Below are positions 1 through 64,000 of a stretch of DNA of 64,000 nt, piece after piece. This DNA is from Haloglomus salinum (GTDB lineage Archaea > Halobacteriota > Halobacteria > Halobacteriales > Haloarculaceae). A program made the translations under genes and the position numbers. Where the stretch lies: assembly GCF_024298825.1 (NCBI RefSeq), contig NZ_CP101153.1, forward strand, positions 3,844,001 to 3,908,000. Direction: 5' to 3'. Each line of letters opens with the position of its first letter. Positions within the stretch are counted from its first letter, which is position 1. The notes below the pieces were generated by a model. The model had not been told where the DNA came from and did no database searches. It was given only the letters and a program-made list of their open reading frames with translations.

Positions 1-116
1 GTTGCCTCGTCGGCGAACGCCTCGAGGAACGGCGTCGTCTCGTTCGCGTGGCCGTGGAGGCTGGTATTGCGGGCCCGGACACTGTCGAGCACCACCAGCA
101 GGACGTTCGGCTGCAC
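1..116 (-). CDS. Sulfatase-family protein, N-terminal fragment
   Basis: Only the first 38 codons are in the window; the gene runs off the left edge. The start is a GTG at 116-114, because an in-frame TAG lies just upstream. The peptide contains PNVLLVVLDSVRARNTSLHG, the first strand and metal-binding Asp of the alkaline phosphatase/sulfatase superfamily, followed by TTPFLEAFA, also typical of haloarchaeal sulfatases. Members hydrolyse sulfate esters or act as phosphoglycerol transferases. It is divergent from a glycosyltransferase, so a role in surface glycan metabolism is plausible but inferred. Confidence 0.75.
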   Translation of the reverse strand, partial: MQPNVLLVVLDSVRARNTSLHGHANETTPFLEAFADEA

Positions 117-227
117 AGCCGTACTCTACCCACGCGGCACATATGTCCTGCCATCCCTCCCGGACCGCGGACGACCGCCTGTCGTCGTCCGGAACCGGCT
201 TGTAGCCGGGGGCTGTCCGGTCACGGC

Positions 228-1133
228 ATGACGGACGTGGCGCTCGCGACGAAGGTGTTCTCGCGGGCGGACAAGCTGGATGCCCTCCTGAACTCCGCCG
301 GCGCCGCCGGACTGGACGCGGTGTACGTCGCCGACGACGGCGAGCCGAGCGACCGCAAGGAGGAACTGTACGCCGCGGAGTACCCCTTCGACCTGACGGT
401 GCTCGACCTGGAGTACGATGCCGGGCTGGGCCAGGGCCGGAACGCCATCGTCGAGGCCAGCGACGCCGAGTACCTCCTCGTGGTCGACAGCGACCACCGC
501 GTCCCGGGGAACGTGGACACGCTGGTCGCCCAGGCCGAGGCCCGGCCGGACCTGGGCGGCATCAGCGGCCTCCTCTACGAGGACGGGAAGATACGGGGCA
601 CCTGCCACGACCTCCACGAGCGCGGGGACCTGCTGCTCCGGGACGTTCGCGAGGACAAGCCCGTCGAGATGGTGGCGGGGGCCCCGCTCGTCGAGTTCGA
701 CTTCCTCCCGAACGTCGTGCTCCTCCGGCGCGAGTGCCTCGAGGCGCAGGCCTGGGACGACGAGTACGTCATCGGGAAGGAGCACCTCGACTTCTACGTA
801 GCCCACGCGAAGCGGACCGACTGGCGGTTCGCCGTCTCGCCGACCGTCCTGTTCGAGCACCGGCCCGGCGGTGACGAGGGATACGTCTCGAACCGCGAGA
901 GCGCGGCGAAACTCGAACACAGCAAGGAGTACTTCCTCGAGAAGTGGGACTACCGCCAGGTCCTGCTCGGGCAGACCGACTGGACGGATGCGACGCGCCG
1001 GCAGGGCACGACCGACCACCTCGTCGAGTGGGGCATCAAGCGCGCGTTCCTCTCGCTTCCGCCCGCGGTGCAGGCGCCGCTCATGGACGCTCGCGACGCC
1101 GTGCGACGACGACGGAACCGGCCGCCGCTCTGA
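228..1133 (+). CDS. Family 2-type glycosyltransferase
   Basis: This 301-aa protein has a GT-A fold signature. The N-terminal strand is followed by an acidic VADDGEPS motif (about residues 34-41) and the nucleotide-sugar/metal DxD motif appears as VVDSD (85-89). EHLDFY near residue 185 resembles the ED-type catalytic-base region. There is no membrane segment, so a cytoplasmic enzyme acting on a lipid- or protein-linked glycan is likely. The ATG at 228 was chosen over an earlier in-frame start at 48 because the extension is Arg/Pro-rich non-coding-like sequence that overlaps the divergent sulfatase promoter. The sugar donor cannot be deduced. Confidence 0.75.
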   Translation: MTDVALATKVFSRADKLDALLNSAGAAGLDAVYVADDGEPSDRKEELYAAEYPFDLTVLDLEYDAGLGQGRNAIVEASDAEYLLVVDSDHRVPGNVDTLVAQAEARPDLGGISGLLYEDGKIRGTCHDLHERGDLLLRDVREDKPVEMVAGAPLVEFDFLPNVVLLRRECLEAQAWDDEYVIGKEHLDFYVAHAKRTDWRFAVSPTVLFEHRPGGDEGYVSNRESAAKLEHSKEYFLEKWDYRQVLLGQTDWTDATRRQGTTDHLVEWGIKRAFLSLPPAVQAPLMDARDAVRRRRNRPPL

Positions 1134-1289
1134 GGCGGCGCCCCGCCGTCTTCCACGCGTGTAACTCCATCCGATACATCACCGAGTGCCACGAAGGCCG
1201 TGTGTCCGCGGCGGGCGGTCGGCCCTCCGAGTGACCCGGGACCCCGTCGCGGACGAAGCTTCAAGTGACGGCTCCCCGACTCGGTGGGC

Positions 1290-2297
1290 ATGACCTTCGA
1301 CGCGGCACTGGACGGCACGCTGATGCTGTCGGACCACTCCAGTATCGACGAGGCCGTCGCGCAGGCGCAGCGATACGAGGACCACGGGTTCAGGCGCGTC
1401 TCGATGGGCGAGGTGACCGGGTGGAACATCGTGCCGGTGCTGACGGCCATCGCCCGTGAGACCGGTATCGGTATCTCGAACGACGTGTTCTCGCCGCCGT
1501 CTCGCTCGCCGGCGATGCTGGCACAGACCGCACTCACCCTCCACGAGGCCAGCGACGGCGACTACCGGATGGGCCTGGGGCCGTCCTCACCCGCACTGGT
1601 CGAGCGGTGGCACTCGGGGGAGTTCGAGCCGGCGCTCCGCCGCACACGGGAGACCATCGACATCGTCCGCGCGGTGTACGAGGGCGGGAAGGTGTCCTAC
1701 GACGGCGATGTCTACGAGATGGGCGGGATGGGCTACGACCGCCAGGTCCCGGACGACCCGCCGGCCATCGACCTCGCGACGCTCGGGCCGAAGGCGGTGG
1801 AGATGACGGGCCGGTTCGCGGACGGCTGGGTCCCGCAACTGTTCACGGCCGACGGTCTCCGCGACCGTCTCGAGGACCTCGAGCGGGGGGCTGACCTCGG
1901 GGACCGCGACGCGGACGACGTGCGCGTCGCGCCGCTGGTGCGCACGTTCGCCCACGAGAACGGCGACCACGCGCGGTCGATGGCCCGGCAGATGGTGGCC
2001 TTCCTCATCGGCGCGTACGGGCCGTTCTACGGCAACTCCGTGGCCGAGCAGGGGTATCCCGACGCCGTCGAGGAGATACGTGCCGCCTGGGAGGAGAAGG
2101 ACACGGCTGCGATGGCCGCCGCGCTCCCGGACGAGGCGCTCGAGGGACTCGCCGCCGCGGGGACGCCCGAGGAGGTCCGCGAGCACTACCGCGACCTCGC
2201 GAGCGTCGACGGCGTCGACGCCGTCCGTTGCGGGTTCGTCGCCGGGATGAGCCAGGACGACAAGGTGACGACGATGGCCGCGCTCTCCGAACTGTAA
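1290..2297 (+). CDS. F420-dependent LLM-class oxidoreductase
   Basis: A 335-aa luciferase-like (LLM) TIM-barrel protein. Features of the family are the N-terminal strand followed by SIDEAVAQAQRYEDHGF, the phosphate-binding region YRMGLGPSSP, and the helix with TRETIDIVRAVYEGG. In haloarchaea these enzymes use coenzyme F420 rather than FMN. The natural substrate is unknown. A GTG lies two codons upstream of the chosen ATG. It is a stand-alone gene facing the same way as the SDR downstream. Confidence 0.8.
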   Translation: MTFDAALDGTLMLSDHSSIDEAVAQAQRYEDHGFRRVSMGEVTGWNIVPVLTAIARETGIGISNDVFSPPSRSPAMLAQTALTLHEASDGDYRMGLGPSSPALVERWHSGEFEPALRRTRETIDIVRAVYEGGKVSYDGDVYEMGGMGYDRQVPDDPPAIDLATLGPKAVEMTGRFADGWVPQLFTADGLRDRLEDLERGADLGDRDADDVRVAPLVRTFAHENGDHARSMARQMVAFLIGAYGPFYGNSVAEQGYPDAVEEIRAAWEEKDTAAMAAALPDEALEGLAAAGTPEEVREHYRDLASVDGVDAVRCGFVAGMSQDDKVTTMAALSEL

Positions 2298-2383
2298 CGC
2301 CCGACCGCCGGGGAGAATCCCGTCCCCGCAGCGGGGTCACTGTCAAACAATACCATTATCCCCCGGCCACCTGAACGTCGCAT

Positions 2384-3259
2384 ATGAGTCTCGAGAGGCC
2401 GGACCTCGAAGGCAGCACGGCATTCATCACCGGAACCACCCGCGGCATCGGCAAGTCCATCGCGCTGGACCTGGCCGAGCGTGGGTGCAACATCGTCTCG
2501 ACCGGCAAGACCAGCGAGAACAACGACTACGGCGAGGACAAGGGTCTGGAGGGAACCATCGAGCAGACCGCCCGCGAGTGCGAGGAGAAGGGCGTCGAGG
2601 CCCACCCCATCGAACTGAACGTCCGCGACGAGGAGGTCGTCGAGGCTGCCGTCGAGGAGGCCGTCGACCACTTCGGCGAGGTCAACATCCTCATCAACAA
2701 CGCGTCGGCCATCCAGCCCGCCAACGTCGAGGACCTGCCCGCCAACCGGTTCGACCTGCTGACCGACGTGAACGTCCGCGGGACGTACATCACCTCTCGG
2801 GCGTTCATCCCGCACCTCCGCGAGGCCGATGAGGACTCGTGGATCCTCACGAACGCGCCGCCCGTCCGCACCGACCGGAAGACCGGCGGCTCGGCCTACG
2901 CGTGGTCGAAGATGGGGATGAGCTTCATCACGCTCTCGCTGGCCGGCGAACTGGCCGGCGACGACATCGGCTGCAACTCCTTTTGGCCAGTCACGGCCAT
3001 CGATACGCGCGCGACCCGGCACTTCGGCATGGGCACGGAGGACGACTGGCGGACCCCGCAGATCGTCTCGGACACCGTGCTCGGCATCCTGAACGAGGAC
3101 CCCGCCGAGTTCACCGGGAACGCCGTCTACGACGAGGACTTCCTCGTCGAGAAGGGTATCACGGACCTCTCCGAGTACAACCTGACCGAGGGCGACCCAC
3201 ATCCGATGTCGGCCCAGATGGTCGACCCCGAGTACGAGCGCCCCGCCGAGCTGCAGTAA
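2384..3259 (+). CDS. SDR-family oxidoreductase (HSDL2-like)
   Basis: A 291-aa short-chain dehydrogenase. The Rossmann glycine motif is TGTTRGIG (16-23), the NNAS motif is at 105-108, and the active-site YxxxK is Y172/K176 in YAWSK. The pattern ILTNAPP at 154-160 aligns with the ILNxSPP of HSDL2-type proteins, but the catalytic Ser is Ala158 here. Family members are linked to fatty-acid metabolism, consistent with the acyl-CoA genes nearby. Activity may be altered by the Ser loss; NAD(P) binding itself looks intact. Confidence 0.8.
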   Translation: MSLERPDLEGSTAFITGTTRGIGKSIALDLAERGCNIVSTGKTSENNDYGEDKGLEGTIEQTARECEEKGVEAHPIELNVRDEEVVEAAVEEAVDHFGEVNILINNASAIQPANVEDLPANRFDLLTDVNVRGTYITSRAFIPHLREADEDSWILTNAPPVRTDRKTGGSAYAWSKMGMSFITLSLAGELAGDDIGCNSFWPVTAIDTRATRHFGMGTEDDWRTPQIVSDTVLGILNEDPAEFTGNAVYDEDFLVEKGITDLSEYNLTEGDPHPMSAQMVDPEYERPAELQ

Positions 3260-3347
3260 CGTCGGACACGTCGAGGGCACGACCGCCTGAACGTCCCGAC
3301 CACCACGGCAGCCGACGGCCGGTTTCAGCCGGCCCCTCGATTGTCGG

Positions 3348-4160
3348 TTACAGGAGTTCGTCGTCGAGCGCTTCGGCGGCATCCACCACCGCGCCCGTGA
3401 CGAGCCGCGGCTCTCCGTCCGCCGTCTGTTCGGTGATACGCCCGATGTCCCGCACCCACATGTAGGACCCGTCGGCGCGTTCGATGCGGTACTCCACGTC
3501 GTACGTCTCGGCATCTCCGGAGTAGTGGTCGCGCATCGCAGTCATGGCACGCTCGTAATCGTCCGGATGGAGCAGGTCGGTGAAGTCCTCGTAGTGTTCG
3601 AATCGGTCGGGGTCGTAGCCCAGCATGTGCGCCTTCCGGTCGTCGAACACCACCTCGCCGCTCTGTGCGTTCAGCTCCCAGCAGGCGAGGTCGCCGCTGA
3701 ACATCGCGGTCTCGAACTGATTCCGGAACCGTTCGAGTCGCTCGCGGTGCTCCCTGCGTTCGGTGACATCACGCGAGATGACCAGCGAGCAGCCGGTCTC
3801 CGGTTCCCACGGCGTCACGATGGAGCGGAACCAGACGGCCGAGTCGCGCTCGGTCTGGACCCGGTGCTCCACCTCGTGACTGGAACCCTCGGGAGACTGA
3901 TAGACGCTGTCGAGGGTCTTCTCGATTGGGAACTCGTCCTCGAGATCGACGAACTCGTCGATGGACCGGCCGAGCGCCGCCTCGGGCGAGATTCCGAAGT
4001 ACGTCTCGAAAGCCGGACTCACGTATCGGATCTCGTTAGCCTCGCCGAGTACCCAGACGAGGGCTCCAGTGGCCTCGAGCAGCTGCTCCGATATCTGCCG
4101 TTCGTCTATCTCCCCTCGCCCACTACCCGAGTCCGCCCCACTCTCTCCCGGAATCGCCAT
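3348..4160 (-). CDS. Tandem PAS-domain sensor protein without kinase
   Basis: A 270-aa protein with two PAS/PAC domains, roughly residues 25-140 and 145-262. The first contains the IRYVSPAFETYFG core and ends in SRDVTERREH. The second contains GDLACWELN, LHPDDYERAM and the PAC pattern YRIERADGSYMWVRDIG. No HisKA, HATPase, receiver or output domain follows, so it would act by protein-protein contact or be a stand-alone sensor. The start at 4160 gives a soluble N-terminus; the long upstream extension is shadow sequence. Confidence 0.75.
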   Translation of the reverse strand: MAIPGESGADSGSGRGEIDERQISEQLLEATGALVWVLGEANEIRYVSPAFETYFGISPEAALGRSIDEFVDLEDEFPIEKTLDSVYQSPEGSSHEVEHRVQTERDSAVWFRSIVTPWEPETGCSLVISRDVTERREHRERLERFRNQFETAMFSGDLACWELNAQSGEVVFDDRKAHMLGYDPDRFEHYEDFTDLLHPDDYERAMTAMRDHYSGDAETYDVEYRIERADGSYMWVRDIGRITEQTADGEPRLVTGAVVDAAEALDDELL

Positions 4161-4305
4161 ACAGCCGCGTGGGACGCTATCACATAGGCGGTGGAGGTGA
4201 AATCGAACTGTGAGCCGGGACCGAGAAACCCCACACAAGTTGCCGCAACCTGCGCCCGTACCTGGCGCCTGGCAGATGCCTGGAGAACCGAAACCGCGGA
4301 CGCCC

Positions 4306-5100
4306 TTACTCCCCGTCGAACTCGGGGTCGCGCTTCTGTGCGAACGCCGTGATGCCCTCGAGATGGTCGTCGGTCTGCGCGCAGTCGGCCATCCCCTGTG
4401 TCTCGTGAGCCAGTTGCGTCGGCATGTCGTTGGCGTACGACTCGTCGAGCAGTCGCATCGTCCGGCCCAGCGCGACTGTCGGCCCTTCGGCGATGCGGGT
4501 GACGACCTCGTCGAGGCGATCGTCGAACTCGTCCTCGGGGACGGCCTCCGTGGCGAGTCCACGCTCGGCGGCGTCGGCCGCGCTGACCTGCTCGTTGAGC
4601 AGGACGAGCCGTTTCGCCTCGCGCCGGTTGACCGTGCGCGGGAGGTAGAAGGTGGAGCCACCGTCACCGGTCATCCCGATTCTGGGGTAGCCGTACTGGA
4701 AGTAGGCGTCCTCGGAGGCGATGGTGTAGTCGCCGGCGATGGCCAGCGAGAAGCCCGCGCCGACGGCGGGACCGTTGATACCCGTGACGACCGGCACCTC
4801 GGCCTGGTGGAGGTGGAGCATCGCGTCGTGGAGGACGGCCGCGCCCTTCCGGAAGCCGCGGGCGGGCGTCGCCGCATCGGCGCTCCCGAGGTCCAGCACG
4901 TCGCCGCCGGCGCAGAACACGCCGTCGGAGCCGGTCAGGACCAGACACCGTGGTCGGTCGTCCTCGAGCTGGACGAAGATGTCCGTCAGCTCGTCGATCA
5001 TCGTCCGGTTCATCGCGTTCATCTTGCTCGTGCTGTCGATGACGACGTGCCGGACGCCGTCCTCGTCGGACACGCGGAAGTTCTCGAATTCGTCGCTCAC
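4306..5100 (-). CDS. Enoyl-CoA hydratase/isomerase family protein
   Basis: A 264-aa crotonase-fold protein. The oxyanion-hole segments are VFCAGGDV (about 61-68) and the GPAVGAGFSLAIAGD region (about 109-125), followed by YPRIGMTGDGGSTFYL. The fold hydrates or isomerises enoyl-CoA thioesters; the exact reaction is not certain because several branches share these motifs. It is monocistronic. A second crotonase domain is fused to a dehydrogenase at 11035-13002, so this copy may serve a side branch of beta-oxidation. Confidence 0.85.
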   Translation of the reverse strand: MSDEFENFRVSDEDGVRHVVIDSTSKMNAMNRTMIDELTDIFVQLEDDRPRCLVLTGSDGVFCAGGDVLDLGSADAATPARGFRKGAAVLHDAMLHLHQAEVPVVTGINGPAVGAGFSLAIAGDYTIASEDAYFQYGYPRIGMTGDGGSTFYLPRTVNRREAKRLVLLNEQVSAADAAERGLATEAVPEDEFDDRLDEVVTRIAEGPTVALGRTMRLLDESYANDMPTQLAHETQGMADCAQTDDHLEGITAFAQKRDPEFDGE

Positions 5101-5150
5101 GACCCGCTGGTCATCCCGAGGATACGTAGCCTTTCGGGGGTCGCCGTCGG

Positions 5151-5351
5151 CTACTCGCGGAGCCGGAGCGTCCGACTCGCGACCGCGTTGCAGGACGGGC
5201 AGGTCCGCTGGTAGCGAACCCGGCCGCCATCGGTTTCACAGCGCCACTCGGCCGCGTCGCTCCCGCACTCCGGACAGCGAGACTCGGTCTCGGTCAGCCG
5301 GTCGCGCAGCCGGTCGAGCGCCGTGATTCCGGTCGGGCCTTGCACTGCCAT
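5151..5351 (-). CDS. Small double-CxxC zinc ribbon protein
   Basis: A 66-aa protein with RCPECGSD and TCPSCNAV knuckles about 25 residues apart, which should form one zinc ribbon. The C-terminus is basic (RTLRLRE). Haloarchaea encode many such one-domain zinc finger proteins; most have no assigned function, and no catalytic residues are visible. Confidence 0.7.
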   Translation of the reverse strand: MAVQGPTGITALDRLRDRLTETESRCPECGSDAAEWRCETDGGRVRYQRTCPSCNAVASRTLRLRE

Positions 5352-5419
5352 GGGTTGTCATACACAATCGACCGTGATAAATCGAACGGGCGCCCGTATC
5401 GACGGGTCGAACCACCGTC

Positions 5420-5872
5420 TCACAGCCCATATCGGGCGAGGAAGCCAGCCAGCAGCACCCCGACGCCGCCCACCTCCGCAACGACGAGCGCGACCATCGC
5501 CCCGGTCACGAGGCGCGGGTCGAGTTCACGCTCACCCAGCACGTGTGGCCGGGCGAACTGGTTGTCCGTATCCTGCAACACGCCGTGGACCACGTACGAG
5601 GCGACGGCACCGGCGAAGAACACCTGCGGGAGCGCGACGGCCGCGACGGTGACCGGTTCCGAGAACGGCGCGACGGTGGCGAGTTCGAACAGCACCAGCG
5701 CCGCGAACGAGTAGAGCAGCGACGCCCGGTGGGCGATGTCGACGTACGTGGGGGCGCTGGCCGCCCCGTCGGCCGTCGCACGGATGTGAGCGTACTTCCA
5801 GACTCCGGTCAGGAGCCCGACCAGCAGGAACGACCCGCTGCCGAACAGAGCGAGTTGTGCCGCGGCGCGCAT
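5420..5872 (-). CDS. Four-helix integral membrane protein
   Basis: A 150-aa protein with about four hydrophobic helices, near residues 6-24, 48-66, 72-98 and 123-145. A short polar loop carries VLQDTDNQFARPH. The ATG at 5872 puts the first helix at the very N-terminus; the longer upstream frame is Arg-rich and unlikely to be translated. I do not recognise the family. No charged or metal-binding motif in the membrane suggests a transporter or oxidase. Confidence 0.6.
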   Translation of the reverse strand: MRAAAQLALFGSGSFLLVGLLTGVWKYAHIRATADGAASAPTYVDIAHRASLLYSFAALVLFELATVAPFSEPVTVAAVALPQVFFAGAVASYVVHGVLQDTDNQFARPHVLGERELDPRLVTGAMVALVVAEVGGVGVLLAGFLARYGL

Positions 5873-5988
5873 ACCCGACCGTGCGACGACCGCCGCCTCA
5901 ACCTGCCGGTTCGTACGGCGTCCGTCAACTGCCCGCGCACCGGCTGGCAACCGAACCCGTTTTGTCCGCGCCCGGACCACGGACGGGT

Positions 5989-6312
5989 ATGCCGTTCGTG
6001 ACTCGGCTCACGCTCCAGTCCGGGGACCGCGAGACACTCGAGCGGGTCGTCACCGACATCAAGGAGCGGGCCGAGCGCAAGGGCGTCGAGCTCCGTGGGC
6101 CGAACCCGGAGCCGCAGCGGGACGTGACGGCGCCCCAGTACCGCCGGCTCGACCCCGATGGGGGACGGTTCGAGGGCTGGACCTACCCGGTCTACGTCCG
6201 CTCCATCGTCATCGTCGGCTACGACGACTTCGCACGGAACGTGGCCGGCGCCGACTACCCGTCGAGTATCCACATCGAGGCAGACATCGAACAGGTCAGC
6301 AATCCCGGCTGA
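5989..6312 (+). CDS. uS10-like protein (ribosomal S10/NusE fold)
   Basis: A 107-aa protein that follows the architecture of archaeal ribosomal protein uS10. It has an N-terminal strand VTRLTLQSGD, then helix ETLERVVTDIKERAERKGV, then the loop LRGPNPEPQRD and the strand YPVYVRSIVIVG. The essential chromosomal uS10 normally sits beside an elongation factor gene; this copy is isolated and divergent, so it is best seen as a paralogue. Whether it enters ribosomes or acts in transcription like NusE is unknown. Confidence 0.7.
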   Translation: MPFVTRLTLQSGDRETLERVVTDIKERAERKGVELRGPNPEPQRDVTAPQYRRLDPDGGRFEGWTYPVYVRSIVIVGYDDFARNVAGADYPSSIHIEADIEQVSNPG

Positions 6313-6455
6313 GCCGCCGGGCAGAACCGGGCGACAGGTGCGCGAGTTCGTGACGCCGACAGCGCTCCCACAGCCCCGCGCTCGACGGTTCGCATCGATA
6401 TCGCCGCCGGCTACCGCTCCGAGCGTTTAACCCCCCAGCCGACCAGCGGACGGGC

Positions 6456-7796
6456 ATGAGCGAGAGTTCCACCGGTCCGGACGGCGACTCACCGGACCCC
6501 GGTCCCACGGCCCCCGACCACCTCGTCGCCCTGCGGCGCGACCTCCACCAGCACCCCGAGCCCGCGTGGCGGGAGTTCTACACGACCGCGCGCATCGTCG
6601 AGGAGCTCGAACGGATCGGCGTCGACGACCTCTATCTCGGCCCGGACGCCATCGACCCCGAATATCGGGTCCAGGTCCCCGAAGCCGCCGAACTCGCGGA
6701 GTGGCGCGAGCGGGCCCTGGACGCAGGTGCCGACCCCGACGTAGTCGAGCGCCTCGGGGAAGGTGTCACCGGCGCGGTCGCGGTCGTCCGACAGGGCGAT
6801 CACGAGAACGGGCCCACCATCGCGCTCCGCGTCGATATCGACGCACTCCCGCGGGCGGAATCGACCGACGACGACCATCACCCGGCCCGCGAGGGGTTCC
6901 GCTCGGAGACGGGCGCGATGCACGCCTGCGGCCACGATGCACACGCCACGTTCGGCATCGGTGTCCTCGAACAGGTCAGGGAGAGCGACTTCGAGGGGAC
7001 GCTGAAGCTCCTCTTCCAGCCTGCAGAGGAGGTCATCGGCGGCGGGAAGCCGCTGGCGCACTCGGGCCACCTCGACGACGTGGACGATCTGCTCGCGGTC
7101 CACGTCGGACTCGACCACCCAACCGGCGAGGTGGTCGCGGGCATCGACGGGTTCCTCGCGGTCACACAGCTCCGGGCCGAGTTCACGGGGGACCCCGGCC
7201 ACGCCGGCGCGCACCCCGAGGAGGGCCGCAACGCCGTGCAGGCGATGGCGACGGCGGTCCAGAACCTGTACGCCATCCCGCGACACAGTGACGGCGCGAC
7301 CCGTATCAACGCGGGCCAGGTGGGCGGTGGGTCGGCCTCGAACATCATCGCCGAATCGGCGCACATCCAGGGCGAGGTTCGGGGCGAGACGACCGCCCTG
7401 CGGGACTACATGCTCGACCGAGCAGAGCGCGTCATCGAATCCGCGGCGACGATGCACGCCTGCGAGATGGCCATCGAGAACGTGGGCGAAGCGCCGTCGG
7501 CGACGAGCGACGAAGCGCTCGTCTCGCTGGTACAGGACGTGGCAGGCGAGGTCGCCGGCGTCGACTCTGTCGTCCACCGCGACGACCTCGGCGGGAGCGA
7601 GGACGCGACCGAACTGATGCGGCACGTGCAGGAGCGCGGCGGACGGGCCGCGTACGTCTGTGTCGGCACCGATCACCCCGGCGGGCACCACACGTCGACG
7701 TTCGACGTGGACGAGCGCTCGCTCCCCATCGGTATCGACCTGCTGACCGAGTCGGTGCTCCGGGTCGCCCGCGAGCGGCCGCCGGTGACGAACTAG
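6456..7796 (+). CDS. M20-family amidohydrolase
   Basis: A 446-aa zinc-dependent hydrolase of the M20D group (AbgB / IAA-amino acid hydrolase-like). The N-terminus has LRRDLHQHPEPAWREF. The metal site includes MHACGHDAHA (about 153-162) and the catalytic Glu pair in FQPAEEV (about 187-193), with a late His in TDHPGGHHTS. The dimerisation domain begins near GHAGAHPEEGRNA. Such enzymes release amino acids from N-acyl or aminobenzoyl conjugates. An inserted stretch at about 62-110, before LRVDIDALP, is longer than usual for the group. Confidence 0.85.
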   Translation: MSESSTGPDGDSPDPGPTAPDHLVALRRDLHQHPEPAWREFYTTARIVEELERIGVDDLYLGPDAIDPEYRVQVPEAAELAEWRERALDAGADPDVVERLGEGVTGAVAVVRQGDHENGPTIALRVDIDALPRAESTDDDHHPAREGFRSETGAMHACGHDAHATFGIGVLEQVRESDFEGTLKLLFQPAEEVIGGGKPLAHSGHLDDVDDLLAVHVGLDHPTGEVVAGIDGFLAVTQLRAEFTGDPGHAGAHPEEGRNAVQAMATAVQNLYAIPRHSDGATRINAGQVGGGSASNIIAESAHIQGEVRGETTALRDYMLDRAERVIESAATMHACEMAIENVGEAPSATSDEALVSLVQDVAGEVAGVDSVVHRDDLGGSEDATELMRHVQERGGRAAYVCVGTDHPGGHHTSTFDVDERSLPIGIDLLTESVLRVARERPPVTN

Positions 7797-7873
7797 CCTC
7801 GGGCGATTCCATCCTGCCCGGACTCGCCCGTGTGGCCCATGCCGTTTTGTGTCGCCCCCCGGAACCAACCGCC

Positions 7874-8254
7874 ATGACGATGGCCGACGCCGAGCAGCTC
7901 GCCAGGTTCTGTCTGGAGCAACTCGGCGACGAGGTTCGCGCGGTCGGACTGGTCACCGACGGCGCCGTCGAACCGACCTACATGCGCGACGACCTGCAGC
8001 GCCGCTACACGGAGAGCGAGCTGGACGGGCTGGAGGACGCGGCAACGGAGACCGCCGGGGCACTCCACGGCCTCAACACCTACCACACCTCCCTGGGGCA
8101 GTCCCACGCCGGCCTGTTCGCCTTCGAGGATGCGTTCATGCTCCTGATTCCCTGCGGTGGCGGGGAGGAGGCCGCCTACGTCTCGCTGGAGCGCTCGGTG
8201 AGCGAGGACCTGTCCGCCTTCATCAAGCGGTGCAACGACGAACTGTTCTCCTGA
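7874..8254 (+). CDS. Haloarchaeal protein of unknown function
   Basis: A 126-aa acidic soluble protein. It has an N-terminal helix (DAEQLARFCLEQLGDEVRAV), a central helix around ATETAGALHG and C-terminal strands (LFAFEDAFMLLIPC, EAAYVSLERSV). The mix of strands and helices is reminiscent of roadblock-type folds, but that is only an impression. It starts 78 bp after the amidohydrolase stop and may be co-transcribed. Confidence 0.6.
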   Translation: MTMADAEQLARFCLEQLGDEVRAVGLVTDGAVEPTYMRDDLQRRYTESELDGLEDAATETAGALHGLNTYHTSLGQSHAGLFAFEDAFMLLIPCGGGEEAAYVSLERSVSEDLSAFIKRCNDELFS

Positions 8255-8266
8255 CGGGTCCGGGCG

Positions 8267-9208
8267 TCAGTCGGCCGCCGCGTCCGGTTCGTTCTCCAGT
8301 GCCACCAGCTCCTCCACGTCCGGGACCTCGGCGTCCTGCTGGGTGATAATCTCGATACGACGGGTGAGCTTGTCCCGGGAGTAGGAGATCATCGCGCCGG
8401 GGTCCGACATGACGGAGTAGTCGTTGTTGTTCTTCGCGACGTGTACCATCAGGCCCTGCAGGGTATCACGGACGACCTGCGGGTCGACGATGCCGTCCTG
8501 GACGAGGGTGCGGAGCTTGCGGACGCCCCAGCCGACGTGACGGCCCTCGTCGCTCCGGATGTAGCCGACGCCCTCCAGCACGCCGGGGAGGTGTGGCATC
8601 TCGCGGTCGGTGATATCGCTGTCCTGTTCACCGTAGATCTCCTGGAAGGAGTAGTAGCCCGTCTGGGCCATCACGCTCTCGACCACGATGTGGTAGTGGG
8701 CGATGGCTCGCGCCATCTGCTCGGGGGAGTCGTTTTCGAGCAGTTCGGCCATGTTGCGCTCGGTCTCGTCGAAGATGTGGGTGTAGGAATCGTTGAAGAA
8801 CCGGGCACCGGTCGGTGGCGTCACCTCGAATCCCAGCTTTTCCGCCGCCGGGTTCACGACGTTCCGCCAGTAGCGGTCGAAGAAGGCGGTGTGTTTGGCC
8901 TCCTCGTAGATCTGGCTGGACAGGAACATCTGGTCGTTGATGTCCTCGAGGACGATACTCATCGGCGCGAGGTCCTCGGTCACGGCCTCCTCGCCGGCGC
9001 CGAACTGCGCAAGCAGCTGCCGGAACTCGTCGAACTCGGCCTCGCTGGGTTCGTCGGCTACCAGCCGCTCGAGGTCCGTCTCCAGCTTCTCGTCCGGGAT
9101 ATCCTCGTACGGGTCCCAGTGGTTGTAGACGGCGTGCCGGAAGTAGCCGCCCGCGAACGAGTCCGGGTCCAGCCGCATATCTCGCGTGTCGTCGGCGTAC
9201 CGTGACAT
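8267..9208 (-). CDS. R2-like ligand-binding oxidase / RNR small-subunit family
   Basis: A 313-aa ferritin-like di-metal protein. Metal ligands fit the R2/R2lox pattern: a Glu in GEEAVTED (73-79), E103 and H106 in EEAKH, a further Glu in VVESVMAQTG and the pair in RSDEGRHVGWG. No RNR large subunit is nearby and the C-terminus lacks the R2 radical-transfer tail, so an R2lox-type Mn/Fe oxidase is favoured over a true reductase subunit. The start at 9208 gives an acidic soluble N-terminus. AT-rich TTTATTA lies about 60 bp upstream. Confidence 0.75.
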   Translation of the reverse strand: MSRYADDTRDMRLDPDSFAGGYFRHAVYNHWDPYEDIPDEKLETDLERLVADEPSEAEFDEFRQLLAQFGAGEEAVTEDLAPMSIVLEDINDQMFLSSQIYEEAKHTAFFDRYWRNVVNPAAEKLGFEVTPPTGARFFNDSYTHIFDETERNMAELLENDSPEQMARAIAHYHIVVESVMAQTGYYSFQEIYGEQDSDITDREMPHLPGVLEGVGYIRSDEGRHVGWGVRKLRTLVQDGIVDPQVVRDTLQGLMVHVAKNNNDYSVMSDPGAMISYSRDKLTRRIEIITQQDAEVPDVEELVALENEPDAAAD

Positions 9209-9694
9209 GACACCACGACACACGACCAGAGGAACTATGTAGATACCCCGCCGCGAGCGAGGCCCGTTTATTACTGGCTCTCTCAAGTGTAGTGGCGAAC
9301 AGGCGGCACCGCTCCTGCGCGCCGGACCGTGGTGCCGCGCTGGCGGAACCGACCAGCAAGTGGCGTGCTGGCTGGTCGGGTCGGCGGTCCGGCGGTGGCT
9401 CGTCAGGTCACGCGGGGCGTTGGTCGCGGGTTCGTACTTGAATCTACGTGCTGAGGACACAAGACACCGATTAACGATATTTCTGATTATGATTCAGATT
9501 TCGAACTGAAAACATACGACAACCATAAAATGGACAGAATAGCTAGGAATCCGTCGGTTGCATCCGCGAGCGGTTCACCGCTGGCGACCGGAGGGAGCCA
9601 GCGGCTTTTTCCGAACGTTTTTTGCGCAAGTGGTTCGCGAAGAGCGCCGTCCCGAAGGCCGGCGCACGAGCGAACCCGCAGCGGAAAAGCTCTT
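9209..9694. other. Long intergenic region with two inverted repeats
   Basis: No convincing gene is seen here. It lies between the R2lox start and the acyl-CoA dehydrogenase stop, both on the minus strand. It holds the R2lox promoter at the left, two stacked GC-rich inverted repeats at about 9303-9379 and an unusually AT-rich patch at about 9470-9530. Reading frames that cross it are extensions of shadows. Confidence 0.5.
9303..9379. repeat. Two consecutive inverted repeats
   Basis: GCGGCACC (9303-9310) pairs with GGTGCCGC (9331-9338), and CCGACCAGC (9349-9357) pairs with GCTGGTCGG (9371-9379). Both stems are perfect. They could form two RNA hairpins or be a decayed small insertion; neither matches a riboswitch I know. 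Confidence 0.5.
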
Positions 9695-10849
9695 TTAGAA
9701 GCCCTTGCCCTGAAGTTCGCGGGCGATGATGTTCTTCTGTATCTCGGTGGTGCCCTCGTAGATCTGGGTAATCTTGGCGTCGCGGTAGAAGCGCTCGACG
9801 TCGAAGTCGTTGACGTAGCCGGAGCCGCCGTGGATCTGCACGGCCTCGTTCGCGACATCGACGGCGACACGGCTCGCGTACTCTTTCGCCATCGACGCGA
9901 GCTTCGTGACGGGCTCGTCGGAGTTCTCGACGGACCAGGCGGACTTGTAGGTCAGCTGGCGGGCGGCCTCGAGCTTCGTGTGCATGTCAGCGAGTTTGTG
10001 CTGGATGGCCTGGAACTCGCCGATGGGCTGGCCGAACTGCTCGCGCTGCTGGCTGTACTCGAGCGCGCGCTCGCAGGCACCCTTCGCGATACCGACACCC
10101 TGCGCGGCGACGCCGGTTCGGGTGGCGTCGAAGAACTGCATCTGCTGCAGGAAGCCCATTCCCTCGGTCCCGATGAGGTTCTCCTCGGGGACGCGGACGT
10201 CGTCGAAGATGAGCTCCGCCGTGTCGCTCGCGCGGATGCCCATCTTACCCGTGATCTTGTCAGCCTCGAAGCCGTCACGGTCGCTCTCGACGACGATCTG
10301 GCTGAAGCCGTTGTAGCGGCCCTCGGCGTCCGGGTCCGTCTTGCACAGCACCGTGAAGAAGTCGCCGACGGTGCCGTTCGTGATCCACATCTTGTTACCG
10401 TTGATGACGTACTCGTCGCCGTCCTTCTCCGCGCGCGTGGAGATGGAGGAGACGTCGGAGCCGGTGTCCGGCTCGGAGATAGCCGCGCCCGAGATGGCGT
10501 CACCGGAAACGATGTCGGGGAGGAAGCGCTCCTTCTGGTCCTCGGTCCCGAACTCGATGATGTTCTCGGTCCCGAACGAGCAGGCCATGATGGAGAGGCC
10601 GATGCCCGGGTCCGCCGCGAACAGTTCCTCGCCGACGAGGATGTTGTCGATGGGGTCGTAGCCCGCGCCACCGTAGTCCATCGGGATGGACATCCCGATG
10701 AGGCCCATCTCGGCGGCCTGGTCCACGATGTCGTGTGGGAACTTCTCTTCGACGTCGTACTCGACGGCGTTGGGCCGAATCTCGTTGTCGGCGAACCGCT
10801 TGACCTCCTTCTGGAGTTGCTCCTGCTCGTCTGTCAGACCGAAGTCCAT
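9695..10849 (-). CDS. Acyl-CoA dehydrogenase
   Basis: A 384-aa FAD flavoprotein that makes the first alpha,beta double bond in beta-oxidation. It contains the family signatures [12 protein letters not shown] (FAD/substrate loop), [11 protein letters not shown], the C-terminal [20 protein letters not shown], and the YEGTTEIQ segment with the candidate catalytic Glu. Length is normal. The ATG at 10849 begins [13 protein letters not shown], the usual N-terminus. It is divergent from the dehydrogenase/hydratase fusion that does the next two steps, and the shared 185-bp gap carries an inverted repeat. Confidence 0.92.
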
Positions 10850-10951
10850 AGACACGGTGCAGGGGTACATGGTTGTAAACCCTTCGAGTGCGGTTGACAC
10901 GCAAGCGGGCTCACGGGGCCGTAGCGGTGCGTCAACGGCGCAGATAGGGTA

Positions 10952-10979
10952 ACCCCACCCTCACACTGGCGGGTGGGGT
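10952..10979. promoter_or_regulatory. Inverted repeat in a divergent beta-oxidation promoter
   Basis: ACCCCACCC at 10952-10960 and GGGTGGGGT at 10971-10979 form a perfect 9-bp inverted repeat with a 10-bp spacer. It lies between the divergently transcribed acyl-CoA dehydrogenase and HAD/hydratase genes. This is the layout of a dimeric repressor operator controlling both, although a hairpin role cannot be excluded. Confidence 0.5.
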
Positions 10980-11034
10980 CGTGGCCCATCGAAAAGGAAC
11001 GTTGAAACCTGCGCCGTGGGACCACACACCTGTT

Positions 11035-13002
11035 ATGGAGTTCGACGACATCGAGACCATCGCGGTACTCGGCGCCGGGAGCATGGGTCACGGAATCGCG
11101 GAGGTGGCCGCGCTCGCGGGATACGACGTGAACCTGCGGGACATCAAGGAGGAGTTCGTCCAGAACGGCTACGAGCAGATCGAGTGGTCGCTCGAGAAGC
11201 TGGCCGAGAAGGACCAGATCTCCGAGGACGAGGCCAACAGCGCCATGGACCGCGTCGAGCCGTACGTCGACGTCGAGGCGGCCGTCGGCGAGGCCGACTT
11301 CGTCATCGAGGCGGTCCCGGAGAAGATGGAGATCAAGAAGGACGTCTACAGCGACGTCGAGGAGCACCTCCCCGAGGAGGCCATCATCGCGACCAACACC
11401 TCCTCGCTCTCCATCACGAACCTGGCCGAGGAGACCGAGCGTCCCGAGCAGTTCTGCGGGATGCACTTCTTCAACCCGCCGGTACGCATGCAGCTGGTCG
11501 AGGTCATCTCCGGCGCGGAGACGGCCGACGAGACCCTCGACGCGACCGAGGAACTCGCCGAGGCGTTCGGCAAGACCCCCGTGCGCGTCCGCAAGGACTC
11601 GCCCGGCTTCATCGTGAACCGCATCCTCGTCCCGCTGATGAACGAGGCCTGCTGGATGGTCTCCGAGGACGAGGCGACCATCGAGGAGATCGACTCCACC
11701 ACGAAGTTCGACGTCGGCCTCCCGATGGGCGCGTTCGAGCTGGGTGACCAGGTCGGCAACGACGTCACCTACCACGTCCTCGAGTACATGCACGACGTGC
11801 TCGGTGACGCCTACCAGCCCGCGCCGTTCCTCGAGGAGACCGTCGAAGCCGAGAACTACGGCAAGAAGTCCGGCAAGGGCTTCTACGACTACGAGGACGG
11901 CGAGGGCGTCGACGTCCCCGTCGACGCTGGTAACGAGGAGATCGAGCACCGCCTGCTCGCCGTGATGGCCAACGAGGTCGGCAACCTCGTCGGACAGGAC
12001 GTCTCGAACCCGCGAGACATCGACCAGGCCGTCATGCTGGGCGCTGGCTACCCCGAGGGCCCTGCGAAGATGGCCGACGAGGCCGGGCTGGAGACGCTCG
12101 TCGAGCATCTCGACGAGAAGTACGAGGAATCCGAGCACCCCCGCTACGAGGTCAGCGATGGGCTCCGCGAGGCCGCCAAGGCCGGCGGCTTCCACGACGC
12201 CGACGACGAGGAGGACCTCGAGGAGTTCGAGACCATCGAGCTGGAGTACCCCGGCGACATGGTCGGGCACATCAAGCTGTCCCGCGAGGCCCGCATGAAC
12301 ACGGTCAACCCGCAGATGCTGGAGGACCTCTCCGACGCCGTCGACCTCCTCGAGGACGACGACGAGGTGCGCGCCATCCTCATCACGGGCAAGGGGCGCG
12401 CGTTCTCCGCTGGTGCCGACGTCACGGGCATGGCCTCCAACGCCGACCCCATCTCCGCCATCGGGCTCTCGCAGAAGGGCCAGTCCACGTTCGGCAAGCT
12501 CGAGGAGTGCTCGATGCCGGTCGTCGCCGGCATCGACGGGTTCGCCCTCGGCGGCGGCTTCGAGATGGCGATGTGTGCCGACATCCGCGTCGCCTCCGAG
12601 CGCTCCGAGCTGGGCACGCCCGAGCACAACCTCGGTCTGCTGCCGGGCTGGGGCGGCACCCAGCGCCTGGTCGACATCGTCGGCCTCGGCCGCGCGAAGG
12701 AGATCGTCTTCACCGCCGAGCGGTTCGACGCCGAGACGATGTACGACTACGGCTACGTCAACGAGGTCGTCGACAACGAGGAGTTCGAACAGAAGGCCCA
12801 CGAGTGGGCCGCGGACCTCGCCGGCGGGCCGCCGATCGCCCAGCAGCTCACGAAGCGTGCGATGCTGAAGGGTCTCCACGACCGCGAGGCCGGACTGGAG
12901 CTGGAGAGCCAGGCGTTCGGCCACCTCATCAACACGGACGACCTCATGACGGGCATCACCGCCTTCATGGGTGACGAGGAGCCCGAGTTCGAGGGCAAGT
13001 AG
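11035..13002 (+). CDS. 3-hydroxyacyl-CoA dehydrogenase / enoyl-CoA hydratase fusion
   Basis: A 655-aa bifunctional beta-oxidation enzyme. Residues 1-290 are the NAD-binding dehydrogenase (VLGAGSMGHGIAEVAA, then MHFFNPPVRM and KDSPGFIVNRIL). The middle holds the C-terminal dehydrogenase helical domain. Residues about 400-655 are a crotonase with the oxyanion-hole segments FSAGADVTGM and DGFALGGGFEMAMCAD. The domain order, dehydrogenase first, is the archaeal one and the reverse of bacterial FadB. The ATG at 11035 begins right at the Rossmann fold. Confidence 0.92.
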   Translation: MEFDDIETIAVLGAGSMGHGIAEVAALAGYDVNLRDIKEEFVQNGYEQIEWSLEKLAEKDQISEDEANSAMDRVEPYVDVEAAVGEADFVIEAVPEKMEIKKDVYSDVEEHLPEEAIIATNTSSLSITNLAEETERPEQFCGMHFFNPPVRMQLVEVISGAETADETLDATEELAEAFGKTPVRVRKDSPGFIVNRILVPLMNEACWMVSEDEATIEEIDSTTKFDVGLPMGAFELGDQVGNDVTYHVLEYMHDVLGDAYQPAPFLEETVEAENYGKKSGKGFYDYEDGEGVDVPVDAGNEEIEHRLLAVMANEVGNLVGQDVSNPRDIDQAVMLGAGYPEGPAKMADEAGLETLVEHLDEKYEESEHPRYEVSDGLREAAKAGGFHDADDEEDLEEFETIELEYPGDMVGHIKLSREARMNTVNPQMLEDLSDAVDLLEDDDEVRAILITGKGRAFSAGADVTGMASNADPISAIGLSQKGQSTFGKLEECSMPVVAGIDGFALGGGFEMAMCADIRVASERSELGTPEHNLGLLPGWGGTQRLVDIVGLGRAKEIVFTAERFDAETMYDYGYVNEVVDNEEFEQKAHEWAADLAGGPPIAQQLTKRAMLKGLHDREAGLELESQAFGHLINTDDLMTGITAFMGDEEPEFEGK

Positions 13003-13083
13003 AGCGCCGACAGCGGACAATCCTGCGTTTCACTTTCACTGCGGCGGGCCCGTGCTTTTTCCATAGACTCCGGACTTGGGGCT

Positions 13084-13776
13084 ATGGCCAAGCGGTCTCA
13101 CGACCTCGACTGGCTCCGGGAGAAGTACCACGGGGAAGGCATGACCCAGGCCGAAATCGCCGAGGAGTGTGACGTGACCCCCTCGGCAGTCCGGAAGTGG
13201 ATGAAACGGAACGGAGTCGAGACACGAGACCTGAAGGGCGAGAATCATCCACTTCACGGAGAGGAACGGGACGAATCGGTGAAGGAATCGATCTCCGAAA
13301 CGCTGCATGACCGCGAGTATCCCGACGAGTGGCGCGAACGTCTCGTAGAGGCGAAGCAGGGCCAGACGATTCCAGCGGAGGTTCGTGAGCGTATCTCCGA
13401 CTCGCTGAGTGGTTTCACCAGACCAAGAGAGACACGACGGAAGATGAGTGAGTCGAGCAGGGGTGAGAACAATTCGCAGTGGCAAGGCGGGCACGACGAC
13501 AACTACGGTCCTGGCTGGTATATGGCCAGACAGCGAGTGAAACAGCGAGACGGAGTGTGCCAGAACTGTGGTACTGATGGCAGCGAAGACAGGTTGGAGG
13601 TCCATCACATCGTCCCGTTGAGATTGTTCGACCAGTCCGAAGAGGCCGAAAAACGGGACGCGCACGACCTCTCGAACCTGGTCCTCCTCTGCAGACCGTG
13701 CCACATGGAGGCCGAACACGGTGACCTCGAATTCGAGTCAGGAATCCACCCACCCGACGGTGTCGGGCAGTCGTGA
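13084..13776 (+). CDS. NUMOD/HNH homing-type endonuclease
   Basis: A 230-aa protein with an N-terminal helix-turn-helix (MTQAEIAEECDVTPSAVRKW, about 21-40). Then come several NUMOD3-like repeats of the form GENHPLHGEERDESVKESIS. The C-terminal HNH nuclease has CQNCG, LEVHHIVPL, DLSNLVLLC and RPCH. This architecture is that of free-standing homing endonucleases. It ends 41 bp before an intron-containing tRNA-Glu gene, which makes it a candidate mobility enzyme for that intron or site. It has no partner genes. Confidence 0.85.
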   Translation: MAKRSHDLDWLREKYHGEGMTQAEIAEECDVTPSAVRKWMKRNGVETRDLKGENHPLHGEERDESVKESISETLHDREYPDEWRERLVEAKQGQTIPAEVRERISDSLSGFTRPRETRRKMSESSRGENNSQWQGGHDDNYGPGWYMARQRVKQRDGVCQNCGTDGSEDRLEVHHIVPLRLFDQSEEAEKRDAHDLSNLVLLCRPCHMEAEHGDLEFESGIHPPDGVGQS

Positions 13777-13817
13777 ACCGACGCGATTTTATTACCGGGG
13801 GGTGTACCTCGGGGTAC

Positions 13818-13950
13818 GCTCGCTTGGTGTAGCCCGGCCAATCATATTGGCCTTTCGAGAAAATTTGGCGTGTTCGATATCAAACGGCGCGATAACTCGC
13901 CAAGTTTTCGAAGAAAGCCGATGACAGGGGTTCAAATCCCCTAGCGAGCA
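13818..13950 (+). tRNA. tRNA-Glu(TTC) with an anticodon-loop intron
   Basis: Acceptor arms GCTCGCT (13818-13824) and AGCGAGC (13943-13949) pair perfectly, with discriminator A at 13950. The T arm is AGGGG-TTCAAAT-CCCCT. The anticodon stem TTGGC (13847-13851) pairs with GCCGA (13917-13921) and the anticodon TTC is 13854-13856. About 58 extra bases (near 13858-13915) interrupt the loop next to position 37. The inserted ends AAAATTTGGCG and CGCCAAGTTTTCG are largely complementary, as expected for an archaeal bulge-helix-bulge intron. The exact splice points are my estimate. Confidence 0.88.
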
Positions 13951-13966
13951 TCCCAACTTCCCTACG

Positions 13967-15202
13967 CTACTCTTCGATCGACAGGTCCTGCCGTCGGATG
14001 TAGGTCCGCTCCTCGGTGTCGAACACGGCTGCCTCGGGTACGTCGCCCGAGTCCGCCAGGTCGCGAAGTTTCGAGCTGTCGATGCCTAGCACCGTCTCGC
14101 GGTCGACCCCTGCCTCGTCGAGCGCCCCGAAGACCGTCTCGTCGTCCTTCGGCGAGCGGCGGGTCGACCGTGTCCGCCTGATGGTCGCGTACCGCCCGGT
14201 GTACTCTTCGTCGGCCGCGACCCGGGTCTCCAGCACCTCGCCGACCTCCTTGCGCCGGTCGTCGAGCAGGCTCTTGACCTGCGAGAGCAGCCCGTAGAGG
14301 TCCGTCAGCGTCTCGGTGTCGGCATCGGCGAGCGATGCCTCGTCGTACTCCAGCAGGTCCAGTAGCGGCGCCATCTCCGCCTCTGGCGTGACGACATCCG
14401 GGCCGGGCGTCGTGTCGTCGCGGTTGGAAGTCCCGGCGGCTGACCCGGAATCGTCGTCTGTCGGGGCCGCGTCGACCTTGGCACGACCCCCCTTGGCCCC
14501 GTCAGGCCTGAGTTCGATCACCTCCCGCTGGGCCTCGTCGGCGGAACGGACCGTCAGGAGCGCGGCGGTGGGGCGGTCGCCGGGGTCGTCGGCCACCTCC
14601 GGGTTGGTCGTGCCGGGATAGGAGACGTGGTAGCCGTGCTCGTCGGCGACCCACTCGCGGGGGTCGTCGCTGCCACCGGCGAGGACCCCGTTCAGGTACA
14701 CGGCACTGTGGTCGGTCAGCTCGAACGGCTGCAGGTCGACGGCGTACGGGTTCAGCGGCGGCGTCAACTCCCGGTGGAGGCAGAGGAGGTTGTGGGTCCG
14801 GAGGTCCTCGTCGACCAGGCTGGCGAGGGCCTCCTCCAAGTCGGGACCACGGTCGATACCGTACAGTGCGACGGTGTTCTCGACGTACGTCGGCGTCGCG
14901 CCGAGGCGCTCGACGGGCGCACGCTCGGCGAGCATCGCGAGGGAGTCACGCGCCCCGGCGGCCTCCCGGGGGCCGGCGACGACGTAGCAGGGGATGCCGG
15001 CTCCGGAGAGCGGTTCGAGCGCAGATGCGACGGTCTCGATATCACCCCCGTCGGGCGTCGGACGGCGGAGCAGGTTCCCCGTGTGGACGACCGCGTCGGC
15101 TTCTCGGGCCAGCGCCGCTTCGACCGCCCGGCGGAGCCCCTCGACGGCGGGGGTGTCGGCGGCGACCAGCGAATCGCTCACGTGCAGGATGCGGACCGTC
15201 AT
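13967..15202 (-). CDS. Mre11-like metallophosphoesterase-fold protein, active site degraded
   Basis: A 411-aa protein whose first 200 residues follow the Mre11/SbcD metallophosphoesterase layout: RILHVSDSL, then ADAVVHTGNLL, then YVVAGPRE and YLNGVLAGG. The metal-binding residues of the usual DxH, GDxx, GNH and GHxH motifs are largely missing, so phosphodiesterase activity is doubtful. An Asp/Ser-rich linker (about 245-275) leads to a helical C-terminal domain. No Rad50-like partner is adjacent. It may be a structural or regulatory paralogue. Confidence 0.6.
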   Translation of the reverse strand: MTVRILHVSDSLVAADTPAVEGLRRAVEAALAREADAVVHTGNLLRRPTPDGGDIETVASALEPLSGAGIPCYVVAGPREAAGARDSLAMLAERAPVERLGATPTYVENTVALYGIDRGPDLEEALASLVDEDLRTHNLLCLHRELTPPLNPYAVDLQPFELTDHSAVYLNGVLAGGSDDPREWVADEHGYHVSYPGTTNPEVADDPGDRPTAALLTVRSADEAQREVIELRPDGAKGGRAKVDAAPTDDDSGSAAGTSNRDDTTPGPDVVTPEAEMAPLLDLLEYDEASLADADTETLTDLYGLLSQVKSLLDDRRKEVGEVLETRVAADEEYTGRYATIRRTRSTRRSPKDDETVFGALDEAGVDRETVLGIDSSKLRDLADSGDVPEAAVFDTEERTYIRRQDLSIEE

Positions 15203-15310
15203 GGGGAGCCGTCAGTCGGTTCCCGATAAAAAGCCTCGCGTGGGGGCCGAGATGTCCGGGTGGCCAGTGTCGGTAACCCCCGCCCGACAGCCGAGTCAGG
15301 TCGGCCCTCG

Positions 15311-17722
15311 TCAGCTCTCCTCCTCGAGGACGACCGTGATGGTCTCGTCCTGAGCGACGCTGTACGGGATACCCTCGGCGTCCACGGCGTACGTCAGCCC
15401 GACGGTGACCGTCTGCTGGTCGGGCGTATCGCCGTCGGACCGGTCCCGGCCGAACCGGGATTGGGAGACAGCCAGGCTTGCGACGGCGAAGCTACCGTTG
15501 GGTGCCTCGCGGACATCGAGGGTCTGGATGTCCGCCGTCGAGCGACCGGCACCGATGCCCGCACCGGACCGCAGCGAGCCGGTATCGAGCGCATCGGTCA
15601 GTTCGAGATCCAGCCTGAGCGCTGGCTGTCCTCGTCGTTCCGCATCGATTCGGATGGCACGCAGGCCGGCGTCCGTGCCGGCGAGCGTCAGGTCCGTCGT
15701 GGCCGTGCCGTTCTGCGGGACGTTCAGTGTCCGGTTCACGGGCGTCAGCGAGACGTTTCGCTCTTCCGTCACGACGACGAGCGTGGCCGTGGCCGGTTCG
15801 GTGGCGTCGGCGGTCCGGTTGCCGGTGAGCGTCACCTCGTAGAGTCCGGCCGGGAGCGCACCGGCATCGAGCGTGAGGTTCCGGTCATCACGGAGCTCGA
15901 CCGTGCCGTACGCACGGTCGCCGACGGTGAAGACGCGGTCATCGTCGACCCGCTCGTCGGCGCCGGGGGCGAGCGCGTCCGCAAGGGTCGCCTGCCCGAC
16001 ACTGGAGCCGTTCATCCGGGTGAGTCCGACGCGGGCGGTCATGTTGGCCGGGTCCGACTCCACGCGAGCGTGCAGGAGCCGGTCGCCGGCGAACGTCTCG
16101 AGAACCGACCGCCGGGGCTGGATACGCCAGATGTCCTGCTCCGCGAGCGTGAACGCAGCCGCCCCGGGGTCCTCGACGAGTTCGTAGCGCCCGTCGTCGA
16201 TACGGTACCAGAAGCTGCCGGGCGCCCGGAACGCGTACTTACCGCTGCGGAGCGTTGCGGTCTCGAACGCCGGGACGCCCTCGGTCGTGGGTCCGACCCG
16301 GCGGACGAGACGGGGCTGGTCGAACTCCGTGTACTCGCCCGGGAGCTGATACAGCCCGTACGTGCGGTTCGCGTCTCCGGGGAGCCGGAGGTTCTCGCCC
16401 CGGTAGAACGTCCGGTTCGACGTGACCGTGTCGTGAACCGGCCAGTCGGGGGCGGCCGGGCGCGGCAGGTCGACGGTCCGCGCGATACCGGTTGCGGTTC
16501 GGTTCTCGCGGTCCAGCGCGAAGCCGTAGAGGTCGACGCTCCCGTCGCCGGTCGGAACCGGACTCGTGAGTCCGCGCTTCGCGGCGACGGCGCCGGTGGC
16601 CACCTCACCCTCCGCGGTGACGTGTGTCAGGACCGTCGAGTGCGCGCCGGTTTCGGTGTCGCGCGTCGAGAGCAGCAGGATGCCACGGTCCGTCGCGACC
16701 GCGGTTCTGGGGTACTCCCGGTCGGTCGTCCCGTAGGTGCGGCTCCAGCGGACCGTTCCGTCGGCGTCCAGCCGCGCCACCCACGGGTCACTCCCGCTGA
16801 ATCCACGGACCTCCGCGCTTCCGGCGACGAGCAGGTCACCGTCATCGGCCGGCGTGGCACCAACGATTCGCCGGTCGCCGGTCGCGAAGGTCTCGTTGCG
16901 GACGATATCGCCGTCACCGTCGAGTCGGAGGTACCAGCCACGTCGGAACTCCCGCTGCCCGACAACGACCAGTCCGCTGTCGTCCGTCTCGGCCAGCGCA
17001 CGCGGGACGCCGCCACGATACGTCCGGTCGCCGAGGGGCGTTCCGTCCCGTGCGAACCGGGTCACCCGGGTCGCAGGGGGCTCCGAGTCGACGGTTCGGG
17101 CGAGCACCACGCCGTCGTCGGTCGCCAGCAGCACCGGGCCTCGTAGGGCGTTCGTGGCGTTGCCGAGCGAACGCTGCCAGGCCAGGTCTCCATCCGCGGT
17201 GATGCGGCGCAGGCGGAGCGTCGGTGGTGTCTCGTCCGAGGCCGGACCGGGGCGGCCGCTCACTTCGAGCAGGAAGGCGCCGGGCGAGTCACCGCTGACG
17301 ACGGCTGTCACACGGCGGGATTCGTTGGGGCTTCCGAACGAACGGGTCCACCGGACCGTCCCGTTCGGGGCGACCCGGGTGACCGTCGAGTTCGTCTCGC
17401 GGAGACCGATGGCTCCGACCAGATACCGGCCGCCATCGGTCGCCGGAGCAGCATCGATGATACCGCCGACGCCGGGGACCGTACGGGTGTCGTTCGCTGC
17501 GCCCCCGGCATCCCCAGCGGCACCGCTCCCGCCGGCGCCACTCTCGACGCCACCGGAGGCACTGCCACTGGCACCACCAGAGGCGCTACCGTTCCCAGCG
17601 CCGTCCGACCGGGTGCCACCCGCGCCATCACCGCTATCCGGAGGGACCGCCGCCACCGCGGCGACGGGACTCGTGACGAGCAGTACAGCCACGACTACTG
17701 CGGGGACCAACCGCCTGAGCAT
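15311..17722 (-). CDS. Large secreted beta-propeller protein
   Basis: An 803-aa exported protein. Residues 1-29 are a Sec-type signal peptide (MLRRLVPAVVVAVLLVTSPVAA). A Gly/Ser/Ala-rich linker covers about 30-80. A run of strand repeats with GDLAW-, DGTVRW- and DGGRYL-type motifs covers about 85-410 and looks like a beta-propeller. Beta-sandwich-like regions follow. Many NxS/T sequons suggest N-glycosylation. No PGF-CTERM or C-terminal anchor is seen, so it is probably released or held by the S-layer. Function unknown. The ATG at 17722 starts the signal peptide. Confidence 0.7.
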   Translation of the reverse strand: MLRRLVPAVVVAVLLVTSPVAAVAAVPPDSGDGAGGTRSDGAGNGSASGGASGSASGGVESGAGGSGAAGDAGGAANDTRTVPGVGGIIDAAPATDGGRYLVGAIGLRETNSTVTRVAPNGTVRWTRSFGSPNESRRVTAVVSGDSPGAFLLEVSGRPGPASDETPPTLRLRRITADGDLAWQRSLGNATNALRGPVLLATDDGVVLARTVDSEPPATRVTRFARDGTPLGDRTYRGGVPRALAETDDSGLVVVGQREFRRGWYLRLDGDGDIVRNETFATGDRRIVGATPADDGDLLVAGSAEVRGFSGSDPWVARLDADGTVRWSRTYGTTDREYPRTAVATDRGILLLSTRDTETGAHSTVLTHVTAEGEVATGAVAAKRGLTSPVPTGDGSVDLYGFALDRENRTATGIARTVDLPRPAAPDWPVHDTVTSNRTFYRGENLRLPGDANRTYGLYQLPGEYTEFDQPRLVRRVGPTTEGVPAFETATLRSGKYAFRAPGSFWYRIDDGRYELVEDPGAAAFTLAEQDIWRIQPRRSVLETFAGDRLLHARVESDPANMTARVGLTRMNGSSVGQATLADALAPGADERVDDDRVFTVGDRAYGTVELRDDRNLTLDAGALPAGLYEVTLTGNRTADATEPATATLVVVTEERNVSLTPVNRTLNVPQNGTATTDLTLAGTDAGLRAIRIDAERRGQPALRLDLELTDALDTGSLRSGAGIGAGRSTADIQTLDVREAPNGSFAVASLAVSQSRFGRDRSDGDTPDQQTVTVGLTYAVDAEGIPYSVAQDETITVVLEEES

Positions 17723-17838
17723 ACAAGGAGATTCTGCCGGGCCGTCCGGTATCAGCCTTCCGGTCTCGCGAAACGGAGTCCGTGCGAGCGAGGCTCCGAC
17801 GGGAAAGTTTGACATACGTTGCCAACATACACGCCGTC

Positions 17839-18042
17839 ATGTCGAAATCCGACCCCGTGACGCCCATCGAGCACCGAGCGGCCGTCTTCATCGAACAGAC
17901 GGGGGGGTACGTGGATATCGAGCAGGAGTTCGGCGACCACACGAAGTACACGCCCGAGGAGGCACGGGAGATCGCCGAGGAGATCCTCACGGCGGCCGAG
18001 GCGGCCGAGGCGGACGGCAGCGTGCGCGTCGACGACCCCTGA
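17839..18042 (+). CDS. Small acidic protein, tandem paralogue A
   Basis: A 67-aa acidic protein. Its core pattern HRA-F/Y-I-(x)3-GGYVDI-(x)6-D-TKYTPEEAR-(x)3-EIL-AA is shared with the next gene. A strand-rich N-terminus is followed by one amphipathic helix. No metal-binding or catalytic residues are apparent. I do not recognise the family; tandem copies suggest a local duplication. Confidence 0.65.
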   Translation: MSKSDPVTPIEHRAAVFIEQTGGYVDIEQEFGDHTKYTPEEAREIAEEILTAAEAAEADGSVRVDDP

Positions 18043-18177
18043 GACCGACCACCTGTACGACTCCTACCGAGGATTCGAAATGTACGACGGCCGCATCGGT
18101 TCAGAAATTATTGTACGTCTGTTCTCTTCCGACTATCCTGGATAACTTTGAAGAGATATCGGGTCGAGGGAGGATGT

Positions 18178-18372
18178 ATGTCGAAGTCCCGGTCCGTGAC
18201 CTCGCTCGAGCACCGCGCCCCGATATACATCGACCCACGAGGAGGGTACGTGGACATCACCCAGCCCCGAGGAGACCGGACGAAGTACACGCCGGCGGAA
18301 GCTCGGAGGCTCGCAGCCGAGATTCTGGCGGCAGCCGATGAGGTGGAGGCAGACCAGGCGCTCGAGCGGTAG
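18178..18372 (+). CDS. Small acidic protein, tandem paralogue B
   Basis: A 64-aa homologue of the preceding gene, sharing MSKS, EHRAP, GGYVDI, TKYTPAEAR and AAEILAAADE. The 135-bp gap between them contains an AT-rich stretch that could be a promoter, so this copy may be transcribed separately. Function unknown. Confidence 0.65.
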   Translation: MSKSRSVTSLEHRAPIYIDPRGGYVDITQPRGDRTKYTPAEARRLAAEILAAADEVEADQALER

Positions 18373-18438
18373 CGACACGGCCGGGAGCAATCAGGGGCGA
18401 ACTGAGAGTTTTTCCGCTCGTGCCGCGTACGTCGCCAC

Positions 18439-19155
18439 ATGAAGATCCGCGGGCAGCGCGAGTGCAAGGACTGTGGCACGCGGTGGGCCTACTACGAGAC
18501 CGGGAGCGTCGAATGTCCCTCCTGTGGGAGCCTGCGGTCGGTCGGTGTCGAGGACGACCGGACCCTCCACACGGCGACCCCGCGGTCGCTGGACCTCACG
18601 CCGGCCCGTGACGAACTGGAGGAGGGGACCCCCCTCAGACAGGTCGCCGAGAGCGCCGCGGACATCGCCCGCGAGTTCACTCGGGGCTATGGCTTCATCG
18701 ACGCGGGTGCGTTGCAGCCGCTGTCGGACCGTTATCTCGCGGCGATGGAGCTCCGTCACGTCGGAAGCGAACTCTCGCGCCATCGCGCCGTCGACGAACC
18801 CGAGGAGTACTACCTCCTCTCGCTGTTGCAGGGCGACGTGTCCGAACGACCCGGGCCGGATGCGGTGCCCGACTCCTTGCGGGCGGCTCGTGGTCTCGCG
18901 TACGCCACCGCTATCGAGGCCTACCGCGCCGACCTTCGACAGTACCTCGAGGAGCATCCCGACCCGAACGTGACCGACGTACTCGGGCCGCTGGACACCC
19001 ACATCAAGCGGGTGCAGGCGCTCGACGGCGCCGTTCCACCGGAGGACGCGGAGGTACTCGTGGTGGTGGCACGGGAACTGTGGCGGTATCTCACGGAGGA
19101 CGACGAGGCCGCCCTCGTGAACGCCCAGGACCGGCTCCGCCGACTGTCCGAGTGA
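18439..19155 (+). CDS. Zinc-ribbon protein with helical C-terminal domain
   Basis: A 238-aa protein. A rubredoxin-like zinc ribbon is at the N-terminus (CKDCGTRW, CPSCGSLRS, about residues 9-35). The rest is an all-helical acidic domain of about 180 residues with no enzyme motif. Proteins of this kind are widespread in Halobacteria and uncharacterised. Zinc ribbons of this form often contact RNA polymerase or nucleic acid, but that is only a family-level hint. Confidence 0.7.
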   Translation: MKIRGQRECKDCGTRWAYYETGSVECPSCGSLRSVGVEDDRTLHTATPRSLDLTPARDELEEGTPLRQVAESAADIAREFTRGYGFIDAGALQPLSDRYLAAMELRHVGSELSRHRAVDEPEEYYLLSLLQGDVSERPGPDAVPDSLRAARGLAYATAIEAYRADLRQYLEEHPDPNVTDVLGPLDTHIKRVQALDGAVPPEDAEVLVVVARELWRYLTEDDEAALVNAQDRLRRLSE

Positions 19156-19171
19156 GCGCCAATCGGGCGAC

Positions 19172-20758
19172 TCACAGCTCCCCCTCCGATGCCAAGTCGC
19201 GGACCTCGGCGGCGCGCTCGCGGATGGCCGCGCGTTCGTCGTCGTCCTTGTCGTCCCAGTGGGAGTAGACCAGCCCCATCCGGTGGTTCGAACGCAGGCG
19301 GTCCTCGTTGCGCCCCAGGAAGTCCCAGTAGAGCGCGTTGAACGGGCAGGCGTTCTCGCCGGTGGTCTTCGTCTTCGCGTACCGGCAGTCGCCGCAGTAG
19401 TCGCTCATCCGGTCGACGTAGTTCGCCGAGGACGCGTACGGTTTGGTGGCGAAGACGCCGTGGCCGAACGACCCCATCTCCACGACGTTCGGCGTCGTCA
19501 CCCAGTGGTAGGCGTCGACGTACGCGGCGTGGAACCACTCGTTGAGTTGCTGTGGCTCGACCCCGTAGATGAGCGCGAAGTTGGCGAGGACCATCAGCCG
19601 CTCGATGTGGTGGCTGTATCCCCGTTCGCGGACCCCATCGACCACATCGGCGAGGCAGGCCATCTCCGTCTCGCCGGTCCAGTACGCGTCCGGCAGGTCC
19701 TCGGTCGCCTGGAGCTGGTTGGCGCTCGCCAGTTCGGGCATCGCCTCGCGGTAGGTGTGGCGCATGAACTCCCGCCAGCCGGCGACCTGGCGGACGAACC
19801 CCTCCAGCGAGTTCAGCGGCACCTCGGGCGCGTCGTCGTGACGGTACGTCTCGATGGCACGCTCGACGACCTCCGCGGGGTGGAGCAGCCCGAGGTTCAT
19901 CGCGGCCGACAGCAGGGCGTGGTTCATCGCCCACTCGTCGTCGAGCATCGCGTCCTGATAGGGGCCGAACTCCGGGAGCCGGTCGGTGCAGAACCGCTCC
20001 AGCGCGTCCAGCGCCTGGGCCCTGGTGACCGGCCAGCCGAACGAGCCCGGGTCGGCCCACGCCCCACCCCGTGGCTCCGTGTCGTAGGAACCGTCGAACT
20101 CGTCCATGACCCAGTCGAGCACCTCCCGCGTCGTCTCGTCCGGTTCGTAGCGGGGTGGGTCCGGCGGTTCGTAACCACTCCCCGGGAAATCGCGGTTCTC
20201 GTCGTCGTAGTTCCACTCGCCGCCGAGCGGTTCGTCGCCGTCCTGCGACCCCGTCGCAGGGCTCGCCGAGCGCTGCTCGGCAGTGTCCATCAGGTAGCCC
20301 GTCTCGCGGCGGACCTGTCGATAGAACGTCTCATGTCGGTACGGTGGGTCGTCCATCCACTCGTCCCACTGCGCGGGAGTGGTAAGGAACAGATCGTTCC
20401 CGACCACGTCCAGCGTGCCACCGCGCGCGGCGACCAGCGAACGGAGTCGGTCGGCGGTGCCGTACGAGGGGGCGTCCATCACCACGAGGTCGTCATCCGG
20501 GTACTCGTCGAAGTGGGCATCGAGCGCTCCGCCGAACGTTTCGGCCTGCCGGTAGTCGACCGTGTAGCCGGCTGCCCGGAGTTGGTCCCGGAACTGCCGC
20601 ATCGCCGAGAACACGAGCGCTAGCTTGTGCGGATGGTAGGCGTGCCGACGGGCGAACCCGTGTGCCTCGACCATGAGCACGCGCGCCTCGTCGGGGTCGG
20701 CACGCGCGAGCGGCCCGTGTTGGCGGGTCAACTGGTCGCCGAGGACCCAGACCGTCAT
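19172..20758 (-). CDS. Fe-S photolyase/cryptochrome (PhrB/CryB type)
   Basis: A 528-aa deoxyribodipyrimidine photolyase-related protein. The N-terminus WVLGDQL begins the Rossmann antenna domain. The C-terminal FAD domain carries the conserved RGYSHHIERLMVLANFALI, FHAAYVDAYHWV, GVFATKPY, and the cysteine set YCGDCRY and ACPFNALYW that binds a [4Fe-4S] cluster. These features place it with the FeS-BCP group, which repairs (6-4) photoproducts or acts as a light sensor. An insertion at about 170-215, rich in Asp, Gly and Pro, is probably an exposed loop. Confidence 0.88.
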   Translation of the reverse strand: MTVWVLGDQLTRQHGPLARADPDEARVLMVEAHGFARRHAYHPHKLALVFSAMRQFRDQLRAAGYTVDYRQAETFGGALDAHFDEYPDDDLVVMDAPSYGTADRLRSLVAARGGTLDVVGNDLFLTTPAQWDEWMDDPPYRHETFYRQVRRETGYLMDTAEQRSASPATGSQDGDEPLGGEWNYDDENRDFPGSGYEPPDPPRYEPDETTREVLDWVMDEFDGSYDTEPRGGAWADPGSFGWPVTRAQALDALERFCTDRLPEFGPYQDAMLDDEWAMNHALLSAAMNLGLLHPAEVVERAIETYRHDDAPEVPLNSLEGFVRQVAGWREFMRHTYREAMPELASANQLQATEDLPDAYWTGETEMACLADVVDGVRERGYSHHIERLMVLANFALIYGVEPQQLNEWFHAAYVDAYHWVTTPNVVEMGSFGHGVFATKPYASSANYVDRMSDYCGDCRYAKTKTTGENACPFNALYWDFLGRNEDRLRSNHRMGLVYSHWDDKDDDERAAIRERAAEVRDLASEGEL

Positions 20759-20949
20759 GGGAAGGTGTAGGGACACGACGGGTATGAAGGTCAGCGCTGG
20801 CGGTCGGTTTGCCGGGAGTCGCCGGTCGGACGATGGCGCACCTGGCGATGACCCGGTACCGCAGAACGCCCGTTCAGGGACTGAGATGGTCGTTTGGACG
20901 GGTCTGTCAGAACCCCTTTTGACGTATCGAGGGGAGTATCGGGCAAGCC

Positions 20950-23085
20950 ATGCCAGGGAAGGACGATTCGGAGCTGTCGGACGCAACGCGGCGTGCCGTG
21001 CTGAAAGGGACCGCCGGCGCGCTCGGCGTGGGTGCGATGGGGACCGCGAGCGCCCACGACTGGGGAAGCACGAGTACGACCCAGTCGGGAGACTCCAACC
21101 GGAACCCGTCGACCGTCGGCGAACACGAGCGGGCCAGCTACGTCGGCTACCACAGCCTCGGCGGGAAGGGTCCCTCGTCGGGACCGGGGGGGCAGCCGGG
21201 GAACTCGCACGAGGGTGGCGTGACGGAGATCCGCTCGCACGGAGACTTCGCGTACGTCGGGCTGTTCTCCTCGCGTGGCTCCAGCGGCGGTCGTGGGATG
21301 GCCGTCGTCGACATCTCGGCGTACAACAACGCGGAGAGCCGCGAGGACCTCGAGACGGCGGAGATGAGCGTCGTCTCGTTCCTCAGGAACAACAACACCG
21401 CGACGGCGTTCATGGACCTGAAGCTCTCCGACGACGGGAACTACGTCTTCGTCGGGACCCAGCCCATCACGGCGCTGTTCAGCGAGGCGACCAAGAGCCC
21501 GAAGGTGAACCTCGCGGACAGCAGCACGTCTGGCCCCAACACCGGGGGTGTGCTCGCTGTCGACGTCTCGGACCCGTACAGCCCGACACTGGTGGACGCC
21601 GAGGAGACGTTCTCGACCGGCATCCACAACCTGTTCCACCACCGCATCGACGGCCAGGACTACGTCTTCGCCTGCAAGGACATCGAGTCGGACAACACGG
21701 CCGGGGTCTACGTCTTCCGGTTCGACCGGTCGCTCGGCCAGCTCACGCTGGTCAACCGATGGACGGCGACCGGTGGGAACAACGCGGCCGGGGAGTTCAC
21801 CCCGACCGGCGGGATGGACTTCTACTGCCACGACGTCGAGGTGCAGGACGACCCCGTCACGGGCCGGCCGACGGTGTACGTCGCCTACTGGAACGCCGGG
21901 GTGCGGGTGCTGGACGCCACGGACCCGACGGCGATGGAGGAGATCGGCCACTTCCCGATGCGGCAGGGCCACTTCACCACGCCCGCGCCCGACCTGGTCG
22001 ACGGGAAGCGTGTACTCATCGCCAGCCACGAGGAGCCGTCGAGCGATACGGACGGCTCCACCAGCGGGGAGGCCGTCGACGGGAAGACGAACCCGAACAG
22101 CACCGGGACGGTCTTCCTCGTCGACGCGGACGGCATCTACGACCACGCCAACGAGGACGGCCCCGACGACCCCGCGGAGGTGACGACCCTGTCGGAACTC
22201 GACAACTGGACCTGGCAGAACGCCGCGAACGTCCCCGGGAAAGACGACATCGAGTTCGCCAACTTCGAGCTGTCGCCGCACAACTCCGACGTCGGGAAGC
22301 ACCCGCGCGTCGACGGGAACGGTGACGTCGTCACGGACAGCAGGGGGAACGTCCAGTACGACTTCTGGGTCCACCAGGCGCACTACCACGGCGGCATCCG
22401 CTACCTGAAGCTGAAGCCGGAGAAGGGGTACGCTCTCGAGGAGGAGGGGTTCTCCCGACCGCAGCAGGAGGGGGTCCCCGACAGTTCGAAGATGCAGGGA
22501 CTCAGCGGTGTCACCCCCAACATCTGGGGCTGCGTCGAGTCCAACGGGGTCACCTTCGCGGCCGACATCAACCAGGGCGTCCACGCGGTTATCCACGATG
22601 ACATCCCCCTCGCCGGGGCCGACCCCATCGTCGGAACGAGCCGCGAGATGGACGGTTCCGCCTTCCGTATCGGTGACACCAACCAGGTGGACCTCTCGCT
22701 CGCGTTCGCGGACGACAACGTGCTGGTCCGTGACCGACTCCCCGATGGCTGGTCGCTGGAGGGCGGCGACGGTACCGAGGTTCGGGTCGGCGAGGACACC
22801 TTCGTGGAGTTCGGCTCCGGGAGCGCGGATGACTCGTTCAGCGAGGGCGACTCGTTCCGGTACTTCGCGGCGGCTGGCGGGTCCGGGCCGGGGAGCTTCG
22901 GCCCGGTGCACGTGAGCGCCGACGGCGGTGAGAGCTGGACCACGGTCGAGGACAGCACCGCATCGGTGTACACGGTCGGTGCGGGCGGTCTGACTCTCGG
23001 TGCCGCGGCCGGGGCCGCCGGCGCCCTCGCCCACCAGCGCGACCGACTCGGCGACCGCGTTCGGGACCTGCTCGGCGACGACTGA
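20950..23085 (+). CDS. Tat-exported LVIVD-repeat surface protein
   Basis: A 711-aa protein. The N-terminus TRRAVLKGTAGALGVG is a twin-arginine signal ending near ASA (about residue 35). LVIVD/YVTN-like propeller repeats follow (FAYVGLFS, GMAVVDIS, VLAVDVSDPYSP, VYVAYWNAGVRVLDATDP). A short hydrophobic helix (YTVGAGGLTLGAAAGAAGA) and basic end RDRLGDRVRD form a C-terminal anchor. It is followed 70 bp later by a halocyanin, so both may act on the outer face of the membrane. Substrate unknown. Confidence 0.75.
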   Translation: MPGKDDSELSDATRRAVLKGTAGALGVGAMGTASAHDWGSTSTTQSGDSNRNPSTVGEHERASYVGYHSLGGKGPSSGPGGQPGNSHEGGVTEIRSHGDFAYVGLFSSRGSSGGRGMAVVDISAYNNAESREDLETAEMSVVSFLRNNNTATAFMDLKLSDDGNYVFVGTQPITALFSEATKSPKVNLADSSTSGPNTGGVLAVDVSDPYSPTLVDAEETFSTGIHNLFHHRIDGQDYVFACKDIESDNTAGVYVFRFDRSLGQLTLVNRWTATGGNNAAGEFTPTGGMDFYCHDVEVQDDPVTGRPTVYVAYWNAGVRVLDATDPTAMEEIGHFPMRQGHFTTPAPDLVDGKRVLIASHEEPSSDTDGSTSGEAVDGKTNPNSTGTVFLVDADGIYDHANEDGPDDPAEVTTLSELDNWTWQNAANVPGKDDIEFANFELSPHNSDVGKHPRVDGNGDVVTDSRGNVQYDFWVHQAHYHGGIRYLKLKPEKGYALEEEGFSRPQQEGVPDSSKMQGLSGVTPNIWGCVESNGVTFAADINQGVHAVIHDDIPLAGADPIVGTSREMDGSAFRIGDTNQVDLSLAFADDNVLVRDRLPDGWSLEGGDGTEVRVGEDTFVEFGSGSADDSFSEGDSFRYFAAAGGSGPGSFGPVHVSADGGESWTTVEDSTASVYTVGAGGLTLGAAAGAAGALAHQRDRLGDRVRDLLGDD

Positions 23086-23155
23086 GGCGGCCATCGAAGC
23101 GGCAAACCCGGCCCCCTGACGCCCCCTTTTCAGCGCTCGTCTCCTACAGATAGTC

Positions 23156-23737
23156 ATGGAACGTACCACCAGACGGCGTGTACTCGCGACCACTGGCTCG
23201 GCGCTCGCGGTCGGGCTCGCCGGCTGTACCGGAGACGGCGGAGATGGCGGTAGCGACGGCGGAGATGGCGGTAGCGACGGCGGAGATGGCGGTAGCGACG
23301 GCGGAGATGGCGGTAGCGACGGCGGAGATGGCGGCAGTGGAACATCGCTCGATGTCTCCAGCGAGGCACAGACCCGTGTCGACGACTTCCTCACCGCCGA
23401 CCCCTCGGCCAGCAACTACGACGGCACCATCGCGGCGGCCGGTGACGGAACCGTGATGGTCGGCGCGGAGGGGAACCAGGGCAACTACGCGTTCGCCCCC
23501 GCCGCCATCGCCGTGGAGACGGGAACGACCGTGAACTGGGAGTGGACCGGGAAGGGGAACCAGCACAACGTCGTGGCGACCGGTGATTCGGACTTCGCGC
23601 TCGACAGTGGCAGCGCGAAGATGGACGACAGCTACGAGTTCACCTTCGAGGAGGCTGGAGTCGCGCTCTACGAGTGCGTCCCGCACAAGTCGCTCGGCAT
23701 GAAGGGCGCCGTCGTCGTGGTCGCCTCCGGCGGCTGA
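23156..23737 (+). CDS. Halocyanin (type I blue copper lipoprotein)
   Basis: A 193-aa electron carrier. TTRRRVLATTGSALAVGLAGC is a Tat signal with a lipobox, so Cys24 is probably lipidated. A (GDGGSDG)n linker encoded by a DNA tandem repeat spans about 25-62. The cupredoxin domain has its copper ligands in NQHNVV (His) and in CVPHKSLGM (Cys, His, Met). Halocyanins shuttle electrons between membrane complexes on the outer surface of haloarchaea. Confidence 0.92.
   Translation: MERTTRRRVLATTGSALAVGLAGCTGDGGDGGSDGGDGGSDGGDGGSDGGDGGSDGGDGGSGTSLDVSSEAQTRVDDFLTADPSASNYDGTIAAAGDGTVMVGAEGNQGNYAFAPAAIAVETGTTVNWEWTGKGNQHNVVATGDSDFALDSGSAKMDDSYEFTFEEAGVALYECVPHKSLGMKGAVVVVASGG
23237..23338 (+). repeat. 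21-bp minisatellite in the halocyanin linker
   Basis: Four perfect 21-bp copies begin at 23237, 23258, 23279 and 23300; a partial fifth begins at 23321. Each unit encodes GGDGGSD. Exact identity implies recent slippage expansion, so linker length should vary between strains. Confidence 0.9.
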
Positions 23738-23924
23738 CTGGAGCGTATCCATCTGACAGCGAAGATTTTCCACAAATATACCTATTTCGCCCCTAACCCG
23801 TATTTCTTCAGGATAATGGCTTCTGTTCCCCCACAAACAGGCCGATCACGCCGCTCGAGAAGAGGCAATCCACGGCCCTCGGCTGTGGTTTTATCCCCGG
23901 AGGCCGAGTCGTGGGTGGTACACG

Positions 23925-26225
23925 ATGGACGGGAGCGACGGCGCGAGCGTCGACGGTGAGGACGAGGGCAGCGGGCAGGTGAGTCCGGACGCCGGAGCGG
24001 TGGAGCCGGTCACCAGTCCGCTCGCCGGCCTGTTCGCCCCCGAGCGCGTGGCCGTCGTCGGCGCCACCGAGCGCGAGGGGAGCGTCGGCCGCGCGGTGAC
24101 GGCGAACCTGCAACAGTCGTTCGATGGCGACGTGGTGCCGGTGAACCCATCCACCGGGGCTGTGCTGGGGCTGTCGACCGTGGACAGCGTCGCGGAGGCG
24201 GACGCGGACCTCGCGGTGGTCATCGTCCCGCCCGCGGCGGCGGTCGAGGTCGTCGAGGAGGCGGGCGAAGCCGGCATCGACGACGTGGTCGTCATCACCG
24301 CCGGCTTCGGCGAAGGAGGGCCGGAGGGCGTCGCTCGCGAGCGCGAACTCGTGGCCGTCGCCGAGGAGTACGACCTCAACCTCGTCGGTCCGAACTGCCT
24401 GGGTATCATCTCGACGCCCGTGGGGCTGAATGCGACGTTCGCCCCCCGGAACGCGCTGCCGGGCGATATCTCGTTCATGAGCCAGTCCGGCGCGTTCGTG
24501 ACGGCCGTGCTGGACTGGGCGGCCGAGCGCGACCTCGGCTTCCGCGAGGTGGTCTCGCTTGGGAACAAGGCCGTCCTCGACGAATCGGACTTCGTCGCAC
24601 ACTGGGGCGCCGACGAGGGGACCGACGTGGTGCTGGGCTACCTCGAGGGCATCGACGACGGCGCGGGATTCATCGAGACGGCCCGCGAGGTGACCGCGGA
24701 GACGCCCGTCGTCCTCGTCAAGTCGGGCCGAACCGAGGCCGGCGCCCACGCCGCGGCCTCGCACACGGGCGCCATCGCCGGGAGCGAGGCGGCCTACGAG
24801 GCCGGCCTCGACCAGGCGGGCGTCCTGCGCGCCGAGAGCGTCCAGGAGCTGTTCGATTCCGCGGCCGCCCTCGCCGGCCAGCCGGTGCCCGAGAGCGACG
24901 GCGTCGCCGTGGTCACCAACGCCGGCGGCCCGGGCGTGATGGCGACCGATGCCGTCGGTGACAGCGGACTCGAACTCACCTCGTTCACCGACGCGACCCA
25001 CGAGGCGCTCTCCGAGCGGCTCCCGGACAACGCGAACGTCTACAACCCGGTCGATGTCATCGGCGACGCGCCGGTCGAGCGCATCGCGGACACGCTGGAT
25101 ATCGTCCTCGACGACCCGAACGTCGGTGCCTGCGTCGTCATCACCTGTCCGACGGCGACGCTCTCGTTCGACGACTTCGGGGACGCCGTGGTGGCGGCCA
25201 ACGAGTCGGGCGTGCCGCTCGCGGCCTGCCTCATGGGCGGCGCCGACGCGGCCGACGCCGACCGGCGACTCGCGGCGGCGGGCGTCCCGACGTACTTCGA
25301 CCCCGCGCGGGCGGTCCGGTCGCTGGATGCGCTCCGACGCTACCGGGAGGTCCGGGAGCGAGAGTACGCCGCCCCGACCGAGTTCGACGTCGACCGCGCG
25401 CACGTCCGCGAGCGGCTCGCCGCCGCCGCTCGGAACGACGAGACCCGCCTCGGCGTCGAGGCGATGGACCTGCTCGACGCGTACGGCATCCCGACCCCCG
25501 CCGGCGAGGTGGTCGACTCCCCGAGCGAGGCCGAGCGGGTCGCACGCGACATCGTGGGCGACGCGCCCGGCAGCCCGGACGACGAGGCGGGCGTCGTGAT
25601 GAAGATCGTCAGCCCCGACATCCTCCACAAGAGCGACATCGGCGGTGTCAAGGTCGGTGTGCCGCCCGACGAGGTGGCAGACGCGTTCGAGGACCTCGTC
25701 TCGCGGGCCCGGCGCTACCAGCCCGACGCCACCATCCTCGGCGTCCAGGTGCAGGAACTGCTCGACACCGGGGACGGCGTCGAGACCATCGTCGGGACGA
25801 ACCGCGACCCGCAGTTCGGGCCGCTCGTCCTGTTCGGGCTCGGCGGCGTCTTCGTGGAGGTGCTGGAGGACACCACCGTCCGGGTGGCGCCGGTGGCCGA
25901 ACCGGAGGCCCGGCGGATGCTCGACGACATCGACTCGGCACCGCTTCTGCGCGGCGCCCGGGGTCGCGAGCCGGTCGACGAGGACGCCATCGTCGAGACC
26001 ATCGGGCGACTGTCCCAGCTCGTGACCGACTTCCCTTCTATCCTCGAACTGGACGTGAACCCGCTCGTGGTGACGCCCGAGGGCGCGACGGCAGTCGACG
26101 TTCGACTCACCATCGACCCCGACGAGGTCGCGGGCGTCGACCCCGAGGCCACGGGAGGGGCGGCCGACGGCGACCAGCACCGGACGACGACCGACACCGC
26201 GGACACCACGGAGACGGACCGATGA
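23925..26225 (+). CDS. Acetate-CoA ligase (ADP-forming), fused alpha-beta
   Basis: A 766-aa acyl-CoA synthetase of the NDP-forming type. Residues about 25-155 are the CoA-binding Rossmann domain (ERVAVVGATEREGSVGRAV). About 170-480 are the succinyl-CoA-synthetase-like ligase domains, with FMSQSGAF and SHTGAIAGS, which contains the candidate phospho-His. About 500-740 are the ATP-grasp domain (HKSDIGGVKVG, FGPLVLFGLGG). It turns acetyl-CoA, ADP and Pi into acetate, ATP and CoA. Its stop overlaps the next start by 4 bp. Confidence 0.9.
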   Translation: MDGSDGASVDGEDEGSGQVSPDAGAVEPVTSPLAGLFAPERVAVVGATEREGSVGRAVTANLQQSFDGDVVPVNPSTGAVLGLSTVDSVAEADADLAVVIVPPAAAVEVVEEAGEAGIDDVVVITAGFGEGGPEGVARERELVAVAEEYDLNLVGPNCLGIISTPVGLNATFAPRNALPGDISFMSQSGAFVTAVLDWAAERDLGFREVVSLGNKAVLDESDFVAHWGADEGTDVVLGYLEGIDDGAGFIETAREVTAETPVVLVKSGRTEAGAHAAASHTGAIAGSEAAYEAGLDQAGVLRAESVQELFDSAAALAGQPVPESDGVAVVTNAGGPGVMATDAVGDSGLELTSFTDATHEALSERLPDNANVYNPVDVIGDAPVERIADTLDIVLDDPNVGACVVITCPTATLSFDDFGDAVVAANESGVPLAACLMGGADAADADRRLAAAGVPTYFDPARAVRSLDALRRYREVREREYAAPTEFDVDRAHVRERLAAAARNDETRLGVEAMDLLDAYGIPTPAGEVVDSPSEAERVARDIVGDAPGSPDDEAGVVMKIVSPDILHKSDIGGVKVGVPPDEVADAFEDLVSRARRYQPDATILGVQVQELLDTGDGVETIVGTNRDPQFGPLVLFGLGGVFVEVLEDTTVRVAPVAEPEARRMLDDIDSAPLLRGARGREPVDEDAIVETIGRLSQLVTDFPSILELDVNPLVVTPEGATAVDVRLTIDPDEVAGVDPEATGGAADGDQHRTTTDTADTTETDR

Positions 26226-27382
26226 GCGAACACGACGACACATCAGACGAGCGTACCGAGACGGAGCCGAGTGCGACGACCGACACCGACGGTCACGGCG
26301 ACGGGGACCAGGCAGCCGAGACGCTGCTGGTCACGTCGACCGCGGATTCGACCGGAAAGACAGCGGTCGCGCTCGCGCTCGCGCTGGCCGCGCGCGACGG
26401 GGGGAAGTCGGTCGGCTACATGAAACCGAAGGGGACCCGCCTCGAGAGCAACGTCGGCAAGACGCTCGACGCCGACCCGATGCTGGCTCGGGAACTCCTC
26501 GACCTCGACGACCCGATGCACGAACTGGAGCCGGTCGTCTACTCGCCGACCTTCGTCCGCGAGGCGGTCCGGGGCCGCGAGGACCCGGCGGCGCTTCGGG
26601 AGACCGTGCGCGAGGCCTTCGCCGACCTCGCGGCCGGCCGCGACCTGCTGCTGGTCGAGGGGGGAGGACTGAACGCCGGCGCGACGGTCGGCCTGACGGA
26701 CCCCGAGGTCGCGGACCTGCTCGACGCGCGGGTGCTGCTGGTGGCCCCGTACAGCGGGCCCGAGGACATCGACGATGTCCTCGTGGCGAGCGAGCGGTTC
26801 GGCGACCGCCTCTCGGGGGTCCTGTTCAACGCGGTCGGTGACGCCGCGTTCGACGACCTCGCCAGCGACGTGGTCCCGTTCCTCTCGGGGCGTGGCGTCC
26901 GGACCTTCGGGACGCTCCCACGGGTGAAAGAACTCGCGGGTGTCGCCGTGGCTGACCTCGGTCAGGAGCTGGGGGCCCGGACCCTGACCGACGGGGCCCC
27001 GACCGACGCCATCGTCGAGCGGTTCGTCGTCGGGGCGATGAGTGCGGGCGAGGCGCTGCCGGCCCTCCGGCGGACTCGCTCGGCGGTCCTCGTCAGCGGC
27101 GGGGACCGGCCCGAAATCGTCACGGCGGCGCTGGACGCATCCGGCATCGAGGCTGTCCTCTTGACCGGTGGGTTCCAGCCGCCGGCAGCGGTCCTCGGCC
27201 GCGCGGAGGAGGCAGGCGTCCCGGTCCTGCTGGTCCAGGCGGACACGACGACCGCCATCGAGCGGCTGGAGGGCGTCATCCGCTCGGGCCGGGCCCGCGA
27301 TGCCCGGACGGTCGAACGGATGGGTGACCTGCTCGCGGAGTACGCCGACGTGGACGCGATGCTGCTTGGGACGGGCGGTTGA
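26222..27382 (+). CDS. Phosphotransacetylase-like (BioD/DRTGG) protein
   Basis: A 386-aa protein translated from an ATGA overlap with the acetyl-CoA synthetase gene. After a charged tail of about 30 residues come a P-loop (TSTADSTGKTAVALALA) and a BioD-like NTPase core with LLVEGGGLNAGATVG and VLLVAPYSG. A DRTGG-type domain lies near 245-360. This is the architecture of the N-terminal part of Pta-like proteins without the acyltransferase domain. Tight coupling to the ADP-forming synthetase suggests a regulatory role in acetyl-CoA/acetate conversion. Confidence 0.75.
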   Translation: MSEHDDTSDERTETEPSATTDTDGHGDGDQAAETLLVTSTADSTGKTAVALALALAARDGGKSVGYMKPKGTRLESNVGKTLDADPMLARELLDLDDPMHELEPVVYSPTFVREAVRGREDPAALRETVREAFADLAAGRDLLLVEGGGLNAGATVGLTDPEVADLLDARVLLVAPYSGPEDIDDVLVASERFGDRLSGVLFNAVGDAAFDDLASDVVPFLSGRGVRTFGTLPRVKELAGVAVADLGQELGARTLTDGAPTDAIVERFVVGAMSAGEALPALRRTRSAVLVSGGDRPEIVTAALDASGIEAVLLTGGFQPPAAVLGRAEEAGVPVLLVQADTTTAIERLEGVIRSGRARDARTVERMGDLLAEYADVDAMLLGTGG

Positions 27383-27413
27383 GAACACTCGTCGCGTCGT
27401 TCCGTGGGTCGGC

Positions 27414-27875
27414 TCAGGCGGAGTCGTCACCCGCGGCCACCTCGGGCTGCCGGGGCTCCGAGAGGAGGAGCACCGGGAGCGAGGTGTTGGCGGCGACACG
27501 CTCGCTGGTGCTCCCCAGAATCCCACCCGGCCCGTGTCGCCCCGTCGACCCCATCACGATGAGCTCCATTCCCTGGTCCTCGGCGTAGTCGATGATGCCG
27601 CGGTAGACGCCCATCCCCCGGACGACGGCAGTCTCGACGGGTACATCGTCGGCACGAGCGGCCAGTTCGGAGAGGAACTCCTCGGCCTCGCCCCGGAGCC
27701 GGTCGAACCGGCGTGCCATCGATTCAGAGGAGAGGAGCAGCGCCGTCGCCGACTCGTCGAGGACGAAGAGGAGGTGGACCGTACTGCCGTGCTCGCGAGC
27801 GACATCGAACGCCTCCGCGGCCGCGCGTTCGGCGGCCTCGCTCCCGTCGACAGGGACGAGGATGGATTCGTACAT
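27414..27875 (-). CDS. Universal stress protein (UspA family)
   Basis: A 153-aa UspA-fold protein. It begins YESILVPVDGSEAAERA and ends with the ATP-binding signature GSTGRHGPGGILGSTSERV (Gx2Gx9GS type), so it should bind ATP. It is monocistronic and convergent with the phosphotransacetylase-like gene. Its ligand or partner is unknown. Confidence 0.88.
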   Translation of the reverse strand: MYESILVPVDGSEAAERAAAEAFDVAREHGSTVHLLFVLDESATALLLSSESMARRFDRLRGEAEEFLSELAARADDVPVETAVVRGMGVYRGIIDYAEDQGMELIVMGSTGRHGPGGILGSTSERVAANTSLPVLLLSEPRQPEVAAGDDSA

Positions 27876-27963
27876 ACCCGCGGGCAGAACGGCTGGCAGT
27901 ATGAGCCTTCGGCCCCGTGTGCGCCGGCCCCGTCGTGTCCCCGGGAATTTATCACCGAATCCG

Positions 27964-28000
27964 CACTACGAACCCACGGAGCCAAGTCGGCTCCGTAGTG
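27964..28000 (-). terminator. Hairpin downstream of the biotin operon
   Basis: CGGAGCC (27977-27983) pairs with GGCTCCG (27989-27995) around a 5-nt loop. The stem extends through CACTA (27964-27968) and TAGTG (27996-28000) after an internal bulge. It lies 56 bp past the bioD stop, ahead of the usp gene, where a terminator or processing site would be expected. Confidence 0.35.
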
Positions 28001-28055
28001 TCACACGCGGGGCACACACCCCCGCGTTCGACCACGCTCGACCTCTCGCCCGTGC

Positions 28056-28736
28056 TCATCGCTCGTCAGCATCGGGGCTCGCGATATCGACGTATCGGGG
28101 CAGGTCCGCGACCAGGTCGATGGCTGCCGCTGGATTCGAGAGGTCGGTGGGGGGGAGCGTCGCCACCTCGTGGCCCGTCATCTCCGCCAGCACCTCGGGG
28201 TTCGTGCGTTCGGCGACCGACGCGCCCTCGTACTCGTTGAGGACGACGCCCCGGACCGGAACGTCCCGGCGCTCCAGCGCCTCGACGGTCAGCGCGGTGT
28301 GGTTGAGCGTCCCCAGTCCGGACCGGCTGACGACGACCGCCGGCAGGCCGAGGTCGGCGACGAGGTCCACCACCTCTCGCCCCTCCGCGAGCGGCACCCG
28401 GAGGCCGCCGATGCCCTCGAGCACGCCGACCTCGGCGGCGGCGAGCTCGGTGGCGCAGAAATCACGGATCTCTCTGTAGGTGAGTTCCTCGTCGGCCTCG
28501 TCAGCCGCGACCGCTGGGGCGAGTGCGGGGCCGAGGTAGCGGCCACAGGCCCCGGCCGCCTCGTCGTCGCAGGCTTCGCGGACGAAGCCGGCGTCGTCGT
28601 CCGGGGGGTGACCCGTCTGACAGGGTTTCACCCCGACCGCGTCGACGCCCTCGCCCCGGAGGCGTCCCACGAGACCGGCGGTGACGACGGTCTTCCCGAT
28701 GCCCGTGTCCGTACCCAGAACGGCGATGTTCGACAT
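28056..28736 (-). CDS. bioD: Dethiobiotin synthase
   Basis: A 226-aa ATP-dependent carboxylase that closes the ureido ring of 7,8-diaminononanoate to give dethiobiotin. The P-loop is GTDTGIGKT (8-16) and the substrate Lys/Thr stretch is VKPCQTG. EGIGGLRVPL and the NEYEG base-recognition segment are also present. It is the last gene of bioB-bioU-bioF-bioD. A GTG two codons earlier is an alternative start. Confidence 0.93.
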   Translation of the reverse strand: MSNIAVLGTDTGIGKTVVTAGLVGRLRGEGVDAVGVKPCQTGHPPDDDAGFVREACDDEAAGACGRYLGPALAPAVAADEADEELTYREIRDFCATELAAAEVGVLEGIGGLRVPLAEGREVVDLVADLGLPAVVVSRSGLGTLNHTALTVEALERRDVPVRGVVLNEYEGASVAERTNPEVLAEMTGHEVATLPPTDLSNPAAAIDLVADLPRYVDIASPDADER

Positions 28737-28787
28737 GTGCACGCGGAGAGCGGACGAGGTATTGAAACCCGGCGGGTCGCACCGGGC

Positions 28788-30044
28788 TCAGCGGAGGTCC
28801 AGCTCGGTGTCGGCGGCCTCGAACGTCGCGAGACAGCGGTCCACGTCGGCGGGTGTGTGCGCCGCGGTCGGCGCGAGACGGATGCGGCTCGTCCCCTCGG
28901 GTACGGTCGGCGGCCGGATAGCGGGCGCGACGATGCCGGCATCGTGGAGCCGGTCGGCCAGCGCCACGGCGTCGGCACGGTCGCCGACGACGACCGGGAG
29001 AATCTGTGTCTCGCCGAGCACCTCGTAGCCCAGCGCTTCGAGTCCCTCGCGCGTCCGCTCGACCACGTCCCAGAGCCGGTCGCGGCGCTGGTCCTCCCGC
29101 GCGATGCGGAGCGCTTCGCGGGCGGCGCCCGCGGCTGGCGGCGCCAGCCCGGTCGAGAAGACGAACGCGCGGGCCGTGTTGAGCAGGTGTTCGACCAGCG
29201 ACTCGCTCCCGGCGACGTAACCGCCCTGTGCACCGAGCGCCTTCGAGAGCGTGCCGAGCTGCACGTCGACCCGGTCGCTCAGGCCCTCGCGCTGGACGAT
29301 ACCGCCGCCGTCGGCGTACAGCCCGGTGGCGTGGGCCTCGTCGACCATCGTCCACGTACCGAACTCCTCGGCCGCGTCGCAGAGCTCCGCGAGCGGCGCC
29401 ACGTCGCCGTCCATCGAGAACACGGTATCCGTGACGACGAGCCAGGACTCGTCGCTCGCGTCCACGTCGCGAGCGCGTTCGCGCATCGCCGCACGCAGTG
29501 AGCGTGGGTCGCAGTGGTCGTATATCTCTACGTCGGCCCCCGAGAGCCGGCAGCCGTCGATGATGCTGGCGTGGTTCAGTTCGTCCGAGAAGACGGCGTC
29601 GGGGGCGAGCGCGGTGATGGTGCCGACGTTGGCGGCGTACCCCGAGGAGAAGACGAGCGCACGCTCGGTCCGTTTGGTGGCCGCGAGGTCGCGCTCCAGG
29701 CCGCGATGGGCGGGTGTGTCGCCCACGACGAGTCGTGAGGCACCGGCACCCGTGCCGACCTCGCGGGCCGTCTCCGCAGCGGCCGCGGCCAGCCGCGGGT
29801 CGCCCGCGAGTCCGAGGTAGTCGTTGGAGGCGAGGACGAGGCGCTCCTCGGTCCAATTGGCGGATTCGCCCTTCGGGTCGGGGGCAGTCCGAGCGCGCGG
29901 CCCGACCTCGTCGACCGGCGTCAGGTCCCGCCGGAGGTCGCGAGCCTCGCGGCTGGCGAGGCGTGACTCGAGGTCGAAGCCCCGGTCGCGTGGCTCTCCG
30001 TGGGTGTCGTCGCCGTCGGGACGGTGTCGCGGTTCGAAGCTCAT
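28788..30044 (-). CDS. bioF: 8-amino-7-oxononanoate synthase
   Basis: A 418-aa PLP enzyme of the alpha-oxoamine synthase family that joins pimeloyl-thioester and L-alanine. It shows LASNDYLGL, TGAGASRLV, FSDELNHASIIDG, MVDEAHATG and the PLP Lys in LGTLSKALGAQGGY. Its start is 21 bp after the bioU stop and bioD follows closely. The N-terminal 65 residues are longer and more charged than in bacterial BioF. Confidence 0.92.
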   Translation of the reverse strand: MSFEPRHRPDGDDTHGEPRDRGFDLESRLASREARDLRRDLTPVDEVGPRARTAPDPKGESANWTEERLVLASNDYLGLAGDPRLAAAAAETAREVGTGAGASRLVVGDTPAHRGLERDLAATKRTERALVFSSGYAANVGTITALAPDAVFSDELNHASIIDGCRLSGADVEIYDHCDPRSLRAAMRERARDVDASDESWLVVTDTVFSMDGDVAPLAELCDAAEEFGTWTMVDEAHATGLYADGGGIVQREGLSDRVDVQLGTLSKALGAQGGYVAGSESLVEHLLNTARAFVFSTGLAPPAAGAAREALRIAREDQRRDRLWDVVERTREGLEALGYEVLGETQILPVVVGDRADAVALADRLHDAGIVAPAIRPPTVPEGTSRIRLAPTAAHTPADVDRCLATFEAADTELDLR

Positions 30045-30065
30045 CGAGTTCTGTGACGCCCAGAT

Positions 30066-31112
30066 TCAGAAGCCGGGCATCAGTTCTGCGGGGCCGAAGA
30101 CGCCGTAGTCGCCGGCGCGGTTGTGCCGGACGGCCGCCTTCAGATAGCCCAGTGCGGGACCGTTGACGTTGGCCTCCATGCTCGTGTCGTCCCCGAGTTC
30201 GAAGGTGTTGGTGGCGACCTCGCCGTCGAACGTCTCGCCGGTGACCGTGACGGTCGTCGTGGTCGGCTTCTCGTCGTTGCGCAGGTCCAGCACGCCGCCG
30301 ACGGTGACGTCCTCGGCGTCGCAGATGCCCGCGCGCTCGAGGAGCACGTCGTCGGCGTGCTCCATGTCGTGGAACTCCAGCACGCCGTCGTGCTCGTCGA
30401 CCAGTTCCTCGATCTCCTCGTCGGTCATGGCGCGAGCGGTCTCGATGTCGTAGCCGTCGAGGTGGGCGATGTCCTCGCGGACGGTGCCGCGGTTGTCCTC
30501 ATAGCCCGATTTGAGGCCGACGCCCCACCAGATGTCGACCTCGTGGACCTCGACGAACGACTGTGCGGCGAGTGCCGCGGCGCCCGTGAGGAAGCCGGGC
30601 GTGGCGCCCGCGCCGCAGACGAACGTGATGCCCGAGTCCTGGAGCGTCTCCTCGCGGTCGTCGAGCATCCCGATGACGCGACTCCGCTTGAGCACGTCCA
30701 CGAGGACGCCCTCGTAGTCGGCCTCGGCGAAGCGCTCGGCCACGCGCGGGATGAAGTCGTGTTCGAGGTTCGGGAGTGCGATGAGGACTGCGTCGATGGC
30801 GCCCGATTCGTCGATGATGTCGTCGATGGGCGTGTCCGTGGGGTCGGCCTGGACGGAAGCGGCGACGCCCTTGTCGGCGCCGGCCTGTTTGATGCCGCCG
30901 GTGCTGTCGTCGACCGTGGCCCCGCCGTCGGAGGCAATGTTGCCTTCCGTCGCCGCCAGCAGTTCGTCCACGTCGAGGCCGTCGTGGTCGACGGCGACGC
31001 CGTGGCGGTCACACGCCGCGACCGGTGTCAGTTCCTCCTTGTCCTTCGAGACCTCGAGTGCTCGCCGCCCGATGCCGCCCGTGCCGAGTACCGCGAACGT
31101 CATTTCGTGCAT
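30066..31112 (-). CDS. bioU: (S)-8-amino-7-oxononanoate synthase BioU (suicide enzyme)
   Basis: A 348-aa saccharopine-dehydrogenase-like protein with an N-terminal Rossmann motif (VLGTGGIGRRALE). It lies between bioB and bioF where bioA would be expected, and bioA is absent. That context and fold match BioU, which replaces BioA and uses one of its own lysines as amino donor, so each molecule turns over once. Lys142 in VDVLKRSRVIG is my candidate for that lysine by position in the family; the assignment is inferred. FVCGAGATPGFLTGAA and NGPALGYLKAAVRHN are other conserved-looking blocks. Confidence 0.82.
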   Translation of the reverse strand: MHEMTFAVLGTGGIGRRALEVSKDKEELTPVAACDRHGVAVDHDGLDVDELLAATEGNIASDGGATVDDSTGGIKQAGADKGVAASVQADPTDTPIDDIIDESGAIDAVLIALPNLEHDFIPRVAERFAEADYEGVLVDVLKRSRVIGMLDDREETLQDSGITFVCGAGATPGFLTGAAALAAQSFVEVHEVDIWWGVGLKSGYEDNRGTVREDIAHLDGYDIETARAMTDEEIEELVDEHDGVLEFHDMEHADDVLLERAGICDAEDVTVGGVLDLRNDEKPTTTTVTVTGETFDGEVATNTFELGDDTSMEANVNGPALGYLKAAVRHNRAGDYGVFGPAELMPGF

Positions 31113-31149
31113 AGGTTCGTAATCTGTTGTTTCCGTGGTGAAGTCGTCT

Positions 31150-31184
31150 GATTATCCAGTTATATACCGTTCCGAACGATAATC
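31150..31184 (-). promoter_or_regulatory. bioU promoter with inverted repeat around the TATA box
   Basis: On the minus strand TATATAAC (revcomp of about 31159-31166) is a good archaeal TATA box about 50 bp upstream of the bioU ATG. It is enclosed by the inverted repeat GATTATC (31150-31156) and GATAATC (31178-31184), spacer 21 bp. The layout fits an operator that blocks TBP/TFB, perhaps for a BirA-type biotin regulator; the regulator is not in the window. Confidence 0.5.
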
Positions 31185-31187
31185 GAA

Positions 31188-32300
31188 TCAGTCGTCGAGT
31201 TCCGCGTTGCTGGTCGCCGACCCAGCCGCCGTCGCGGGGCCGTCGCCGCTGCTGTGACGCGCCCGGACCGCCGCCTCGTCGAAGTCGTTGACCGACTTGT
31301 TCGGTTCGAGGCCGGCCTTGCGCATTATCTCGATGTCGTCGGCGGGGTCCTGTCCCTCGGTGGTGAGATAGTCGCCCGTGAGCATCCCGTCGGCGCCGGC
31401 CTCGAAGGGGAGGTGCTGCTCGTCGCCCTTCAGGTTCACCTCGCGCCCACCCGTGAGGCGGACGCGGGCGTGCGGGTGGAGCAGCCGGTAGACGGCGATG
31501 GTCGAGATGACCTCCTCCGTGCTGATGAGCGCGGTGTCGTGCTCCTCGCCCAGCGGCGTCCCCGCCACCGGGTTGAGGATGTTGACCGGGAGCGAGGAGA
31601 CGCCGATATCCCGGAGTTCCATGGCGGCGTCCACGCGGTCCGTGGGCGACTCGCCCATCCCGAGGATGACGCCCGCACAGAGGTCCATCCCGGCCTCCTT
31701 CGCCACGCGCAGGGTGTGGAGCCGGTCCTCGAACGTGTGGGACTCCACGATCTCGGGGAAGTACCGTCGGGAGGTCTCGATGTTGTGGTTGTAGTGGTTG
31801 AGTCCCTCCTCGACGAGTATCTCGGCCTCCTCCTCCGTGAGGATGCCCAGCGAGGCGTCGACCTCGACGTCGGTCTCGTCGCGGACGAGTCGGATGGCGC
31901 GGATGACCTTCTCCCACTCGTCGGGTCGTTGCTCCTTGGAGACGCCCTTCTCGGCGACCACGATGCCGAAGCGCTGGGCACCATCGGCCTCGGCGCGTTT
32001 TGCGGCCTCCAGAATCTCCTCCGGCTCGAGGAAGCCGTAGGTGTCGATGCCGGTGTCGAAGTGGGCCGACTGGGCGCAGAAGCCACAGTCCTCCGCGCAG
32101 TTACCGGCCTTCGCGTTCACGATGGAGCAGGCGTCGACCGTCCCGTCGGAGAACTCCTTGCGCACCATGTCCGCGGCGGCGGCGAGTTCGTCGACGGGCT
32201 GGGCGATGAGCGCCAGTCCATCACGGCGGTCGAGCTCGTCGCCCGCCAGCACACGCTCGACGGCGTCGTCTATCGTCCGGTTGCCTGTCTCGTAAACCAC
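31188..32300 (-). CDS. bioB: Biotin synthase
   Basis: A 370-aa radical SAM enzyme that inserts sulfur into dethiobiotin. The SAM-cluster motif is C68, C72 and C75 in AGNCAEDCGFCAQS. Later blocks NHNIETSRRYFPEI, CAGVILGMGES, and LPVNILNPVAGTPL are typical of BioB. It is the first gene of the bio operon. An AT-rich TTTAACAA element about 30 bp upstream of the ATG on the minus strand is a likely promoter element. Confidence 0.95.
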   Translation of the reverse strand: MVYETGNRTIDDAVERVLAGDELDRRDGLALIAQPVDELAAAADMVRKEFSDGTVDACSIVNAKAGNCAEDCGFCAQSAHFDTGIDTYGFLEPEEILEAAKRAEADGAQRFGIVVAEKGVSKEQRPDEWEKVIRAIRLVRDETDVEVDASLGILTEEEAEILVEEGLNHYNHNIETSRRYFPEIVESHTFEDRLHTLRVAKEAGMDLCAGVILGMGESPTDRVDAAMELRDIGVSSLPVNILNPVAGTPLGEEHDTALISTEEVISTIAVYRLLHPHARVRLTGGREVNLKGDEQHLPFEAGADGMLTGDYLTTEGQDPADDIEIMRKAGLEPNKSVNDFDEAAVRARHSSGDGPATAAGSATSNAELDD

Positions 32301-32424
32301 GACTCGTGACTCGGTTGACGCCTTGTTAAAGGTTGGTGAACGTGTGACACGCGGGCAGGGAGTTGTAACGGTTCGTCCGTCACCCGTCGTTTTCGCGGGC
32401 CGAACGACGGCCCCGCCTGTCGGC

Positions 32425-33771
32425 TCACTCGTGGTCGGCGAGCGTCCGCATCCGCTCGGGCAGGTCCACGCCGTCGTCCGCGAGCGACCGGGCCCGGAGC
32501 CGGTAGTAGCCGTAGCCCACCGCCGCCCAGCCGAGGAACAAGCCCATCATCCACGGGAGGCGGAGCGTCGTGACGACGATGAGCACCAGCGACGTCAGCG
32601 CCGTCAGGACGGCGACGGCCTTGAGCGCGCGCGGCGGGAGCTGGAAGCCGGCGGTCTCGTAGCGCCGGGGGAACCGCTGGGGGAGCTTCCAGAGCGCGAC
32701 GGCGTTCACCGTCGCCCCCGAGAGCACGGACAGGGCCAGCCAGACCGAGAGGACGACCGGGCTGGGGGCCACCGGCGCGAACAGGAGTGGCGGGATACCC
32801 AGCACGAGGAGAGCGATGCTGGGCGTCCCGAAGCGCGGGTCGATGCGGGCGATGACCGAGGGGAATACGTCGTCGCGTGCGGCGCGCATCAGGGCCCGGG
32901 AGAAGCCGGTGTAGGTCGTGCTGATGGACGTGAGCGCGCCGATGACCGCTCCGGCGGCGACCACGGGCACCAGCGCGGCCGGCAGGAAGGTCCGCGAGGC
33001 GGCCACCACCGCGGCGTCGGCGGCGCCCAGCTCCTGCCAGTCCATCACGCCCACGAGGACGACGACCAGCAGCACGAACAGCGTCAGCGCGATGAGCGCG
33101 CTGTAGAGGAGGACCCGCGGGATGGTCCGGACCGGGTCGTCCAGCTCCTCCCCGAGGTCGACGATGAGGCTGAACCCGCGAAGCGGGAAGTACAGCGAGA
33201 CGACGGCCAGCGCGAACGGGCCGACACCGTTCGGGAGGAACGGGGTGTAGTTCCCCGGGTCGATGGCCACCGCGCCCGGAACGATGAACAGGACCATGCT
33301 CGCGAGCAACAGCACGACCAGGGTGAGCTGGACCCGCGCGACGGGCCGGATGCCGACGATGTTCAGCCCCAGGAACGGCACGAGGATGACGTAGATGAGC
33401 GCGAGTTCCGGGATGTCGGTGAAGACGCCGACGTACTCGGCGAAGCCGACCCCGATGAACAGCAGGCCGGCCCAGACGCCCGGAACGACCAGCCACGGGA
33501 TGAGAAAACCGGCGTACGGGTGGACCAGCCGCGAGCCGTAGACGTAGTTCCCGCCGGCGACGGGGATGGCGCTCCCGAGCTGGAGCGTCGTCAGGATGCC
33601 GAACGCGAGCGGAACCGCCGCCAGCAGGATGCCGATGGCGACGGCGGGCCCAGCCTGCCCCGCCAGCGGCCCCGGGAGGACGAAGATGCTCACGCCGATG
33701 ACGTTGCCCACGAGCAGTGCCGTGGCCTCCGTGACGCCGATGGAGCCGGTGAGCTGGTCGGTCCGGCTCAT
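32425..33771 (-). CDS. APC-family amino acid permease
   Basis: A 448-aa transporter with about 12 membrane helices. The N-terminus has the APC signature GVTEATALLVGNVIGVSIF in helix 1, followed by PVAGGNYVYGSRL near helix 3. The later loop RDDVFPSVIARIDPRFGTP is also typical. It probably imports an amino acid or polyamine by cation coupling; the substrate is not evident. The ATG at 33771 gives a normal short N-terminus; longer frames upstream are Arg-rich shadow sequence. Confidence 0.85.
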   Translation of the reverse strand: MSRTDQLTGSIGVTEATALLVGNVIGVSIFVLPGPLAGQAGPAVAIGILLAAVPLAFGILTTLQLGSAIPVAGGNYVYGSRLVHPYAGFLIPWLVVPGVWAGLLFIGVGFAEYVGVFTDIPELALIYVILVPFLGLNIVGIRPVARVQLTLVVLLLASMVLFIVPGAVAIDPGNYTPFLPNGVGPFALAVVSLYFPLRGFSLIVDLGEELDDPVRTIPRVLLYSALIALTLFVLLVVVLVGVMDWQELGAADAAVVAASRTFLPAALVPVVAAGAVIGALTSISTTYTGFSRALMRAARDDVFPSVIARIDPRFGTPSIALLVLGIPPLLFAPVAPSPVVLSVWLALSVLSGATVNAVALWKLPQRFPRRYETAGFQLPPRALKAVAVLTALTSLVLIVVTTLRLPWMMGLFLGWAAVGYGYYRLRARSLADDGVDLPERMRTLADHE

Positions 33772-34063
33772 CTGCCCGTGTTCCGCGGCGAGTACGTTCG
33801 GGCCTGCGGTCCGTGTGTGACGATGCGCTCGAAGACAACGGCGTCCCCGGTGAACCGGTCGAGTGTCGGTGCCCTCGGCGCCTCGTGCCCACACACACCT
33901 GGTCGGCCGGCCCGCAATGAGCCGATATCGCTGTAGGGTACGTTCACAGCTACCGAGTGGCACAGTACGGGTTAAAATCTCGGGTCCCGGGTCCACCTGC
34001 ACTCCAGCACCGCTGGAACGGCGATGCTGGCGTGACTGCCCGGTCCTGGTCCCGCGGGTGACC
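33772..34063. other. Intergenic stretch without a recognisable gene
   Basis: About 290 bp between the DGGGP synthase stop and the permease start. It should contain the permease promoter. I see no RNA gene, repeat or convincing small frame. Confidence 0.5.
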
Positions 34064-34930
34064 CTACACCACCACGACCGCACGCCCCACCACGAACGAG
34101 GCCATCGCGAGGAACATCCCGTACTTCAGCCGCGACTGGCCCGCGGTCGCGTCCGAGAACGACTCGTAGGCGGCGTAGGCCATCACCGCGTCCGCCGGGA
34201 GCACGAGCACCAGATACGCGGCGCCGAACGTCCCCGTCACGTAGGGCAGCGGACTCGCGAGCACCGCCAGCCCCAGTGCGGCGGCCGCCACGACCAGCGA
34301 CCGGCGCTCCCCGACGGCGATGGGCAGCGTGTTCAGCCCCTCCTCACGGTCGCCGGCGATATCCTCCACGTCCTTGACGACCTCGCGCGCGAACGTCGAG
34401 AGCGCAGCCAGCGCGAACAGCACGCCCGCCGTCGAGAGATCACCGCCGACAGCCGCGCCGCCGAACAGGAACGTCGAGCCGCCCAGATACGCGACCACGA
34501 GGTTCCCGACCCCGGGCAGGCCCTTGAACAGCTCCGTGTACGCCACCAGCGCCACGAGGTTGAACAGCGCGATGCCGATGGCGAGCAGGGGCAAGAGGAG
34601 CGTCAGCCCGACGGCGAGGCCGAACAGGCCCACCGAGAACGCGAGCGCCCCACGCGGCGAGACGGCACCCCGCGGAATGGGACGCTCGGGGGCGTTGATG
34701 CGGTCGATATCGCGGTCGAAGTAGTCGTTGATGGCGTTCCCGCCACCGACGGCCAGGACGGTCGCGAGGACGGCCGCAGCGGCCCGGACTTCGGGCGCGG
34801 TGTCGAGCACGAGCCCGCCGTTCGGCCCAGCGAGGCCGGCGACGAACGCACCGATGAACGTGAGGACACCCGACGCGACGGCGTTCCCCGGCCGCGTGAG
34901 TTCGAGCAGGCCCTGGGCTGTCTCGCGCAT
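34064..34930 (-). CDS. UbiA-type digeranylgeranylglyceryl phosphate synthase
   Basis: A 288-aa integral membrane prenyltransferase with about 8-9 helices. The first Asp-rich motif is NAINDYFDRDIDRINAPERP, with the PIPRG extension characteristic of archaeal (S)-2,3-di-O-geranylgeranylglyceryl phosphate synthase. The second is REVVKDVEDIAGDREEG. It adds the second geranylgeranyl chain in archaeal ether lipid synthesis. It is the last complete host gene before the mobile element. Confidence 0.88.
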   Translation of the reverse strand: MRETAQGLLELTRPGNAVASGVLTFIGAFVAGLAGPNGGLVLDTAPEVRAAAAVLATVLAVGGGNAINDYFDRDIDRINAPERPIPRGAVSPRGALAFSVGLFGLAVGLTLLLPLLAIGIALFNLVALVAYTELFKGLPGVGNLVVAYLGGSTFLFGGAAVGGDLSTAGVLFALAALSTFAREVVKDVEDIAGDREEGLNTLPIAVGERRSLVVAAAALGLAVLASPLPYVTGTFGAAYLVLVLPADAVMAYAAYESFSDATAGQSRLKYGMFLAMASFVVGRAVVVV

Positions 34931-35045
34931 ACCCGTCGGCTGTCGGGGTCGAAGCATAAACGGCGTGGAACGGCAGGGCCGCGCTCGCGAGCCGGCCGCG
35001 GGGTATGGACAGAATTATGTCCGGGAGGGCGCTTCGCTTCGATGA

Positions 35046-35100
35046 GGGGCCTTAGCTCAGCTCGGACAGAGTGCGTGGCTTCGGACCACGTTGCCGGGTT
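35046..35100 (+). tRNA. Truncated tRNA-Arg(TCG), left attachment site of the element
   Basis: GGGGCCT (35046-35052) is the 5' acceptor strand, GCTC/GAGT the D stem, and CGTGG-CTTCGGA-CCACG (35074-35090) a perfect anticodon arm with anticodon TCG. After TTGCCGGGTT the sequence departs from any T arm, and no AGGCCCC acceptor partner follows. The gene is therefore broken inside the T arm, most simply by integration of the element that starts here. The missing 3' part, or a complete copy, should lie at the far end of the element. Confidence 0.75.
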
Positions 35101-35173
35101 GATGCCGCCGCCGTGTCCGGGATTTTCGGCTGGATTCCGTCGAGAAACAGACTTCGGAAAGCAGGACTACACG

Positions 35174-35190
35174 GTATTAACCGTTAATAC
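35174..35190. repeat. Element palindrome 1 (GTATTA-ACCGT-TAATAC)
   Basis: A perfect 17-bp palindrome ending 33 bp before the recombinase ATG, where it would overlap the promoter. First of the family of at least 14 copies in the element. Confidence 0.9.
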
Positions 35191-35223
35191 CATCCGAAAG
35201 TCGTCGCGTGCCGGCACCCGAAC

Positions 35224-36312
35224 ATGACCGACACGATCCAGGACATCCCCATCTGTCCACCACAGACGGCCCAGCTACTCACGGAACGCGAGCGCATCGA
35301 CTACACGGGCCACCGCCGCGACCTCCTCGAATGGATGCTCACCCGGGGCAAGGACCCTGAAATGGCCGAGGGCTACGCACAGACGACCGTCGAGAACCGT
35401 GCCCGCTACCAAGACGGGTTCTATCGGTGGGTCTGGAACGATCGCGGCTACACGACCCAGATCACCGCTGACGACTGCGACCAGTACATCCAGGAACTGC
35501 TGCTGGCGGACCACTCGCGGTCCTACGTGGAGAACATCGCCAAGACGCTGCAGATGCTCACGCGGTGGCACCGAACCGCCGACGAGTGGGAGCCGGACTT
35601 CACCTTCAGCGGCGCTCAGCAGCCGCAACAGCCACGCGACTACCTCACTCGGGAGGAGCGTAGGGCCGTCCGAGAAGCTGCGCTGCACCTCGGCAGCGTC
35701 CCGCACTACAATGCGCTCTCGCCCGAGGAACGTGACGTCTGGAAGGTCCACCTGGCCCGCCGATTCGACAAGCCAGCCGGCCACGTCGGCCCCGACGACT
35801 TCGACCGCGCGAACGGCCACAAACTGCCGTCGCTTGTGTGGACGAGCCTGGACGCGGGTCTCCGCCCGATCGAGGTGGCGCGTGCCCGGACGTCGTGGGT
35901 GGACGTGTCGAATGCCGTCCTCCGGATCCCAGCCGAGGACAGCAGCAAGAATACCGACAACTGGCGGGTGTCCGTCCGGACGGAGACGGCCGAATTCCTG
36001 GCAGCATGGCTCGACGAGCGATCGCTCTACCCGAAGTACGACGACACGGACCAGCTCTGGCTCACCCGGCACAACAACCCGTACGAGAGCCACGCGCTCG
36101 CCTACGTGATGGACAACCTCTGCGAGGAGGCGGAGATCGACCGTGACCTCTCCTGGTATGCGATTCGACACAGCGTCGGCACGTACATGACCCGCGAAGA
36201 GGGGTTAGCCGCGGCACAGGCCCAATTACGCCACCAGAGCCCGCGCACGACGATGAAGTACGACCAGACGCCCGTCGAGGACCGCCGGGATGCCCTCGAC
36301 CGGATGGGCTAA
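35224..36312 (+). CDS. Tyrosine recombinase (integrase)
   Basis: A 362-aa XerC/D-type integrase. The N-terminal SAM-like core-binding domain spans about 25-130 and the catalytic domain about 140-355. Candidate catalytic residues are R214 (LDAGLRPIEVAR), K242, R315 in YAIRHS (a Tyr replaces the usual first His of HxxR), H337 in LRHQSPRTT and nucleophile Y346. It lies 120 bp inside the broken tRNA-Arg, as expected for the enzyme that inserted this element. A copy of the 17-bp palindrome lies in its promoter region. Confidence 0.92.
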   Translation: MTDTIQDIPICPPQTAQLLTERERIDYTGHRRDLLEWMLTRGKDPEMAEGYAQTTVENRARYQDGFYRWVWNDRGYTTQITADDCDQYIQELLLADHSRSYVENIAKTLQMLTRWHRTADEWEPDFTFSGAQQPQQPRDYLTREERRAVREAALHLGSVPHYNALSPEERDVWKVHLARRFDKPAGHVGPDDFDRANGHKLPSLVWTSLDAGLRPIEVARARTSWVDVSNAVLRIPAEDSSKNTDNWRVSVRTETAEFLAAWLDERSLYPKYDDTDQLWLTRHNNPYESHALAYVMDNLCEEAEIDRDLSWYAIRHSVGTYMTREEGLAAAQAQLRHQSPRTTMKYDQTPVEDRRDALDRMG

Positions 36313-36539
36313 TCTCGGTCTACGAACCGGGACGACGTGACGAGATACTGGCCCGGCTCGACTTCTTCGAGGGCGTCGATTCGCTCCGCGGCTTCTGACA
36401 GGAGATTCGCGGGGAGCTCGATATCCTCCGGCCGCCAGATCACCTCATTGACACCGAATTCCTCTTCGGCTTTGCGCCAGATCTCTTGTTGCAGCGGCGG
36501 CAGGTCTTGGTACGCGTACTTCAGGATCGGCTCGTCCAT
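36309..36539 (-). CDS. Small acidic protein of unknown function
   Basis: A 76-aa acidic protein, convergent with the integrase and overlapping its end by 4 bp. Its helices (LPPLQQEIWRKAEEEFG, LSEAAERIDALEEV) could form a small helical bundle. Its start is preceded by only 4 bp and then a perfect 18-bp AT-rich palindrome, so it could be autoregulated. Function not recognised. Confidence 0.6.
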   Translation of the reverse strand: MDEPILKYAYQDLPPLQQEIWRKAEEEFGVNEVIWRPEDIELPANLLSEAAERIDALEEVEPGQYLVTSSRFVDRD

Positions 36540-36543
36540 GCAA

Positions 36544-36561
36544 ATATCAAATATTTGATAT
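36544..36561. promoter_or_regulatory. 18-bp AT palindrome upstream of 36539
   Basis: ATATCAAATATTTGATAT is a perfect palindrome 4 bp upstream of the ATG on the minus strand. It differs from the GTATTA-N5-TAATAC family. An operator for the product of this gene or its neighbours is the simplest reading. Confidence 0.55.
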
Positions 36562-36589
36562 CACATAGAACCTTCCCTCGATTGGGTGG

Positions 36590-36940
36590 TTATAGCCGTC
36601 TAACGGGAACCTCTACCTGGCTCGATACGTCGTAGCTCTCATCGGGGCCAAACGTGAGTTCCACGCCATCCGTGGGGCACTCCACGTTGCTCCGACGTTC
36701 CAGGTGAGCTATTGTTGCACTTTTAGGCCGCCGGGGACCCGCAACGTATGGCTCATAGAGTTGGTATGGATCGGTATTCTGGGTGAACACCGTTGCCAGG
36801 ATGCCAGTTTGATCGGCCTGCTCCGGCTGGGCGAGCCTGATTGCCCCCTGTACCGCGGAATAGTCGTAGACTAGCACGTAGCCGAGGACGTGCCGCGTGT
36901 ACGGTGGCAAATCGTCTACGGACGCGACGACGATACTCAT
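36590..36940 (-). CDS. Element protein of unknown function
   Basis: A 116-aa protein whose ATG overlaps the stop of the upstream gene by 4 bp, showing a two-gene operon. The N-terminal half has strands (SIVVASVDDLP, VLGYVLVYDY) and the C-terminus is strand-rich (VELTFGPDESYDV). No family was recognised. Confidence 0.6.
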   Translation of the reverse strand: MSIVVASVDDLPPYTRHVLGYVLVYDYSAVQGAIRLAQPEQADQTGILATVFTQNTDPYQLYEPYVAGPRRPKSATIAHLERRSNVECPTDGVELTFGPDESYDVSSQVEVPVRRL

Positions 36941-37347
36941 TGGTCCTCCATCGTCAGTTCCTTCGGGTCAAATTCGAGCTCCTTCCGGAGGTTGATGGCG
37001 TCGCTTTCGGCCCAGAACCGTATCTTGGGATCTTCGGGCGGCGAAGGGACCCGCAGCCATTCTTCTTGTCCGTCTGGATCCCGCACGTAGGCGTAGAGTG
37101 TTGGTGCGTCCGCGTATTCGATGGTGCCAACGTGATACCAGACGTCGGGGTCGAATTCCCTGTCGGTGACGAACTTCTTTCCGCCGACGCGAACGATCCC
37201 CTCGGGGTTCAACGCCTTGTGCGCCACCTGCGACAGGATATTAACCGCGACTGGTGCAGGGGCATCCCTTCCTGGTGGCGAGACGGACTTGTCTGTCATG
37301 TCGATACGCGATGCTATTTGGTCGGTAGCGGGCTTCTCTTCTGTCAT
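36937..37347 (-). CDS. Element protein of unknown function
   Basis: A 136-aa soluble acidic protein, first gene of the 37347-36590 operon. It has a flexible N-terminus (Pro/Asp-rich, 1-32) and then strand-rich sequence such as VWYHVGTIEYADAPTLYAYV. The palindrome at 37412-37428 is 65 bp upstream of the start. No family was recognised. Confidence 0.6.
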   Translation of the reverse strand: MTEEKPATDQIASRIDMTDKSVSPPGRDAPAPVAVNILSQVAHKALNPEGIVRVGGKKFVTDREFDPDVWYHVGTIEYADAPTLYAYVRDPDGQEEWLRVPSPPEDPKIRFWAESDAINLRKELEFDPKELTMEDQ

Positions 37348-37411
37348 AGTTCGAGACGCACTCCTATCTCGGGGACGAGTAATACTTAAGCAGATATCTT
37401 AGGCTAAAATC

Positions 37412-37428
37412 GTATTAATCACTAATAC
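37412..37428. repeat. Element palindrome 2 (GTATTA-ATCAC-TAATAC)
   Basis: Invariant arms with a non-standard centre. It lies upstream of the 37347 operon and contains the TAG stop of the mini-ORF at 37551. The left flank read outward is GATTTT, as at three other copies. Confidence 0.9.
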
Positions 37429-37551
37429 CATAGAGACAACCTCACAAGTTTAAGTAGTTCCAGAAATGGTCCACCATCCGCCAAGTTGTAGACCGCGTCA
37501 ACGACCTGTTTGAGCTCGTCGGGTGTGACCCCCCGCTTCGAGTGCTGGCAT
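37416..37551 (-). pseudogene. Frameshifted mini-ORF between two palindromes
   Basis: An ATG at 37551 begins one base after the palindrome at 37553. After six codons (MPALEA) a run of six G leads into a frame that stops early. Dropping one G would continue as GVTPDELKQVVDAVYNLADG and on to a TAG inside the palindrome at 37412, giving about 42 residues. The product looks like a small helical protein. It is either a decayed gene or a homopolymer sequencing error. Confidence 0.4.
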
Positions 37552-37552
37552 G

Positions 37553-37569
37553 GTATTAACCGTTAATAC
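37553..37569. repeat. Element palindrome 3 (GTATTA-ACCGT-TAATAC)
   Basis: A perfect copy. The TAA stop of the gene at 37790 lies inside it (37565-37563), and the mini-ORF ATG lies one base beyond its other end. Confidence 0.92.
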
Positions 37570-37790
37570 GTCTGGAGTTTGGATTGGCGGACCATGTAGT
37601 CCGTGTTCGTCTTGTGCAGGTACGTCATCCGTTCCGCCAACCAGTCGAGCTCTTCTCGAATCCGCTCCTCGTCAATGTCGTCGAATTCCCCAGCGACGTA
37701 GTCGAAGAGCGTCTGGTCCGTCTTGGTCTCCGGATACTCCACCACCAGCCGGTCGATTCGAGCTGCCAGGTCGGTGTGATCCAACGCCAT
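37563..37790 (-). CDS. Small acidic protein of unknown function
   Basis: A 75-aa helical acidic protein (LAARIDRLVVEYPETKTDQT, EERIREELDWLAERM). The pattern of helices resembles a small winged-helix or helical regulator, but no family was recognised. It is bracketed by palindromes: one 41 bp upstream of its ATG and one containing its stop. The start at 37790 was chosen because the extension to 37811 reaches toward the upstream palindrome without coding features. Confidence 0.6.
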   Translation of the reverse strand: MALDHTDLAARIDRLVVEYPETKTDQTLFDYVAGEFDDIDEERIREELDWLAERMTYLHKTNTDYMVRQSKLQTY

Positions 37791-37830
37791 ACGAGTGCCG
37801 CCTACCGCCAACCCATCATAGAGATTAATC

Positions 37831-37847
37831 GTATTAGCGGTTAATAC
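37831..37847. repeat. Element palindrome 4 (GTATTA-GCGGT-TAATAC)
   Basis: Lies between divergent genes (37790 leftward and 37902 rightward), 41 and 54 bp from their starts, so it could control both. Confidence 0.9.
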
Positions 37848-37901
37848 CTGGATTCCTCCGCGGTAGACACATGATGATCGTTACCTATAGGTTTCCCCAG
37901 A

Positions 37902-38294
37902 GTGACAGAAAACAAACACGAATGTCCGATTCCGGGGTGCGACTACGAGTCGGACTCGTCCCATGGGCTCCAGGTTCACAAGGGGAAGGTCCACGAACCG
38001 GAAGAGGACCCAACAGCCAGACCAATCGACGGCCATCCCGGTCGCTACGACAAGAACCCACGGACCACGACGATCGGGATCCATGACACGTCGATCTCCG
38101 GGTGGTCCTACGACGAGCTCCACGTCCAGATCCGGTACGAGACAGCCCGCCGGAACATGGTGGAGGGGATTCGGCTGGAGAACCAGGCACCGGACTCCAA
38201 CGTCAGTCCGTCCGCCGTTCTGATTCCCGACTCGTTGACGGAAGACGTCCTCCGGTCCATCGCTAACGCCGAAGCCGAGGTGGGCCTTGAGTGA
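37902..38294 (+). CDS. C2H2-type zinc finger protein
   Basis: A 130-aa protein starting at a GTG. A single C2H2-like finger is at the N-terminus (HECPIPGCDYESDSS then HGLQVHKGKVH, residues 7-31). The remainder is a hydrophilic domain with a helix near ELHVQIRYETARRNM. It is the first gene of a six-to-seven gene rightward operon with overlapping starts. A DNA-binding regulator or packaging factor is possible. It is one candidate binder of the palindrome at 37831. Confidence 0.7.
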   Translation: MTENKHECPIPGCDYESDSSHGLQVHKGKVHEPEEDPTARPIDGHPGRYDKNPRTTTIGIHDTSISGWSYDELHVQIRYETARRNMVEGIRLENQAPDSNVSPSAVLIPDSLTEDVLRSIANAEAEVGLE

Positions 38295-40162
38295 GCCTCA
38301 CAACGGACTGCGGGTGTGACGAGAACCTCGAGGCCGAGCTCCAAGCCAAACAAGACGCCGGCGAGGAACTGACGGCGGACGAACGCGAATTCATGCAGCA
38401 GGGCAAGGACGCCCTCCCAACATTCGGCCCAACCGACTACCAGGCGTTCGGGCCGCTCTCGTCGTATGATGGGACGCACTGCGCGTTCTGTTTCTGGGTG
38501 GGGATACTCTCCTCGCTCTTCGTTGGGGCGGCCCTCGCCGCTGCTGGCCACCTTGCTGGGCTCCCTGGCGGGGTGGTGCCGGGCGTGGGCCTCGGGGTTG
38601 TATTGGTCGTCGCTGTGCTCTACTTCGGCCACCTCCCGGTGGTGGGGCCGAACGTGGGGCCGGTGGTCGAACGAGCACTCGCAACAGTCGGCATCTACCC
38701 GACAGCCAAAGCCAAACAACGCTACATGTCAGAGGATACAACAGCCGAGACGGAGAACGAATCGGACGACAACTCAGGTATTTTCGGTCGCGCGCTTAAC
38801 ACGATACAACAGGCCAATACCCCAGGATCATCAGATACCGAACCCGAGACCAACGGCCACGACAAGAACATCAACGTCGACGCGATCCGCGAAGAAGAAC
38901 AGGCCAAGGTCAAGGCCCGACAGAAAGAGCAGGAAGCCCAGTCCCTCAAAGAGGAGAAGGAGTCCTGGAAAGAAGAAGCGCAGCAGAAGGAAGAACGGAT
39001 CAAGGAACTGAAACAGCAGAACCAGGAAGTCCGTGAGCAATACCGGTTGATTGCGGATCCGGATCACGCCACAGACAAGATCGATGCGTACCCGGTGATC
39101 ATCTGGAGCGAGGACGGCACGTCTGCGCTCGGACTCTACTACTACACGGGCACGGTCGAGCTCGACGCGAACAAGATGGACCAGGAGTACCAGGACGGCG
39201 TCTACGCGATCGTCGTTCCACCGGCCGAGATCGGGCAACTCGGAAACCTCCCGGATACCATCGTCACGCAGAGCACCGTTGAGCAGTTCGAGGACTACCT
39301 CTATCCGGATCCCCGGAAGGTGACGGTTCCCCCGCAACACGTCGACCCTGGGAAGCCGGCCGCCAACATCTCCTACGAGTATCAGGAGGTGGAGGACGGT
39401 CGAATGCGGGTCCCCCTCCAACACGAGAGCGCCCCAACGATCTTCTTCAACTCGGCGAAGGGGATCCGGGAGGAGCGGAACAACAACCACAATTTCAATC
39501 GGGAGGACGGCGGCGAGCCGATGTACATCGGCCGGTACACGATCGACGGGAAGCTCTTGCCGGCGTGGTGGGACCCGAACGGGTTCGAGAGTCGGAATGA
39601 GCTCCGGGAATCGGTTCGGTCTCTGGAGACGGAGATTGAGAGCCTCCGGTCGTACAACGGCTACCTGGAGAACGAGCAGGAGGCGCTCCAGGAGAAGCTC
39701 CAGTCGCGGCGGGAGGACTACGAGGAACTGCTCGAACGGCTCAACGACCGGCGTGACGACCTTGGACGGGCATTGGATATGGCGGACGAGGTTTCCCACG
39801 ACCTCCAGCTCACCGAGCGGCAACTCGAACAGGCCCGCAAGGAGAAGCGCGACCTGGAAGAGCTGGCGGAGGGTGCCGCCCAGTCTCGTGACCAGGAGCG
39901 CCGCCAGCGGTTGCTGGAGGAGAACGACACGACGATGGCGGCAATCGAGGCCCAGGCCGATGTCAACGACCGGTTGATCCGGTTCTTGAACGTGGCGGAG
40001 ACGGCGAACTACGGCGATTACGACTACGACGCAATCCGGGCGGGCACGGCCGACACGGAACCGAACGAGATCCTCGATGAGGTCCTCGGGGCGAAGTCCC
40101 AGGTCAACGACCTGCTCGTCAAGGCGGCTGAGTCAGCCGTCAAGGACGGGGTGGAAGCATGA
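38291..40162 (+). CDS. Large membrane-anchored coiled-coil protein
   Basis: A 623-aa protein starting at a GTG that overlaps the previous stop. Residues about 60-85 and 95-115 are two membrane helices (VGILSSLFVGAALAAAG; VPGVGLGVVLVVAVLYF). Charged coiled coils occupy about 190-250 and 425-545, with a compact domain between (YPVIIWSEDGTSALGLYYY, QYLPEIG-type strands). The N-terminal CGCDE and CAFC cysteines are unusual in haloarchaea. The layout suggests a structural or tethering protein under the membrane. No family was recognised. Confidence 0.7.
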   Translation: MSLTTDCGCDENLEAELQAKQDAGEELTADEREFMQQGKDALPTFGPTDYQAFGPLSSYDGTHCAFCFWVGILSSLFVGAALAAAGHLAGLPGGVVPGVGLGVVLVVAVLYFGHLPVVGPNVGPVVERALATVGIYPTAKAKQRYMSEDTTAETENESDDNSGIFGRALNTIQQANTPGSSDTEPETNGHDKNINVDAIREEEQAKVKARQKEQEAQSLKEEKESWKEEAQQKEERIKELKQQNQEVREQYRLIADPDHATDKIDAYPVIIWSEDGTSALGLYYYTGTVELDANKMDQEYQDGVYAIVVPPAEIGQLGNLPDTIVTQSTVEQFEDYLYPDPRKVTVPPQHVDPGKPAANISYEYQEVEDGRMRVPLQHESAPTIFFNSAKGIREERNNNHNFNREDGGEPMYIGRYTIDGKLLPAWWDPNGFESRNELRESVRSLETEIESLRSYNGYLENEQEALQEKLQSRREDYEELLERLNDRRDDLGRALDMADEVSHDLQLTERQLEQARKEKRDLEELAEGAAQSRDQERRQRLLEENDTTMAAIEAQADVNDRLIRFLNVAETANYGDYDYDAIRAGTADTEPNEILDEVLGAKSQVNDLLVKAAESAVKDGVEA

Positions 40163-40356
40163 TCCGGTATCTGGTTGCCGGAGTCGTGGGGTTTGCCAGT
40201 GGAATCTTGTCGATTGCGTTGATGCTTGTGTGGTCCGTCCGGCTCGAAGAGAAGACGGAGGCTTGGAAGGTCTGCCAGAAGTGCGCTCAAGGCTACATGG
40301 TCGTGTACGAAGATCGTTTGGAGTGCAACCAGTGCGGGACGGAGGTGCCGAGATGA
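40159..40356 (+). CDS. Small membrane protein with zinc ribbon
   Basis: A 65-aa protein with one N-terminal membrane helix (YLVAGVVGFASGILSIALML) and a C-terminal zinc ribbon (CQKCAQGY, CNQCGTEV). ATGA overlaps join it to both neighbours, so it is translationally coupled. Probably a small accessory subunit of the same membrane complex. Confidence 0.65.
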   Translation: MIRYLVAGVVGFASGILSIALMLVWSVRLEEKTEAWKVCQKCAQGYMVVYEDRLECNQCGTEVPR

Positions 40357-41183
40357 AGCGGGCACTCGTCGCCGGGCTGGTAGTGCTGACGGTATTAACG
40401 GTTAATACCTCAGCCGTCGCAGCACAGCAGGGCCAGTCTCCGGGGGAAGTCTGCAAGAGCGGCAACATCTCGGACGCGACCCTTGAGAACGTCTGCGACG
40501 CCTACAACGAGCAGCGCCGGATCATCGACGAACAAGAGCAACGAGTCGACCAACTCCGGAACGGGAGCGACCGGGTTGGTGGCGGCCAGTTCAGTGCAAC
40601 GACCAAACGCTATCTCAAGCGAATCGACGCGTGGGACAATCGGACCCGAAGTCCGGCGCTGGTACTCTTCCGCCAGACGGCCCCCGAACCCGGTGGTGAG
40701 ACCGGCGTCTACCAATACGTTGGCCGGGGACGTGGGACGCACGACTTCGACAATGACGGTGTGAAGTCGTGGAAGAAAGTCCCCACCAGACGACTCGGAC
40801 AAGGTGAGTTCGGTCCCGTGGAGATCGACCTGCTGTATGCGCCCGCCGGTTACGACGAGAAACACGTTGTCAACAGCACGGGCCGGCTCTCCGAGATTGC
40901 GCGTGAGCTCTCGTCGCCCGCTGGCTTCGGAGCCTACGTCAACTGGAAGGAAGAACGCGCCGCCAGCGCCCGGAACGCCCAGGCCGGTGTCTTCGGGATA
41001 CTCTTTGTCCTCTTCGGGATCACTGGGACCGGGATTGCCGTGGCCGAGGCCCGAACCCAGCGGATGCGTGACCTGCTCCGGCGCTACCGGAACGAGCGCG
41101 AATACGATCCGGTGAAAGACGGAACGACGAACCCGGTCGTGGCTCTCTACCGGGCCATCAAACGGGGGAAGAAGGGACGATGA
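40353..41183 (+). CDS. Exported membrane-anchored protein, palindrome in signal peptide
   Basis: A 276-aa protein. The signal peptide (MKRALVAGLVVLTVLTVNTS) is followed by an extracellular domain with NxS/T sites and two cysteines, and by a C-terminal membrane helix (GVFGILFVLFGITGTGIAVA, about 213-232). A basic cytoplasmic tail ends in RAIKRGKKGR. Codons 14-19 are formed by a copy of the 17-bp palindrome and read VLTVNT. Overlaps with both neighbours place it in the operon. Function unknown. Confidence 0.65.
   Translation: MKRALVAGLVVLTVLTVNTSAVAAQQGQSPGEVCKSGNISDATLENVCDAYNEQRRIIDEQEQRVDQLRNGSDRVGGGQFSATTKRYLKRIDAWDNRTRSPALVLFRQTAPEPGGETGVYQYVGRGRGTHDFDNDGVKSWKKVPTRRLGQGEFGPVEIDLLYAPAGYDEKHVVNSTGRLSEIARELSSPAGFGAYVNWKEERAASARNAQAGVFGILFVLFGITGTGIAVAEARTQRMRDLLRRYRNEREYDPVKDGTTNPVVALYRAIKRGKKGR
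40392..40408. repeat. Element palindrome 5 (GTATTA-ACGGT-TAATAC), inside a gene
   Basis: Lies within the signal-peptide codons of the 40353 gene, with right flank CCTCA as at several intergenic copies. Retention inside coding sequence argues for selection on the DNA site. Confidence 0.9.
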
Positions 41184-41740
41184 ACGTCCGCTTCCTCCAC
41201 GAGGACCAGTGCCCGGTGTGTACGTCGATCCGGGCGGGTGGCGGCTTCGACCTGTTGCGGGACGTGGTCCGTGACGTTCCAGACCTGCGCTGGGTCGACC
41301 GTGAGATCACCACCGAACGCGAGAATCCCGCGATGCGGTCGGACTCGTTCTCGATGAAGAAGCACCTTCGCGGGAAGACACCCGAAATCGTCCGGCTTAC
41401 TGGGTCGAACGAGACCCCACAACTCGTCTGCGATACGCCGACCCAGCACGAGTCAACACACCCAGCGGACGTCACCTTCTCACGGGTCTCCGTTGAGAAC
41501 CACGAGGAGCGGTTCCGGCAACACCCGGTGGAGACGGCCAACGGGATGCTCCGGTTCGTGATGCGATGCTATCTCAAGTTGGTTCTCGGGGTGACCACGA
41601 AGATGACGGAGGTCTACATGCAAGAAGCCGAGAACCCGGGCGACCCGCGACTCCTCCCTGACCAGTACACGGACGACTTCCAACACGACGAGTGGGTGAC
41701 TGCGTTCAAGAACGCCCGGAGGCGATCTCGGTATGCGTGA
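41180..41740 (+). CDS. Element protein of unknown function with CPVC motif
   Basis: A 186-aa protein that begins VRFLHEDQCPVCTSIR; the CxxC near the N-terminus after a strand is thioredoxin-like, but the rest does not clearly match that fold. One hydrophobic segment (MLRFVMRCYLKLVLGV) may be amphipathic. It overlaps both neighbours. Function unknown. Confidence 0.6.
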   Translation: MNVRFLHEDQCPVCTSIRAGGGFDLLRDVVRDVPDLRWVDREITTERENPAMRSDSFSMKKHLRGKTPEIVRLTGSNETPQLVCDTPTQHESTHPADVTFSRVSVENHEERFRQHPVETANGMLRFVMRCYLKLVLGVTTKMTEVYMQEAENPGDPRLLPDQYTDDFQHDEWVTAFKNARRRSRYA

Positions 41741-42194
41741 CGGCTACGAGCTCCTCGAGAAGCACGGGACTCGCTGGGAGGTCTTCCGTACCGTTCGGGA
41801 CCAGGACAACGTGACGTGTCGGGAGGTGGCGGAGGAAGTCGACTCCCACAAGACCACCGTCAGCAGCCACCTCAACGAGCTCCACGAAAACGACCTCGTC
41901 GACTTCACAAAGGCATCGAACAACACGAAACGGTGGCGACTCTCCGATGAGGCGGCCGCCCACCTCGAGACGCAGCCGGCCACAGATGGCGGCTACACGG
42001 TCCAGGAGTACACCCGACAACAGGCTCCCCTACTCGGGTTGCTCGGGTTGCTCGCCGTGCTGAGTGGGTTGCTCGCCGTCGTCAACGCGGCCCGAGGCCT
42101 CCCGGTCCAGTCGCCGTTGACGTTCTTCTTCATCGCGGTGACCGGCATCGCAGTGACCGGATTAGTTGGCGTTCAGACAATCTACAAATCATGA
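41733..42194 (+). CDS. Winged-helix protein with two membrane helices
   Basis: A 153-aa protein. Residues about 8-75 form an ArsR/MarR-like winged helix (VTCREVAEEVDSHKTTVSSHLNELHENDLV). Two C-terminal membrane helices follow (LLGLLGLLAVLSGLLAVV and FFFIAVTGIAVTGLVGV). This is a membrane-tethered DNA-binding protein. The two M50-like proteases in the element could in principle release it; that link is inferred. It overlaps both neighbours in the operon. Confidence 0.75.
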   Translation: MRDGYELLEKHGTRWEVFRTVRDQDNVTCREVAEEVDSHKTTVSSHLNELHENDLVDFTKASNNTKRWRLSDEAAAHLETQPATDGGYTVQEYTRQQAPLLGLLGLLAVLSGLLAVVNAARGLPVQSPLTFFFIAVTGIAVTGLVGVQTIYKS

Positions 42195-43717
42195 CAGAGA
42201 TCAGTGCACGTGCCCGGAAGGTTCCGGTCAGCCGAATCCCGATCGACGAGAACAGTGCGTTCCACCAACTCTACGAGGACATCATGCATGAGATGTTCGA
42301 GAACCGGCTCTTCGACGACGACCCGAACTTGTCGCGAATCCGGTTGTCGGACTGGGACGAAGCCCCAGAGATAGACGACACGGAACTGCTGAAGTTCATC
42401 GAACCGGAGAAGGTCGACTCCCCGGAGAGCGAGGACGAGCGCCGCCACACAGACACGAAGAAGAAGTACGACGAGCTCTCCGACAAGCGCCAGCGGATGT
42501 GGAAGAAGATCGAGCAGGAGTACGGCTACGGCCCGAATGCTGACGTCTTCACGGTACCTGAGGTACACGACAAGTTCGGGTTCAGGAAGGGGACTATCCG
42601 CAACTACGTCCGTGACGACTTCTGCAAGGAGATGGAGATTGTCGCGGAGCTCGATGAGGCGAGTCAACCAAACGGCAGTAAGAGCTGGAAGTTGCTTGAG
42701 TCGCACAAGACGGAGCTTGTCAGCGATGGCGGCTACAAGTGGCACTACGAGTGGGAGTCGATCGAGAGCGGGCTGGAGAAGGAGGAGATCGTCGACCCGG
42801 ACGTTGACTGGTTCGCCGACTACAATTTCGACGTATGGGTTGAGATTGTCCGACAGGCGAGCACCATCGACGACCAACTCGTGAAGGTGGCCCGCATCCA
42901 GCGCGATAGCCTCGACCAACCTGACGATTACCAGGACTGGCGGGTGAATGCGTTGAAAGAGCTTCGCGAGGAGTTGCAGGTGCTTGAGGGGGCGTTCGAC
43001 CAGTTGTTCTCGGCGCTGAACCGGCTGCTGAACGCGGCATATTCATCGGTTGTCAACTGGGCCGCGGTCCACAAAACGAACAACAAGACGACAAGCCACG
43101 ACCGCTACGACCCATCTGTCCGGCTCGAACGGACGAAACTCCGGGCCAAGGCCAAGCACGTTGCGCTCCGGTCGTACTACGAGCCGATGATCAACTTCGT
43201 CCCCGAGCACAACACGACGGAGCTGGCGTGCCACGAGCAGGCCGATCGTGCGCACGAGCTGAAGCAGGAAGTCGGCGAGTTTCTGACCTGGGTGTATGAG
43301 TGCTCGCTCGACCTGATGGCGTTCGCAGACACGGACATGTCGACTGGCGGTTCGACACCACTGGAAGACGAGATCGAGCAGATCCTCTTCGACGAGTGGA
43401 CCGGGACAATCAGCAATCCGAGCGACTACTCGTTGCCGTGGCGGCAGTTCTGCAAGATCGTCGACCAGGCGATGGCGTCCGTCGACCCGTCAGCAAGTGA
43501 GATCTACCAGGCAGTCCGGAACGTCCATCTCCGTGGTCGATCCGAAAACAACGACACCGACTACTATGGCGTCCATCTGGTGGGACCGAAGCAAGCGGAT
43601 CAGTGGGGCATCCACCTGGTTCGACAGTCGGACTTCTTCTCGGAGAACACGACGCCGCCAGTCGAGAAGGACAACCTGGCGGTGGAGCTGGAGTCGGAAG
43701 CTGTTGAGGTGCTGTAA
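42191..43717 (+). CDS. 508-aa element protein of unknown function
   Basis: The last gene of the 37902-43717 operon, with an ATGA start. It is acidic and mostly helical, with an N-terminal tail (1-85), a segment that could be a helix-turn-helix (FTVPEVHDKFGFRKGTIRNY, about 118-137) and a long helical core (250-400). No Walker, nuclease or polymerase motif is seen. Its size and HTH-like segment would suit a replication or partition protein, but nothing proves it. Confidence 0.6.
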   Translation: MTEISARARKVPVSRIPIDENSAFHQLYEDIMHEMFENRLFDDDPNLSRIRLSDWDEAPEIDDTELLKFIEPEKVDSPESEDERRHTDTKKKYDELSDKRQRMWKKIEQEYGYGPNADVFTVPEVHDKFGFRKGTIRNYVRDDFCKEMEIVAELDEASQPNGSKSWKLLESHKTELVSDGGYKWHYEWESIESGLEKEEIVDPDVDWFADYNFDVWVEIVRQASTIDDQLVKVARIQRDSLDQPDDYQDWRVNALKELREELQVLEGAFDQLFSALNRLLNAAYSSVVNWAAVHKTNNKTTSHDRYDPSVRLERTKLRAKAKHVALRSYYEPMINFVPEHNTTELACHEQADRAHELKQEVGEFLTWVYECSLDLMAFADTDMSTGGSTPLEDEIEQILFDEWTGTISNPSDYSLPWRQFCKIVDQAMASVDPSASEIYQAVRNVHLRGRSENNDTDYYGVHLVGPKQADQWGIHLVRQSDFFSENTTPPVEKDNLAVELESEAVEVL

Positions 43718-44194
43718 CGGCCAGTAGGAAGTCACCGCCAATCGCTCGACTGCGCGGGGATAATCATAAGCACATACGAACGTGGCTGTGGAGTCCGTAT
43801 GTCCCTGAGGGCGTGTGGATGGTGACCCATGGGGCGACTCTCGACAGCTAATACCCGTGTTTCCGGGTGTTAGACGGGCTAACACTGTACAACAGGTAGT
43901 ATACGTCCGTCTACAAGGTGAATTGTCGTGCTCACACCCCCAGGGGGGTCACGCATCTCGTATCGTCGTACTGGCCGAAACCACCCGCTGAAACTCTAAT
44001 AGGTATCCGGAAAATGGTGTCCCAACCGACCGACACGCGGACTTCCCACGGAGAAAAGCCGTGGCACCACCGCATTGTCCGGATTGGTCAGGCGCAATTA
44101 CCTCCTCGTTCCGTCCTGCTGGGAGAGATTACAAACCCTGGCAGGGACACCAGCCGGAATCGGTCAGGTGGAGGTAACGGTGTCGACGATCATG
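43718..44194. other. Convergent intergenic region with alternative hairpins
   Basis: Nearly 480 bp between convergent genes with no convincing frame. It contains overlapping hairpins at 43848-43885, a G/C run at about 43930-43946 and an otherwise unexplained 150 bp. It may hold terminators for both operons or a cis-acting replication or recombination site. Confidence 0.45.
43848..43885. terminator. Overlapping inverted repeats (mutually exclusive stems)
   Basis: CTAATACCCG (43848-43857) pairs with CGGGTGTTAG (43864-43873). The last seven bases, as GTGTTAG (43867-43873), pair perfectly with CTAACAC (43879-43885) across a 5-base spacer. The two stems cannot form together. The GTGTTAG-N5-CTAACAC arm and spacer plan resembles the element palindrome. 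Confidence 0.5.
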
Positions 44195-44211
44195 GTATTA
44201 ACCGCTAATAC
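44195..44211. repeat. Element palindrome 6 (GTATTA-ACCGC-TAATAC)
   Basis: Begins one base from an ATG (minus, 44193, only a 9-codon frame) and ends 1 bp from the serine recombinase stop codon (44215-44213). Right flank CCTCA. Confidence 0.9.
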
Positions 44212-44212
44212 C

Positions 44213-45094
44213 TCAGACGTGCTCCTCGTAGACTGCCATCCACCCTTCAGACCACTCCGGGTGTGACTCCGTTGACGGCCATGGTTCCAGCTCCGGCGCA
44301 TCACCGGTATCACCTGCGTCCTGGGCCTGGAGGTACTTCGGATAATTGTCGCGAACTGCCCGGAACGCATTGTACGGATTGTCGTCGTCAAACTCCCGGC
44401 CCAACGTCGTTGCACTGTGGCCCTCAGGATCGCGCAACCACTGGTTGAGTGTCTCCACCACGAGGGCGTAGTTCTCCCCCGGAAGGTACGTGGACGCCCG
44501 CTCCACGTCGTTGTGTTCGCGCTTGTCGGTTGTGAGCCCGCGAGGAGGCGTGCCCCGAGGTTCGGCCCGACGGTCCTTCCGTTCGAGTGCGGCATTCGTC
44601 CGTTCGACGGTCTGTCGGGCCTCCATGTCCGCCTGTCCGAAGAGCGCAGCGAGCATATGGTAGTTCCCCATGTCTCGAGCGTTCTCCGTCCGGACAATCC
44701 GAGGAATCTGCTCCAACCCTGGGGTATCTGTGAGACAAAATTCGATCTCTGTCTCCTCGTAGCCCCACCGAAGTCGGAAGTGTTCCGCCATCAACAGCGG
44801 GAGTTGGACGCCGACCATCGTCCGGGTGTAACGTGACGGATTCCGGGCCACGATCCCGTCAATCTCCTCGTCCTCGATCGCCCACGCACACGCCCACACG
44901 AACCGCCACCGTTCGTCGTCCCAGGGCAGGTGCTTCCGGGCGGAGACCTCCTCAGCAATCACACAGTCGACGATCGTGTGGTCGTAGGTGTCCGCCCACT
45001 CGTCGATCGCCTGTTGCTGGTCTTCGATACTTGATTCAACGCTCGCTTCTTTCTTTGACGGTGACTTGCGGATGTAGCCGATGTAGCGTCCCAT
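44213..45094 (-). CDS. Serine recombinase/resolvase
   Basis: A 293-aa recombinase. The N-terminal resolvase domain has GYIRKSPS with candidate nucleophile S11, then SIEDQQQAIDEWA and the block DGIVARNPSRYTRTM. A C-terminal recombinase-type domain with DNA-binding helices follows (about 170-260). It could resolve multimers, invert segments or act on the element palindromes. It is the last gene of a leftward operon that starts at 45515 with three microproteins. Confidence 0.85.
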   Translation of the reverse strand: MGRYIGYIRKSPSKKEASVESSIEDQQQAIDEWADTYDHTIVDCVIAEEVSARKHLPWDDERWRFVWACAWAIEDEEIDGIVARNPSRYTRTMVGVQLPLLMAEHFRLRWGYEETEIEFCLTDTPGLEQIPRIVRTENARDMGNYHMLAALFGQADMEARQTVERTNAALERKDRRAEPRGTPPRGLTTDKREHNDVERASTYLPGENYALVVETLNQWLRDPEGHSATTLGREFDDDNPYNAFRAVRDNYPKYLQAQDAGDTGDAPELEPWPSTESHPEWSEGWMAVYEEHV

Positions 45095-45112
45095 AGAACA
45101 GTGTGGCCGCGG

Positions 45113-45238
45113 TTAGTCGTCCGGATCCCACTTACAGCCCTCTTTGCGTGCGTACTCCTCGACGGAGTCGTAGTCCCCGTCGTCGCTCTTCATCTGCGAC
45201 TTGCACGATTTCTTCTGCATGAAGTCTTTCAGTCCCAT
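45113..45238 (-). CDS. 41-aa microprotein
   Basis: Starts MGLKDFMQKKSC and ends GCKWDPDD. It has two cysteines and a mixed basic/acidic composition. It overlaps the upstream microprotein gene by 10 bp and lies 18 bp before the recombinase start, so it is in the same transcript. Function unknown. Confidence 0.5.
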   Translation of the reverse strand: MGLKDFMQKKSCKSQMKSDDGDYDSVEEYARKEGCKWDPDD

Positions 45239-45405
45239 TCATTCTCACCTCCGTTGCGGGTATAACAGTGGATCTCGGTGGTTTCGTCGACCTCGACCTC
45301 GTCCATGATGGCGGACTTGGCGCCACGTTCCGCCTTGTGGCGGTCGTTGGCGGAGGCCGAGACCTCCTCACCCCGAGCACGACACACCACGGTGATGTCG
45401 CCCAT
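45229..45405 (-). CDS. 58-aa microprotein
   Basis: Starts MGDITVVCRARGEEVSAS and ends NGGENEWD. It is strand-rich at both ends with a central helix (ANDRHKAERGAKSAIMDE). Its ATG overlaps the stop of the previous small gene (TGATG). Function unknown. Confidence 0.5.
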   Translation of the reverse strand: MGDITVVCRARGEEVSASANDRHKAERGAKSAIMDEVEVDETTEIHCYTRNGGENEWD

Positions 45406-45515
45406 CAGTCGTCCTTGCGCCGACAGTGTGGGTCGACCTTTGTGCCGTCCTCGCGTTCGTAACCTTCGACGGCGATCTCGTCCTCCCCACAATCGGGTTT
45501 GTCCTTACTGGACAT
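45405..45515 (-). CDS. 36-aa microprotein
   Basis: Starts MSSKDKPDCGEDEIAVEGYE and ends DPHCRRKDD. It resembles the 41-aa neighbour in having two cysteines, a central acidic stretch and a K-x-D-P end. Its ATG is 47 bp downstream of the palindrome at 45563, in promoter position. Support is the tight stop-start coupling to the next gene. Confidence 0.45.
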   Translation of the reverse strand: MSSKDKPDCGEDEIAVEGYEREDGTKVDPHCRRKDD

Positions 45516-45562
45516 ACGAAGAAATATACGGTGCTATGCTCATCACTATTATGTCAGATCAG

Positions 45563-45579
45563 GTATTAACCGTTAATAC
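45563..45579. repeat. Element palindrome 7 (GTATTA-ACCGT-TAATAC)
   Basis: A perfect copy with flanks CAG and CTCA. One side is 47 bp from the microprotein start; the other abuts the stop of the 45889 gene (45583-45581). Confidence 0.92.
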
Positions 45580-45580
45580 C

Positions 45581-45889
45581 TCAACTCTCAGTCAGCCGGG
45601 GGTGGATCTTGTATACATTCTGACCCGCATTTTCGGATCGTTCTGTCAGGACCCACGTGTTCCTGTAGAACCAGCTGAGCGCGTGAGGGACACGTTTCTG
45701 TTCCAAACTGGAGACCTCAAGCTGTCGGGCCGAGACGTGACGGACTACCTTCCACTCTGTCTCGATCTCTTCGACGATTGCGTCAAGAACCTTCAGAAGT
45801 TCTGACGCGCGTATGTACGGTCGTTCGTGTTCGATCTTCTCGGGGATATCTCGTTCGAGTATCTTCCGCTCGATATCTGCCATCGACAT
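45581..45889 (-). CDS. Small winged-helix-like element protein
   Basis: A 102-aa protein with a predicted winged-helix pattern (YIRASELLKVLDAIVEEIE, VSARQLEVSSLEQ, then strands NTWVLTERS and NVYKIHPRL). It starts one base after the palindrome at 45891 and its stop lies 1 bp before the palindrome at 45563, so it is a one-gene unit bracketed by two copies. A second in-frame ATG is two codons later. A DNA-binding role is plausible but unproven. Confidence 0.6.
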   Translation of the reverse strand: MSMADIERKILERDIPEKIEHERPYIRASELLKVLDAIVEEIETEWKVVRHVSARQLEVSSLEQKRVPHALSWFYRNTWVLTERSENAGQNVYKIHPRLTES

Positions 45890-45890
45890 G

Positions 45891-45907
45891 GTATTAACCA
45901 CTAATAC
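45891..45907. repeat. Element palindrome 8 (GTATTA-ACCAC-TAATAC)
   Basis: Contains the TAA stop of the HNH gene (45896-45894) and is one base from the ATG of the next gene (45889). It marks the exact junction of the two genes. Confidence 0.9.
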
Positions 45908-46142
45908 CTCGATAGTCAGCTGCCAATTGCTTGTGCTTCGGGTGGGTCGGGTGGCCGTTCCGTGACGGGTCGCTCCGGCTGTGACACGACCGGCACAACG
46001 CCACCAGGTTCCACGCCGCACTCGTCTCGTGTGTGTACCGGTGGTGGATGTCGAGTGCCGACGCCTTCGACGGTACCGTTCCACACACTTCGCACTCGTG
46101 TGACCCGTAGAGCGCCAGGTAGTAGGCTCGATAGTCCTTCAT
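45894..46142 (-). CDS. Small HNH endonuclease
   Basis: An 82-aa protein that is almost only an HNH domain: CEVCGTVP, LDIHHRYT, AAWNLVALCRSCHSRS. The two CxxC pairs bind structural zinc and the HH pair is the catalytic site. Its ATG overlaps the zinc-finger gene stop (ATGA). Small HNH proteins of viruses often work in DNA packaging or restriction; here the role is open. Confidence 0.8.
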   Translation of the reverse strand: MKDYRAYYLALYGSHECEVCGTVPSKASALDIHHRYTHETSAAWNLVALCRSCHSRSDPSRNGHPTHPKHKQLAADYRGISG

Positions 46143-46285
46143 TGTCCTCGATACTCCCGGAAGTTCACGCCGTCACCCGATCGAAGTCGATCTTCGCAGT
46201 GCGGACAGACGTCGACACTGTTGTCCGTGGAGAAGACCCGGACGTAGTCCTGGGAGACGTGCGACCCACAATTGTTGCAATTCAT
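46139..46285 (-). CDS. 48-aa zinc-finger microprotein (halovirus type)
   Basis: Contains CNNCGSHVSQDYVRVF and VCPHCEDRLRSG, two CxxC knuckles in a pattern seen in small zinc proteins of haloarchaeal viruses and plasmids. It is coupled to both neighbours by TGATG and ATGA overlaps. Probably a small nucleic-acid- or protein-binding factor. Confidence 0.65.
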   Translation of the reverse strand: MNCNNCGSHVSQDYVRVFSTDNSVDVCPHCEDRLRSGDGVNFREYRGQ

Positions 46286-46530
46286 CAGTAGACCGCCCCC
46301 GTGAGGAGTCGCTCAGTGGCCGCCAAGACAATGCAGTTCACGACCGTGGGAACGGTCCACCCGAGGCCAAGCACGAACTGAGCGACGGCAACAACCACGT
46401 AGCCGACGACCAACAGCCGGAGTCCCCGGACGATCTTCAGGACGTCGAGGAGTTTCTGTGCGTCGTGGGTGCTCGCTTCCGCAATGTCGAGCACCTTGTC
46501 GTATCGCGCTTTCGTATAGAGGTCTGGCAT
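46285..46530 (-). CDS. Small two-helix membrane protein
   Basis: An 81-aa protein. A soluble N-terminal helix (YDKVLDIAEASTHDAQKLLD) is followed by one or two membrane segments (RLLVVGYVVVAVAQFVLGLG and VPTVVNCIVLAATERLLTG). The ATG at 46530 is 54 bp downstream of the palindrome at 46585. Its stop overlaps the next start. Function unknown. Confidence 0.6.
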   Translation of the reverse strand: MPDLYTKARYDKVLDIAEASTHDAQKLLDVLKIVRGLRLLVVGYVVVAVAQFVLGLGWTVPTVVNCIVLAATERLLTGAVY

Positions 46531-46584
46531 GACCTGAGTACCGCAGGCTTCCAATTGATCATAGACATTTACCCGAGATATCAG

Positions 46585-46601
46585 GTATTAACGGTTAATA
46601 C
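46585..46601. repeat. Element palindrome 9 (GTATTA-ACGGT-TAATAC)
   Basis: A perfect copy with flanks CAG and CTCA, identical to those at 45563. It is 54 bp upstream of the 46530 start. Confidence 0.92.
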
Positions 46602-46683
46602 CTCATCGAAGGGTGAGTTCGGGAGGGGGAACGGAGGACCGGATGCCAGACCTCCGCTTGAACTTCAGGCGGTGACGCTCATG

Positions 46684-46691
46684 GTATTAAC
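46684..46691. repeat. Half palindrome (GTATTAAC only)
   Basis: One arm of the repeat, one base from an ATG (46682, only 5 codons) and 1 bp from the stop of the M50-like gene (46695-46693). The other arm has been lost. With the copy at 46585 it frames about 80 bp without a gene. Confidence 0.7.
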
Positions 46692-46692
46692 C

Positions 46693-47280
46693 TCATCCGA
46701 CGAACTTCACCTCGAGTGGCGTGGTGTTGATCCGGATGAAGTAGACGGTGAGGTAGGCGACGATCGCCAGCATCGTCGCGCCAACGAACCACGTTCCGTT
46801 GATGCCGAAGTAGACGTAGCCGTTGAGCTCCATGAACGTCTGAATGTTCTTCGTATCCATCCCGCTGACCCAGCTCACGGGAAGGATATAGAGCGCATTC
46901 GCCAGCGCCATCAGGATGAAGCCCATCGCTGCGAAGCCGAGCGACGGCCACCGGAACGACAGCGCCTGCTCAACCTTGTTCCAGTTGAACGTCGCGTAGG
47001 CAGCCAACAGTAGATTCATTCCCGCGCCCGCGAGCGAGAACAGGAAGAAGTCGAGACTGTCCCTATCGGCAGATTCCACCCAGACGGACGCGTGGTCGCC
47101 GTTGTACGACCAGAGATTGACGTCTATCACCTCGTACCCGAGGGCCGTCGCCGCCAACAGGTGGCCAATCTCGTGGAGCACCGGATTCGCAGCGAACGCC
47201 CCGAGAATCATCACGAAGACCCACCAGAAGGTCTTCAACGATACCTTACCGATCGCGAGTACTTGATATCTGTTTACCAT
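46693..47280 (-). CDS. M50-like membrane metallopeptidase A
   Basis: A 195-aa polytopic protein with about five membrane helices. The zinc motif HEIGHLLAA lies in a helix (about residues 36-44), followed by SLAGAGMNLLLAAY, the NPxG-like region of site-2 proteases, and by ALYILPVSWVSGMD, where the third metal ligand Asp is expected. It probably cleaves in the membrane plane. It is the last gene of the membrane-protein operon and overlaps the previous gene by 7 bp. Confidence 0.75.
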   Translation of the reverse strand: MVNRYQVLAIGKVSLKTFWWVFVMILGAFAANPVLHEIGHLLAATALGYEVIDVNLWSYNGDHASVWVESADRDSLDFFLFSLAGAGMNLLLAAYATFNWNKVEQALSFRWPSLGFAAMGFILMALANALYILPVSWVSGMDTKNIQTFMELNGYVYFGINGTWFVGATMLAIVAYLTVYFIRINTTPLEVKFVG

Positions 47281-48092
47281 GGGAACAATAGCACCTCTCC
47301 GGCCACGAGCAGCCGGAGGACCTGAATCGTCACCGCCCCCGCAAACGACGAGTAGAGGATCACCCAGACGCTCGTGCTCTCCGGGTTGATGTCACCGAGG
47401 AACGGGGTGGCCTCCATCGCATCCGACGCGAAGACGGAACTCATCGCAACGCCGAGTACCGGAACCACGAAGATGCCGGGGAAGACCGAGTTGACAACGT
47501 CCAACAACCACTGCGTCTGCCCGGCGGTGAGCTCCGCCACAAAGACGTCTGGGAGGACGGTCTCCGGGGCTGGAACGAACGACAGTGCCTGGACCTGCTG
47601 TACCGTCAGCCACGCCTGAGCGGTCGCTGCAACAAGGACACCGCCCAACCGGACCCACGGCCGCCATTCGGCATCAAACGCCCGAGGAAGGATGAAGAGC
47701 GTCAATACGAACAACCCGATCGACGTCACCCACGCGCCCGCATTCTGGAAGGCCGCCGGAATCGACAACAGGAAGACGGCGTTCGCGTAGTGGTCCATCG
47801 ACAACAACTGCTTGAAGTCGTCCGGTTCGAACGGGAAGATCAGTATCTCCGGGTAGCGGGTTGTCGTCGAGATGAACCGGAGTGTCAGGAACGCCGGTGC
47901 CATCAACAGGTAGATCACGACGAGCTCGATGAACTGCGACGACCCGATATCGAGGACACCGAGCAGGACTGTCGCCGTGAAGAAGTCGATGGCACCGTTC
48001 ACCGTGTACGTTGTGAACATATCCAGCGAGACGGTGGCGAAGAACGCCCCGAAGAGGAAGACGCCGTCCCGGTAGTAGACACGGTCCGACAT
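47274..48092 (-). CDS. Polytopic membrane protein
   Basis: A 272-aa protein with about seven hydrophobic helices (for example FIELVVIYLLMAPAFLTL and FPGIFVVPVLGVAMSSV) and few charged residues within them. It is coupled to neighbours by one-base and 7-bp overlaps. Family not recognised; part of the membrane module. Confidence 0.6.
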   Translation of the reverse strand: MSDRVYYRDGVFLFGAFFATVSLDMFTTYTVNGAIDFFTATVLLGVLDIGSSQFIELVVIYLLMAPAFLTLRFISTTTRYPEILIFPFEPDDFKQLLSMDHYANAVFLLSIPAAFQNAGAWVTSIGLFVLTLFILPRAFDAEWRPWVRLGGVLVAATAQAWLTVQQVQALSFVPAPETVLPDVFVAELTAGQTQWLLDVVNSVFPGIFVVPVLGVAMSSVFASDAMEATPFLGDINPESTSVWVILYSSFAGAVTIQVLRLLVAGEVLLFPW

Positions 48093-48667
48093 CAGACGAT
48101 CGCCTCCACGACGAAGAAGCCGAACGATGCCAGGATGACCATCCCGACGATCAGGAGCGCGATGAAGGGAATCAACCCAACCACGACGGACGGCTTCGTG
48201 GTCTTGTTCGGGCTATTGTGGGCCACGTACCACGCCGTCGAGTGGAGCAACAGCAACAACCCCACAGCCGGCACGCCCATCAGAACGTGGTAGAGGTCGA
48301 CCGGTTGGCCGCTGATCGGCAAGTAGACGACCCACCACGCGACGTAGAACGCGAAGATGGGGAGGTCCTCGACCCCGATCTTCCCGGTGAACTTGTCCGG
48401 GAAGTAGACCAACCCGGTGAACGTCGCCAGGACCACGCCGATCAACGACGCCAGGGCCAGGGTATCCGTGGCGTTGAGGACCCACGCCGGGAGCTCACCA
48501 CCGAAGAGCACGCCGTAGACCCACGGTACCAGGGCCTGGCGCTCCTGGCCGAAGAGGTCGAGGAGGGTGGGGACAATCCCGAACTGGTTGAAGACGATCC
48601 CGACGACAATCGGGACCAACGCCGCCCGGAGCGGTTCGGTCGTGAGCTTGGCTCTGAAGTTCTTCAT
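48092..48667 (-). CDS. Polytopic membrane protein
   Basis: A 191-aa protein with about five membrane helices (LVPIVVGIVFNQFGIVPTLL, LASLIGVVLATFTGLVYF, FYVAWWVVYLPIS, VGLLLLLHSTAWYV, LIPFIALLIVGMVILASF). Its start overlaps the M50-like gene B stop. Family not recognised. Confidence 0.6.
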   Translation of the reverse strand: MKNFRAKLTTEPLRAALVPIVVGIVFNQFGIVPTLLDLFGQERQALVPWVYGVLFGGELPAWVLNATDTLALASLIGVVLATFTGLVYFPDKFTGKIGVEDLPIFAFYVAWWVVYLPISGQPVDLYHVLMGVPAVGLLLLLHSTAWYVAHNSPNKTTKPSVVVGLIPFIALLIVGMVILASFGFFVVEAIV

Positions 48668-49338
48668 TGGAGATCACCTCCCATCGTCGGGGTGTTGTAG
48701 AAGTACCGCCACCCAGCGTAGGCAACGAGGGTGACGAAGAAGACGGCGAGCATGTAACCCGGATTCAGGACGACTTCGAAGCCGCCAACGTCGATCGCGA
48801 CCGGCCACAGGTCCCAGTTCTGGTCGAGCCAGACGTGGAGGTTGTAGCCGTCACCGGAGCCGCCGAGCGACTTCATCCGCATCGGGAAGAAGCCGTAGAT
48901 CGCATCCCGGAGCGCAACGATGAGCCCGGCGAACCCGAGAACCTTGTACCGGTGCCACTTCTCGGGCGTGTCCGCGTAGCTCCGGACGAAGGCGGCGAGG
49001 AACAATCCGGCTGCAATCCCGAAGATTGGTCCCATCGCTATCACCACCGGGCGGGTTCCGCCGGACGACCAGGCGACCATGATCGGGTCGAGGTAGACCC
49101 ACCGGAGAACCTTCACCTTGTAAGCGGTCCCACCGGTCCACATCGCTCCGAAGACGTGGCCGTACTCGTGGATGAAGTTCATCGCGTAGAGCGACAGCAC
49201 CGGAAGGATGCCCCAGTACTTGATTCGGGGCCACTCCCTGACTGGTGTTAGGATCAGGAAGAGGAACGACCCGATCAGACTGTAGAGCACAGCCACCGGT
49301 GCCACGGCCACCCGTGCCACCCGCCAGATCACAGCCAT
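48664..49338 (-). CDS. M50-like membrane metallopeptidase B
   Basis: A 224-aa polytopic protein. HEYGHVFGAMW (about 57-67) is a membrane zinc-binding HExxH. It is followed by AMGPIFGIAAGLF, like the site-2 protease NPxG helix, and SGDGYNL, where the Asp ligand is expected. It is a second, divergent M50-type protease in the same operon as A. The ATG at 49338 overlaps the previous stop by 10 bp. Confidence 0.75.
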   Translation of the reverse strand: MAVIWRVARVAVAPVAVLYSLIGSFLFLILTPVREWPRIKYWGILPVLSLYAMNFIHEYGHVFGAMWTGGTAYKVKVLRWVYLDPIMVAWSSGGTRPVVIAMGPIFGIAAGLFLAAFVRSYADTPEKWHRYKVLGFAGLIVALRDAIYGFFPMRMKSLGGSGDGYNLHVWLDQNWDLWPVAIDVGGFEVVLNPGYMLAVFFVTLVAYAGWRYFYNTPTMGGDLQ

Positions 49339-49730
49339 AGCGTCACCCCCGACACAAGCGCCCCAATCCCGAGGCCGAGTGCCCACACTGGTCGATCGTC
49401 CGAGCGGACAAACTCAGCGCCAACCAGCGCCGCAGCTCCGACAATGTAGAACGCGGCAACCCAATCGTGCGGGACCGGAATCAGGGCCAGGGAAGGTAGC
49501 GTGATTCCGGCCACGTACCCCGGGGTAGCGGCGGGAAGTTCGGAGAGTAGTGCGACCCCGTTCAACCCAGTGACCAGAACGTAGCCGAAGGCCGTCCACG
49601 GGTCGAGTGTCGAGAGGGTATTAACGGTTAATACGATTGCACCAACACACATCACCACCGTCCACACCCGGAACCAGTCAACGTCCCATCGGAGCGGTGC
49701 CGTGATGCGTGGGTCAAGGCTGCTCGTCAT
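49329..49730 (-). CDS. Four-helix membrane protein with internal palindrome
   Basis: A 133-aa protein with about four membrane helices. Helix 1 contains the palindrome-encoded VLTVNT (about residues 33-38). Its ATG overlaps the stop of the gene upstream. No family was recognised. Confidence 0.6.
   Translation of the reverse strand: MTSSLDPRITAPLRWDVDWFRVWTVVMCVGAIVLTVNTLSTLDPWTAFGYVLVTGLNGVALLSELPAATPGYVAGITLPSLALIPVPHDWVAAFYIVGAAALVGAEFVRSDDRPVWALGLGIGALVSGVTLWL
49618..49634. repeat. Element palindrome 10 (GTATTA-ACGGT-TAATAC), inside a gene
   Basis: Lies within codons about 33-38 of the 49730 gene. Right flank GATTG matches the GATT flank at 56817 and 62137. Confidence 0.9.
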
Positions 49731-49918
49731 CCGATGATCCCTCCGAATCGGCGATGTTCTTCGCCGATAACCACGAGCAGGTAGACCAGCGTCGCAACGG
49801 CAATCGCGAACGCTTGTGTGGTCGTCAGTAGCCCGGCGTGACGTGTGAGGACGACGCCGAGCGCAACGGCGGCCACCTGCGGACTCCGACGCATCCAGGC
49901 GGGACGGTCCGACGTCAT
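49727..49918 (-). CDS. Small membrane protein
   Basis: A 63-aa protein with two hydrophobic segments (VAAVALGVVLTRHAGLL and AFAIAVATLVYLLVVIG) and a basic N-terminus (DRPAWMRRSP). ATGA overlaps join both neighbours. Function unknown. Confidence 0.55.
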   Translation of the reverse strand: MTSDRPAWMRRSPQVAAVALGVVLTRHAGLLTTTQAFAIAVATLVYLLVVIGEEHRRFGGIIG

Positions 49919-50922
49919 CCGATCACCCGTGCGAGCATTCGCCCAACGAGGTCCGTGTCGTTGGTCACAGCGGTCGTCAGTTCGTCCTCAAGGAGCTCGT
50001 TGACGGCGTAGAAGTACGCGGCCAGCCCGAGTGCGGCCAGCGTGAGCACGCCAACAAAGCCGTAGCCGACCGCGGCCAGGAGCGTCCCCAGGCCGATGTA
50101 GAGGACGACCATCCCGCTCGCCCCGATGAATCCGTTGTTCGCCAGGAGGCCGTAGCCGGCCAGGACCAGCCCGGTGCCCAAGATCAGCAGCGACCCGAAC
50201 GTCGGGAAGCCACCATAGAGCATCATCACGATTCCGATCAGCGTGTAGGCGAAGAGCTCCAGTGAGTCCCGTGCGATCTGCCCGATGAGCGCCGGAATCC
50301 CGATGATGAAGCTGATCCCGAGTGTCGCGGCACCCGTGGTTGCTGCCCCACCGGTCCGCTGGATCACACGAAGTAGCTGGACGATCACGATCCCGAGGCC
50401 GATCAGGATCAGGATCGACTGGAGCGCGGTGTAGCCACTGAATGCGAGGAAGAAGTCGGCGACAAGGCCCCACGTGGCCCCGACGAAGGCGCCGAAGAGC
50501 TTCAGCGGGGTGAGGATGAGCTCAACGAAATCGAAGAGGCCGCTGATCTCCTTGATCTCGTAGCCGGTGAGCGGAATCGTGAACTCCGTCTCGCCGATTC
50601 CGATGATGAGGTTCTTCAGCAGGTTGCCGAAGCCGGACAACATCAGTGCTACACCACCGATCATCTCGAAGAGCGGGCCGAACGGACTCGGCGTGTTCAG
50701 GACACCGGCGATCGGTTGGTTGATTGCCTGTTCGATTCCCGCGACGAATTCCCGCAGGCCGATCGAGGCGTCGCTAACTGCCTTGGCCTGGGTTCTGAAG
50801 TACCGCGCGAGTCCAGTGACCCCGAGTGCCCGAGCACCCATCGACATCGCCACGAGGACGTACGAGATGAGCTTCGGGATGAGGCCGATTGTGAACTCGG
50901 CGGTGACTGCAAGGATTCCCAT
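49915..50922 (-). CDS. Large polytopic membrane protein
   Basis: A 335-aa protein with about eight Gly/Ala/Leu-rich membrane helices (for example ILILIGLGIVIVQLL and LLILGTGLVLAGYGLLA). A soluble acidic tail follows (ELLEDELTTAVTNDTDLV). It overlaps its upstream neighbour by one base. Family not recognised. Confidence 0.6.
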   Translation of the reverse strand: MGILAVTAEFTIGLIPKLISYVLVAMSMGARALGVTGLARYFRTQAKAVSDASIGLREFVAGIEQAINQPIAGVLNTPSPFGPLFEMIGGVALMLSGFGNLLKNLIIGIGETEFTIPLTGYEIKEISGLFDFVELILTPLKLFGAFVGATWGLVADFFLAFSGYTALQSILILIGLGIVIVQLLRVIQRTGGAATTGAATLGISFIIGIPALIGQIARDSLELFAYTLIGIVMMLYGGFPTFGSLLILGTGLVLAGYGLLANNGFIGASGMVVLYIGLGTLLAAVGYGFVGVLTLAALGLAAYFYAVNELLEDELTTAVTNDTDLVGRMLARVIG

Positions 50923-51860
50923 TATTCTATCTCAAGTTCCGGACTGGGTGACGGAGCATCCGATTCCGTGGTCGACGACGATTCCGTGGTTCGCAGGCCG
51001 GTCTCCGGCATCCACTTGATCCGGAGGAAGCCCCACAACACCAACCCGCCAATCGGGCTGGCCGTGGCGCCGAGGAGTCCCGCCAGGAGAATCGCATAGA
51101 AGAGCACGTACCCGATCCGGAAGTCTGGGGCATCGTTGAGGACCGGCGTCGTGTAGGAGACAAACCGGGCCGTCTTGTCGACGGCTGCCACGAACAACGA
51201 CAACGTCCCGACGATCGTGAGGACGATGAAGGCGAAGTTCAGCGGCGGCCCCAGCGGGAAGAGCTCCGTCCCGCTCACCCAGAGACTGATGAAGCCGAGC
51301 GTCCCCACACCCAACACCACGCCGGTCCCGAAGGTGTGGGGCACTCCCAACCAGACGTTGAGTGCCCGGACCACGGCCAGGCCACCCAACACGAGCATCA
51401 GGGCAAATTCGATCCGCGGGTTGCCGAGGAACCCCCAGACCAACTCGTTGAGCGTTGAGGCACCGCCAGCCCCGAAGAAGATGGCCAACGTGGCGTGGAC
51501 GTCTTCGACGAGCCGAGTCGTATCGACGAGCGGTGAGTAGCTCTCCAATAGGACCCACGCGACCAGAACCGTTCCGGCCGCCACCAGTTGCTGGTAGAAT
51601 GGTGAGAAGTCGAAGTCGCGGACCGGAACGTAGGTGTCGACGACCTCATTCGCCATCCGGAGCGTCTGGTAGACCGAGTACCAGCTCCCGAAGAGGATCA
51701 CGCCGAGAATCCCAACGGCAACCGCCCACGAGACGATGTTCGGGTCTCCGACCGGGGCCGTGTCCTGGATCCGGACGGCCGGCTCGAAGAACGCATTCAC
51801 CGCCTTGACGAGTGGGCTGACGGCGTCTCCGAAGAGCGCCTCGATCAGGTAGCGGATCAT
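50922..51860 (-). CDS. Polytopic membrane protein with acidic tail
   Basis: A 312-aa protein with about seven to eight membrane helices and a Ser/Thr/Glu-rich C-terminal tail (TTESSSTTESDAPSPSPELE). Its start is preceded by a strong GGAGG Shine-Dalgarno sequence that forms the centre of the palindrome at 51864. Family not recognised. Confidence 0.6.
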   Translation of the reverse strand: MIRYLIEALFGDAVSPLVKAVNAFFEPAVRIQDTAPVGDPNIVSWAVAVGILGVILFGSWYSVYQTLRMANEVVDTYVPVRDFDFSPFYQQLVAAGTVLVAWVLLESYSPLVDTTRLVEDVHATLAIFFGAGGASTLNELVWGFLGNPRIEFALMLVLGGLAVVRALNVWLGVPHTFGTGVVLGVGTLGFISLWVSGTELFPLGPPLNFAFIVLTIVGTLSLFVAAVDKTARFVSYTTPVLNDAPDFRIGYVLFYAILLAGLLGATASPIGGLVLWGFLRIKWMPETGLRTTESSSTTESDAPSPSPELEIE

Positions 51861-52921
51861 GACGTATTACCTCCTAATACCCGCTCCGTGGTCATGACGA
51901 CAAACGCGAGCATCGCCACACCCGTCACGAACGTCGACACAACCCCGATGAAGTACGCGGTGTTGACGGTGTGGTCGACGAACTGCGGGTCGATTGCAAT
52001 CACGCCCTTCGCTGCGCTCACCAGGAACGGATCGATCGTGATCTCGATCACCGCAGCAACGACCACGACGACCACGGCTGCAAGCGCGTAGAGTGCCGCA
52101 ATGTAGCGGTCCCGAAGGATCCCCATCACAATCGACGTTCCGGCCACACCCATCGCCAGGACACCGGCAAACTCCCAGTACGTGTGCCCCACAGCGAGCA
52201 TCCCGAAGCCGGCCAGCCACCCGAACAACGGCCCGAAGATCGGGGCACCCGTCTGAATCGACAACCGGATATACGTCCCAACGACCGGTCCGAAGAGGAG
52301 CATGATCGCCGCTGCAAAGACGAAGAGCAACGGCAACAACACGCGCTGGTAGAGGGCACCAACCGCCCCGACGACCATCGCCTTCAGGCCGAAGAGCAGG
52401 TTCGTCTCCAGGATTCCGACCAAGAACGACAACACCGTGACGCGGGAGACCAGGCCCTGGGTAGCGTCCGGGTTGTCGACGATGAGGAGGACCAGGTTAA
52501 CTTGTGCCGCGTAGACACGCTCGAGGAACCCGGCATCGGGGACCAGGCCCCAGTACGTAGCGAACGAGATTCCGCCAGCCATCGCCACCGTCGCGAAGAG
52601 CCCGGACAACCGAACGAACCCACCCCACTCCGTAACGTCAGCATCGGCGACAACAGCCGGCCACTCACCGACGTAGAACCGGAGTCCGAGGAGTAACCCA
52701 ACGACAACCGTCATCGTCGAGAACCCGACGAACGGAACGGTGTTGGCGTCGATACCGGCGGCTCGGACGACGACGGAAGCAATGTAGGTGAGAACAGGCA
52801 CTTCGGCGGCGGTCCGCATCCCGACGTACCCGACATCACCGACGTTGAACCCGTCCTGCAGCGCGTTCCGGCTGAGGTTGACGACCACGGCCAGAACCGC
52901 GAAGACGCCGACCCAGATCAT
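51857..52921 (-). CDS. Polytopic membrane protein
   Basis: A 354-aa protein with about nine membrane helices (for example LLPLLFVFAAAIMLLFGPVV and ALYALAAVVVVVVAAVIEI). The last seven codons (VLGGNTS region) are formed by a palindrome copy. ATGA overlaps join both neighbours. Family not recognised. Confidence 0.6.
   Translation of the reverse strand: MIWVGVFAVLAVVVNLSRNALQDGFNVGDVGYVGMRTAAEVPVLTYIASVVVRAAGIDANTVPFVGFSTMTVVVGLLLGLRFYVGEWPAVVADADVTEWGGFVRLSGLFATVAMAGGISFATYWGLVPDAGFLERVYAAQVNLVLLIVDNPDATQGLVSRVTVLSFLVGILETNLLFGLKAMVVGAVGALYQRVLLPLLFVFAAAIMLLFGPVVGTYIRLSIQTGAPIFGPLFGWLAGFGMLAVGHTYWEFAGVLAMGVAGTSIVMGILRDRYIAALYALAAVVVVVVAAVIEITIDPFLVSAAKGVIAIDPQFVDHTVNTAYFIGVVSTFVTGVAMLAFVVMTTERVLGGNTS
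51864..51880. repeat. Element palindrome 11 (GTATTA-CCTCC-TAATAC) carrying an SD
   Basis: The arms are conserved but the centre, read on the minus strand, is GGAGG, 7-8 bases from the next ATG at 51860. It lies in the last codons of the 52921 gene. Confidence 0.88.
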
Positions 52922-55041
52922 CTCCGGGTCACCACCATGATCCCGAGCACCAGGACCCCGACAACCGCCCCGATGATGAGGAGGATCCCGGGCAACCCGG
53001 TGATGTTTGTGAAGGCGCTGAGGATACTATCGTTCCCGGTGCCGCCGGTGGCCAGGAACGACCCCTGTTGCTTGTACGTCCCGTCCGTGTCGTACGTGTA
53101 GAACTCAGTGACGCTCGCCCCGGACTCAAACGTGATCGACCCGTCCGTCGGTTCGATCGGATCGGAGAGGTTCCCGCCCCGTGAGACAACGTAGCGGTGG
53201 TCCGCCGACAGGTCCGAGACCGTCACCGTGACGTTGTCGTCCGGCCGGATATCGAGTACCTCAACACCCGAATTGTTGACCGCACTGTGGTCGTAGGCGG
53301 CAATCTCCGCCGTGGTCCCGGCGTTGACGGCGGCAACGCTCAGATTCTGGAGCCGGTTCTCCGCCGATACACTGCTCCCGTAGTCGAAGACGGTGTTAGA
53401 CTGGGTGCTGAGCGTGAGGCGGGTGTTCGTGTAGATACCCTCGTACGCCGTGTACGACCCGTCGAGTGCCACGCTGGCGACCGTTGTGTTGGTGGTATCG
53501 TCGGCGGTGGAGACCTCCAGCTGGTAGATTCCCTTGAGCGTGTCGGCGTCGTCGATCGTCAGCGTCTGGCCCTGTGCGAGGAACGTGTCCGTGGTCGTGT
53601 TGCTGTCGTCGAGGTGGACCTTCGTGACGTGGACCCGGCCTTCCTGGTGGCCGGTGTACGTGTGGTTGACGACGCCGGACGACGTGGAGACATCGAACGT
53701 CTGAGCACCGTCACTGACCGTTCCGATCTCGCGGACGACCGTCTCACTGTCGTTGAGCGTGCCCGTGTAGGAGACCGTGGTTCCGTCGACCGTCAGCGAC
53801 GGGTCCGTGGTGGTGAGCGTCTGATTGTACTTGACCCGTGCCTGAACTTGGTCGACCGAGGGACCGGACCCGGACGAGTGGTTGAGGATCGTCTTGACGT
53901 AGACGTCTTGGCCGTCTGTAATGTCCTTGAACGTGTTCTCGTCGGCATCTTGCCACTCGGTGTAGCCGGACGGCGAACCCAGTGCAACGTAGTGCTGAAC
54001 GGTGCCGCCAGTTTCCGTCTCCGTCCAGTTCAAGCGGGCTTCTTGCCAGGTCTCAGTGCTCGTGTACTCGGTGACTGCGCGCCCGGTGGAGTTGGTCTTG
54101 GTGACAGTCGTCTGTGTCTCCTTTTCGACGTTGTCACCAACCGTCCAGGTCGCACTACCGAGGGTATCTTTGTATCCTCTCCATCCGATTCCACCGTTCA
54201 CGTTGGAGGCGTCGCCCGGTGCGGTGAGCGTCCCACCAGGGACATCGACCACAATATCCTGCCCGCTCACATCGATGGTGACGTCGTTGAGACCATCCAC
54301 AGCCCCATTCCCACCGGAATCAAGGGTACCTCCTTGAGGTCCTTTGAGTTGCCACTCATTCGACGACTCTACCACATTATACGAACTCAGGTAGTCGGAA
54401 CCACCGAATGAGAATGCGCTGAATGTGGCCTCGGTGGAAGTGCGTCCCATATCGAGATGGACAACATCGCCCTGTTCGACGGTGACATCGTTCCGGTGGA
54501 TTACGGCGTCACTATCCGTTGTGACCTCGAGCTGCCCGTTAGAGACAGAGAAGGATCCAGTATCCCCCGAGTACTCCGCGATGTCTCCGTCAGAGAAGTC
54601 GTCGAGTACCGTGGTGGTCGTGGTTGTTTCCTGGTAGGTGTCCAGGACCAGCTCCCCGTTCTCGACGGTGACGTTCTTCGAATCGTACGACGGAACGGAC
54701 GAGTAGTCCTGGATGAAGTCCTGTGCGCCCTGTTCCTGGGTCTCCTGGCCGATGAACGTCACCTGTGAATCGCGCTGGATCTTGTCGAACGTGACGTCAC
54801 GGTCGCCCTGGACCTCAGACAATGTCTGCTGCGGCCCGAGTTTCTGGCCAGTACCGGTGACGATTGCCGTCCCGTTGCCGTCCGCTGCCAGGTCGAAGTT
54901 CGCCGTGTTCGTGTCCTGCGCCGAGAACTGGTAGTCGACCGAGGTCTCCGTGCTACTCGGACCGGCAACCGCTCCGACCATTCCCACAACGAGCAGTCCA
55001 GCGAAGATCGCGGCCAGGGTATTAGTCGTTAATACCCTCAT
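52918..55041 (-). CDS. Large exported surface protein with C-terminal anchor
   Basis: A 707-aa protein. The N-terminal signal peptide (to about residue 27) is followed by Thr/Ser/Asp-rich beta sequence with many NxS/T sites. The segment of about 145-300 (LDDFSDGDIAEYSGDTGSF to GIGWRGYKD) resembles a concanavalin/LamG-like jelly roll. A C-terminal helix (GILLIIGAVVGVLVLGIMVV) ends in TRR. The palindrome supplies codons 3-8 (VLTTNT). It is a candidate spike or adhesin; no homologue was recognised. Confidence 0.7.
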   Translation of the reverse strand: MRVLTTNTLAAIFAGLLVVGMVGAVAGPSSTETSVDYQFSAQDTNTANFDLAADGNGTAIVTGTGQKLGPQQTLSEVQGDRDVTFDKIQRDSQVTFIGQETQEQGAQDFIQDYSSVPSYDSKNVTVENGELVLDTYQETTTTTTVLDDFSDGDIAEYSGDTGSFSVSNGQLEVTTDSDAVIHRNDVTVEQGDVVHLDMGRTSTEATFSAFSFGGSDYLSSYNVVESSNEWQLKGPQGGTLDSGGNGAVDGLNDVTIDVSGQDIVVDVPGGTLTAPGDASNVNGGIGWRGYKDTLGSATWTVGDNVEKETQTTVTKTNSTGRAVTEYTSTETWQEARLNWTETETGGTVQHYVALGSPSGYTEWQDADENTFKDITDGQDVYVKTILNHSSGSGPSVDQVQARVKYNQTLTTTDPSLTVDGTTVSYTGTLNDSETVVREIGTVSDGAQTFDVSTSSGVVNHTYTGHQEGRVHVTKVHLDDSNTTTDTFLAQGQTLTIDDADTLKGIYQLEVSTADDTTNTTVASVALDGSYTAYEGIYTNTRLTLSTQSNTVFDYGSSVSAENRLQNLSVAAVNAGTTAEIAAYDHSAVNNSGVEVLDIRPDDNVTVTVSDLSADHRYVVSRGGNLSDPIEPTDGSITFESGASVTEFYTYDTDGTYKQQGSFLATGGTGNDSILSAFTNITGLPGILLIIGAVVGVLVLGIMVVTRR
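55019..55035. repeat. Element palindrome 12 (GTATTA-GTCGT-TAATAC), inside a gene
   Basis: Starts 3 bp after the ATG of the 55041 gene and ends 2 bp from the stop of the 56759 gene (55040-55038), read in genome order. It spans the junction of two exported-protein genes. Confidence 0.9.
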
Positions 55042-56759
55042 CGAACCACCCCCACGAGGGCACTCACACCTGTCTTCACCGCGCCGACCGCCTTCCCAGC
55101 GAGGCCGGTCAACGTGGCCACAACCGACCCAGTGCCGAAGTAGGCCGCGGCTCCCAGCAGTCCCAGGGCCGTGATCCCAACCGGGAGGGCCAGTCCCTTC
55201 AACCGCTCAACGAGGCCCTGATCGCCACCAGCGAGGAACCCGCTGTCAGACGTGACGGAGAGCGTGAGCGGTTGCGTGGTCTGGTAGCGGCCACTGTCGG
55301 CACTCGCCGTGATCGATATCGGTTGGCCGTTGTAGTTCGCAGGCGCGTCAACGACGAATTCCCACGTGACACTGTCCCCATTGGCGACCTGGATCGTCTC
55401 CGGTCCGGAGACCACGGTGACGGCGTCCGTATCGTCGATATTGAGCCGGACCTGAATGTCACCCGTCCCGGACCAGCCGAACGTCTGGGTTACTTCGAAC
55501 ACGCGCCCGCTCGCGACCGAGTACGAGTCGCGGCCGGTGATCGCCACCTCGTCGACCTCGACGTTCCAGGAGTGCGTGTCGCGTTGGCCCTCAGCGTCGT
55601 AGACCTCAACCGTCACGGTGCGGTCGCCGGTGTTCTGCCACGTGTGGTCGAAGGAGAACGGCCCGTCGCCGCTGACACTATCGTCCTGTTTCTCGAGTTG
55701 GCCGTCGACGTACCACCGCACTTCTTCGACGTTGTTCGTGACGTCTTCGACGGTGAATGTGTCCGTGGTGTCGACGGAACTGGTGACGTTGTCCGAATCG
55801 GTCTTCAGCCCAGAGACCACGGCACTCGTACTCTGGATCTCCGGCGGGTCCGTGGCGGACTCGTATTCGAACGAGTAACTGTCGAGCGAGTCGCTGGTGT
55901 CACCAGCCGCGCTTCGGGAGAAGTTGAACAGGAACCGGAGGTCTCCGTTGTCCGGGTTCGTGGGGTCGAACGAACACTGCTGGTTGAGGTTGAGCGTCTG
56001 TCCTTCAACGCTGTTGATCGAGCATATTACCTTCCCGTCGAACTGCCGCTGGATTCCCAGGTCGACCTGGCTGTTGGGGCCGTCTGTGGCCATCGTCGTC
56101 GTGAAGTTCCCGGCCTCCGTCATGTTCGAGAGGTCGTAGTAGTTCGTCGTGGCCTGGCCGGAGAGCGCGTCACCGGTTATATCGACGAGAAGTTCGGGAT
56201 TATCGAGAGCATTTTTCGGTCGGAGATAGGCATCGTTGTAGGAACCACCGGCCGAATCCGCGTCGAATCGGACCCTCAGGTCCAGGTTCCCGTCATCCGG
56301 TGTATAGGTGAAACTGTGATCTCCACCATCGTTGTTGCTAGCTGTGAATGTCTTGAACTTCTCCGAACCGTCGAAGAACGCAATCTGCGTATTCGATCCG
56401 AGGTAGACGTTGATATCGAACTGATACGTAGCGCCTTCTGGGTTCTCGTAGTCTCCGAAGTCAACCACTCCGTACCGACCATTCGACTCCTGTCCCTGGA
56501 GCTTCCACTCGTCGAAGTCACCGTTATCAGCATCTTTCGTTTTGGTGACCCAGCTGTGTTGTGGGGTCCCCTCGAGCTCTGATGTCTTGTCGATATTACT
56601 CAGGAGATCAATCGTTCCACTGTCCGTGACGGTCCCTTCGTCGGTGGAGACGTCGTCGAACGTGGGGTCACCGTCGCTAAGTGGCGAAGTGGCGGCGAGT
56701 GCCACCCCAGCGGAGAGCACCACCAGCAGTGCCAGTACGACGGCTGTCGGCTTCTTCAT
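55038..56759 (-). CDS. Large exported protein with Ig/PKD-like repeats and C-terminal helix
   Basis: A 573-aa protein. The signal peptide is MKKPTAVVLALLVVLSAGVALA. The ectodomain is acidic, with Ig/PKD-like stretches such as VRWYVDGQLEKQDD, FSFDHTWQNTGDRTVTVEVYDAEG and a final sandwich. A C-terminal hydrophobic region (LALPVGITALGLLGAAAYFGTGSVVATL) anchors it. The ATG at 56759 begins the signal peptide and is 57 bp downstream of the palindrome at 56817. Function unknown; likely part of a surface complex. Confidence 0.7.
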   Translation of the reverse strand: MKKPTAVVLALLVVLSAGVALAATSPLSDGDPTFDDVSTDEGTVTDSGTIDLLSNIDKTSELEGTPQHSWVTKTKDADNGDFDEWKLQGQESNGRYGVVDFGDYENPEGATYQFDINVYLGSNTQIAFFDGSEKFKTFTASNNDGGDHSFTYTPDDGNLDLRVRFDADSAGGSYNDAYLRPKNALDNPELLVDITGDALSGQATTNYYDLSNMTEAGNFTTTMATDGPNSQVDLGIQRQFDGKVICSINSVEGQTLNLNQQCSFDPTNPDNGDLRFLFNFSRSAAGDTSDSLDSYSFEYESATDPPEIQSTSAVVSGLKTDSDNVTSSVDTTDTFTVEDVTNNVEEVRWYVDGQLEKQDDSVSGDGPFSFDHTWQNTGDRTVTVEVYDAEGQRDTHSWNVEVDEVAITGRDSYSVASGRVFEVTQTFGWSGTGDIQVRLNIDDTDAVTVVSGPETIQVANGDSVTWEFVVDAPANYNGQPISITASADSGRYQTTQPLTLSVTSDSGFLAGGDQGLVERLKGLALPVGITALGLLGAAAYFGTGSVVATLTGLAGKAVGAVKTGVSALVGVVR

Positions 56760-56816
56760 AGTGGCCGCCCCCCAGTCTGAGTGGGCTACACGGCGCAAGG
56801 CCGGGCGGCCGAATTC

Positions 56817-56833
56817 GTATTAGTCGTTAATAC
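56817..56833. repeat. Element palindrome 13 (GTATTA-GTCGT-TAATAC)
   Basis: Lies between exported-protein genes, 57 bp upstream of the 56759 start and 2 bp from the stop of the 58158 gene (56838-56836). Same centre as the copy at 55019; right flank GATTAC. Confidence 0.9.
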
Positions 56834-56835
56834 GA

Positions 56836-58158
56836 TTACAGCCAGCCCATCGGCGACCCAACGTCCTGGAGCCCACCGTAGGCCACCGCCAGCGCAGCGG
56901 CGATGTAGGCCGGAGTGTCCGAGCCGGCGAAGTCGACGAAGTCGAAGACGCCGCCCATGGAGACGAAGTTGACCCAGAAGTCGCCCATCATCCCACCCGA
57001 ACCGAGCAGGACGTCAACGGCCATCGTCACCGAGGCGATCCCGATAACGGCCGTGAGCGCGGCGACCGGAGCCGGAGCAGGCAGGAGCCCAGCACCGTTC
57101 CGGAGTGTCTTCGGCCGGCCCAGCATGTAGTAGGCCGTCGACCCGATGACACCGACGATCGCGATTATTCCGGCGATCCCGGCGATCGAGAAGAGCTTCT
57201 CACCGCCGAAGACGTTCAGGAAGCCCTCAGTCCCGAAGTCGATCGAGCGGGTGTCCTCGCTCTGGAGGCCACCCTCCGGGTTGGGACTGTCGCCGACCGT
57301 GATCACATTCGTAGCCGAGCCGGTCTCGGGCGTGAACGTGTACTCGAACGTGTACGACTCGTTCATCTCGGACGCGTCGTCAACGGTGTACTCGTACTCC
57401 TGGACGGACCCAGCCTCAGTCATCGTCTGGTAGGTGATGTTCTGGCTGGTGTCCGTGGCGTCCGAGAGGTCGGAGACGTCACCGGTGTCGAACGCGAACG
57501 AGAGGCCGAGCGCCTCGAGCGGAACGTGGCTGTAGTTGCTGTTCCGCGTGATATCGACCGTCAGGTTCGTCTGCTCGCCGACGGTGTCCGGCGTGTACGA
57601 ACCGTCCTCGATCTCACCGTTCGTCGCGTTGTAGTCGACGGAGACAACGTTCCGGAACTGGAGCACGTTGTAATCGTGCTGGACGGAGCTGTCCGGGTCC
57701 TCGATCAGGAGGTCAGCATCCGGATCAGCCGCGTCCGCTCCGGCGTAGATGCCGTCAGCACTCTCGTCCGTGGAGACGTTGAACGTGACGTCCAGCGAGT
57801 CGAGGGTCGCGTCCGTGGAGTCGGACGTGGAGTCCTCAACGAGAACGTCCCCGTCATCCTGGACGGAGGCGGACACGTCCGTCCCACTCGCCGAGGCGGA
57901 CGCTGCGGACATGTTCCCGGCCACGTTGAACTCGATCGACCCGTCACTGGTAATCGTCCATGTCTCACTCGAGAATTGGACGGTTACGTTGTCGAGTTCC
58001 GGGTTCTCCGCGTTGATGTACGTCGTATTTGTTGCATCCACAGTGTCGACTGCGGAGTTGTTGAATTCGTTGTTCTCGGTGGCCACCGCCGGGGCCACGG
58101 CTCCGGAGAGAGCCACGGCGAAGACGGCGAACACCGCGAGTAGTTGTTTAAGCTGCAT
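56836..58158 (-). CDS. Exported protein with multi-helix membrane C-terminus
   Basis: A 440-aa protein. The signal peptide (MQLKQLLAVFAVFAVALSGAVAPAVA) precedes an Asn/Asp/Ser-rich beta ectodomain (to about 290). Three or four membrane helices follow (IAGIAGIIAIVGVIGSTAYYM, VAALTAVIGIASVTMAVDVLL, YIAAALAVAYGGLQ). It is the first gene of the leftward surface/membrane block. The ATG at 58158 was chosen because it starts the signal peptide directly. Confidence 0.7.
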   Translation of the reverse strand: MQLKQLLAVFAVFAVALSGAVAPAVATENNEFNNSAVDTVDATNTTYINAENPELDNVTVQFSSETWTITSDGSIEFNVAGNMSAASASASGTDVSASVQDDGDVLVEDSTSDSTDATLDSLDVTFNVSTDESADGIYAGADAADPDADLLIEDPDSSVQHDYNVLQFRNVVSVDYNATNGEIEDGSYTPDTVGEQTNLTVDITRNSNYSHVPLEALGLSFAFDTGDVSDLSDATDTSQNITYQTMTEAGSVQEYEYTVDDASEMNESYTFEYTFTPETGSATNVITVGDSPNPEGGLQSEDTRSIDFGTEGFLNVFGGEKLFSIAGIAGIIAIVGVIGSTAYYMLGRPKTLRNGAGLLPAPAPVAALTAVIGIASVTMAVDVLLGSGGMMGDFWVNFVSMGGVFDFVDFAGSDTPAYIAAALAVAYGGLQDVGSPMGWL

Positions 58159-58266
58159 TCCTCTACCGAACAATACGTAGAGCGGCTCATGAAGCGGCCA
58201 TAACGTAGCGAGTAATCAGGTATAGTACCGCCAATTGCTCGGGAGGCCTAACGAAGTCGGAACAGG

Positions 58267-59280
58267 TCAGGGCAGATGCTCTGCATCCTTCGGGGGCCGG
58301 ATACCCTCCGGTTCCTCCGCAGGATCGTACCAGCCGCGGCGCTGCCCCCGTTGGAGGATATCAAGTTCGACCATTCGGCTGATGGCGCCCCCGATGTGAG
58401 AGCGGACGTAATTTTCCGTCAGCTCGTCCTTAGAGCTCCGAGCCGACTTGAGAAGCGGCTTGAACTCATCGAGGTGGTCGGTGTATGAACCCGTTCCTTC
58501 GGACAGTACCCCGTAGATACGCTGTATGAGTTTGTACTCCATCGGCAGCACCCTTCTGATGCTCGCAACGATGTAGTCCCGCTCCTGTTCGCTGAGTGTA
58601 GGTGCCTCTGGACCGTGTGAGAGTACCGGGTTCGTATATTGGAGGAACTCGAACCCGGCTGGTGTGAAGGCTACGTGGGGTTCGTGATCGTGGTATTCGA
58701 CCGCCAGGTATCCCATGTCAAATCCGAATCCCGCCACGTCTCCCCGCTCCCGACGAGCACGCCCCACGTAGTGATTTAGGTACCGACGCCGGCTCCGCTC
58801 CGGATTTGAACTGTCGATTTTCGGGAAGCCGGTGGAAATCTTATTCTTTTTCTCGACATCATTCATCTGTTCCCACTCCACAATCCGGTCACGGATTGGT
58901 CGAATCCCAGCCTCTACCGTTTCCCGGGCAGTGTCCAGTGTAATGGGTTGTGATTCGCCCGCAAGCTCCTTCGCAAGCAGATACAACGCACATTTCAGTG
59001 GGAAGAAGCGATAATATTGGGAAAACAGCAGCTTATTCTCGTTATCTGGATACTTCTCGATGATGGCTACCGACTGAGGGATATCGTACTCCCACTTCTG
59101 TCCGTCCTTACCCTGGGAGTCTGTCAACGTCGTCTGGGTTCCGCCCTCCGACCGTTCGATTGCGAGTTGGTTCTGCGCAGCCACACGCAAGAACTGATCG
59201 ACCGATTCGTACTCTCCCTCTGAGACTAGCGATTCAATATTCTCGTACGTCTCAGGGTCCAACTGCGTGAAGAGTCTCAT
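58267..59280 (-). CDS. Element protein, RHH-like N-terminus and winged-helix-like C-terminus
   Basis: A 337-aa protein. Residues 1-40 (RLFTQLDPETYENIESLV and YESVDQFLRVAAQNQL) fit a ribbon-helix-helix. The C-terminus (ELTENYVRSHIGGAISRMVELDILQR) looks like a winged helix. The middle is unassigned. It is the last of three overlapping genes behind the GHKL ATPase, so it may be the DNA-binding part of that system. Confidence 0.55.
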   Translation of the reverse strand: MRLFTQLDPETYENIESLVSEGEYESVDQFLRVAAQNQLAIERSEGGTQTTLTDSQGKDGQKWEYDIPQSVAIIEKYPDNENKLLFSQYYRFFPLKCALYLLAKELAGESQPITLDTARETVEAGIRPIRDRIVEWEQMNDVEKKNKISTGFPKIDSSNPERSRRRYLNHYVGRARRERGDVAGFGFDMGYLAVEYHDHEPHVAFTPAGFEFLQYTNPVLSHGPEAPTLSEQERDYIVASIRRVLPMEYKLIQRIYGVLSEGTGSYTDHLDEFKPLLKSARSSKDELTENYVRSHIGGAISRMVELDILQRGQRRGWYDPAEEPEGIRPPKDAEHLP

Positions 59281-59981
59281 TGGGCATCATCTATGGCATC
59301 CCGGATGGTCTCCTCGGTAGGCCGATCCTCCACTCCACGCAACCGTAAGAGATGGTCTACGGTCTCCACGGTGGGTTCTTCCCCCTTCCCCTGAAGGTGT
59401 GAGATGATACCTTCGGGCGTCGCAGGGTAATCGTCGCTATAAGCCAGGCGGACCTCCTTCTTCTTCGTACCGGGGTCGTAGTCCGCCAGAGTGCGATCGT
59501 AGATCTCTCGGGCCTTCTCGGGACCGGCCCTTTGAGCGAACTCGCTCAGCATGGACTGGGTGTGGTTCTCATTCCATCCCTTGTTGGGGAACATTTCGTA
59601 GAGACGGCGGTAGAGGTATTCCTTCCGGTTGTCCCCCTCGACAAAGGGCAAGAGAGGATTAAGCCGGGACATCGCCCGCTCATCAGATTCCGCCACCTCC
59701 TCCTTGTAGACCTTACCCATAGCCCAGGCCTGCTCGACTGGTTTACCCTCGTGTTCCTCATGCGCCTCCTTCAGGTCGAGGATGACCTGTTTGTATTCGT
59801 CCATCAGGTCTGTCAGTTCCTCATGTTCCTCAGGGCTGAGCGTTCGCTCACCGTCCTTGTTCAGGGCGACGATCGAACCGTGACGGGTCTCCTTGATCTC
59901 TATCCAGTAGTCGCCCTCGTCGATGCGCTCGTGCAGATCACCCATATTCGGGTGTTGCTCCCACTGTTCATTAAGACCCAT
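59277..59981 (-). CDS. GHKL-system partner of unknown function
   Basis: A 234-aa charged, helical, soluble protein. It contains LSPEEHEELTDLMDEYKQVILDL and a C-terminal helical repeat region (TPEGIISHLQGKGEEPTVET, LRLRGVEDRPTEETIRDA). It overlaps the GHKL gene by 11 bp and the next gene by 4 bp. No nuclease motif is visible. It probably forms a complex with its neighbours. Confidence 0.55.
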   Translation of the reverse strand: MGLNEQWEQHPNMGDLHERIDEGDYWIEIKETRHGSIVALNKDGERTLSPEEHEELTDLMDEYKQVILDLKEAHEEHEGKPVEQAWAMGKVYKEEVAESDERAMSRLNPLLPFVEGDNRKEYLYRRLYEMFPNKGWNENHTQSMLSEFAQRAGPEKAREIYDRTLADYDPGTKKKEVRLAYSDDYPATPEGIISHLQGKGEEPTVETVDHLLRLRGVEDRPTEETIRDAIDDAQ

Positions 59982-62040
59982 ATTCTAGTCCAAACCGGTC
60001 CGCGATCTCGCTCTCGATGTGATTCCGGATATCCTCGCGGTTCTCCAGCTTCTCCTGGATCACCTCCGCTGCTGGTTCACCGTCGATGGTGATCTCCTCG
60101 TCCAGGAGGTCGTGCAGGTCGTCCACGTTCCGCCGGTGAATCACCTGCTCGGAGCCCCACTCCGTCCCCAGGCGAGTCTGAATCCGATCGCGTCGATCAT
60201 CGTCGTCCGTGATTCGGTTGGTTGCGAGCCACTCTGGCCGGGCAGTATTCAGTAGCACCTCGAAGCCCCCGCCCTCTTTGTCGATGGCGACGGCCTTCCA
60301 GTCCTCGCCGTCCTCGTTGGCGAACGTCGTCGACTGGACGATCGAGACCTGGCCCTCCTGTTCGCCTTCACCGCCCTCGCCACCGTCGTCTGGTCCATCG
60401 CCCCCATCGCCGCCATCGCCGCCATCGCCGGTCCGTTCACTCCGTTCGACGTCGCCCACTGTGAAGTAGATCTTCGAGGAGTCGAGCTTCTCGTTCTCCT
60501 CGTCCGTGTCGAGATCGAGGACCTCGGGGGCGGCCCTAATGCTGGCGCTAAACGAGTAGATCCCCTCGTTCTTCGGTTCGAACTCCACGATATCGAAGGT
60601 TTCGTGACTATTCTCAGAGACATTGACGACCCGTGAGCCGACGTCCCGGTTCATCGACAGGTCGGTGGAACTTACGTTAATGTCGAACAGTTCGTAGCGC
60701 TGGCTCTCAGGGTCTACCGGATTCTCGATCTGGATCTTTAGCGAGATTCGGTCGCCTACGTCGTATTTCCGCTTCCCGGCCTGGCACTTTACCAACGAGT
60801 CAGACGGGTCTCTGTCATCGCCTGTCGTCCCGTCTTCGTCCGTCTCGGTGGTGATCTCACCTTGGGTCTGGTACTCGTCGAAGTCCTCGTAGTCGGCGAG
60901 GAGTTCGTTGATGTTCCGGGTGATATCCGAGGCCAGCTGCTTCCGCTCTTCGGTGGTCCGCCCCTTCTTGAAGTGCTCGTCGTGGAGCTGCAGGAGCGGG
61001 TCCTTGATCCCCGTCTTGGACTCGTGCCCCCGGAACGAGGTGTGGGCGTTGTTCTCCAGGTCGGGGCAGAGGTCGGTGGCGTCACACCAGCCGATCATCT
61101 GGGGCGGGTTGCGAAGCGAGGGAATCCCAGTGGGCTTGTACGCCTTGATCGTCATGAAGGGCTCGTCGAGGTACTGGTTCCCCTTCAGCATCGCCACCCC
61201 CTCCCAGGGCGGATCCTCGTCCATGACGTCCGTCCGGATCACGGAGAGGTCGCGGACTCGGTAGGTACCTCCCTCTGCGCTGAACTCCGGGAGCTCCTTG
61301 CGGAACATGAGCTGCCCCTCCTCGAGATACTGCTTGAGGTCCGGGGCATCCGGGTAGTGCTCCTCGCCGTCGATGACGTAGCGGACCGTGACGTCGTCCC
61401 TGCTCAGCAGGAAGGTGAAGTTCTGGACGAACATCTCCTGGACGCGGTCCCAGTTCCCGAGGAACTCCAGGTCGTGTTCGAGGACATCGGCGACGTAGAT
61501 GTGGGTTCCCTGGACATCTGGGTCTAGTCGAGGGTCGCTCGGCGTATTAGGCTCGCTGTACTTGCCGTCGTTCGAGACGGTCATCGCATTGTGCTCGCCG
61601 TCCTGCCGTGTCTCCACGTAGGTCAGGCCCTCACCACACATGGCGATAACGTAGAACCCGCGCCCGTACGCACCTGCGCCACCACCGGCCTCCTTGTCCT
61701 CGTCCGGGGTGTCGATACCGACGAGGTTGTTGCGGAGGACCTCCTCGGTCATCCCCCCAGCGTTGTCCGAGTAGGTGAAGGTCCCTTCGTTGGTGTCCAC
61801 CACGAACTCCAGCTCGAGGTGGCAGTCATCAGGGAGAACGCCCCGATCCATACTCCGGCCCCAGGCATCCACGCCGTTCTGGACCGCCTCACGGACCGTA
61901 CCCTTGGCCGGTTCGTCGTAGTCCTGCCGGATCCGCTGGAGGGTATTCTTCCGCTTGATCGGTACGTCCTGGTTAATGTCGGCCTTCGAAGCGAAGGCGG
62001 GCTGGCTGTCGTCCTCCGTCTCTGTTTCGTCTGTGCTCAT
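59971..62040 (-). CDS. GHKL ATPase (MORC/MutL/Hsp90 superfamily)
   Basis: A 689-aa protein with an N-terminal Bergerat-fold ATPase. The N box is E51, N55, D58 in REAVQNGVDAW. The G1 box is DNAGGM (92-97) and the G2-type loop is GGGAGAYGRGFY (119-130). A long middle domain and a Gly/Asp-rich linker (about 540-570, GDGGDGGDGGDG) lead to a C-terminal helical domain. GHKL ATPases of this type occur in restriction-modification islands, the presumed source of eukaryotic MORC. The DNA methyltransferase 430 bp upstream supports such a role. Confidence 0.8.
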   Translation of the reverse strand: MSTDETETEDDSQPAFASKADINQDVPIKRKNTLQRIRQDYDEPAKGTVREAVQNGVDAWGRSMDRGVLPDDCHLELEFVVDTNEGTFTYSDNAGGMTEEVLRNNLVGIDTPDEDKEAGGGAGAYGRGFYVIAMCGEGLTYVETRQDGEHNAMTVSNDGKYSEPNTPSDPRLDPDVQGTHIYVADVLEHDLEFLGNWDRVQEMFVQNFTFLLSRDDVTVRYVIDGEEHYPDAPDLKQYLEEGQLMFRKELPEFSAEGGTYRVRDLSVIRTDVMDEDPPWEGVAMLKGNQYLDEPFMTIKAYKPTGIPSLRNPPQMIGWCDATDLCPDLENNAHTSFRGHESKTGIKDPLLQLHDEHFKKGRTTEERKQLASDITRNINELLADYEDFDEYQTQGEITTETDEDGTTGDDRDPSDSLVKCQAGKRKYDVGDRISLKIQIENPVDPESQRYELFDINVSSTDLSMNRDVGSRVVNVSENSHETFDIVEFEPKNEGIYSFSASIRAAPEVLDLDTDEENEKLDSSKIYFTVGDVERSERTGDGGDGGDGGDGPDDGGEGGEGEQEGQVSIVQSTTFANEDGEDWKAVAIDKEGGGFEVLLNTARPEWLATNRITDDDDRRDRIQTRLGTEWGSEQVIHRRNVDDLHDLLDEEITIDGEPAAEVIQEKLENREDIRNHIESEIADRFGLEYGS

Positions 62041-62136
62041 GGGTGCATCCCGTGGCCTCGTATGTCTTCGTAGGCCACATACGCAGTGAGACGGATAGCA
62101 CGGATAAATCTGTCGTGAGAAGTGTTGGCACGAAAC

Positions 62137-62153
62137 GTATTAACCGCTAATAC
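62137..62153. repeat. Element palindrome 14 (GTATTA-ACCGC-TAATAC)
   Basis: Lies in the 136-bp gap between the winged-helix gene and the GHKL gene, 96 bp upstream of the GHKL ATG. Right flank GATTTAC. Confidence 0.9.
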
Positions 62154-62176
62154 GATTTACCGAGCACAGGAGTTTG

Positions 62177-62500
62177 CTAATCCTGGAGGAGAGCCCGTAA
62201 CTCAGCCGTTACGTCTTGTATCTGATCGTGAATCGTTAGGAGCCGCTCCGCTCCGCGTTCGGTTAGCATGTAGCAATTCCGGTGGCCGTCAACGGACCGT
62301 TTCGAGAGATAACCGGATTCTACCAGGGTCTCCATAGCCTGATAGGCGGTCTGATACTCCACGTCTGTCTCATACACCTCACTGTGTAGGTCCTGTATCG
62401 CAGATACATCGGGCTCGTACTTCTGTGCGACGAGACACAGCATCCGAAGTCTCGTGTTTATCAGGTCGGTCATGCTGGCTTCTGGAGGAAGACCACCCAC
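62177..62500 (-). CDS. PadR-like winged-helix protein
   Basis: A 107-aa protein. It matches a PadR-like winged helix: NTRLRMLCLVAQ, DLHSEVYETDVEYQTAYQAMETLVESGYLSKR and MLTERGAERLLTI, ending in a dimerisation helix. Its first 31 bp overlap the methyltransferase gene, so it is co-transcribed with it. It is a candidate regulator of the defence block or binder of the palindrome at 62137. Confidence 0.7.
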   Translation of the reverse strand: MGGLPPEASMTDLINTRLRMLCLVAQKYEPDVSAIQDLHSEVYETDVEYQTAYQAMETLVESGYLSKRSVDGHRNCYMLTERGAERLLTIHDQIQDVTAELRALLQD

Positions 62501-64000
62501 TCTCGCTCGATCGCTCCGTTGCCGTGGTCACGGTCTTGGAACAGGTCCCGCCTCGTAATCCCATCCCAGGCGAACCCGCCGAAGTGATAACCATCCTTGA
62601 CCCCGATATCGTCGGGCTGCCCCGAGAACTGCCCGATGTTCTGGGCGATGTCTGCCACGAAGCGGTGGCTCTCGATTCGCCGCCCCCCGATCGTGTTCTC
62701 ACCGATGACGAAGTAGAAGCAGGCGCCAGGCTTCAGATGACGGTACACCTGGGTCAACGTCTTCAGCATATCCTCGGCGAAGAACTTGTAGGTCACATAC
62801 GCTCGCTGCGTGGCCTCACTGAGACTCCCCGTGTGGATTGCTTTGATGTCCTCATCCAGCTCCGGTAGCGAGGTCTCCTGATAGGCCTCTCGCGAACCCT
62901 TCCAGTCGTTTCGGAGGTACTTCGGTAGCTCGTCGACGAACCCCCGGATGTTCGTCGCGTTCGATCCGATGATCGATCGTCGGAGCGTATCCGCGTCGAT
63001 GGCTGTAGTTTCCTCTAAGAGGTCCTGTATCCAGAACAACCGGAGCTTCGTGCCCCGGTAGTAGTTCATCGCGTTAATGTACGGTGGGGAGGTGATAGCC
63101 AGATCAACCTCCTCGTAGTACTCGGGAAAGTCAAAGGTTCGTGCGTCTCCCAGCCGAACATCTGTCTCGGCCTGGTGTGCCGGGTTTTCGTCCAGCGGTA
63201 CCCAGTTGTCGGAGTAGCTGTAAATCGTGGCGTTCTCACTGCCATCCACGGTCACGGACTGCTCACTTCCTCCGGGGGCGTTGGTCCGGTAGACCTCATT
63301 CCACAAGTCGACCAGCTTGGCCCGGGACTCTTCCAGTTCGACTTGGTAGACGCGAACTGGATCCGGTGGGTGCTCGCCAGTCTCGATCTTTTCCCGCATC
63401 TTCTTCGACCGGTGGGCCTTGGAGACGTCGGGGTCAGCGTTCGACACAGCGAACACCGTGTTCGCGACCATCAGCACCAGCCACCGGCCGACTCGGGCTT
63501 CAACCTCCGCCTCGCCAATCGACCTAATCATCATTTGCTCCCGAGGCTCAACTGATGCTGTGAGATCTGGCGGGTCGTCCAGAAACTCCGAGACCACCTT
63601 TCGAATCGTCGTCAGCCCCTCTATGGCGGAATCCTCGAACCAGTGGGACTTTGACGTTCTGTCCAGGAACTCCACATCGTGGTCCTCGTAGCGCTGTCTG
63701 GGCGTTGACTGGAGCGCTTCGTTGATGTATGTCTCCGTGTTCTCCAGCACTGTGTACGGAATCGGTGACATCGAGACGCTGCTAACCAGTTTTGACAGCG
63801 GATTGATCTCGACCCCGAGGTAGTCACGACCAGCGATTTTCGCTTCAAGGCCCGTAGTTCCACTCCCCGAGAACGGGTCCAGTACAAGCGGTCGGTCCCC
63901 CTCCGTCGTGGTTTTAGTAGAATATTTATTAATCAGATATCGGGGAATGTGGGGGATGAACGTGGCTGGGTGCTTGTGGATCGTGTGGGTGAGCGGAGTA
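62470..64000 (-). CDS. DNA methyltransferase (N4/N6 amino type), cut by window end
   Basis: Open to the right edge with no start seen; at least 510 codons. Read from the right it has HPATFIPHIPRYLI, then motif I DPFSGSGTTGLEAKIAGRDYLG (at 63853-63879 and on) and, about 250 residues later, motif IV TSPPYINAMNY (63079-63093). Motif I before motif IV with a large gap fits the alpha class of amino-methyltransferases; TSPPY favours N4-cytosine. It overlaps the winged-helix gene and likely modifies host DNA for a restriction-type system. Confidence 0.85.
   Translation of the reverse strand, partial: TPLTHTIHKHPATFIPHIPRYLINKYSTKTTTEGDRPLVLDPFSGSGTTGLEAKIAGRDYLGVEINPLSKLVSSVSMSPIPYTVLENTETYINEALQSTPRQRYEDHDVEFLDRTSKSHWFEDSAIEGLTTIRKVVSEFLDDPPDLTASVEPREQMMIRSIGEAEVEARVGRWLVLMVANTVFAVSNADPDVSKAHRSKKMREKIETGEHPPDPVRVYQVELEESRAKLVDLWNEVYRTNAPGGSEQSVTVDGSENATIYSYSDNWVPLDENPAHQAETDVRLGDARTFDFPEYYEEVDLAITSPPYINAMNYYRGTKLRLFWIQDLLEETTAIDADTLRRSIIGSNATNIRGFVDELPKYLRNDWKGSREAYQETSLPELDEDIKAIHTGSLSEATQRAYVTYKFFAEDMLKTLTQVYRHLKPGACFYFVIGENTIGGRRIESHRFVADIAQNIGQFSGQPDDIGVKDGYHFGGFAWDGITRRDLFQDRDHGNGAIEREWVVFLQKPA

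Follow-up and report, generated by a model that had tools for sequence, protein, structure and literature searches.

KorB operators of plasmid RK2 number about 12; they are strict palindromes, scattered, and have S at the centre. They are served by one protein that silences at a distance and is also used in partition (PMC11790492, PMC5577506). The stoperators of mycobacteriophage L5 and the Cluster A phages are many repressor sites along a temperate element, located at promoters and elsewhere, whose specificity differs between relatives; they are 13–14 bp long, lack dyad symmetry, are bound by a monomer and are oriented with transcription (PMC6550527). In Sulfolobus, F55 of SSV1 is a small dimeric regulator that silences the integrated virus at several promoters and binds tandem ATAGATAG repeats at four promoters (PMC5569661). 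The archaeal viral regulators covered in a review act at a handful of promoter sites, and there are few haloarchaeal viruses for which the silencing of the integrated form has been elucidated.

Here we analyzed a stretch of 64,000 nucleotides of Haloglomus salinum DNA (the window) in which an integrated element carries an array of the palindrome GTATTA-N5-TAATAC. As with stoperators, many copies of one site are spread over an integrated element and absent from the host (15/15 inside), and the specificity appears to diverge between related elements, one of which (G480) has TAGTTACG-N4-CGTAACTA instead. Unlike stoperators, the site is a 17–19 bp palindrome without orientation, and is archaeal. 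The element-wide distribution, strictness and central S are shared with the KorB operators, but KorB is a ParB-family CTP clamp and a ParB-type protein was not found here among the products scanned. In contrast to F55, there are 15 palindromes, in-gene copies included. The array is of a kind known in principle, a distributed operator-like array, and is new in its setting and strictness.

With a probability of roughly 0.6, we read the palindromes as binding sites of a dimeric regulator that the element itself encodes. The observations behind this reading are the copy number and strictness of the sites, their restriction to the element, their placement at gene boundaries and their retention inside codons, together with the presence of the motif in elements that are otherwise different and of a similar array, with another sequence, in a relative. 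From these we infer binding by a dimeric protein, with transcriptional silencing or immunity as the effect. If this is true, whole-element control and immunity-type specificity become testable in archaea, given the mapped sites and the small number of candidate binders.

An element-restricted palindrome array

Coordinates beyond the window refer to the window joined to L016 (combined coordinates). The element has a perfect 90-bp direct repeat at both ends, and hence extends over 35009..67817, about 32.8 kb. The repeat includes the 5' part of tRNA-Arg(TCG). At the right end of the element this tRNA gene is complete (L016:3765-3839); the element is integrated at tRNA-Arg. Its main features are as follows.

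35009..35098: attL, perfect 90-bp direct repeat, repeated at combined coordinates 67728-67817
35224..36312 (+): tyrosine integrase (Pfam Phage_integrase, 2.7e-14)
37563..37811 (-): small protein (75 aa if counted from an internal ATG at 37790) with a palindrome at each end
41733..42194 (+): winged-HTH regulator with a hydrophobic C-terminal part (HTH_20, 3.5e-06)
44213..45094 (-): serine recombinase, resolvase N-terminal domain (Pfam Resolvase, 2.5e-08)
45581..45889 (-): 102-aa protein with a palindrome on either side
62177..62500 (-): candidate regulator with a PadR-like winged helix (Pfam PadR 5.3e-06, narrowly under the cut-off)
62470..63771 (-): DNA methyltransferase (phrog_18146 2.5e-17; PADLOC MTase_II 1.1e-14)

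The element also encodes a GHKL-type ATPase and a long leftward operon whose proteins are mostly without family matches, several of them with a signal-peptide-like or hydrophobic start. A longer frame of the methyltransferase gene reaches 64314. Viral-contig searches with two element proteins returned no relatives, and no second strain carrying the element was found.

An exact search located all 14 palindromes of the original prediction, against an expectation of 0 in 100 dinucleotide shuffles of the window.

35174..35190: centre ACCGT, 34 bp before the integrase start
37412..37428: centre ATCAC, upstream of the leftward gene run starting at 37347
37553..37569: centre ACCGT, overlaps the stop of gene 37563-37811(-)
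37831..37847: centre GCGGT, between divergent genes 37811(-) and 37902(+)
40392..40408: centre ACGGT, translated as VLTVNT within the signal peptide encoded by 40353-41183(+)
44195..44211: centre ACCGC, adjoins the resolvase stop
45563..45579: centre ACCGT, adjoins the stop of gene 45581-45889(-)
45891..45907: centre ACCAC, 1 bp upstream of the start codon (ATG) of gene 45581-45889(-)
46585..46601: centre ACGGT, 31 bp before gene 46285-46554(-)
46684..46691: apparent remnant half site GTATTAAC, not one of the 14
49618..49634: centre ACGGT, translated as VLTVNT within a hydrophobic segment encoded by 49329-49730(-)
51864..51880: centre CCTCC, at the Shine-Dalgarno position of gene 50922-51860(-)
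55019..55035: centre GTCGT, codons 3-8 of gene 52918-55041(-), MRVLTTNT
56817..56833: centre GTCGT, in the 37 bp that separate genes 56836-58173(-) and 55038-56798(-)
62137..62153: centre ACCGC, flanked by gene 62177-62500(-) and by the start (62040) of the long leftward operon

Allowing up to two mismatches added no further copies in the window. In the whole genome (4.19 Mb, single contig) there were 15 copies, all within 3,879,174-3,908,419 (29 kb), the fifteenth at window coordinate 64403, 403 bp beyond the window end. The proposed genome-wide count therefore gave a dense cluster confined to the element, with none in the rest of the chromosome, and bore out the claim that the host part of the window is free of copies. 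The arm bases are identical in every full copy, as had been claimed, and invariant over 26 archaeal copies as well; when spacers of 0–24 between the arms were scanned, 5 was the sole one to occur. Three of the site sequences had no match in the set of papers searched.

The predicted half copy at 46684 does contain a GTATTA half, but it is not the only one: GTATTA also stands alone at 61544, and TAATAC alone at 37380 and 43849. At 46684, GTATTAAC is followed by CTCA, and the half site is apparently the remnant of a copy that lost about 9 bp. Such a deletion remnant, and the common flanks of a few copies (e.g., TGAG before GTATTA), would be expected if the palindromes were a dispersed repeat spread by duplication and without function at each place. 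This reading is disfavoured and we give it hardly any credence: the similarity mostly ends at the 19-bp motif, the centres differ while the arms are constant, the arms are preserved in two elements whose flanks have diverged, and the same motif recurs in otherwise different elements.

The 26 archaeal copies, from five elements, give the consensus S-GTATTA-RYSRY-TAATAC-S, with C or G as the outer flanking base at 51 of 52 positions. The central five bases, described at first as freely variable, are in fact constrained, since 14 of the 15 copies follow RYSRY; the sole exception in the window is CCTCC at 51864. On the minus strand this centre is GGAGG and immediately precedes the start of gene 50922-51860(-), and hence doubles as its Shine-Dalgarno sequence. 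The predicted flank classes were discernible but weak: on the right, four copies have CTCA, a further one CTCG, and four GAT/GATT, and on the left three have CATG.

When each centre is pooled with its reverse complement, six different centres occur among the 15 copies, and ACCGT/ACGGT accounts for seven in both orientations. Within the leftward operon, the central C/G has no consistent direction, and the sites are palindromic. The seven shared centres, the copies beside serine recombinase genes in this element, G321 and G480, and the constant GGGG/CCCC centre of G480 could be taken to indicate crossover sites at which the serine or tyrosine recombinase of the element inverts or shuffles genes. 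We consider this very unlikely, and the original suggestion of it found no support. The centres differ within the element, although exchange requires an identical overlap region, and copies lie in signal-peptide codons and in a Shine-Dalgarno sequence, so that exchange would break genes. Moreover, the dyad is of odd length and thereby unsuited to the 2-bp crossover of serine recombinases.

Placement of the sites and candidate regulators

The palindromes lie at a median distance of 28 bp from the nearest start or stop codon, compared with about 220 bp for random element positions (a median as low as 28 bp in 0 of 20,000 trials); for starts alone the median is 46 bp (p 5e-5). The p-value for gene boundaries is optimistic, because starts and stops were curated after the sites had been seen. 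All four in-gene copies are in the sole stop-free frame of the motif (GTA TTA NNN NNT AAT AC). The element has 11 TTA codons among 8,902, and four of the 11 fall within these copies. A GGGGTAGGGG motif near some of the sites was not consistent.

The arms, the dyad, the element restriction and the gene boundaries all fit the predicted dimeric protein site or distributed operators; a binder was not found. A dimeric regulator of this kind would act across the whole element, silencing the integrated genes or setting their levels. At sites just upstream of start codons it would work at promoters, and at sites inside operons it could block transcription or build a larger complex, in a mode of action resembling that of stoperators or KorB operators. 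Several points weigh against operators. Several copies lie mid-operon or at gene ends, and the sites are strict, with no degenerate copies in the window, whereas operators usually vary in affinity.

Two small genes, 37563-37811 and 45581-45889, are bracketed at both ends by palindromes, and the product of the former is an unproven candidate regulator. It is the best G000 match of a three-small-protein profile from G321, G169 and G209, at a non-significant E of 0.31. For the 102-aa product of the latter, AlphaFold gave a low-confidence H-H-E-H-H-E-E model (pLDDT 47). The models of both bracketed proteins were of low confidence and too weak for a fold search, which likewise counts against the operator reading. 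A protein similar to the winged-HTH regulator is encoded at the same place in G480 (29650-30180).

The motif and its substitutes in other elements

Across 391 genomes of the class, clustered copies turned up in G321 (5), G103 (2), G090 (2) and G169 (2); each of the other matching genomes contained one or two, mostly with a different centre. Among 125 genomes of Natrialbaceae, the extended motif occurs in exactly these four, and it is absent from 145 other genomes of the host's family. The copies sit in four integrated Natrialbaceae elements that are otherwise different from the element in the window, bounded by direct repeats of 98 bp in G321 and 84 bp in G169, with a weaker 19-bp candidate in G103. 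In G103 and G169 one copy of the palindrome follows the same gene, where the flanks have diverged and the arms and outer C/G are intact. One regulator family common to all five motif-bearing elements was not found, a further point against the operator reading.

The element in G480 encodes an integrase 49% identical to that of the window's element, has several genes in common with it, and lacks GTATTA-N5-TAATAC. It has its own strict 20-bp palindrome, TAGTTACG-N4-CGTAACTA, which occurs five times in the genome, always inside the same 38 kb, and is absent from the 145 other genomes searched in the family. Its centre is always GGGG/CCCC. The four copies that were read lie 37–47 bp before start codons, two of them directly behind a TATA-like GATTATAAATC. 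A Natrinema plasmid region (L303) with six genes in common with the window's element also lacks the motif in the 40 kb read; there, a weak four-copy repeat resembles ATACG-N4-CGTAT, and the weakness of this repeat in a relative is again unfavourable to operators.

The original prediction had counted absence from related elements against itself. Taken literally, such absence is what G480 and the 40 kb read of L303 display, with a substitute array in G480. The criterion is too strict, because G480 carries a different element-restricted palindrome. Rather, the site specificity appears to diverge between elements as in phage immunity groups, an interpretation drawn from one strong example (G480) and one weak example (L303).

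Divergent arrays in related elements would also fit incompatibility groups, and strict palindromes that span an element and have a central S are reminiscent of the KorB/ParB type. The array might accordingly be composed of centromere-like or DNA-organizing sites (parS, KorB operators) for segregation or compaction of the excised element. We regard this as unlikely, and the partition site that had been proposed at the outset gained no support: a sequence search of the scanned element proteins gave no Pfam match of the ParA or ParB type, the copy number is only two in three of the elements, and four of the five G480 copies stand just before start codons, as regulatory sites would.

A thymidylate-synthase-like gene shared by the motif-bearing elements

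Recombinases aside, a thymidylate-synthase-like protein (L016:2867-3565(-) in the window's element) is the only clear homologue common to the five motif-bearing elements (tblastn, blastp), and for this reason a link to DNA modification is conceivable. Just downstream lies a gene for an HMUDK_hel protein (PF18723, E 3e-57), as is likewise the case in L303, and the two genes adjoin the right end of the window's element. The gene pair recalls the HMUDK/thymidylate-synthase genes for thymine hypermodification, a system with a 5-hmdU DNA kinase that has a P-loop kinase domain and with a thymidylate-synthase-type hydroxymethylase. In the HMUDK_hel product the helical domain accounts for the 3e-57 and a kinase domain was not matched; the thymidylate-synthase-like protein itself is below the Pfam cut-off.

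The thymidylate-synthase-like protein, alone or with its HMUDK_hel partner, might recognize or modify bases of the palindrome and so mark the DNA of the element. This would fit the presence of the gene both in the window's element and in the four from Natrialbaceae, the occurrence of the extended motif, among 125 Natrialbaceae genomes, in exactly the four with an intact gene, the PF18723 partner, and the neighbours elsewhere, among them a uracil-DNA glycosylase and a nuclease-like protein with an SRA domain. We nevertheless consider it improbable. The gene pair is also present in L303, where the 40 kb read contain no copy of the motif, and homologues in G075, G064 and Sulfitobacter are also without the motif in the stretches read. 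In addition, the co-occurrence of gene and motif amounts to about two independent events, because the four Natrialbaceae elements look like one lineage. The protein had no match in the stretch of G480, and a viral-contig search with its alignment returned no relatives. Thymidylate synthase and 5-hmdU kinase domains both occur in validated anti-phage systems (PMC13092281), and the gene may therefore be defence cargo. More doubtful still is the proposal that the GTATTA-RYSRY-TAATAC array serves haloarchaeal elements as a site-specific self-label through this protein, with HMUDK_hel where present.

Two further candidates for the motif were rejected. A single copy beside a methyltransferase in G107 was attributed to chance: its flanks are T rather than S, and about 0.7 such centres are expected, by our estimate, among the genomes with stray copies. 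The array in the tailed-phage contigs G411-G414, TATTAACSGTTAATA, is related but not the same and has a free outer base; these contigs have no gene in common with the window's element (blastp, E 0.01). In motif scans of IMG/VR, most of the matches listed were single copies in contigs with less than 50% G+C.

Palindromes in other elements and tailed phages

Four tailed-phage contigs (G411-G414; L169-L176) carried 15, 10, 4 and 10 copies of the palindrome TATTAAC-S-GTTAATA, its centre replaced by T in a few copies, and many copies were located at gene boundaries. This palindrome and the archaeal palindrome (GTATTA-N5-TAATAC) have a common core. The contigs, which encode for example a terminase, had no gene in common with the window's element (blastp, E 0.01).

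L170:10961-12673, terminase

The related element in G480 (G480:C1:527786-565790) contained five copies of a strict palindrome of its own, TAGTTACG-GGGG-CGTAACTA, as opposed to the archaeal palindrome of the window's element. Besides the latter, a second repeat, GGGGTAGGGG, recurred in the four Natrialbaceae elements, in some cases close to archaeal palindromes.

GGGGTAGGGG positions by genome
G090: 7708, 13209, 17703
G321: 17561, 26137
G103: 13221
G169: 7935

Accessory genes

Adjoining the right end of the window's element, a thymidylate-synthase-like gene overlapped an HMUDK_hel gene; both kinds were also present in the Natrinema plasmid region L303. In G169, the thymidylate-synthase-like gene was adjoined by a SAD/SRA-domain protein gene. 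Element-borne TFIIB-like proteins were observed in two relatives.

L016:2867-3565, minus, thymidylate-synthase-like
L016:2002-2877, minus, HMUDK_hel (PF18723)
L035:13141-14082 (G169), minus, SAD/SRA-domain protein, C-terminal part nuclease-like (Pfam matches below cut-off)
L303:20695-21246, plus, TFIIB-like (Pfam TFIIB repeat)
G480 34300-35262 (combined coordinates), minus, TFIIB-like (from sequence only)
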